Assembly (NCBI GenBank): GCA_026770585.1
Contig: MU647268.1
Coordinates: 5,508-28,151, forward strand
From: Baffinella frigidus
Lineage: Eukaryota; Cryptophyceae; Cryptomonadales; Baffinellaceae
DNA: 22,644 bases
Direction of reading: 5' to 3'
A program made the position numbers and the translations under genes. Below, one piece after another: positions 1 through 22,644 of the stretch (position 1 is the first letter of the stretch; each line of letters begins with the position of its first letter). The notes under the pieces are model-generated. The model did no database searches and had not been told where the DNA came from. It saw nothing but the letters and a program-made list of their open reading frames with translations.

Positions 1-435
1 ATGTTGGGAGCTCGAAGAACCTAAAGGACCTAAAGGAACATGCTTTCTTTGCAGTCCTTTCTACGGAAGGGCGTGTCGTTGGCATATGTTGGGAGAAATT
101 TAAACCTAAAGGACCTAAACATCCCTTCTACGGAACGGCGTGTCGTTGGCATATGTTGGGAGAAATTAAAACCTAAAGGACCTAAAGGTCAAACACCTAA
201 AGAACACCGTTTGGGGGCCCGCAGGTGAGGACAGCACGCTTGCCACGGGGAGAGACGTTTCATGCGGGGTAACTAGCGAACGACCCCCGGGGATTCGCGA
301 ACGACCCCCGGGGATACCTCCGGGGATTCGGAGGTAGGGGGGGGTTGGTTCGGGACCTTTCGCGGCACCGGCGCCTCACAACCCTGTAGGATGCTGTCCT
401 GATACCGCACGGTAGGGACATGAGTCGGCAGCTTA

Positions 436-484
436 CGAGGAGGGTACCCAGGGTCGCCACTGTAGCATGATGAGCGCGGGCTCG
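436..484 (-). other. Weak candidate exon, unassigned gene
   Basis: On the minus strand a 45-nt stretch (RDTEPALIMLQWRPW) lies between 'cctggcag' and a GTACCC donor-like site. About 50 bp further on, a second 42-nt stretch (DSILQGCEAPVPRK) lies between 'ggtatcag' and GTCCCG. Both are phase 0, which is why I note them. There is no family recognition and no third exon, so chance is a real alternative. Confidence 0.15.
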
Positions 485-552
485 GTGTCCCGCTGCCAGG
501 ACTGACTGAGCCCAAGCAGGGGACCTCGGGGGGGGTAGACATCACCGAAGTG

Positions 553-612
553 AGCCTCGGTCGGACAGGTAATGAGCCTCAGTGGAGGCTCAGCACCTGT
601 CCGACCGAGGCT
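553..612. repeat. Perfect 18-bp inverted repeat (hairpin)
   Basis: The arms at 553-570 and 595-612 ('agcctcggtcggacaggt' and its complement) are perfect. A second small palindrome (TGAGCCTC/GAGGCTCA) lies in the loop. The function is unknown; it is probably the smallest kind of inverted-repeat element found throughout the window. Confidence 0.7.
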
Positions 613-890
613 GCACAGAAGGGTTTTTTTCTCACATCGCAACGTGGGGGCCTAGGTGGTGGAGGGGGTTACTCTCCTCGTAGGGCAAGCTTCCCCACCC
701 GACGCCGCGGGGGGGGCTTTTGCTTGGCCCCAAGGAAAGAGGTCCACATAGTTCCTCGGTCTGCCCCGCTTTCGTAAAGTGGCGCATCGGGTGGCTATGT
801 CTGGATTAGGTGGAGGCTCTCGCGGGTGCTCTGCGGGAAACATCGGGGGGAGAGGATATGGAACAGCCCCGCCGGCAGGCTCGTGAACGC

Positions 891-910
891 CCGCGTGACC
901 GGTCACGCGG
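891..910. repeat. 20-bp perfect palindrome
   Basis: The sequence reads CCGCGTGACC GGTCACGCGG with no spacer. It lies in an otherwise featureless GC-rich stretch (640-1000) where I see no supported gene. Confidence 0.6.
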
Positions 911-1529
911 ACGCCGAAGCCAACTGTCTGAGGTGACTGCCTTGCGTGTGCTATCACGGTCTCTCGCGGGTGCGCACCTCTACGATCGCTGATGCGATCT
1001 TAATCCTTGGTGGATCCCCATATGGGTAGTGGCAGTTTCTTGGGCAGGAAAGTGTTGGTGCAAATCCCAGATGCTTTCCTAACCTCGCCTCATTTCTGCA
1101 CCGTGCATTTTCACTTTCGAATAAAGTCAATAAGTGTCAATAAGTGTCAGCTTCAAGAATGCTTTTCCTGCAGATCTTTTCTCTACGGAAAGGCGTGTCG
1201 TTGGGCCATGTTGGGAGAAATCAAAACCTAAAGGACCTAAATAGTGTGTGAGCATGGGAACCAGTTGGTATACCTTCACTCACCCCGAGAGAACCACCCA
1301 TTATCCCCTCTACACGAGCCTCTGCACTGGAGAGCTAAACGCGATCTGAAAGCAAAAATGCTTTCTCTGCAGTCCTTTCTACGGAAGGGCGTGTCGTTGG
1401 GCCATGTTGGGCGAAATTGACACCTGAAAGACCTAGAGGATAGCTCCAAAAAAAGACCCATGCTTGTTTTGTCCTGGTGTGTGTGAGAGCATGGGAACAA
1501 GCTGGGATACCTTCACATGCCCGATAAGG

Positions 1530-1650
1530 ATACCCTTTAGCCGGTTTCTGCTGCGATCCTCCGCACCGGAGGGCCTGAATGTGATCCGAAAGGAAGCATG
1601 GCTTTTCTGTAGAACAAGTTCCGGTGTCCGCCTATGTTGGGAGCTCGAAG
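1530..1650 (+). repeat. Second repeat unit of the 1-3.7 kb mosaic, forward copy
   Basis: The unit runs from 'ctttagccggtttctgctgc' through 'gatccgaaaggaagcatggc' to 'ccggtgtccgcctatgttgg' and 'gagctcgaagaacc'. Other copies are a shortened one near 3185-3275 (forward), one at 3436-3535 (inverted) and one at 3600-3705 (forward). The inverted copy at 3436-3535 next to the forward copy at 3600-3705 makes an imperfect hairpin. Confidence 0.6.
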
Positions 1651-3059
1651 AACCCAACAAGACGCGATCTTCACGAGCCTCTGCACTAGAGAGCTAAACG
1701 AGATCCGAAAGCAAAAATGCTTTCTCTGCAGATCCCTTCTACGGAACGGCATGTCGTTGGCAAATGTTGGCAGAAATTAAAATCTCAAGGACCTAAAGGA
1801 TCCGAAAGCAAAAATGCTTTTTCTGCAGATCCTTGCTTCGGAAGGGCGTGTCGTTGGGCTATGTTGGGAGCATTTAAAACCTAAAGGACCCAAATAGGGC
1901 AACCACGGTTGGAGCTCTTATGCTTCAACCATAGGATACCATGAGCCTCATACAGGCTGACTCGGGTTCGGTGTGTGTGCGAGTGTGGTCCCATTTTGGA
2001 TTAGCTCAAGCACCCAAAAAGAACCACCCTTCATCCTCTTTTCAGGAACCTAAAGGATGTGTGATCCTTACGTCCGTACATTTATGGAAGCCTCTACATC
2101 TCTGGTATCTGGCTGATCTTACCTTACACCCCCACACAACCCATCTCACCTTCTGGAATCGTGTTTCCTCTGGGGTATCCGTGGTTGACGCTCCTATGCT
2201 CCAACCATGGGATACCATGAGCCCCAGAACGGCTGACTTGGGTTTGGTGTGTGTGCGAGCCTGTACCTTTTTTGGTCAAACTCAAACACCCCAAGAGAAC
2301 CACCCTCTATCCCTTCTTCACGAGCCTCTGCACTGGAGAGCTAAATGCGAGCCGAAAGCAAAAAGCACTTTCTTTGCAGATCCTTTCTACGGAAGGGCGT
2401 GTCGTTGGGCCATGTTGGAAGAAATTAAGAAATGAAGGACCTAAAGGACGAGCCTCTGCACTGGAAAGCTAAATGCGATCTGAAAGCAAAAAAGCTTTCT
2501 CTGCGGATCTTTTCTACGGAAGGGCGTGTCGTTGGCATATGGTGGGAGCTTTTAAAACCTAACAGACCTCAAGGATCCATGTGAGAAAAGGGGGCTCAGT
2601 CCAGCCCGAGTAGGTAGGACCGGGGAGCTCATCCGTAGATCGTTCCCATCTCCTCAAGAGTGAGGCGGGCGTGGCTTTCGATGTCAGTGTAATACAAAGC
2701 ACCGAAGCACCATTGGCAACAAAAGAACCACCCTCTATCCCCTCTTCACGAGCCTCTGCACTGGAGAGGTAAATACGATCCGAGATCAAAAAAGCTTTCT
2801 CTGCAGATCCTTTCTGCGGAAGGGCGTGTCGTGGGGCCATGTTGGCAGAAATTAAAATCTAAAGGACCTAACGGCATCAAAGACACGGACTCCCGTATAC
2901 TGTGGTAAATCTTTACATTTGTTTGGTTTGACATCGGAGAAAACGTGGTTGGAGCTCCTCGTAACTGAACGATGGGATACTATGGGATACCATTATGGGG
3001 CTTCAGCCAAATTGTATGGTCCTGGTGTGTGTGAGAGTATGGAAACTTTTTGTATATAC

Positions 3060-3158
3060 CCCTTAAGTGGCCAGACAGTCAAATTTGACGGCCAAGAGGT
3101 CCTAGGCAGGTCCTAGGGCCCCACGGTAGGGCGTATGAGCCTACTGGCCACTTAAGGG
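3060..3158 (+). mobile_element. MITE family 1, copy 1
   Basis: This is a 99-bp non-autonomous element with termini CCCTTAAGTGGCCAG / CTGGCCACTTAAGGG. The inner palindrome AAATTTGACGGCC is followed by a core of CCTAGG and CCTACGGTAGGG motifs. It is about 85-95% alike to 13184-13282. Flanks are ATAC on both sides, against AT/AT at the other copies. It interrupts a repeat unit whose uninterrupted relatives elsewhere in 1-3.7 kb read 'ggtataccttcac', so insertion into a pre-existing repeat is directly visible. Confidence 0.85.
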
Positions 3159-3708
3159 ATACCTTTACACACCCGTTTGAAGACACCCTTGTGATCCGAA
3201 AGGACGCATGCCCTTTCTACAGAACAAGGTCCGGTGTCCGCCTATGGTGGCAGTTGAAAGAACCTAAAGGACCTAAATGACATCTGAGGTTCTGTAAATC
3301 CTTTCTAAGGAAGGGCGTGTCGTTGTGCTACGTTGGAAAAATCAAAACCTCAAGGACCTAAAGGAGGTATTCGTGATTGGAGCTCTTATGAGCTTAACGA
3401 TGGGACACCGTGGGCCTTCAGCCGACTTTAAGTCTTTTAGGTTCTTCGAGCTCCCAACATAGACGGACACTGGACCTTGTTCTGCAAAAAAGCCATGCTT
3501 CCTTTCGGGTCACATTCAGTCCTCTCGGCGCAAAGGTTTGCTGGTCCTGGTGTGTGTGCAAGTGTGAACCTGCTTGGTTTAACTCAAACGCCCCACGAGG
3601 ATCCCTTTAGCTGGTTTTTGCTGCGATCCTCTGCACCGGGGGGCCTGATATGATCTGAAAGGAAGTACAGTTTTTCTGCAGATAAGTTCCAGTGTCCGCC
3701 TGAAACAC

Positions 3709-3890
3709 CCACTAGCCTTGAGAGGTGGCTCAGGTGGCTCAAACTGTGCCCTGGAACTATTTTTCAAAAGTTAATTTTTGTAGCGAAAATGCGTCAACTT
3801 TTTGAAGAAGACCCATCAAAATCGAGGATCTGTCAAGATAAATCGAAAATGTTTCAGACCACTATTTGAGCCACCTCCCAGGGCTAGTGG
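3709..3890. mobile_element. Inverted-repeat element, 25-bp TIRs, 3' of the TLC gene
   Basis: The left end starts CCACTAGCCTTGAGAGGTGG and the right end is its imperfect complement (CCACCTCCCAGGGCTAGTGG at 3871-3890). The interior is AT-rich (3755-3855), unlike the surroundings. No open frame of note lies inside. It sits about 170 bp beyond the stop codon of the TLC-domain gene, so it may lie in that gene's 3' UTR or just past it. Confidence 0.75.
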
Positions 3891-4060
3891 ACCGGATGGC
3901 CTTTCTCAAGAACCGCCGGGAAACCTCCAGGACCAACGGATTCCCCGCCACGTGATGAAGATTGAAAATGGTTGGACACCCATACAAACACAAATATTTG
4001 GGTGTTGCAGAGCGGAATTCTGCCGTCGCGCGCGAGAAGAAACGGATTTTACTGAAAACA

Positions 4061-4133
4061 TCACTCCATCTTGTTTTCGTCAATGTACACTTTGGTGCCG
4101 CCGCGCATCACTATCTTGACGATTTTCGAGAAC
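4061..4133 (-). CDS. TLC gene exon 10 (C-terminus, stop)
   Basis: It is 73 nt: one G completing Trp, then [12 protein letters not shown] and on to TGA at 4061-4063. The acceptor is 'ccccaaatcag'. N-L-F-W-F-x-K-I-V-K is typical of the end of the TLC domain, and a short polar tail follows. Confidence 0.85.
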
Positions 4134-4384
4134 CTGATTTGGGGTTTGGGAGTAAGAGTTTGGGGTTTGGGGTTTGCAGTTTGGGGTTTAGAGTTTGGGG
4201 GTTGGGGTTTGGGGTTTGGGGTTTGGGGTTTGGGGTTTGGGGTTTGGGGTTTGGGGTTTAGGCCTTTGGGTTTTGGGTCTAGGGTTTAGCCTACTCAGGC
4301 ACAGCCTCGGTGTGGGGGCATGCATGGCGGCCGTGTTGGTATTAGTAAAGGTCTCTCTTGCGCGCGCGAGCGCGCGTGCGCGCG

Positions 4385-4451
<67 letters not shown>

Positions 4452-7027
4452 CCTCCCTCTCTCTCTAGGGTTTGGGTTTCAGATAATCCTGTCTATCTTG
4501 GAGCAAGGGTTTATGCGGACCTCAGGAATGGCAAGCGGGCCCATCCTGGGGTTGGTCCGCTTCGGGATAGAAAGGATAGACCCGCTTCGGGATGGAAGGG
4601 TTCCGTGTGGGGGAACACATGGCGGCTGCCCCTACACCCTAAAACCTCAACCTTGAACCCTCAACCCTCAACCCTCAACCGTAAACCCTACGGTCTCTTA
4701 CCACCAACCCTCACGGTGAGACCAAATCAACGAGTTCGTGGAGCCATTTCCCCCTTGCAGAGACCCCAGATCTGGGGTGTCTGATTTTAAACTCCCCAAA
4801 ACAACCCCCAAACCAAGGTTTCGGGAGTTTTAAAAGTGTTTTGCACAAAAGGTCGAAAATCGTCGATTTGGTCCGCTCGCGAGGGTCGGTGGTACCAGAG
4901 CAAGTTGAGGCCTTGCGAGGGGCTGCACGCGACGGCAACCCTGAACCCTGACCCCCAATCCGTCAACTGTCAACGGTCAAACCGAAAACGTAGAACCCCG
5001 TAACCCCCCGTAACCCCCCGTAAACCCTACGGTCTCTTACCAGAAGAGGTTAAGGCCTCGGGAGAGGGTGCACGCGACGAACTGTATGATCAAATGCACC
5101 TGCCCCTAAACCGTAAACCCTGCCGCACACTAGACTTCGCAGGATATTCTGACCAGACGTCTGGTCAAAGTATCGGTTAATAAGATGTGTTTGTACCGAG
5201 CAATTCTTAATTAGTACCACGAAAACAGAAGGACCGCTCTGGGAGGGGTCTATTACCAGAAGAGGTTGAAGCCTTGCGAGAGGGTGCACGCGACGACAGC
5301 CCCCCCAGTAAACCGTCAACGCTCAACGCTCAACGCTCAACGCTCAACGCTCAACGCTCAACGCTCTATGTTAAATGCTAAATGCTGAAGCGTAAAGCGT
5401 AAACCATGATCCCTGAGTTCGCTCACCAGAAGAGGTTGAGGCCTCGCGAGAGGGTGCACGCGACGAACTGCATGGTCAAATGCACCTGCCGCAGCCTGCC
5501 GAGGCGTTTCGGGTTTTGAGTTTCAGGGTTTCGGGTTTCGGGTTTCGGGTTTCGGAGCCTGCCGATGGGTGTAGGGTGTAGGGTGTAGGGTTGAGGGTTG
5601 AGGGTTGAGGGTTGAGGGTGTAGGGTGTAGGGTGTAGGGTTCAGGTTCAGGAGCGCCTTGTTTGTGGAGGCGAAAGGGGGGCGCATGGTGAGTTCCAGCA
5701 TCGAGCGTGGTTTCAAAATACTCTATACCACACGGTGTAGAGTATTTTGAAGGTGACGGATTGGGGGTCAGGGTACACGGTGTGTCTCTGTACAGAGAGG
5801 GGGAGGGTACAAGCGACGAACTGCAGACAAACTGAGAGTACAGACAGTCTCTGTACAGACAGGGGGAGGGTGCAAGCGACGAACTGCATGGTCAAATGCA
5901 CCTGCCGCAGCCTGCTGAAGCGTTTCGGGGTTTAGGGACGAGGATTTTTGGAGGATCGGACACCCCTGCACACTTATCTCAGAAAAGAGATTCTAAAATC
6001 CGTTTTCTCAAGTCAATTCCTACACAAATTCGTCAACTTATTCTTTTCTGTTCGAATAAATTGACAGATTTGAAGGGGAAATGACTTAAGAAAACGGATT
6101 TTAGAATCCCTTTTCTGAGATAAAGACCACGTCACTCCTGGTAGAAGGAGTGACGCGGTGGGAGGAGTGACGTGGTGTTCTAGAGCGTTTGCGGTAATTG
6201 TTGTCCGTTTTGGACGTACGGTTTTCCGGTTTTCCGGTTTTGAAAAGGGACTTATAGGACGTGACAAGGATTTTAAACGGTACCAAAAGGCGCAATTCTG
6301 GTACTATTTAAAATCCTTGTCACGTCCTATAAGTCCCTTTCAAAACCGGAAAACCGGAAAACCGTACGTCCAAAACGGACAACAATTACCGCAAACGCTC
6401 TACCATCACCTGACCACGGTTTGATTCCGATGTAATTCGCGTATCGGAATCAAACTGTGGTGAGGTACACCTGCTGCAGCCTGCCGAAGAGTGTTCATGG
6501 TTTAGGGTTGATGGTTTTATGTTTTATGTTTTATGGTGTATGGTTCAGGGTTCAGGGTTTCGGGTTTCGGGTTTAGGGTTTCGGGTTTCGGGTTTAGGGT
6601 TTAGGGTTCAGGGTTTAGGGTATAGGGTGTAGGGTTTAGGGTTCAGGGTTCATGATTTAGGGTATAGGGTTTAGGGTTTAGGGTTTGGGGTTTGGGGTTG
6701 AGGGTTCAGGATATAGGGTGTAGGATCAGGAAACAAAGTGCCTTGTTTGTCGAGACGAAAGCCTGATAACCGTTTCTCATTTTTGGAGGGAACCCTCCGT
6801 GTATATCGACGCCACCAAACTTATCCGGGGAAACCTATTTTTCTTTCATTTGATTCCAATGAAAATTACTACACAAATGCTTTAATTTTACTAGTAAGAA
6901 CGAGTTGTGTAGTAATTTTCATTGCCATCAAATGAAAGAAAAATAGGTTTCCCCGGATAAAAACCAACAAGGCATCTCTCTCTCTCCCTCTGGGTCCCAA
7001 AGACCAATGAGGAATCTATGTCTCGCG

Positions 7028-7104
<77 letters not shown>

Positions 7105-10100
7105 TCTCTCGATCGCTCGCTCGCTGGGACTGGCGCGGTACCGTTGGGGCTGCAACGTCATCCCTCTCAGCAAAGGAACGTAATTTATCTCTCCGGAAAG
7201 TCATTTCTCTCCAGGACAGGAAAGTCATTTCTCTCCAGGACAGGAAAGTCGTTTCTCTCCAGGACAGGAAAGTCATTTCTCTCCAGGAAAGGAAAGTCAT
7301 TTCTCTCTCTGGGAAGTCATCTCTCCCTGGAAAGACATCACCCTCTGTCTGTGGGGCTGGCGCGGTACCGAGTTGGTACCGAGTCTTGTTTGTAGAGACG
7401 AAAGCCTCATAACCGTTTATTGAGGGAACCCTCCGTATACGTCCTCACGAACAAGCCAATAAGGCATATACGTCTCTTTCTGTGAGGATGGGGTAGTACC
7501 GACTTGGCTGTGCCATGATGTAGCCTGGCAGCATCTGTTTAGGGTTTATTGTTTAGGATTTGGGATTTAGGGTCCACACGGTGGGCTACGAGGGTTTCGG
7601 GGCCCCTAGATCTAGCGGTAACGTGACCAAATTTGCATTAGAAAATCCTGAAAGTTAACTGCCCACAGGGTAAGTTGGCTTTTGTTGAAAGGTTCGTAGT
7701 CCACTGTGCGGTTAGGGTTTAGGGTTTAGGGTTTCGGGTTTAGGGTTGAGGCATTCCTGAAGGTCTCGCTAGCTTGCAACGCGCGTTTCTCTCGCCATCG
7801 TGGGGGCAGGAAACGTAACTAGCCATGTATTGGCCAGTCGCGAGGTTGGAACACCTTATCCTGGCACAAATATTTACAACCCCACATATAAATAGGACCC
7901 TCTAGCATTCTCGAAGCCGGACACCTAGGAGAAACCGTCTCGGAAATCACTTTTTCAAAGTACTTCGTGGTACGATTTACAATCTAAAAGTACGCGCTCG
8001 TGCGAAACGGCCTCAACGCTAGCGCAAATCTGACATGGTTTTCACGAGTGAAGCCCTTCAAGGTCGCAATCGCGTCCCGGTCGCGTCCCGGACACGATTG
8101 CGACCTTGAGGCCGTTTGGTCAAAGGATTCCTACGGCCTAAGGCAGGCAATTCCGTAGGCTAAACTACCCAAATTTCGGGCAGTTTCTCTACGAGGGTGC
8201 AAGACTGGTCCGCGTTGATCGGAGACGGAGACCCATACGATCCCGACCCCGATTTCCCCTTAGTTAAGCTATCGGAAAGTACCGTCACGTCCATATTCTA
8301 GTACAAAGTGGACACACCAGTACTAATTTAAAACAACAAAAAACTAATCAAGTCGGGGCGGGAAACCTGGCAGCCGGAAACTTTACCGAGGCGGGCCCGT
8401 ATTAAGGCTGATAGAGAGATTGATAATTTATTGCCGAACAACCAGCGTCAGCGCCGCACATGCTGCGCATTGTGCCACTTACTGTACCCCGTGTCGGCCG
8501 CTCATACGAGCATTTTCCGGATGGATTCTAAGTCCACATCCTACATTAAGGCTGGTAGACTTTTGGATCACGCATCTCTAGGCTGGAGAGTAGTAAATCG
8601 AAGAAGGTTCAAACCTTGCAGCCGGAGACCCACACGATGCCAGTCCCAATCATGATCCGCGAGAGGAAGAATAGCACCGCGAACGCTGTCTGCGAAAACT
8701 GTGTCGGGGACGGGGGGGTTAGGGTTTAGGGTTTGGGGTTGAGGCTTTGGGGCTGAGGGTTTGAGGTCTGGGGTTTGGAAAGGGGGTGAGCGCGCTTGCG
8801 GTAATTCTTGTCCTATTTTCGTGGAGGAAAATTCAAGAAATTCGAGGTCGTTTGTACTAGAGACCACTCGATGCGGTTTCAAGCAGCCCAGTTTTACCCA
8901 GGCAGAGCTGCATCTTGTAGACGGGGGAGTCCTTCTGGGTGCGGTACTACCAGCGAACGTTCGAGAAAGGCTCCGACAACATTTCCCCTAAACCCCCGAA
9001 CCCTGAACCCCTCAACCCCTTAACTCTTCACCCCTTAAACCCCTTAAATCCAAGCACCCAAACAAACCCGAAAACCTTGAAAACCCCACCTCCCTACCCA
9101 CCCTTCCCCTACCCACCTTGTAGACCACAGAGTCCCTCTGGGTGCGGTACTGCCAGCGGGGGTTCTCGCAGGACTGTTCCGTCTACACTCTACTCTAGCT
9201 CCGCCTCAGTAAATCTGGGCCCGCCATAAAATACATGTAGAGCAGGACATCTAGTACAGAAGTTCACCTACAATGCATTTATAGCGGGCCCAGTTTCACT
9301 GACCTTGTAGACGGCGGAGTCCTTCTGGGTGCGGTGCTACCAGCGAACGTTCGAGAAAGGCGCTGACAACTTTCCCCCTCAACCCCTGAACCCCTCAACC
9401 CCTGAACCCCTGACCCCCTAAAATCCAAGCACCCAAACAAACCCGAAAACCTTGAAAACCCTACCTCCCTACCCACCCTTCCCCTACCCACCTTGTAGAC
9501 GGGGGAGTCCTTCTGGGTGCGGTACTGCCAGCGGAGGTTGAGGAAGGGCGTGGACAGCTCCTCGATGAGGAAGAGGAAGTGGTAGGACGTGCAGCACCGA
9601 TCCAGCAGCCCTGAGAGGTGAGGTGGGTGGTTAGGTTTCGCTAACCCCCCCTCCCCTACACCGAGCACCGGTCCAGAAGCCCTGCACGGTTCGGATTTAG
9701 GGGTTGACTTTGGGGTTCGGGGTTTGGGGTTTAGGCCGTACGGTTAGAGGTTGGGGGGCGGGGTTCCCACAGTGGCTCGGCATCAGTGTGCCGATTCACG
9801 ACGCCCGCGTTCGAAGCTGTGGGTCCTCTTCCCACGCCACATTGGATGTGAGGGTAGAATGTTTTCAACTGTATGAGGAAACGGGTGTGAACTTTTGAAA
9901 ACCTTGCCTTGAGGAGGAATTGACTTTTGGCGTCCCCTTCCAAGAATCTGGCGTGGCCGTAGAGCCGCATTGCAGAGGGTGGTTTCTTTCGCTCGAGACT
10001 CCCGCGGTGTTTTCTACGAACTCGTACACGCCATCGCAGTCCACTCGAGGCTGGAAGAGGGAGTATTTTAAATGTGAATTTTTAAATTTAGTACCAGTCA

Positions 10101-10561
10101 CGGGCAGGCGTGGTCACGTATCTGACAGATTTCTGTCAGATACGTGACCAAACGCCCCTTTTGGTGTGAAAATTACAACACCCCCTTTTTTTTCTTTACT
10201 TGTAAAATAATCCCTGTTTTAAAATAGTCACATTTCTAGCCTCGAGTGGGTATTTCGCAAGTCGGATGAACGGCTGTGGGATGCTCGCGCTGGAGAGTAA
10301 CAGAGAGGAATTTCAGAAGAAGGAGCCACCAACCCTCACAGTCTGGGAAAATCGGGAAAAATGGCTCAAAAAATCCCCTTGAAGGCCGTCGGATTCCAAC
10401 GGCCTCCAAGGGGATTTGGTGTTTTTGACTTTTTCGATTTGCCCAAGTTGTGAGGGTTGGTGGAGGGCGGTCACCGAGGAAGAAGAAGCCCCCGATGATG
10501 ATGTGGTGTGCCACCATGTCACTCTCGTACATCTGCTCAGTGCACCCGTTCAGTCAGGAAC

Positions 10562-10594
<33 letters not shown>

Positions 10595-12128
10595 GTCTCT
10601 CTGTCTCTCTGTCTCTCTGTCCTCTCTCTCTCTCTCTCGTGTTCTCGCTGATCAGTTCCAATGTCAACTCCCCTGAAATGTGGTTTCCTCCGAGTTCACA
10701 CCAAGAGCCAGCGCAACACCCCCCCCTTTCCCACGCCCTCCCCCTTGTATGCAAAATGGACTCTGCGTACACCGCAACACCCCCCCCGACCTGCACCGCC
10801 AACCAGGGTCGTTGGATGTCTGGAATGGAGCCCGTTCTATCCGGCGCGAACGGCGCGTAGTTTCATAGGGAAACTCCTGGAAAGTTCGGTAGGTTCCCTA
10901 CGGATTTAGGTAGGACCTACCTACCGTAGGCCGTAGGGCTCCTAGGACCAAAATATCCTAGGATTTTGGCCTACGGTAGGAGGTCCTAGGCAACGCCGTA
11001 GGAGAAACTACCGAACTTTCCAGGAGTTTTACGACTAAGTTGGTAAGTTGATCACTTTTCTCCAGGCTTGATCGTAATCTGTCACTCTCGAACATCTGCA
11101 TCATTGAGAGAAGTTTGTTGGATAGCTATCCGTTTGCGGAAAATTTTTGCGGAAAATGTTGGCCACCTTGCGATTTCCAGACTTTGAGATTTTGGGACTT
11201 TTCAAACATTTGTCAAGTTTCGATTCTTTTCGAGGTCCGAATCGTGTCAACTCAAGAGAGACCCGCTCTACAACGGTTTAAACAGACACTCCTGGTACAA
11301 ACGAAACCCCAAACTCCCAAAATCTCGTTCAGGGTTTCGGGTTTTGGGTTTCGGGGTCAGACATCCGTGTGTATCTGCATCATGACATGATGATCAGTTT
11401 GGGGTTTGGGGTTTGGGGTTTGGGGTTTGGGGTTGGGGTTTGGGGTTTGGGGTTTGGTGTTGGGGTTTGGGGTTTGGGGTTCAGGGTTTAGGGTTTGGGG
11501 TTTGGGGTTTTGGGTTTTGGGTTTTGGGTTTTTGGTTTTGGGTTTTGGGTTTGGGTTGTGGGGTTTGGGGTTTGGGGTTTGGGGTTTGGGGTTTGGNNNN
11601 NNNNNNNNNNNNNNNNNNNNNNNNNNNNNNNNNNNNNNNNNNNNNNTGGGGTTTGGGGTTTGGGGTTTGGGGTTTGGGGTTTGGGGGTGAGACATCCGTG
11701 TGTATGAGCATCATGGCCAGGTCGTTGATGAAATATCCCACCTGCGCGAAAGTTGCCAGACAGATTGTAAGTCACCCGCCGGCAACTTTTGCGAGAACGC
11801 TGTGAATGATACCTCGAGCGCCAGCACACGCGTTTCGCTTGACGCGAGTCATCAAGTCAAGCGAAGGTTCATGGTCGAAGCAAACCCGAAGTTTCGAGAA
11901 AGCACAAAAAGCCCAGCGGAACTCGCGTGCCGAAGCTTGACTTGATTGACGCGCGTTCTCGTGGGTTTAGGGTTTAGGGTTTAGGGTTTAGGGTTTAGGG
12001 TTTGGGGTTTAGGGTTTAGGGTATAGGGTTTAGCCTAAACCCTAAACACTCTTCACGTGACTCTCTCATGGGTTGGGGGGTTGGGTTTAGGGAGTCGAGT
12101 CTGGGGTAACAGGGCTCAGGGTGTCGGG

Positions 12129-12163
<35 letters not shown>

Positions 12164-14834
12164 TTCGGATTTCGGTTTCGGGTTTCGGGGTTGGACCGAG
12201 AAGGAGATGGTGCGGCGCATCCAGTTCGCGAGCGCTGGGTCCGTGGGCCCCTGGTTTCGGGTTTCGGGTTTCGGTTTCCGGGTTTCGGGGTTCGGGTGTC
12301 GGATATCGGGGTTCGGGGATTCGCCTTTCGGGTATATCGGGGTTCGGGGTTTCGCCTTTCGGGTTTCGGGTTTCGAGTTTCGGGTTCGGGGATTCGGGTT
12401 TGGGGGTTCGGGTTTCGGGTCTCGGGTTTGGGATTTCGGATTTCGGGTTTCGGTTTCGGGGTTTCGGGGTTCGGGTTTCGGGTTTCGGGTTTCGGAGATT
12501 CGCCTGTCGGGTTTGGGGGTTCGGGGTTCGGGTTTCGGGTTTCGGTTTCCGGATTTCGCGTTTCGGGGTTCAGGCTTCGGGTTTCGGGGTTCGGGTTTCG
12601 GGTTTCGGGGTTAGGGTTTCGGGTTTCGGGATTCGAGGTTCATGGTTCGGGATTCGGGTTTCGGGATTCGGGGTTTCGGGTTTCGGGGTTAGGGTTTTAC
12701 CTCGACCATGAACTCCGGGGCCATCACCTGGATTAGTGTTTAGTGTTTAGTGTTTAGTGTTTAGGATTTAGGGTTTAGTGTTTAGGGTGTAGGTTTTAGG
12801 GTTTAGGGTTGAGGGTTGAGGGTTAAGAGTTTAGGGTCCAGGGTTTAGGGCGTAGGGTTCAGAGTTCAGGTTTTACCTTTAGGTTGAGGGCGTAGGATTT
12901 AGGGTTGAGGGGTTACCGAGACGGGCTTTTAGGATTTAGGGTTCAGGGTTTAGGGTTAAGAATGTAGGATTGAGGGTTTAGGGTGTAGGGTTTAGGGTTT
13001 AGAGTTTGGAGTTCAGGGTTTAGAATGAGGCTTAGGGTGTAGGATTTAGGGTGTAGGGTGTACCGACACAGGCTGCGTGCACCAGTAGAGGAGGCATGCG
13101 GAGAGTTTAGGGTTGAGGGTCCAGGATTTAGGGCGTAGGGTCCAGAGTTCAGGGTTTAGCTTTAGGTTGAGGGCGTAGGATATCCCTTAAGTGGCCAGGT
13201 GGTCAAATTTGACCACCAAGAGGTCCTAGGCAGGTCCTAGGACCCTACGGTAGGGCGTATGAGCCTACTGGCCACTTAAGGGATAGGGTGCAGGGTTTAC
13301 CGAGACGGGCTGGTTTTAGGGTGTAGGGTTTAGGGCATAGGGTTTGGAGTCCAGGGGTTAGAATGAGGCTTAGGGTGTAGGATTCAGGGTGTAGGGTTCA
13401 GGGTGCAGGGTGTAGGGTTTACCGAGACGGACTGCGTACACCAGTAGAGCAGGCATGAGGAGATCGCGATCATGCAGTGCAGCTGGTTGGGGGTTTCGGG
13501 TTGAGGTTTAGGGTTTAGGTTTAGGGTTTAGGGTTTAGGGGTGAGGGGTGAGGGGTGAGGGGGTGAGGGGTCAGGGTTTAGAGTTTAGGGTTTAGGGTTT
13601 AGGGTTTAGGGTTTGGGAAAGAGGGTTTAGGGAAGAGGGTTTAGGGTTGAGGGTTTAGGGTTTCGGAGTCAGGGGTTCGATCTGGGCATACATATTATTC
13701 AAATGACCATTTTGATGATTTGTTTGCAACGGAGCTCCGGTGTTGATGTTTCTATGGGGAGCCCAGATGTCGGGCAGGGCGAGACAGAGCAACGCGAGAA
13801 GCGAGAGGAGCGCCGAGTTTTGGCTCTGCCCCTTTCGGCATGACCGACTATTCTGAAGTGGACGTGCTGGGTTTGCGGTACAAATCGTCAGCTGTGGAGC
13901 GCGGAAGAGCCCGGGCTCGCCCAAGTGGTGAGCCCGCAAAGACTGAGACAGAGCTAGGCGTCTTTGGATCTAATCGCGGCGAGTATTTGACTCAAATACG
14001 ATCCTGGCAACGAAAATTACTACACGCCGGACATTTTCAGTCACGTCCGTGTAGTAATTTTCGTTGCAAATCGAATCGGAGATCCCCGAAATCGTATTTT
14101 TTACTCGACCGGATGAGATCGATCGGGGCATACATATTCCTCAAATGACCGTTTGAATGTTTTTTGCAGCGGAGCTCCGATGTTTCTGTGGCGAGCCCAG
14201 ATTGGAGTCGGGCAGAGCGAGACAGAGCAACGCGAGAAGCGAGAAGAGCGCCGCACCGAGGCGTAGCTCTGTCCCATTCGGGTCGACCGACCATTCTGAA
14301 GTTGTCATGCTGGGTGTGAGGTACAAATTCGTCAACTTTGGAGCGGGGAAGAGCCCAAAGAGACTGACACAGAGCTAGTAGTCTTTGGATCGCAGCGCCA
14401 GCTGGGGGACTCCAGACCATACTTTTTTTTCGGATATGGAAAAACGGATGGGGATAGAAAAAACGGATGGGGATCAGGGATTCGGGGTTAGGAGTGAGGG
14501 TTGAGGGTGAGGGCGGGGACGTGAGAGACGTAGATACTCTTGAGTTTGAACTTCTCTGGGTCTTTCCCGTTGGCAACCACCTGCCAAACGGGATTGTTCT
14601 ATGCATTCAGGCGACGAGAACCTCACTTGTCTGCCGCCTGTTCTTGCGGCACACGCCACCAATCGCAATCAATTGTTCGCGTCGCAGCCAGCATCAAGCA
14701 AAGCCGCTGCCCTCGATTCCGCCCCGGGCTTCGTTCGCCGGAACACTTCACGCGTAACACTCGGAGGTAACCTGGAACACGGCTTGGAAAAACACCGTCG
14801 ACCCTGCACACACCGCGAGCTCCATCGAGTCCAT
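4061..14834 (-). CDS. TLC-domain (TRAM-LAG1-CLN8) membrane protein, 10 exons, 206 aa
   Basis: The gene was rebuilt from ten exons, 3' to 5' on the plus map: 4061-4133, 5427-5485 (or 5041-5099), 9492-9610, 10475-10532, 11694-11741, 12197-12250, 12701-12727, 13423-13482, 14521-14580, 14772-14834. The sum is 621 nt: 206 codons plus TGA. Every intron has GT..AG ends and every junction keeps frame, including a phase-1 join (exons 7/8) and a phase-2 join (9/10). The product starts [20 protein letters not shown] (TM1) and has about five or six hydrophobic segments. D109...H113-H114 matches the family's HH region, and S143-TPFLNLRW (to W151) is the hallmark of TMEM56/TLCD-type TLC proteins. It ends in a short polar tail. 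TLC proteins sit in ER or plasma membranes and act in lipid synthesis, transport or sensing; the substrate here cannot be inferred. It is not a ceramide synthase by sequence context (no Hox or Lag1 motif seen). It is somewhat short for the family. The start is the first in-frame ATG 5' of TM1; an extra upstream exon is possible. Confidence 0.85.
4136..4285. repeat. TTTGGGG/TTTAGGG minisatellite in last TLC intron
   Basis: This is a degenerate telomere-like 7-mer array, G-rich on the plus strand. Other C- or G-rich blocks of the same intron are 4630-4700 and 4940-5035. Confidence 0.9.
4365..4470. repeat. (CG)n then (CT)n tract
   Basis: An alternating CG/TG stretch of about 25 bp (4365-4389) passes directly into about 80 bp of CT dinucleotides. 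The first is Z-DNA-prone and the second is a pure pyrimidine tract. Confidence 0.9.
4896..4933 (-). repeat. Echo of TLC exon 9, second donor-side copy
   Basis: It is the exon 9 end, more diverged, followed by GTACCA. It lies downstream of intact copy B. Confidence 0.7.
5041..5099 (-). CDS. TLC gene exon 9, copy B (intact duplicate)
   Basis: It has the same 59-nt length and phases as copy A. Four substitutions separate them: two silent, and two that change Thr and Met to Ile. Both splice sites are intact (acceptor 'taggggcag', donor GTAAGA, nearer consensus than copy A). Using both copies in one mRNA would break the frame (118 nt), so they can only be alternatives. Confidence 0.75.
5257..5293 (-). 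repeat. Echo of TLC exon 9, donor side
   Basis: It repeats the exon 9 end ([12 protein letters not shown]) followed by a GTAATA donor-like site. It lies between the two intact exon 9 copies. Confidence 0.75.
5297..5372. repeat. CAACGCT 7-bp tandem repeat
   Basis: About eight units of 'caacgct' follow one another, a variant of the 7-mer lattice seen in the telomere-like blocks (complement AGCGTTG). Confidence 0.85.
5427..5485 (-). CDS. TLC gene exon 9, copy A (last TM)
   Basis: It is 59 nt, [19 protein letters not shown] plus TG, which completes a Trp codon with the first G of exon 10. The acceptor is 'ggctgcggcag' and the donor GTGAGC. It supplies the last membrane helix. Confidence 0.85.
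5508..5650. repeat. GGGTTTC / GGGTTGA / GGGTGTA minisatellite
   Basis: Three short homogeneous blocks of different 7-mers follow one another. It lies in TLC intron 8, immediately upstream in the sense direction of exon 9A. Confidence 0.85.
5712..5751. repeat. Small inverted repeat, arms about 17 bp
   Basis: Its ends are TTCAAAATACTCTATACC and GGTGTAGAGTATTTTGAA with almost no loop. Confidence 0.75.
5783..5901 (-). repeat. Echoes of TLC exon 9, acceptor side, themselves tandem
   Basis: 5866-5901 repeats the exon 9 start with its acceptor ([12 protein letters not shown], then diverged). A roughly 44-bp unit containing part of it is tandemly repeated (5783-5826 and 5847-5888). Another acceptor-side fragment (GTGTACCTCACC after 'ctgcagcag') lies at 6459-6482. 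Confidence 0.75.
5974..6123. mobile_element. Inverted-repeat element, arms about 45 bp
   Basis: The left end TTATCTCAGAAAAGAGATTC is complemented by the right end GAATCCCTTTTCTGAGATAA. The arms extend through 'taaaatccgttttct'. The AT-rich interior has no coding potential. It is the first of four hairpins in direct succession. Confidence 0.85.
6126..6176. repeat. Small inverted repeat, second of four
   Basis: Its ends are ACCACGTCACTCCT and AGGAGTGACGTGGT. An extra internal direct copy of GGAGTGACG(C/T)GGTG makes it a partly tandem hairpin. Confidence 0.8.
6181..6402. mobile_element. Long near-perfect inverted repeat, arms about 100 bp
   Basis: The left arm starts TAGAGCGTTTGCGGTAATTG and the right arm ends with its exact complement at 6402. 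The arms run about 100 bp with only a few mismatches around a loop of about 20 bp (AAGGCGCAATTCT). Such symmetry suggests a recent foldback element. There is no internal gene. Confidence 0.9.
6413..6461. repeat. Small inverted repeat, fourth of four
   Basis: Its ends are ACCACGGTTTGATTCCGAT and ATCGGAATCAAACTGTGGT around an 11-bp loop. Confidence 0.85.
6497..6722. repeat. TTTAGGG-type minisatellite
   Basis: It mixes GGGTTTA, GGGTTTC, GGGTTCA and GGGTATA units in TLC intron 8. Confidence 0.9.
6725..6820. repeat. Duplicated segment (also at 7383-7450 and 5655-5680)
   Basis: The stretch 'cttgtttgtcgagacgaaag', 'cctgataaccgttt' and 'gagggaaccctccgt' recurs near 7386-7435. Its first part recurs at 5655-5680 (cttgtttgtggaggcgaaag). 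Which copy is ancestral, and whether any was an exon, is not clear. Confidence 0.7.
6821..6960. mobile_element. Nested inverted-repeat element
   Basis: The outer arms are TTATCCGGGGAAACCTATTT and its complement at 6941-6960, continuing to CATTTGAT / ATCAAATG. The inner arms are CAATGAAAATTACTACACAA (6857-6876) and their complement (6905-6924). The inner arms match the ends of a separate element at 14007-14067, which supports insertion of one element into the centre of another. Confidence 0.8.
6966..7120. repeat. (CT)n tract with CG-alternating start
   Basis: CTCTCTCC blocks are joined to a CGCGCGC stretch at 7023-7030. The composition matches 4365-4470. Confidence 0.9.
7190..7320 (+). repeat. 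24-bp minisatellite, about five units
   Basis: The unit is GGAAAGTCATTTCTCTCC plus AGGACA, with the last units diverging. Reading through gives an open frame (G-K-S-F-L-S-R-T), but there is no start context or neighbour to support a gene. Confidence 0.9.
7321..8900. other. Unassigned intronic sequence
   Basis: This is part of TLC intron 8 (4.0 kb). Short TTTAGGG blocks lie at 7540-7580, 7712-7750 and 8717-8780. Two loosely similar stretches (8225-8265 and 8620-8655, sharing GGAGACCCAYACGAT) and two copies of 'attaaggctggtaga' (8401, 8545) hint at an old internal duplication. I see no gene. Confidence 0.5.
8058..8109. repeat. Small inverted repeat
   Basis: Its ends are TCAAGGTCGCAATCG and CGATTGCGACCTTGA. 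The loop holds GCGTCCCGGT twice. A weaker outer pairing (ACGGCCTCAA near 8005 with TTGAGGCCGT near 8105) suggests a longer decayed hairpin. Confidence 0.7.
8914..8973 (-). repeat. Echo 3 of TLC exon 8
   Basis: It encodes F-S-N-V-R-W[15 protein letters not shown]. The donor GT has become AT. It shares the FSNVRW-stop form with echo 1, so 1 and 3 are closer to each other than to the exon. Confidence 0.8.
8988..9110. repeat. C-rich telomere-like tract, duplicated with 9377-9485
   Basis: It carries degenerate AACCCCT/AACCCCG units and a non-repetitive tail 'aatccaagcacccaaacaaa' that is also present in the second block. Tract and exon 8 echo were therefore copied together as one unit of about 190 bp. 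Confidence 0.85.
9117..9171 (-). repeat. Echo 2 of TLC exon 8, with open frame and splice-like borders
   Basis: It encodes [16 protein letters not shown] and keeps the GTGGGT donor. A possible AG acceptor precedes it ('gtcctgcgag'). It is the only exon 8 echo without a stop. Confidence 0.8.
9304..9362 (-). repeat. Echo 1 of TLC exon 8, 3' half
   Basis: It encodes F-S-N-V-R-W[15 protein letters not shown] in the exon 8 frame, followed by GTCAGT. The stop in place of Gln argues that it is not used as an exon. Confidence 0.85.
9492..9610 (-). CDS. TLC gene exon 8 (STPFLNLRW signature)
   Basis: It is 119 nt and phase 1 at its 5' side, exactly complementing exon 7, and phase 0 at its 3' side. 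The acceptor is 'cacctctcag' and the donor GTGGGT. It encodes [19 protein letters not shown] then [10 protein letters not shown]. This is the strongest single piece of family evidence in the window. Three partial copies of its 3' half follow downstream. Confidence 0.92.
10041..10250. mobile_element. Inverted-repeat element containing a 40-bp perfect hairpin
   Basis: The outer ends are CCACTCGAGGCTGGAA and TTCTAGCCTCGAGTGG (16 bp, one mismatch). Inside, 10111-10150 is an 18-bp perfect palindrome, TGGTCACGTATCTGACAG, around four bases. The element lies in TLC intron 7. Confidence 0.75.
10326..10463. mobile_element. Inverted-repeat element abutting exon 7 donor
   Basis: Its ends are CCACCAACCCTCACA and TGTGAGGGTTGGTGG. 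The inner arms are AATCCCCTTGAAGGCCGT and ACGGCCTCCAAGGGGATT. The right end is only about 10 bp from the exon 7 donor GT (10473-10474), so the element forms the 5' part of the intron. Confidence 0.8.
10475..10532 (-). CDS. TLC gene exon 7 (His-His region)
   Basis: It is 58 nt, starting [19 protein letters not shown] plus one base of the next codon. The acceptor is 'actgagcag' and the donor GTGACC. The D-x-x-x-H-H arrangement is the most conserved part of the TLC fold. A diverged copy of its 5' end lies upstream at 11081-11099. Confidence 0.85.
10562..10640. repeat. (CT)n / CTCTCTGT tract
   Basis: It begins about 30 bp upstream of the exon 7 acceptor in the sense direction. On the transcribed strand it is therefore a purine-rich (GA)n tract, not a polypyrimidine tract. 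Confidence 0.9.
10871..11029. mobile_element. Inverted-repeat element with CCTAGG/CCTACGG core
   Basis: Its ends are AAACTCCTGGAAAGTTCGGT and the complement at 11010-11029. The core is full of CCTAGG, CCTACGG and their complements, the same vocabulary as MITE families 1 and 2, although its ends are unrelated to theirs. Confidence 0.85.
11081..11099 (-). repeat. Echo of TLC exon 7, 5' part with acceptor
   Basis: It reads 'gcagatgttcgagagtgac' against 'gcagatgtacgagagtgaca' at the true exon start. It lies upstream of the exon. Confidence 0.7.
11325..11690. repeat. TTTGGGG minisatellite with 50-N gap
   Basis: Long homogeneous GGGGTTT blocks flank an unresolved gap (11597-11646, exactly 50 N). 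The true length of this TLC intron 6 is therefore unknown. Confidence 0.95.
11363..11391 (-). repeat. Echo of TLC exon 6, 3' part with donor
   Basis: It reads 'atgcagatacacacggatgt', matching the end of exon 6 plus the first intron bases (GTCTGA against GTCTCA). It lies on the other side of the N gap from exon 6, at the far edge of the same TTTGGGG minisatellite. Confidence 0.75.
11694..11741 (-). CDS. TLC gene exon 6 (TM3, GYF..DL motif)
   Basis: It holds 16 codons, [16 protein letters not shown], phase 0/0. The acceptor is 'tcgcgcag' and the donor GTCTCA. G-Y-F-x-x-D-L is common at this place in TLC proteins. A truncated copy of its 3' end lies at 11363-11391. Confidence 0.85.
11745..11794. 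repeat. Small inverted repeat next to exon 6 acceptor
   Basis: Its ends are GCGCGAAAGTTGCC and GGCAACTTTTGCGA. It begins within a few bases of the acceptor AG of exon 6. Confidence 0.65.
11841..11955. mobile_element. Inverted-repeat element, about 20-bp arms
   Basis: Its ends are GACGCGAGTCATCAAGTCAA and TTGACTTGATTGACGCGCG. It lies in TLC intron 5. Confidence 0.7.
11963..12047. repeat. Near-perfect TTTAGGG array with inverted end
   Basis: About ten GGGTTTA units form the closest match to a canonical telomere repeat in the window. They end in CCTAAACCCTAAA, an inverted pair of units. Confidence 0.9.
12060..12700. repeat. GGGTTTCGGGTTC minisatellite
   Basis: About 600 bp of TTTCGGG-type units are interrupted only by TLC exon 5. 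Confidence 0.95.
12197..12250 (-). CDS. TLC gene exon 5
   Basis: It holds 18 codons, [18 protein letters not shown], phase 0/0. The acceptor is 'aaaccag' and the donor GTCCAA. It is embedded in a TTTCGGG minisatellite (12120-12700) and is the only non-repeat sequence there. With exon 6 it forms S-V-G-Y-F-I-N-D-L, the expected TLC helix. Confidence 0.8.
12701..12727 (-). CDS. TLC gene exon 4 (27-bp microexon)
   Basis: It holds nine codons, VMAPEFMVE, phase 0/0. The acceptor is 'ctaatccag' and the donor GTAAAA. Its size makes it the least certain exon, but it is an island of non-repetitive sequence with both borders inside a kilobase of minisatellite. Confidence 0.65.
12734..13180. repeat. TTTAGGG/TTTAGTG minisatellite
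   Basis: It consists of mixed GGGTTTA, GTGTTTA, GGGTTGA and GGGTGTA units with embedded exon 3 echoes. It continues at 13285-13420 and 13495-13675. Confidence 0.9.
13064..13104 (-). repeat. Echo of TLC exon 3, 3' part with donor
   Basis: It repeats the exon 3 end ([11 protein letters not shown] in the same frame) followed by GTACAC. Shorter echoes with GTAAAC and GTAACC donors lie at 13301-13313 and 12917-12927. All lie downstream of the exon in the sense direction. Confidence 0.75.
13184..13282 (+). mobile_element. MITE family 1, copy 2
   Basis: It is 99 bp, CCCTTAAGTGGCCAGGTGG to CTGGCCACTTAAGGG, flanked by AT on both sides. It is inserted in the telomere-like minisatellite of TLC intron 3. 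The inner palindrome GGTCAAATTTGACC is perfect. Confidence 0.9.
13423..13482 (-). CDS. TLC gene exon 3 (TM2)
   Basis: It holds 20 codons, starting [14 protein letters not shown], phase 0/0. The acceptor is 'ccaaccag' and the donor GTAAAC. Three shorter copies of its 3' end lie downstream in the next intron (13301-13313, 13064-13104, 12917-12927). Confidence 0.85.
13679..13969 (+). repeat. About 280-bp direct repeat, copy 1
   Basis: It starts 'tctgggcatacatatta' and ends 'gtctttggatc', and matches 14121-14392. Its second half (from about 13820) is the CTAGCTCTGTC-type inverted-repeat element. Confidence 0.8.
14007..14067. mobile_element. Inverted-repeat element, 20-bp perfect arms
   Basis: Its ends are GCAACGAAAATTACTACACG and the exact complement around a 21-bp loop. 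The same arms (CAATGAAAATTACTACAC) lie at the heart of the nested element at 6821-6960. Confidence 0.85.
14121..14392 (+). repeat. About 280-bp direct repeat, copy 2
   Basis: It is a diverged second copy of 13679-13969. The included inverted-repeat element (about 14264-14376) has ends TAGCTCTGTCCCATTC and TGACACAGAGCTA. Both copies lie in TLC intron 2. Confidence 0.8.
14521..14580 (-). CDS. TLC gene exon 2
   Basis: It holds 20 codons, [20 protein letters not shown], phase 0 to phase 0. The acceptor is 'gtttggcag' and the donor GTCCCC is weak. In TLC proteins this position carries a basic loop leading into a conserved Ser..His ahead of TM2. Confidence 0.8.
14772..14834 (-). CDS. TLC gene exon 1 (start codon, TM1)
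   Basis: It holds 21 codons from ATG (14832-14834) to CAG, followed by donor GTTACC. It encodes an N-terminal hydrophobic helix containing V-F-F-Q-A-V-F-Q, which matches the first membrane segment of TLC proteins. A second ATG lies at codon 4. A diverged copy of this exon lies at 15959-16002. Confidence 0.75.
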
Positions 14835-15242
14835 CCTCGCACCCTTCCTTTCAGCGCCCCCTCTCGCGGCGCAGCTCACCCCCTATCCGCCGCCGCCGCG
14901 CCGCCGGCTCCTCCTCTCAGAGCTCCGACGTAATTCCGGCAAATCCGGAACGCGACGAAAAGGACCCACTTCCGGAGATGAAGAACACGCACCGCCCCTG
15001 CTGCCCCGACACTGGAGGCGCCTCGGGCGGGACCCTCAAGCGGCTGGCACGCCGGCGTCTGCGATGGTCCAGGATCACGGCGATTTGCAAGGGCCGATTT
15101 GATTTGATTTATGTATTACTATTGTTGGCTTCTTCGACACACTCTCGCAACCGCGCTGCAACAACTTCACGAAGTTGTTGCAACTTCACGAAGTTGTTGC
15201 AGCGCGGTTGCGGGACAAAGACGTTTTGAATTTGTCTGCTCC
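14835..15242. promoter_or_regulatory. Putative divergent promoter region
   Basis: About 410 bp separate the TLC start codon (minus) from the secreted-protein start codon (plus). The region is GC-rich (14880-14940 has CCGCCG runs) and unlike the telomere-like introns. It contains the 67-bp palindrome at 15146-15212. No TATA box is convincing. Confidence 0.4.
15146..15212. repeat. 67-bp perfect palindrome made of a tandem repeat
   Basis: Its ends are CGCAACCGCGCTGCAACAAC and its complement. The centre is GTTGCAACTTCACGAA repeated so that CTTCACGAAGTTGTTG occurs twice, giving several alternative hairpins. It ends 30 bp before the ATG of gene 2, so it would lie in the 5' UTR or core promoter. 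Confidence 0.9.
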
Positions 15243-15638
15243 ATGGCGCGACACTTGTCTCTGGGCGCGTGCGCGGTGGCGCTTCTGGTCTGTGCACTCT
15301 CGCCGGCCGACGCATGCTGGCCATCGGCCCCTTCAAACTTGTTTGGCGTGCGGGGGGGGGAACTGGCGCAGGCGGTATTCGCAACCGCGCTGCCCTCTTC
15401 TGTCCAGTGCAACGTCGCAGAGCAGCCCTGCGCACTCATCGACGAGGCGCTGGGTAGCTTCGTGCGCAACGTCGCCGGCGCCGTCAAGCCCCCGCACGTC
15501 TCGTCGGGTGAGTGGCTGCGCGCGTCCAGCCTCTTCCTCCGCCCTTCCACGGAAATCGCCGACTGTGAGATGGGCCTCTGCGGCGCGAACCTCGGCGAGC
15601 TGTCTGGCGAGCTCCCTCTGAGGAAGAACTCTGCCTAG
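15243..15638 (+). CDS. Predicted small secreted protein, 131 aa
   Basis: The frame runs from ATG 15243 to TAG 15636-15638. The start has a good eukaryotic context (ccATGG). The first 24 residues (MARHLSLGACAVALLVCALS, then PADA) form a textbook signal peptide with an n-region Arg, a hydrophobic core and a likely A-x-A-type cut before CW. The mature part is about 107 aa with five cysteines (CW..., C-N-V-A-E-Q-P-C, C-E-M-G-L-C). Codon use is strongly G/C at third positions, as in the exons of genes 1 and 3. I do not recognise a family. A frame-open ATG exists further upstream (15111), but that start would translate the palindrome and bury the signal peptide. An in-frame GGTGAGT (15508) resembles a donor, so the gene could continue by splicing instead of ending at the TAG. 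Confidence 0.6.
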   Translation: MARHLSLGACAVALLVCALSPADACWPSAPSNLFGVRGGELAQAVFATALPSSVQCNVAEQPCALIDEALGSFVRNVAGAVKPPHVSSGEWLRASSLFLRPSTEIADCEMGLCGANLGELSGELPLRKNSA

Positions 15639-15735
15639 ACGCGCGGGTCCACCCCTCCTTCCATGGAGGGGCTGTAGGTGGTCCTGCCGCCATGTCCCTT
15701 GTGGCTCGTTGCAGAGTCTCAGAGCACGGGCAGGT

Positions 15736-15740
15736 TGTAA
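15736..15740 (+). terminator. Possible TGTAA polyadenylation signal
   Basis: TGTAA lies about 98 nt after the stop of gene 2. This pentamer is the usual polyadenylation signal in green algae, but five bases occur by chance often. Confidence 0.2.
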
Positions 15741-15958
15741 ATTAGAGCAGGTGGGAGGCAAGCAGCGTAGGCACGTCAGCAAGTGACTGTACAATATCTA
15801 TAAACACAAGTGTCTCGGGGCTGAGCTGGCACAGGACCTGCGCACAGGACCGCCGCACCAGACCTGGCACTCAGCAGATGAGAGCCCTTGAGGAGATGCG
15901 CCTGCCGGAAGCTTTGTCGCGGCGCGCCCCGTTTGCAGTGCGCGGGGAGATCCCTTTG

Positions 15959-16002
15959 CACACGGCTTGAAAAAAAACGTCGACCCTGCACACACCGCGA
16001 GC
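15959..16002 (-). repeat. Diverged copy of TLC exon 1
   Basis: About 44 bp match exon 1 from 'gctcgcggtgtgtgcagggt' to 'caagccgtgt'. The copy lacks the ATG codons, and a run of eight T replaces GGTGTTTTT. It lies on the far side of the secreted-protein gene, so that gene sits between exon 1 and its echo. Confidence 0.75.
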
Positions 16003-16012
16003 CGGGACGAAG

Positions 16013-16032
16013 CCAGCGAGTCGACTCGCTGG
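16013..16032. repeat. 20-bp perfect palindrome
   Basis: It reads CCAGCGAG TCGA CTCGCTGG, followed by a second TCGACTCGCTGGTTTCT half. Confidence 0.7.
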
Positions 16033-16145
16033 TTTCTCGACTCGCTGGTTTCTTCCCGGCCAAATAGAGGGGGGGGCTAGGTACATGAACGTCTCCAAGG
16101 CGGGGAGGCAGGCTGAGTGCTGGTACAAGGGCACGTCATTTTTTT

Positions 16146-16387
16146 GGACTCAGTGCTCCGCCGCTCTTTCTGTCGGCAGTAGCAGGGTCTGCGTGTACGT
16201 GTCCTCGCATCATTCACGCACCGCAGTTGGAATGGTCCGCAGAATCCTATCGGTAAGTAGGCATTGGTCTACCGTGGGGTCCTAGCTAGGGCGGTATGTT
16301 CTATGGATTTCGAGGTGACAGGATGTCAGGAAACGTACAGGCTGGCCCAGCTTCTGCCGACAGAAAGAGCGGCTGAGCACTGAGTCC
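16146..16387. mobile_element. Inverted-repeat element, 34-bp TIRs
   Basis: Its ends are GGACTCAGTGCTCCGCCGCT... and ...AGCGGCTGAGCACTGAGTCC. Arms of about 34 bp have a few mismatches. It is 242 bp in all with no coding content. Confidence 0.85.
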
Positions 16388-16439
16388 CTCTCTGTCAGGT
16401 CAACCCATTTGCTGGGTTTGCCGTACATCCGGTGTTCAG

Positions 16440-16616
16440 GTACTTATCCGATATCGAATAAAAATATCCACTTTCTGCCTCCGCTAAAGTTGATTATCGC
16501 CTTGAAATTGTAACCACTTTCAATTTGACACGCCAAAGTTGTTTATTTTCAGGGTGATAATCAACTTTAGACGTGGCAGAAAGTGAATATTTTTATTCGA
16601 TATCGGAGATAAGTAC
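16440..16616. mobile_element. Inverted-repeat element, about 60-bp TIRs
   Basis: Its ends are GTACTTATCCGATATCGAAT and the complement ending at 16616. Arms of about 60 bp include 'aaaaatatccactttctgcc'. The AT-rich centre carries a second CAAAGTTG / CAACTTT pairing. Confidence 0.9.
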
Positions 16617-16672
16617 GGTGCGAATCAGCAAACCCTGAAGAGCTCAAAGGAGGCAGCCTGCATGTACCTGCG

Positions 16673-17014
16673 CAGGGGTTGCTCGTGAGTAAGGACACAC
16701 ACCGCCCTAGGATCCTAGAGTACAGGTACAGGGGTTGCTCGAAATGAAGGACACTCCGCCCCTCGGATGGTGACATGCTCCTAGGACAGGCTCAGGGGTT
16801 ACTCGAAATGATGGACACGCACCGCCCCTACAGGGTTACTTCGCTCATGCGAAAACGCCCCCCCCCAGGACCCTACAGTAGGCCTATGCCTAGGGGCCTA
16901 TGGTGGTCCTAGGGGGGGGGGCGGTTTCTTGTGAGCGAGGTACCCCTGTACGGTGATGCTATTCTTTTAGGAAAGGCGCAGGGGTTGCTCGACATGAAGG
17001 ACACGCACCGCCCC
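16673..17014 (+). repeat. Four dispersed copies of CAGGGGTTGCTCGAAATGAAG unit
   Basis: Copies start at about 16673, 16729, 16792 and 16979, each about 36 bp and ending in CACACCGCCCC-like sequence. They resemble the left end of the complete element at 17368-17488 and may be solo ends or deletion relics of that family. Confidence 0.75.
16831..16948 (+). mobile_element. MITE family 2, copy a
   Basis: Its ends are CAGGGTTACTTCGCTCATGC and GTGAGCGAGGTACCCCTG, with TA on both flanks. The core carries a C9 / G9 pair around GGCCTATGCCTAGG. It is about 118 bp. Confidence 0.9.
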
Positions 17015-17027
17015 GAGGGTGGTGCTA

Positions 17028-17216
17028 CAGGGATATCTGGGTTACAAAAATCCGGAACTTAAGAACCTGCACCGGGTTTGGGGCCCGCGTGTTCTTAATT
17101 TTGTGCAATAGGGTTGACTTGAACTCGCGTTTAGTCAACCCGCAGGTAGTAATTTAAGAAAACGGACAACCGACCGAGGCTCGACCAAGGGTGTTCTTGT
17201 AGCCTGGATATCCCTG
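17028..17216. mobile_element. Inverted-repeat element with CAGGGATATC ends
   Basis: Its ends are CAGGGATATCTGGGTTAC and GTAGCCTGGATATCCCTG, flanked by TA. Inside are GTTGACTT...AGTCAAC and AACTTAAGAA / TTCTTAA pairings. It shares the CAGGG start and TA flanks with families 2 and 3 but no interior. Confidence 0.8.
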
Positions 17217-17218
17217 TA

Positions 17219-17360
17219 TGCTACGTTGGTGTTCCTGTGGGGGGGGGCGTGTGTTTAAATTTGAGTGACCTCTATAACCCTAGGACCACCCTAGGGTCCT
17301 AGATACGCCCACATGTACAGTAGTGTGCGTGTGTGTTCTGAAATTCCAGGTACCCCTGTA
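17219..17360. mobile_element. Decayed family 2-like element
   Basis: It has a clear right end (AGGTACCCCTG before TA at 17359-17360) and a CCTAGGACCACCCTAGGGTCC core. The left end is not recognisable. Confidence 0.45.
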
Positions 17361-17367
17361 CAGTGTA

Positions 17368-17488
17368 CAGGAGTTACTCGAAAGTAAGGCCCCCCACGCC
17401 GTAGGAATCTACAGTGCATGAAGCCTATACCTGTGGGTCTAGGACCGCCTTACGAGCGGCGGCAAACCTTATTTTCGAGTAACCCCTG
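17368..17488. mobile_element. MITE family 3
   Basis: Its ends are CAGGAGTTACTCGAAA and TTTCGAGTAACCCCTG, flanked by TA. Its interior CCTACAG/CCTAGG vocabulary resembles families 1 and 2. Confidence 0.8.
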
Positions 17489-17561
17489 TAAGCACACCTC
17501 TCTCTCAAGTGCACCATACGCACACCCGCACCCCCCCCACACCCGCCACCACGCACAGTAT

Positions 17562-17661
17562 CCCTCAAGTGCCCAGTAGAGGCTCGTACGCCCTACGGTA
17601 GGGCCCTAGGACCTGCCTAGGGCGAGTTAGGGTGAATATTCGCCCTATGGGCACTTGCGGG
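17562..17661 (-). mobile_element. MITE family 1, copy 4 (opposite orientation)
   Basis: Its ends are CCCTCAAGTGCCCAG and GGGCACTTGCGGG, flanked by AT on both sides. The asymmetric core (CGTACGCCCTACGGTAGGGC, then CCTAGG) is reversed relative to copies 1-3. It is the most diverged copy. Confidence 0.8.
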
Positions 17662-17686
17662 ATAAATCCACGCCGGCGACTCCCAC

Positions 17687-17803
17687 ACGGGTACCTCGCT
17701 CATAAGAAAGCGCCTCCCCCTAGGACCCTACAGTAGCCTTATGGCTGAAGCCCTATGGTGGTCCTAGGGGGGCGGGCGGTTTCTTATGAGCGAGGCACCC
17801 CTG
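17687..17803 (+). mobile_element. MITE family 2, copy b
   Basis: The left end is eroded (cacgGGTACCTCGCTCATAAG); the right end GAGCGAGGCACCCCTG is followed by TA. Confidence 0.8.
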
Positions 17804-17809
17804 TACTGC

Positions 17810-17892
17810 AGGACCCTAGGGGGGTAGGCCTATGCCTAGGGCCCTATGGTGGTCCTATGGGGGGGCAGTTTCTTATGCGCGAGGCACCCCTG
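17810..17892 (+). mobile_element. MITE family 2, copy c (left end missing)
   Basis: It begins within the core (GGACCCTAGGGGGG) directly after copy b and ends GCGAGGCACCCCTG-TA. This suggests head-to-tail deletion or template switching between two copies. Confidence 0.75.
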
Positions 17893-17984
17893 TAAGCGGG
17901 GTCTCACACGGGACAGCGACTCCACACACGCGACAGCCTCTCACGCAACAACCTTCACTGGTCCTGCGTACAACGACAGGCGGA

Positions 17985-18200
17985 CTATGCCGTCTCCTCT
18001 GCCTCCGCGTCCCCGTCTGCGCCCCCCTCTGCCTCTGCCGCCGGCGCCGCCTCTTCCTCCCCACCCTCCTCCCCACCCTCCTCCCCACCCTCCTCCCCAC
18101 CCTCCTCCCCACCCTCCTCCCCACCCTCCTCCCCGCCCTCCTCCCCGCCCTCCTCCGCAGGGGGTTCCAAGGAGTCAGCCGTCGCCTGGTACTCCTCGGC
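17985..18200 (-). CDS. Coiled-coil gene, last exon (acidic tail, stop)
   Basis: It holds 71 codons and TAG at 17985-17987. The acceptor is 'cacactgcgcag'. It starts AEEYQATADSLEPPAEEGG, then the 12-bp minisatellite-encoded E-E-G-G array, then an Ala/Glu/Asp tail ending A-E-A-E-E-T-A. The echo of its 5' end at 18572-18601 supports the acceptor. Confidence 0.8.
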   Translation of the reverse strand, partial: AEEYQATADSLEPPAEEGGEEGGEEGGEEGGEEGGEEGGEEGGEEGGEEEAAPAAEAEGGADGDAEAEETA

Positions 18201-21200
18201 CTGCGCAGTGTGTTGGGGGTTTAGGTTTGGAGGTTTGGAGTTTAGGGTTCAGTGTGTTTGGTGTTTAGGTTCTAGGGTTTTAGGGGTTTTAGGTATTTCG
18301 GGGTTTAGGGTGAGAGTGGTTTGGGGGTTAGGGTGTAGGGTGTAGGTTTACAGGGGTACCTCGCGCATAAGAAACTGCCCCCCCCAAGGACCCTACTGTA
18401 GGCCTATGCCTAGGGCCCTATGGTGGTCCTAGGGGGGGGGGCGGTTTCTTATCCCTTAAGTGACCAACGGGCGAATAATCGCCCGTGGAAGCCCTAGGCA
18501 GGTCCTAGGGCCCTACGGTAGGGCGTATGAGCCTACTGGTCACTTAAGGGATAAGTGAGGTACCCCTGTAGGGAATCCGATGTCGCATGGTACTCCTCCG
18601 CCTAGCTCGTTTTTGTTTAGGGTTTAGGGTTGGGTTGCGGTTCCGCTCGGTACACCACGGAGGACACTCTAAAAGTCAATTATTGGGTTAGTTTTTAGGA
18701 AACACGCCTAGTCAGCAATTTTTGGTCACGTTACACCGGATATCCGGGGCTGGGGTTCTCCGTAGTCTTTTGAGTGGAGGGTTTAGGGTTTTGGGGTGTC
18801 AGGGGTTTAGGGTTTGTCGCCTGGCGCGACCGCGTGATGGAACCCCCACGCTTGGAGCACTACAGGGGTACCTCGCTCATAAGAAAACGCCCCCCCCGAA
18901 GACCACGACAGGGCCCTAGGCATAGGCCTACTGTAGGGTCCTAGGGGGAGGCGCTTTCTTGTGAGCGAGGTACCCCTGTATCCCACGCTACATGTAGTCC
19001 GCACAAAGCGAGGGGCGTCAGATGAAGCCCGAGGGGCGTGAGATGACGGAAGCGAGGGGCCTCCGATGATGAGGCGGGCAGGGTCCCTGGGGATGTCTTC
19101 TCCGCGCGGCACACGGGGGAATACATATTCGGAACAGACTCACAGGAGAAGAGATGCGAGGAGACGCGCATGATGCACTGAAATGACGTTAGCGGCTTCA
19201 TCGAGATGACTTTACTCAACTGTGGGGGGGGAGGCCTCCCCTCCCACCAGTTGAGAAACCGCCCCCCCCCTAGGATCACCATAGGACCCTAGGCATAGGG
19301 CTGCTGGAGGGCCCTAGGGGGAGGCGGTTTCTTGTGAGCGAGGTACCCCTGTATGGGAGGGGGGGCAGCACCTGCGTTGTCTTCTCTTCAGCCGCCGCCT
19401 TGAACTCCTCCGACACCAGATCCATCTGCGAATGGCACATTTGGCGTCAGGGAACGCACCCAGGGAATCGAAACTCCTCCGACACCAGATCCATCTACAG
19501 GAGCACATGCGGCGTCAGAGAATGCACCGCGGAAATCAAGACTGGGTCCTGCCGAAAGCCAGTAACGACCACTGATACAACACGATTCTGTCAACTCCTC
19601 GAACACTAGACCCATCTGCGAACGTCACATTGGGGAATGCACCCAGGGAATCGAGGCGATTCGGCGTCAGGGAATGCACCCGGGGAATCGAGGCTGCGTC
19701 CCACCGACGGGCAGCAACAACCACACGTACAAAATTGTTCTTTGAGTTTTCGGGGGCCTTTGGGGAGGGCAATTTCAGAAACCCTCGGGTTCAGGGTGTC
19801 AGGTTCAGGGTGTAGGGTTCAGGGTGTAGGGAGGACCCTCTTGGCGACCACCTCTTGGGCGTGCGCGTTGGCGACGTCCAGCGCCTTGTTCACCTTCTAG
19901 GGTCTAGAGTCTAGGGCCAAGGGTTTGGTTTCTAGTTTCTGGTTTCTGGTTTCGGATTTCGGGGCTCTGTTCTAGGGCATAGGGTGTACGTTTTGGGGGG
20001 GGGTTCAAAAGACCTTCTTCGCGACCACCTCCTGGGCGTGCGCGTTGGCGACGTCCATCGCCTTGTTCGCGTTCGCGATCATCGCCTCGGCCTCCTTCAC
20101 CTGCGCCCATTGGTATGACGCGAGACCAGAATCAATCGAACGCGCGGTTTTGTGGTATCGTACGGGTGTGGTTGCGACGTCAAGCGCCATCATCACATCC
20201 GCCTCCTTCACCTCCTGGGTTGGGAGTTTGCTGGATTTGCGGTGGGGTTTGGGGTTAGGGGTTTGGGGGGCGGGGGGGGTTGGTTAGGGGTTTGGGTTTT
20301 GGGGTTAGGGGTTTGGGGGTTTATGGGTTTTGGGTTAGAGTTTACGGGTTTTGGGTTAAGGGTTTAGGGTTTGCGCCTCTGTACAATCATACAATGCGTG
20401 TATTTACGCGCTCACACACCCACGGGTACGGCTCGTAAACGCCAGGCAGACGGGAAACAGCTGCCCCTGCCAACGAGGTTCTGCTGGAAGAGCAGCACTT
20501 TCGTCTTGAACGATAACTGAATCAGTCCCCTCTTCAGCGTTTTCATGTAATTAGAAGGCCTAAGTAAATTTACTATGCCCTTACTAATTTCTCCCACTCC
20601 CATTGAAAAGGACCTGATTCAGTTATCTTCCGAGATGAACTTGCTGGCTCTGCCTCAGTCGGGTTGGCTGACTATTCTCAAGGTGGCATGCTAGGTGTCT
20701 ATCCGATCAACGAACGCTACTTTCAACACTACAGACACACAAATGATCAAGTGATATTTCTCGGTGGCCATCTTTGCGAAACCTGCCCTACAAGGATCAG
20801 GAGTGAGAAAGGACCTTCTCGTTGGCCTCGACGATGCCCGCCTCGGCCGTCTTGTGCTGCCCCCACCGTCCTCTAACCCTCGCGGTATAAAACAACAGGA
20901 ATCAAGAGCGATAAGCCCCAAACCAGGCCATGCCGCTCCTTCATCACTTCAGGGTTCAGTGTTCATGGTTCAGTGTTCATGGTTCAGTGTTGAGTGTTGA
21001 GTGTTGAATGTTTAGGGTTTAGAGGCGGGCGGCACCTTCTCGTTGGCCTCGACGATGCCCGCCTCGGCCGTCTTGTGCTGCTCCCACCCGTTCTGGATCA
21101 GCGCCACCGACTCCTGCTGCAGCTGCATCGCCTGTTGGAAGGAGCACTCGTGTTTAGGGTTTGGGGGCTGTGGTCTAGGGTCTAGGGTCTAGGGTCTAGG

Positions 21201-22544
21201 ATCTAGGGTCGAGGGTCTAGGGTCTGGGGTCTGGGGTTTAGGGTCTAGAGTGTAAGGTCTAGGGTCGGGTGTAGGGTTTAAGGTATCCCAGACGTTCTGG
21301 ATGAGCGCCGCTGACTCCTTCTGCAGCTGCATCGCCTGTTGAAAGGAGCACTCGTGTTTAGGGTGTGGGGGCTAGGGTGTAGGGTGTAGGGTGTAGGGTG
21401 TAGGGTGTAGGGTGTAGGGTGTAGGGTGTAGGGTGTAGGGTGTAGGATGTAGGATGTAGGGTGTAGGGTGTAGGGTTTAAGGTATCCCAGCCGATCTGGA
21501 TGAGCGCCGCTGACTCCTTCTGCAGCTGCATCGCCTGCGGGACGCATTGAGGGTTTAGGTTGTGGGGCGTTTGGTTTAGGGTTAAGGGTGTGGGGTGTTG
21601 GGTTTAGGGTTTAGGGTGTGGGGTGTTGGGTTTAGGGTTTAGGGTTTAGGGTTAAGGGTCATGGCCTGCGGGATGCAGCACGCTGGTTTAAGGGTTGAGG
21701 GTTGAGGGTTGAGGGTTGAGGACTGAGGGTTTGGGTGTTGGGTGTAGGGTGTTGCAGAAGCAGGAACACTCGGTTCTGGTCTCGAGATAAATCGAGAAGA
21801 GGAAACAGAACAAGGGCCAAGGAGGGCCGGACGCACTTTCTAGCTCTGTCTCATTCTATTTGGGCTCACCAATCTGGCGAGCCCGGGATGTTTTGATTCT
21901 TTTCCACTCCAAAGTTGACGAATTTGAACTGGAAATCCAGCATGTCAACTTGAGAACAGTCTGTCAGTCAACGCGAGTGACCACGCCAAGAGTTTAGGAA
22001 GGGGTCGCCAAAAGTCAATTCCTCCTCAAGGCAGGGGTTTCAAAGGTTAACATGCGTACCCTGGTACACAATCAAAACCCCAACCCCCTCGTCGAATCTG
22101 GCGAGTGAGGCAGAGCTAGAGCTTCTTTTTCTGCTCCTGCGCCGCGCTACGACCAGATGGAAAGGCGCCGGGGCGGAGCACTGCTCCTGCGGGGGGCAGG
22201 CTACGTGGCGTTAAGTTACGCGCATAACTTAAGCCTCGCGCCTGGCCCAGCGCTCCGCTCCATGCGAGTGAAATCAAGAAGAAGAAGAAGAAGAAGGAGG
22301 GGCAAGGAGTTCTTGCACGGTCGTACAAGAACTCCCTCTAACCAGGAAGGATCCGTACACGAACTCCCTCCAACCACGAAGTATATTCCTCTTAATTGTG
22401 TCATAAAATTCTTTTCTAGAAGGCGAGTACCTTCTTGTTCTCCTCCCGGGCAGCGATGCGCTCCATGCGCGCAAGCATGTGCTGCTTGTGCGCAAAGTCG
22501 ATCCGCTCGTGCGGCGTCATCTCCACCACCACTGGCTCCTCCTC
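17985..22544 (-). CDS. 3' part of a coiled-coil-like protein with acidic Gly-Glu tail (5' end outside window)
   Basis: Five exons, 3' to 5' on the map: 17985-18200, 19372-19425, 20014-20100, 21036-21131, 22431-22544. They sum to 564 nt: 187 codons plus TAG. All junctions are GT..AG and phase 0. The chain is Ala/Glu/Lys/Gln-rich with few Gly or Pro until the last exon (for example HKQHMLARMERIAAREENKK, HKTAEAGIVEANEK, VKEAEAMIANANKAMD), as expected for a long alpha-helix or coiled coil. It ends in about eight E-E-G-G repeats and an acidic Ala/Glu tail. I do not recognise the family; a cytoskeletal or scaffold role would be a guess. Some exons may be missing between those found, and alternative use of the duplicated exon ends is possible. 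Confidence 0.7.
18057..18156 (-). repeat. 12-bp coding minisatellite (E-E-G-G)n
   Basis: About eight units of CCTCCTCCCCAC (plus strand) encode Glu-Glu-Gly-Gly. The last units carry a C-to-G change (CCCGCC) that is silent. Copy number is likely to vary. Confidence 0.9.
18205..18350. repeat. Degenerate GGTTTAGG minisatellite
   Basis: It consists of irregular TTTAGGG-like units filling the intron 5' of the last exon; further pieces lie at 18614-18640. Confidence 0.85.
18351..18568 (+). mobile_element. MITE family 2, copy d, interrupted by MITE family 1
   Basis: Its ends are CAGGGGTACCTCGCGCATAA and AAGTGAGGTACCCCTG with TA flanks. The right arm is split by the 98-bp element at 18453-18550. 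Taking that element and one AT out gives a right arm of the same length as the other family 2 copies. Confidence 0.95.
18453..18550 (+). mobile_element. MITE family 1, copy 3 (nested)
   Basis: It is 98 bp, CCCTTAAGTGACC to GGTCACTTAAGGG, flanked by AT on each side. The TIR changes GGCC to GACC/GGTC in a compensating way. The core matches copies 1 and 2. Confidence 0.95.
18572..18601 (-). repeat. Echo of last coiled-coil exon, 5' part with acceptor
   Basis: It encodes A-E-E-Y-H-A-T-S-D-S after 'agctag', against A-E-E-Y-Q-A-T-A-D-S in the exon. It lies upstream, directly next to the MITE at 18351-18568. Confidence 0.8.
18863..18978 (-). mobile_element. MITE family 2, copy e (core inverted)
   Basis: It has complete CAGGGGTACCTCGCTCATAA and GTGAGCGAGGTACCCCTG ends and TA flanks. 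The internal GGGCCCTAGGCATAGGCC order is the reverse of copies a, b and d. Confidence 0.9.
18985..19110. repeat. Short tandem units 'cgaggggcgtcagatga'
   Basis: Three or four diverged units of about 22 bp ('cgaggggcgt', 'gatgaagcc') lie in a coiled-coil gene intron. I see nothing else here. Confidence 0.6.
19254..19351 (-). mobile_element. MITE family 2, copy f (one end truncated)
   Basis: The right end GTGAGCGAGGTACCCCTG-TA is intact; on the left only AGAAACCGCCCCCCCC remains. It ends 21 bp before the exon at 19372. Confidence 0.85.
19372..19425 (-). CDS. Coiled-coil gene, fourth visible exon
   Basis: It holds 18 codons, MDLVSEEFKAAAEEKTTQ, phase 0/0. The acceptor is 'cattcgcag' and the donor GTGCTG. 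Two echoes of its 5' end lie upstream. Confidence 0.75.
19471..19494 (-). repeat. Echo of exon 19372-19425, 5' part (1)
   Basis: It reads 'atggatctggtgtcggagga' after 'cctgtag', identical to the exon over 24 bp. Confidence 0.85.
19593..19615 (-). repeat. Echo of exon 19372-19425, 5' part (2)
   Basis: It reads 'atgggtctagtgttcgagga' after 'ttcgcag'; it is diverged. Confidence 0.8.
19837..19893 (-). repeat. Echo of exon 20014-20100, 3' part with donor
   Basis: It encodes V-N-K-A-L-D-V-A-N-A-H-A-Q-E-V-V-A-K-R and is followed by GTCCTC where the exon has GTCTTT. Confidence 0.85.
20014..20100 (-). CDS. Coiled-coil gene, third visible exon
   Basis: It holds 29 codons, VKEAEAMIANANKAMDVANA then HAQEVVAKK, phase 0/0. 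The acceptor is 'atgggcgcag' and the donor GTCTTT is weak. Confidence 0.75.
20171..20214 (-). repeat. Composite echo of exon 20014-20100
   Basis: It encodes V-K-E-A-D-V-M-M-A-L-D-V-A: the exon start joined to its middle with about 18 bp deleted. It lies upstream of the exon. Confidence 0.75.
20225..20372. repeat. GGGTTTGGGGTTA minisatellite
   Basis: It consists of irregular G-rich telomere-like units. Similar blocks are at 19790-19830 and 19895-20005. Confidence 0.85.
20512..20627. mobile_element. Inverted-repeat element, about 17-bp arms
   Basis: Its ends are GATAACTGAATCAGTCC and GGACCTGATTCAGTTATC. The interior is AT-rich. Confidence 0.75.
20645..20720 (+). repeat. Partial copy of the CTAGCTCTGTC element family
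   Basis: The stretch 'ggctctgcctcagtcgggtt' to 'gactattctcaaggtggcat' to 'gctaggtgt' matches 13820-13880 and 14266-14325. Confidence 0.6.
20815..20869 (-). repeat. Echo of exon 21036-21131, 3' part with donor
   Basis: It encodes W-G-Q-H-K-T-A-E-A-G-I-V-E-A-N-E-K and is followed by GTCCTT. It lies downstream of the exon. Confidence 0.9.
21036..21131 (-). CDS. Coiled-coil gene, second visible exon
   Basis: It holds 32 codons, AMQLQQESVALIQNGWEQHK then TAEAGIVEANEK, phase 0/0. The acceptor is 'ctccttccaacag' and the donor GTGCCG. It is the only copy holding both exon halves; partial copies lie on both sides. Confidence 0.8.
21282..21334 (-). repeat. Echo of exon 21036-21131, 5' part with acceptor (1)
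   Basis: It encodes AMQLQKESAALIQNVWD after 'ctcctttcaacag'. It shares about 20 bp of intron upstream of the acceptor with the true exon. Confidence 0.9.
21481..21534 (-). repeat. Echo of exon 21036-21131, 5' part with acceptor (2)
   Basis: It encodes AMQLQKESAALIQIGWD after 'tcccgcag'. It ends with the same GATACC as echo 1, so these two share a breakpoint. A minimal third echo ('catcccgcaggccatgac') lies at 21659-21676. Confidence 0.9.
21841..22110 (-). mobile_element. CTAGCTCTGTC-type inverted-repeat element
   Basis: Its ends are CTAGCTCTGTCTCATTC and GTGAGGCAGAGCTAG. The interior shares 'ccaaagttgacgaattt' with the copy at 14264-14376 in inverted orientation. A further segment (about 22005-22050) matches 9896-9940 inverted. 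Confidence 0.7.
22303..22338. repeat. Small hairpin
   Basis: GGAGTTCTTG is complemented by CAAGAACTCC around 'cacggtcgta'. It is followed by a second diverged 'cacgaactccctccaacca'. It is just 3' of a GAA-repeat at 22275-22300. Confidence 0.65.
22431..22544 (-). CDS. Coiled-coil gene, first visible exon
   Basis: It holds 38 codons from E-E-E-P-V-V-V-E-M-T-P-H-E-R to REENKK, then donor GTACTC. A possible acceptor is 'gtgcag' at its 5' side. Beyond that the sequence is only the C/G homopolymer, so the exon might extend further. Confidence 0.7.
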
Positions 22545-22548
22545 CTGC

Positions 22549-22549
<1 letters not shown>

Positions 22550-22644
<95 letters not shown>
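22550..22644. other. 95-bp poly-C at window end
   Basis: An uninterrupted run of C reaches the end of the window directly upstream of a coding exon. No comparable homopolymer occurs elsewhere. It is more likely a base-calling or assembly artefact than biology. Confidence 0.9.

Follow-up and report, generated by a model that had tools for sequence, protein, structure and literature searches.

Copies of exon ends in neighboring introns as probable leftovers of short tandem duplications across splice junctions

Within-gene exon duplication copies whole exons together with both of their splice sites. In the potato RdRp gene, a duplication crossed an intron-exon boundary and made a new intron (PMC4974935), and tandem duplication of AGGT is accepted as a route of intron gain (PMC3443670). 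Short duplications can also accompany telomeric insertions: in the part of PMC7215372 dealing with insertion at staggered breaks in the horse, direct duplication of the flank alone occurred at 3 of 66 loci, and at 2 more together with other changes. Introners, by the excerpted accounts in PMC9860276 and PMC7789003, spread sequence of their own and have target duplications of 3-9 bp where these are present.

We analyzed a stretch of 22,644 nucleotides, here called the window (G000:C885:5508-28151; G+C content, 53.8%), from an assembly of 382,457,362 bases over 1364 contigs. Its TLC gene and its coiled-coil gene, both on the minus strand, have partial copies of exon ends, referred to as echoes, in their introns. 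As in within-gene exon duplication, exon sequence is copied in introns, but only one copy here, the second copy of exon T8, is complete. As in the potato gene (PMC4974935) and in tandem-duplication intron gain (PMC3443670), an exon end with its splice site is directly duplicated, together with intron in some of the copies, and an exon piece of the upstream copy has turned intronic. Unlike the potato gene, for which that outline gives one event and one new intron, there are dozens of copies in several genes, most of them ending at the splice site. Telomere-like arrays lie beside short direct duplications, as at interstitial telomeric insertions (PMC7215372, in the part cited above), but the arrays here are degenerate 7-mers that half of the spacers lack, and duplication occurs regularly instead of at 3 of 66 loci. 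The introns also hold inverted-repeat elements, two of them at a decoy GT, which recalls introners and the hairpin intron elements of Amoebophrya (PMC9860276 and PMC7789003, as excerpted); unlike introners, the echoes are stretches of ~20-100 bp from an exon of the same gene, and the common sequence at many introns that marks introners was seen in 0 of 1030 comparisons. Among the literature matches listed, a set with most subscription journals outside its scope, we found no account of systematic exon-edge copies in introns. The preliminary description had gone further: it knew of no named mechanism that would predict a two-sided layout. That view does not hold. If the exon is to stay intact, a tandem duplication that spans exon and intron can only deposit its partial copy in the intron, splice site included; this gives the layout, and a new mechanism is unnecessary. 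A duplication across an intron-exon boundary is described in potato (PMC4974935).

Copies were detected by comparing the window with itself and then aligning each exon to the rest of the window. The TLC exons were predicted from AG/GT borders and from the Pfam TLC match of the joined exons (PF03798; E = 1.9e-13), and their numbering differs from that of the preliminary description. The TLC exons and their copies are as follows.

13423..13482, minus strand: exon T1, 20 residues (AG/GT borders, Pfam TLC match)
13064..13104, minus strand: copy of the T1 3' end with donor GT, downstream; 35/41 identical
12701..12727, minus strand: exon T2, VMAPEFMVE, only 27 nt
12197..12250, minus strand: exon T3, 18 residues
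11694..11741, minus strand: exon T4, 16 residues
11363..11384, minus strand: copy of the T4 3' end with donor GT, downstream; 20/22 identical, continuing into the intron
11080..11106, minus strand: weak copy of the T5 5' edge with AG, upstream; score 27 versus its own shuffle maximum of 23
10475..10532, minus strand: exon T5, 19 residues
9661..9682 (borders approximate), minus strand: weak copy of the T6 5' edge with AG, upstream; score 26 versus its own shuffle maximum of 20
9492..9610, minus strand: exon T6, 39 residues
9304..9371, minus strand: copy c1 of the T6 3' end with donor GT; 58/67 identical, followed by the inverted-repeat element 9206-9302
9117..9164, minus strand: copy c2 of the T6 3' end with donor GT; 42/48 identical
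8914..8970, minus strand: copy c3 of the T6 3' end; 52/56 identical, donor lost (ATG)
5866..5901, minus strand: copy of the T8 5' end with AG, upstream; 35/36 identical
5803..5825, minus strand: inner T8 piece without an exon edge, upstream; 21/23 identical
5427..5485, minus strand: exon T8, 20 residues, presumed to be the real copy
5257..5296, minus strand: copy of the T8 3' end with donor GT, downstream; 38/40 identical
5041..5099, minus strand: whole second copy of T8 with AG and GT, downstream; 55/59 identical, a possible second exon
4896..4934, minus strand: copy of the T8 3' end, downstream; 33/39 identical, with the inverted-repeat element 4699-4894 at its GT

Past the splice site, the T1 3' copy continues to match the intron at 13 of 14 bases. 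All three T6 3'-end copies lie downstream, and c2 also carries ~85 bp of intron (135-bp alignment). The T8 5' copy at 5866..5901 brings 32 bp of intron with it, making 68 bp at 94% with the intron included. The whole T8 copy shares no intron flank on its 5' side and a weakly similar one on its 3' side; the 25-nt intron sequence directly after it resumes beyond the element at 4699-4894 (4679-4703 equals 5018-5042, 100%). No echo of the T2 or T3 edges was found in the test of adjoining introns. Three related copies round the frame STNKALL lie at 5641-5680, 6742-6803 and 7385-7439, one of which may be the TLC exon missing between T6 and T8.

The coiled-coil gene matched no Pfam family above the cut-off. 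Its exons and their copies, with exons C2 to C5 from exon-versus-window alignment, are as follows.

22431..22523 (start provisional), minus strand: exon C1; 3'-edge score 25, borderline
21485..21534, minus strand: copy b of the C2 5' end with AG, upstream; 44/50 identical, same inner junction as copy a
21286..21335, minus strand: copy a of the C2 5' end with AG and intron flank, upstream; 44/50 identical, 88-bp alignment
21036..21131, minus strand: exon C2
20815..20867, minus strand: copy of the C2 3' end with donor GT, downstream; 52/53 identical
20185..20211, minus strand: copy of the C3 5' end with AG, upstream; 23/27 identical
20014..20100, minus strand: exon C3
19839..19897, minus strand: copy of the C3 3' end, downstream; 54/59 identical, the match ending 2 nt before the exon end
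19593..19654, minus strand: second copy of the C4 5' unit, by alignment
19472..19543 (exon part 19472-19494), minus strand: directly tandem copy of the C4 5' end and intron, by alignment
19372..19425, minus strand: exon C4
18572..18603 (borders approximate), minus strand: copy of the C5 5' end with AG, upstream; score 30-31
17990..18200 (lower border approximate), minus strand: last exon, C5, with the stop

The C2 3' copy shares no intron (7 of 14 bases, chance level), and copies a and b of the C2 5' end differ from each other despite their common inner join. The tandem C4 copy overlaps the real unit (19403-19475) by 4 nt, AGTT. Exon copies in neighboring introns, as the preliminary description reported, are thus borne out for T1, T4, T6, T8 and C2 to C5, and weakly for T5; its wording "almost every exon" is too broad, given that T2 and T3 have none and C1 is borderline.

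The remainder of the window is rich in other repeats. A dispersed repeat (CTACGGAAGGGCGTGTCGTTGG and its neighbors) recurs many times in positions 1-3700, where local echoes occupy 39% of unmasked 30-mers. A ~240-bp repeat is present as two direct copies 440 bp apart (13677-13912 and 14119-14356) and as an inverted piece at 21840-21966. An open frame on the plus strand at 15243-15635, which begins MARHLSLGACAVALLVCALS, is signal-peptide-like by eye and has no Pfam match. The window ends in a run of 95 C (22550-22644), and the local-echo count found no readable 30-mers outside either window end. Pattern scans for the repeat elements of the window in viral contigs, and a search for a TLC relative, found nothing; from the intron-rich genes and the 7-mer arrays, we would say that the source is a eukaryote, probably a protist. 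Cymbomonas, for which G+C contents of 51.4-52.5% are published, was considered as a candidate source.

To describe the state of the copies, we compiled the 26 that reach an exon edge, a table that omits copies falling short of the edge (for example, C3 3') and the T8 3' copies. The splice dinucleotide is kept in 25 of them (AG in 15/15 5' copies, GT in 10/11 3' copies), in agreement with the earlier report that splice signals are preserved. We had considered the surviving AG and GT as a sign of selection and dropped the idea, retention being about what 7% decay predicts. Divergence is ~7% per site overall and ranges from 0 to 22% among individual copies. In a separate codon count over 26 copies, differences at codon positions 1, 2 and 3 number 26, 28 and 57 over 393, 396 and 390 sites, corresponding to 46 synonymous and 65 nonsynonymous changes and a pN/pS of 0.42; this count used a superseded choice of one exon (P5, below) for 2 of its copies. 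For a neutral copy beside a constrained exon, a pN/pS of ~0.5 is expected. The observed value is near this, which indicates that the copies decay like junk.

We evaluated side and orientation in four genes: the two in the window, a PSMD3-like gene and a dynein heavy chain gene. The predicted side was an upstream copy for 5' edges and a downstream copy for 3' edges. At a score of at least 26, 24 of 50 edges had a copy on the predicted side and 2 of 50 on the wrong side, with the side partly built in for the window and for the PSMD3-like stretch because the full-length copy was chosen there as the real exon; six edges whose exon ends are not fixed were left out. By inference, the two wrong-side cases are a whole-exon copy and the 5' part of an exon within its own 3' copy. 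By gene, the predicted side accounts for 7/14 edges in TLC, 6/8 in the coiled-coil gene (13 of 22 for the window, in the adjoining intron), 7/12 in the PSMD3-like gene and 4/16 in dynein; raising the threshold to 30 leaves 22 of 50. None of the 50 edges had an inverted copy. The echo count that the preliminary description had proposed, run here on the small scale of four genes, gave echoes for 24 of 50 edges in their own introns and for 0 of 1030 comparisons when the introns came from the other three genes, and the ordered layout that it described is confirmed. With 60 shuffles per edge of the window genes, shuffle maxima were 20-26 versus scores of 26-60 for echoed edges; the weak T5 and T6 5' edges exceed their own maxima and lie near the overall largest, 26. 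Intron 30-mers were echoed at 93 of 557 (17%), roughly one-third of the rate for exon edges, with array, inverted-repeat and exon copies excluded and both members of a pair counted. This ~3-fold gap indicates that duplication is unevenly spread, although an exon under constraint is a stable reference that favors detection of echoes, and some of the gap may have that origin.

The echoes are not peculiar to the window, and the pattern recurs in unrelated genes. Twenty preset places in the genome were sampled, of which 6 contained sequence and 14 only N. One of the six, L014, contained the gene that we tentatively recognize as PSMD3-like (26S proteasome). Exon P3 of this gene has two long 5'-edge copies upstream (2347 and 2605) and six short ones, two of these identified by eye, in the intron L014:2045-2823; 7 of the 8 follow AG (around GAACCTGCAGCAAGC), and the copy at 2347 starts inside the exon. 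A tandem copy of P6 overlaps its source by 5 nt, AAGAC. For exon P5, an initial choice of 3970-4030 was rejected when 3751-3796 proved to match better, 3970-4030 being its downstream copy. Dynein genes were found by a profile search for the dynein motor domain and picked without regard to echoes. In the dynein heavy chain gene on contig C23, whose exons were defined by profile or reading frame, all four echoes lie on the predicted side with their splice site. One intron copy in this gene (G000:C23:1299550-1299605, L039) has the end of exon e7 joined to the start of e8 without an intron (13 of 14 bases match the start of e8), and it looks like spliced or ancestral sequence. A dynein gene on C13 has one exon with two 3'-edge copies downstream, the donor being mutated in one. 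A dynein gene on C65, with large exons, yielded no local direct repeat over 4.4 kb (G000:C65:241189-245642; three overlapping loci, L031, L032 and L034). Local direct echoes were present in 10 of 10 stretches with sequence, at 13-39% of unmasked 30-mers. In L018, L022, L028 and L030, where no gene was named, 22-39% of unmasked 30-mers were echoed; inspection of L016, L018, L022 and L028 found no nameable exons among the output listed.

In 8 of the 26 copies, the match goes on past the splice site into the intron of the same exon, with at least 11 of 14 bases shared, and 3 more align with indels. The other 15 have only chance similarity to that intron past the splice site, T6 c3 among them lacking even the GT, and exon identity can be high despite the unshared intron (52/53, 59/60). 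In 6 of 18 tests, the flank did not resume within 700 bp (the C2, T6 c3 and C3 3' copies and the C3, T6 and P6 5' copies), and the other tests gave direct sharing or marginal or array-like matches; the 5'-side test of the whole T8 copy was set aside, its search range containing the flank of the real exon. Only the dynein e7-e8 copy continues into a neighboring exon, the remaining 25 copies matching it at 2-7 of 14 bases, which is chance level. Junction microhomology, a hallmark of microhomology joining, was read at the two directly tandem copies, C4 (AGTT) and P6 (AAGAC); spacers separate the junctions of the others. Both tandem copies have one exonic and one intronic breakpoint.

Many introns are filled by degenerate TTTAGGG-like 7-mer arrays. 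The spacers measure 46-380 bp (median, 152). Scored for 7-nt periodicity, 15 of the 30 are array-free and 6 are at least half array, with array making up 28% of spacer bases; the earlier characterization of the spacers as telomere-like 7-mer arrays therefore applies to half of them. The window also contains inverted-repeat elements, ~100-220 bp in size and for the most part palindromic from end to end, at these positions.

4699-4894: inverted-repeat element
5974-6123: inverted-repeat element
6181-6402: inverted-repeat element
6821-6960: inverted-repeat element
9206-9302: inverted-repeat element
10326-10463: inverted-repeat element
10871-11029: inverted-repeat element
16440-16616: inverted-repeat element
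18861-18980: inverted-repeat element

Two of these elements sit exactly at a decoy donor GGT (T6 c1, which is one of the 15 copies with no intron similarity, and the T8 copy at 4896..4934, which is outside the table), and insertion there accounts for some of the sharp outer edges. Over 14 stretches, five of which were fetched by a telomere-like pattern, the distances of 177 local direct pairs peak at 197-206 bp (15 pairs; p ~0.02 by jitter), which is suggestive, no more, of a nucleosome-sized step.

Taken together, these data indicate that the exon copies are probably neutral leftovers of repeated short tandem duplications reaching from the end of an exon into the adjoining intron. The two breakpoints of each duplication would lie on opposite sides of the splice site, one exonic and one intronic, and the duplications may have arisen by microhomology-mediated end joining or replication slippage. 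Duplications that broke the exon would be discarded by selection; the others would be expected to do no harm, since a whole exon is left where it was. Exon definition holds that exons are recognized as pairs of splice sites, and a partial copy with a single site would presumably be ignored by the splicing machinery. Array growth and inverted-repeat elements could later have separated the copies. Supporting this reading are the direct orientation of the copies, their position on the intron side, the splice dinucleotide, their decay, the microhomology at tandem copies, their presence in unrelated genes and the commonness of local duplication. The earlier suggestion that introns grow by repeated duplication across splice junctions, leaving decoy splice sites behind, is accordingly supported in several genes.

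Other origins would leave some of the same traces. If telomere-like repeats had been added at staggered breaks in or near exons, fill-in of the ends would have duplicated the edge on both sides of the array. The TTTAGGG-like arrays in many introns, several of them joined directly by copies, fit this, as does the horse precedent of flank duplication at 3 of 66 loci (PMC7215372, in the part cited). That same outcome is, however, the minority one at the published loci (PMC7215372, same part), half of the spacers hold no array, and in four 5' copies without shared intron (P3 b, P6, C3 and T6) the flank of the decoy resembles array by eye more than that of the real exon does, whereas a single insertion would give the opposite; we regard this origin as quite improbable. 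The telomerase-mediated repair invoked in the preliminary description for the spacers is likewise unneeded, since 15 of 30 lack an array and duplication is common where no gene is named (22-39%), but given the horse precedent it may have played a part. The joining of different versions of a gene, whether alleles or paralogues, would explain why exons agree and introns differ: similarity stops at the splice site in 15 of 26 copies, and 8 of the nine 5' copies of this kind have a CAG or TAG of their own, as once-working acceptors would. The differences are nevertheless not mainly synonymous (46 versus 65 nonsynonymous over the 26 copies of the codon count), and such joining appears unlikely.

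Introns might also have been born by tandem duplication of an uninterrupted exon holding AGGT, with the echoes as remains. The model is established (PMC3443670, in the portion drawn on here), and the dynein e7-e8 copy places an exon-exon junction inside an intron (13/14), but it alone of the 26 copies reaches a neighboring exon, and most copies are single-edged, unlike the product of the model, so we strongly doubt this origin. An assembly error that placed pieces of two haplotypes consecutively could be suspected from the N-only sequence at 14 of the 20 sampled places and from the lack of a readable 30-mer beyond the window ends. It is very improbable: joins inside exons pass into array or other DNA without N, C2 copies a and b differ yet have one common join, and the divergence of individual copies spans 0 to 22%. 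Finally, that the copies are working alternative exons is extremely improbable. In its favor, the second copy of T8 is whole and bordered by both AG and GT. Against it, the other copies are single-edged, some have stops or have lost the donor, and the pN/pS of 0.42 fits neutral decay.

Several results count against the simple form of the tandem-duplication origin that we favor. A plain duplication should carry intron with it, and 15 of 26 copies have no intron similarity; duplication is unevenly spread (24/50 versus 93/557); the C65 dynein gene has no repeats; and a genomic duplication spanning the intron would not give the e7-e8 copy. It is still odd that the copies are so dense and that their outer edges stop so sharply at splice sites. 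A rather unlikely extension is that splice junctions are preferred sites of copying by local repair, where exon ends would be cut at the splice site and copied outward repeatedly, introns growing as trails of decoys in ~200-bp steps and new introns becoming possible.

Duplications of this kind are usually inferred from single cases. Here there are dozens of differing age beside conserved exons, and the size, junctions, age and fate of cross-junction duplications can be counted in one genome. With many partnerless decoy sites within a few hundred bases of real ones, these introns also constitute a natural test of exon definition.
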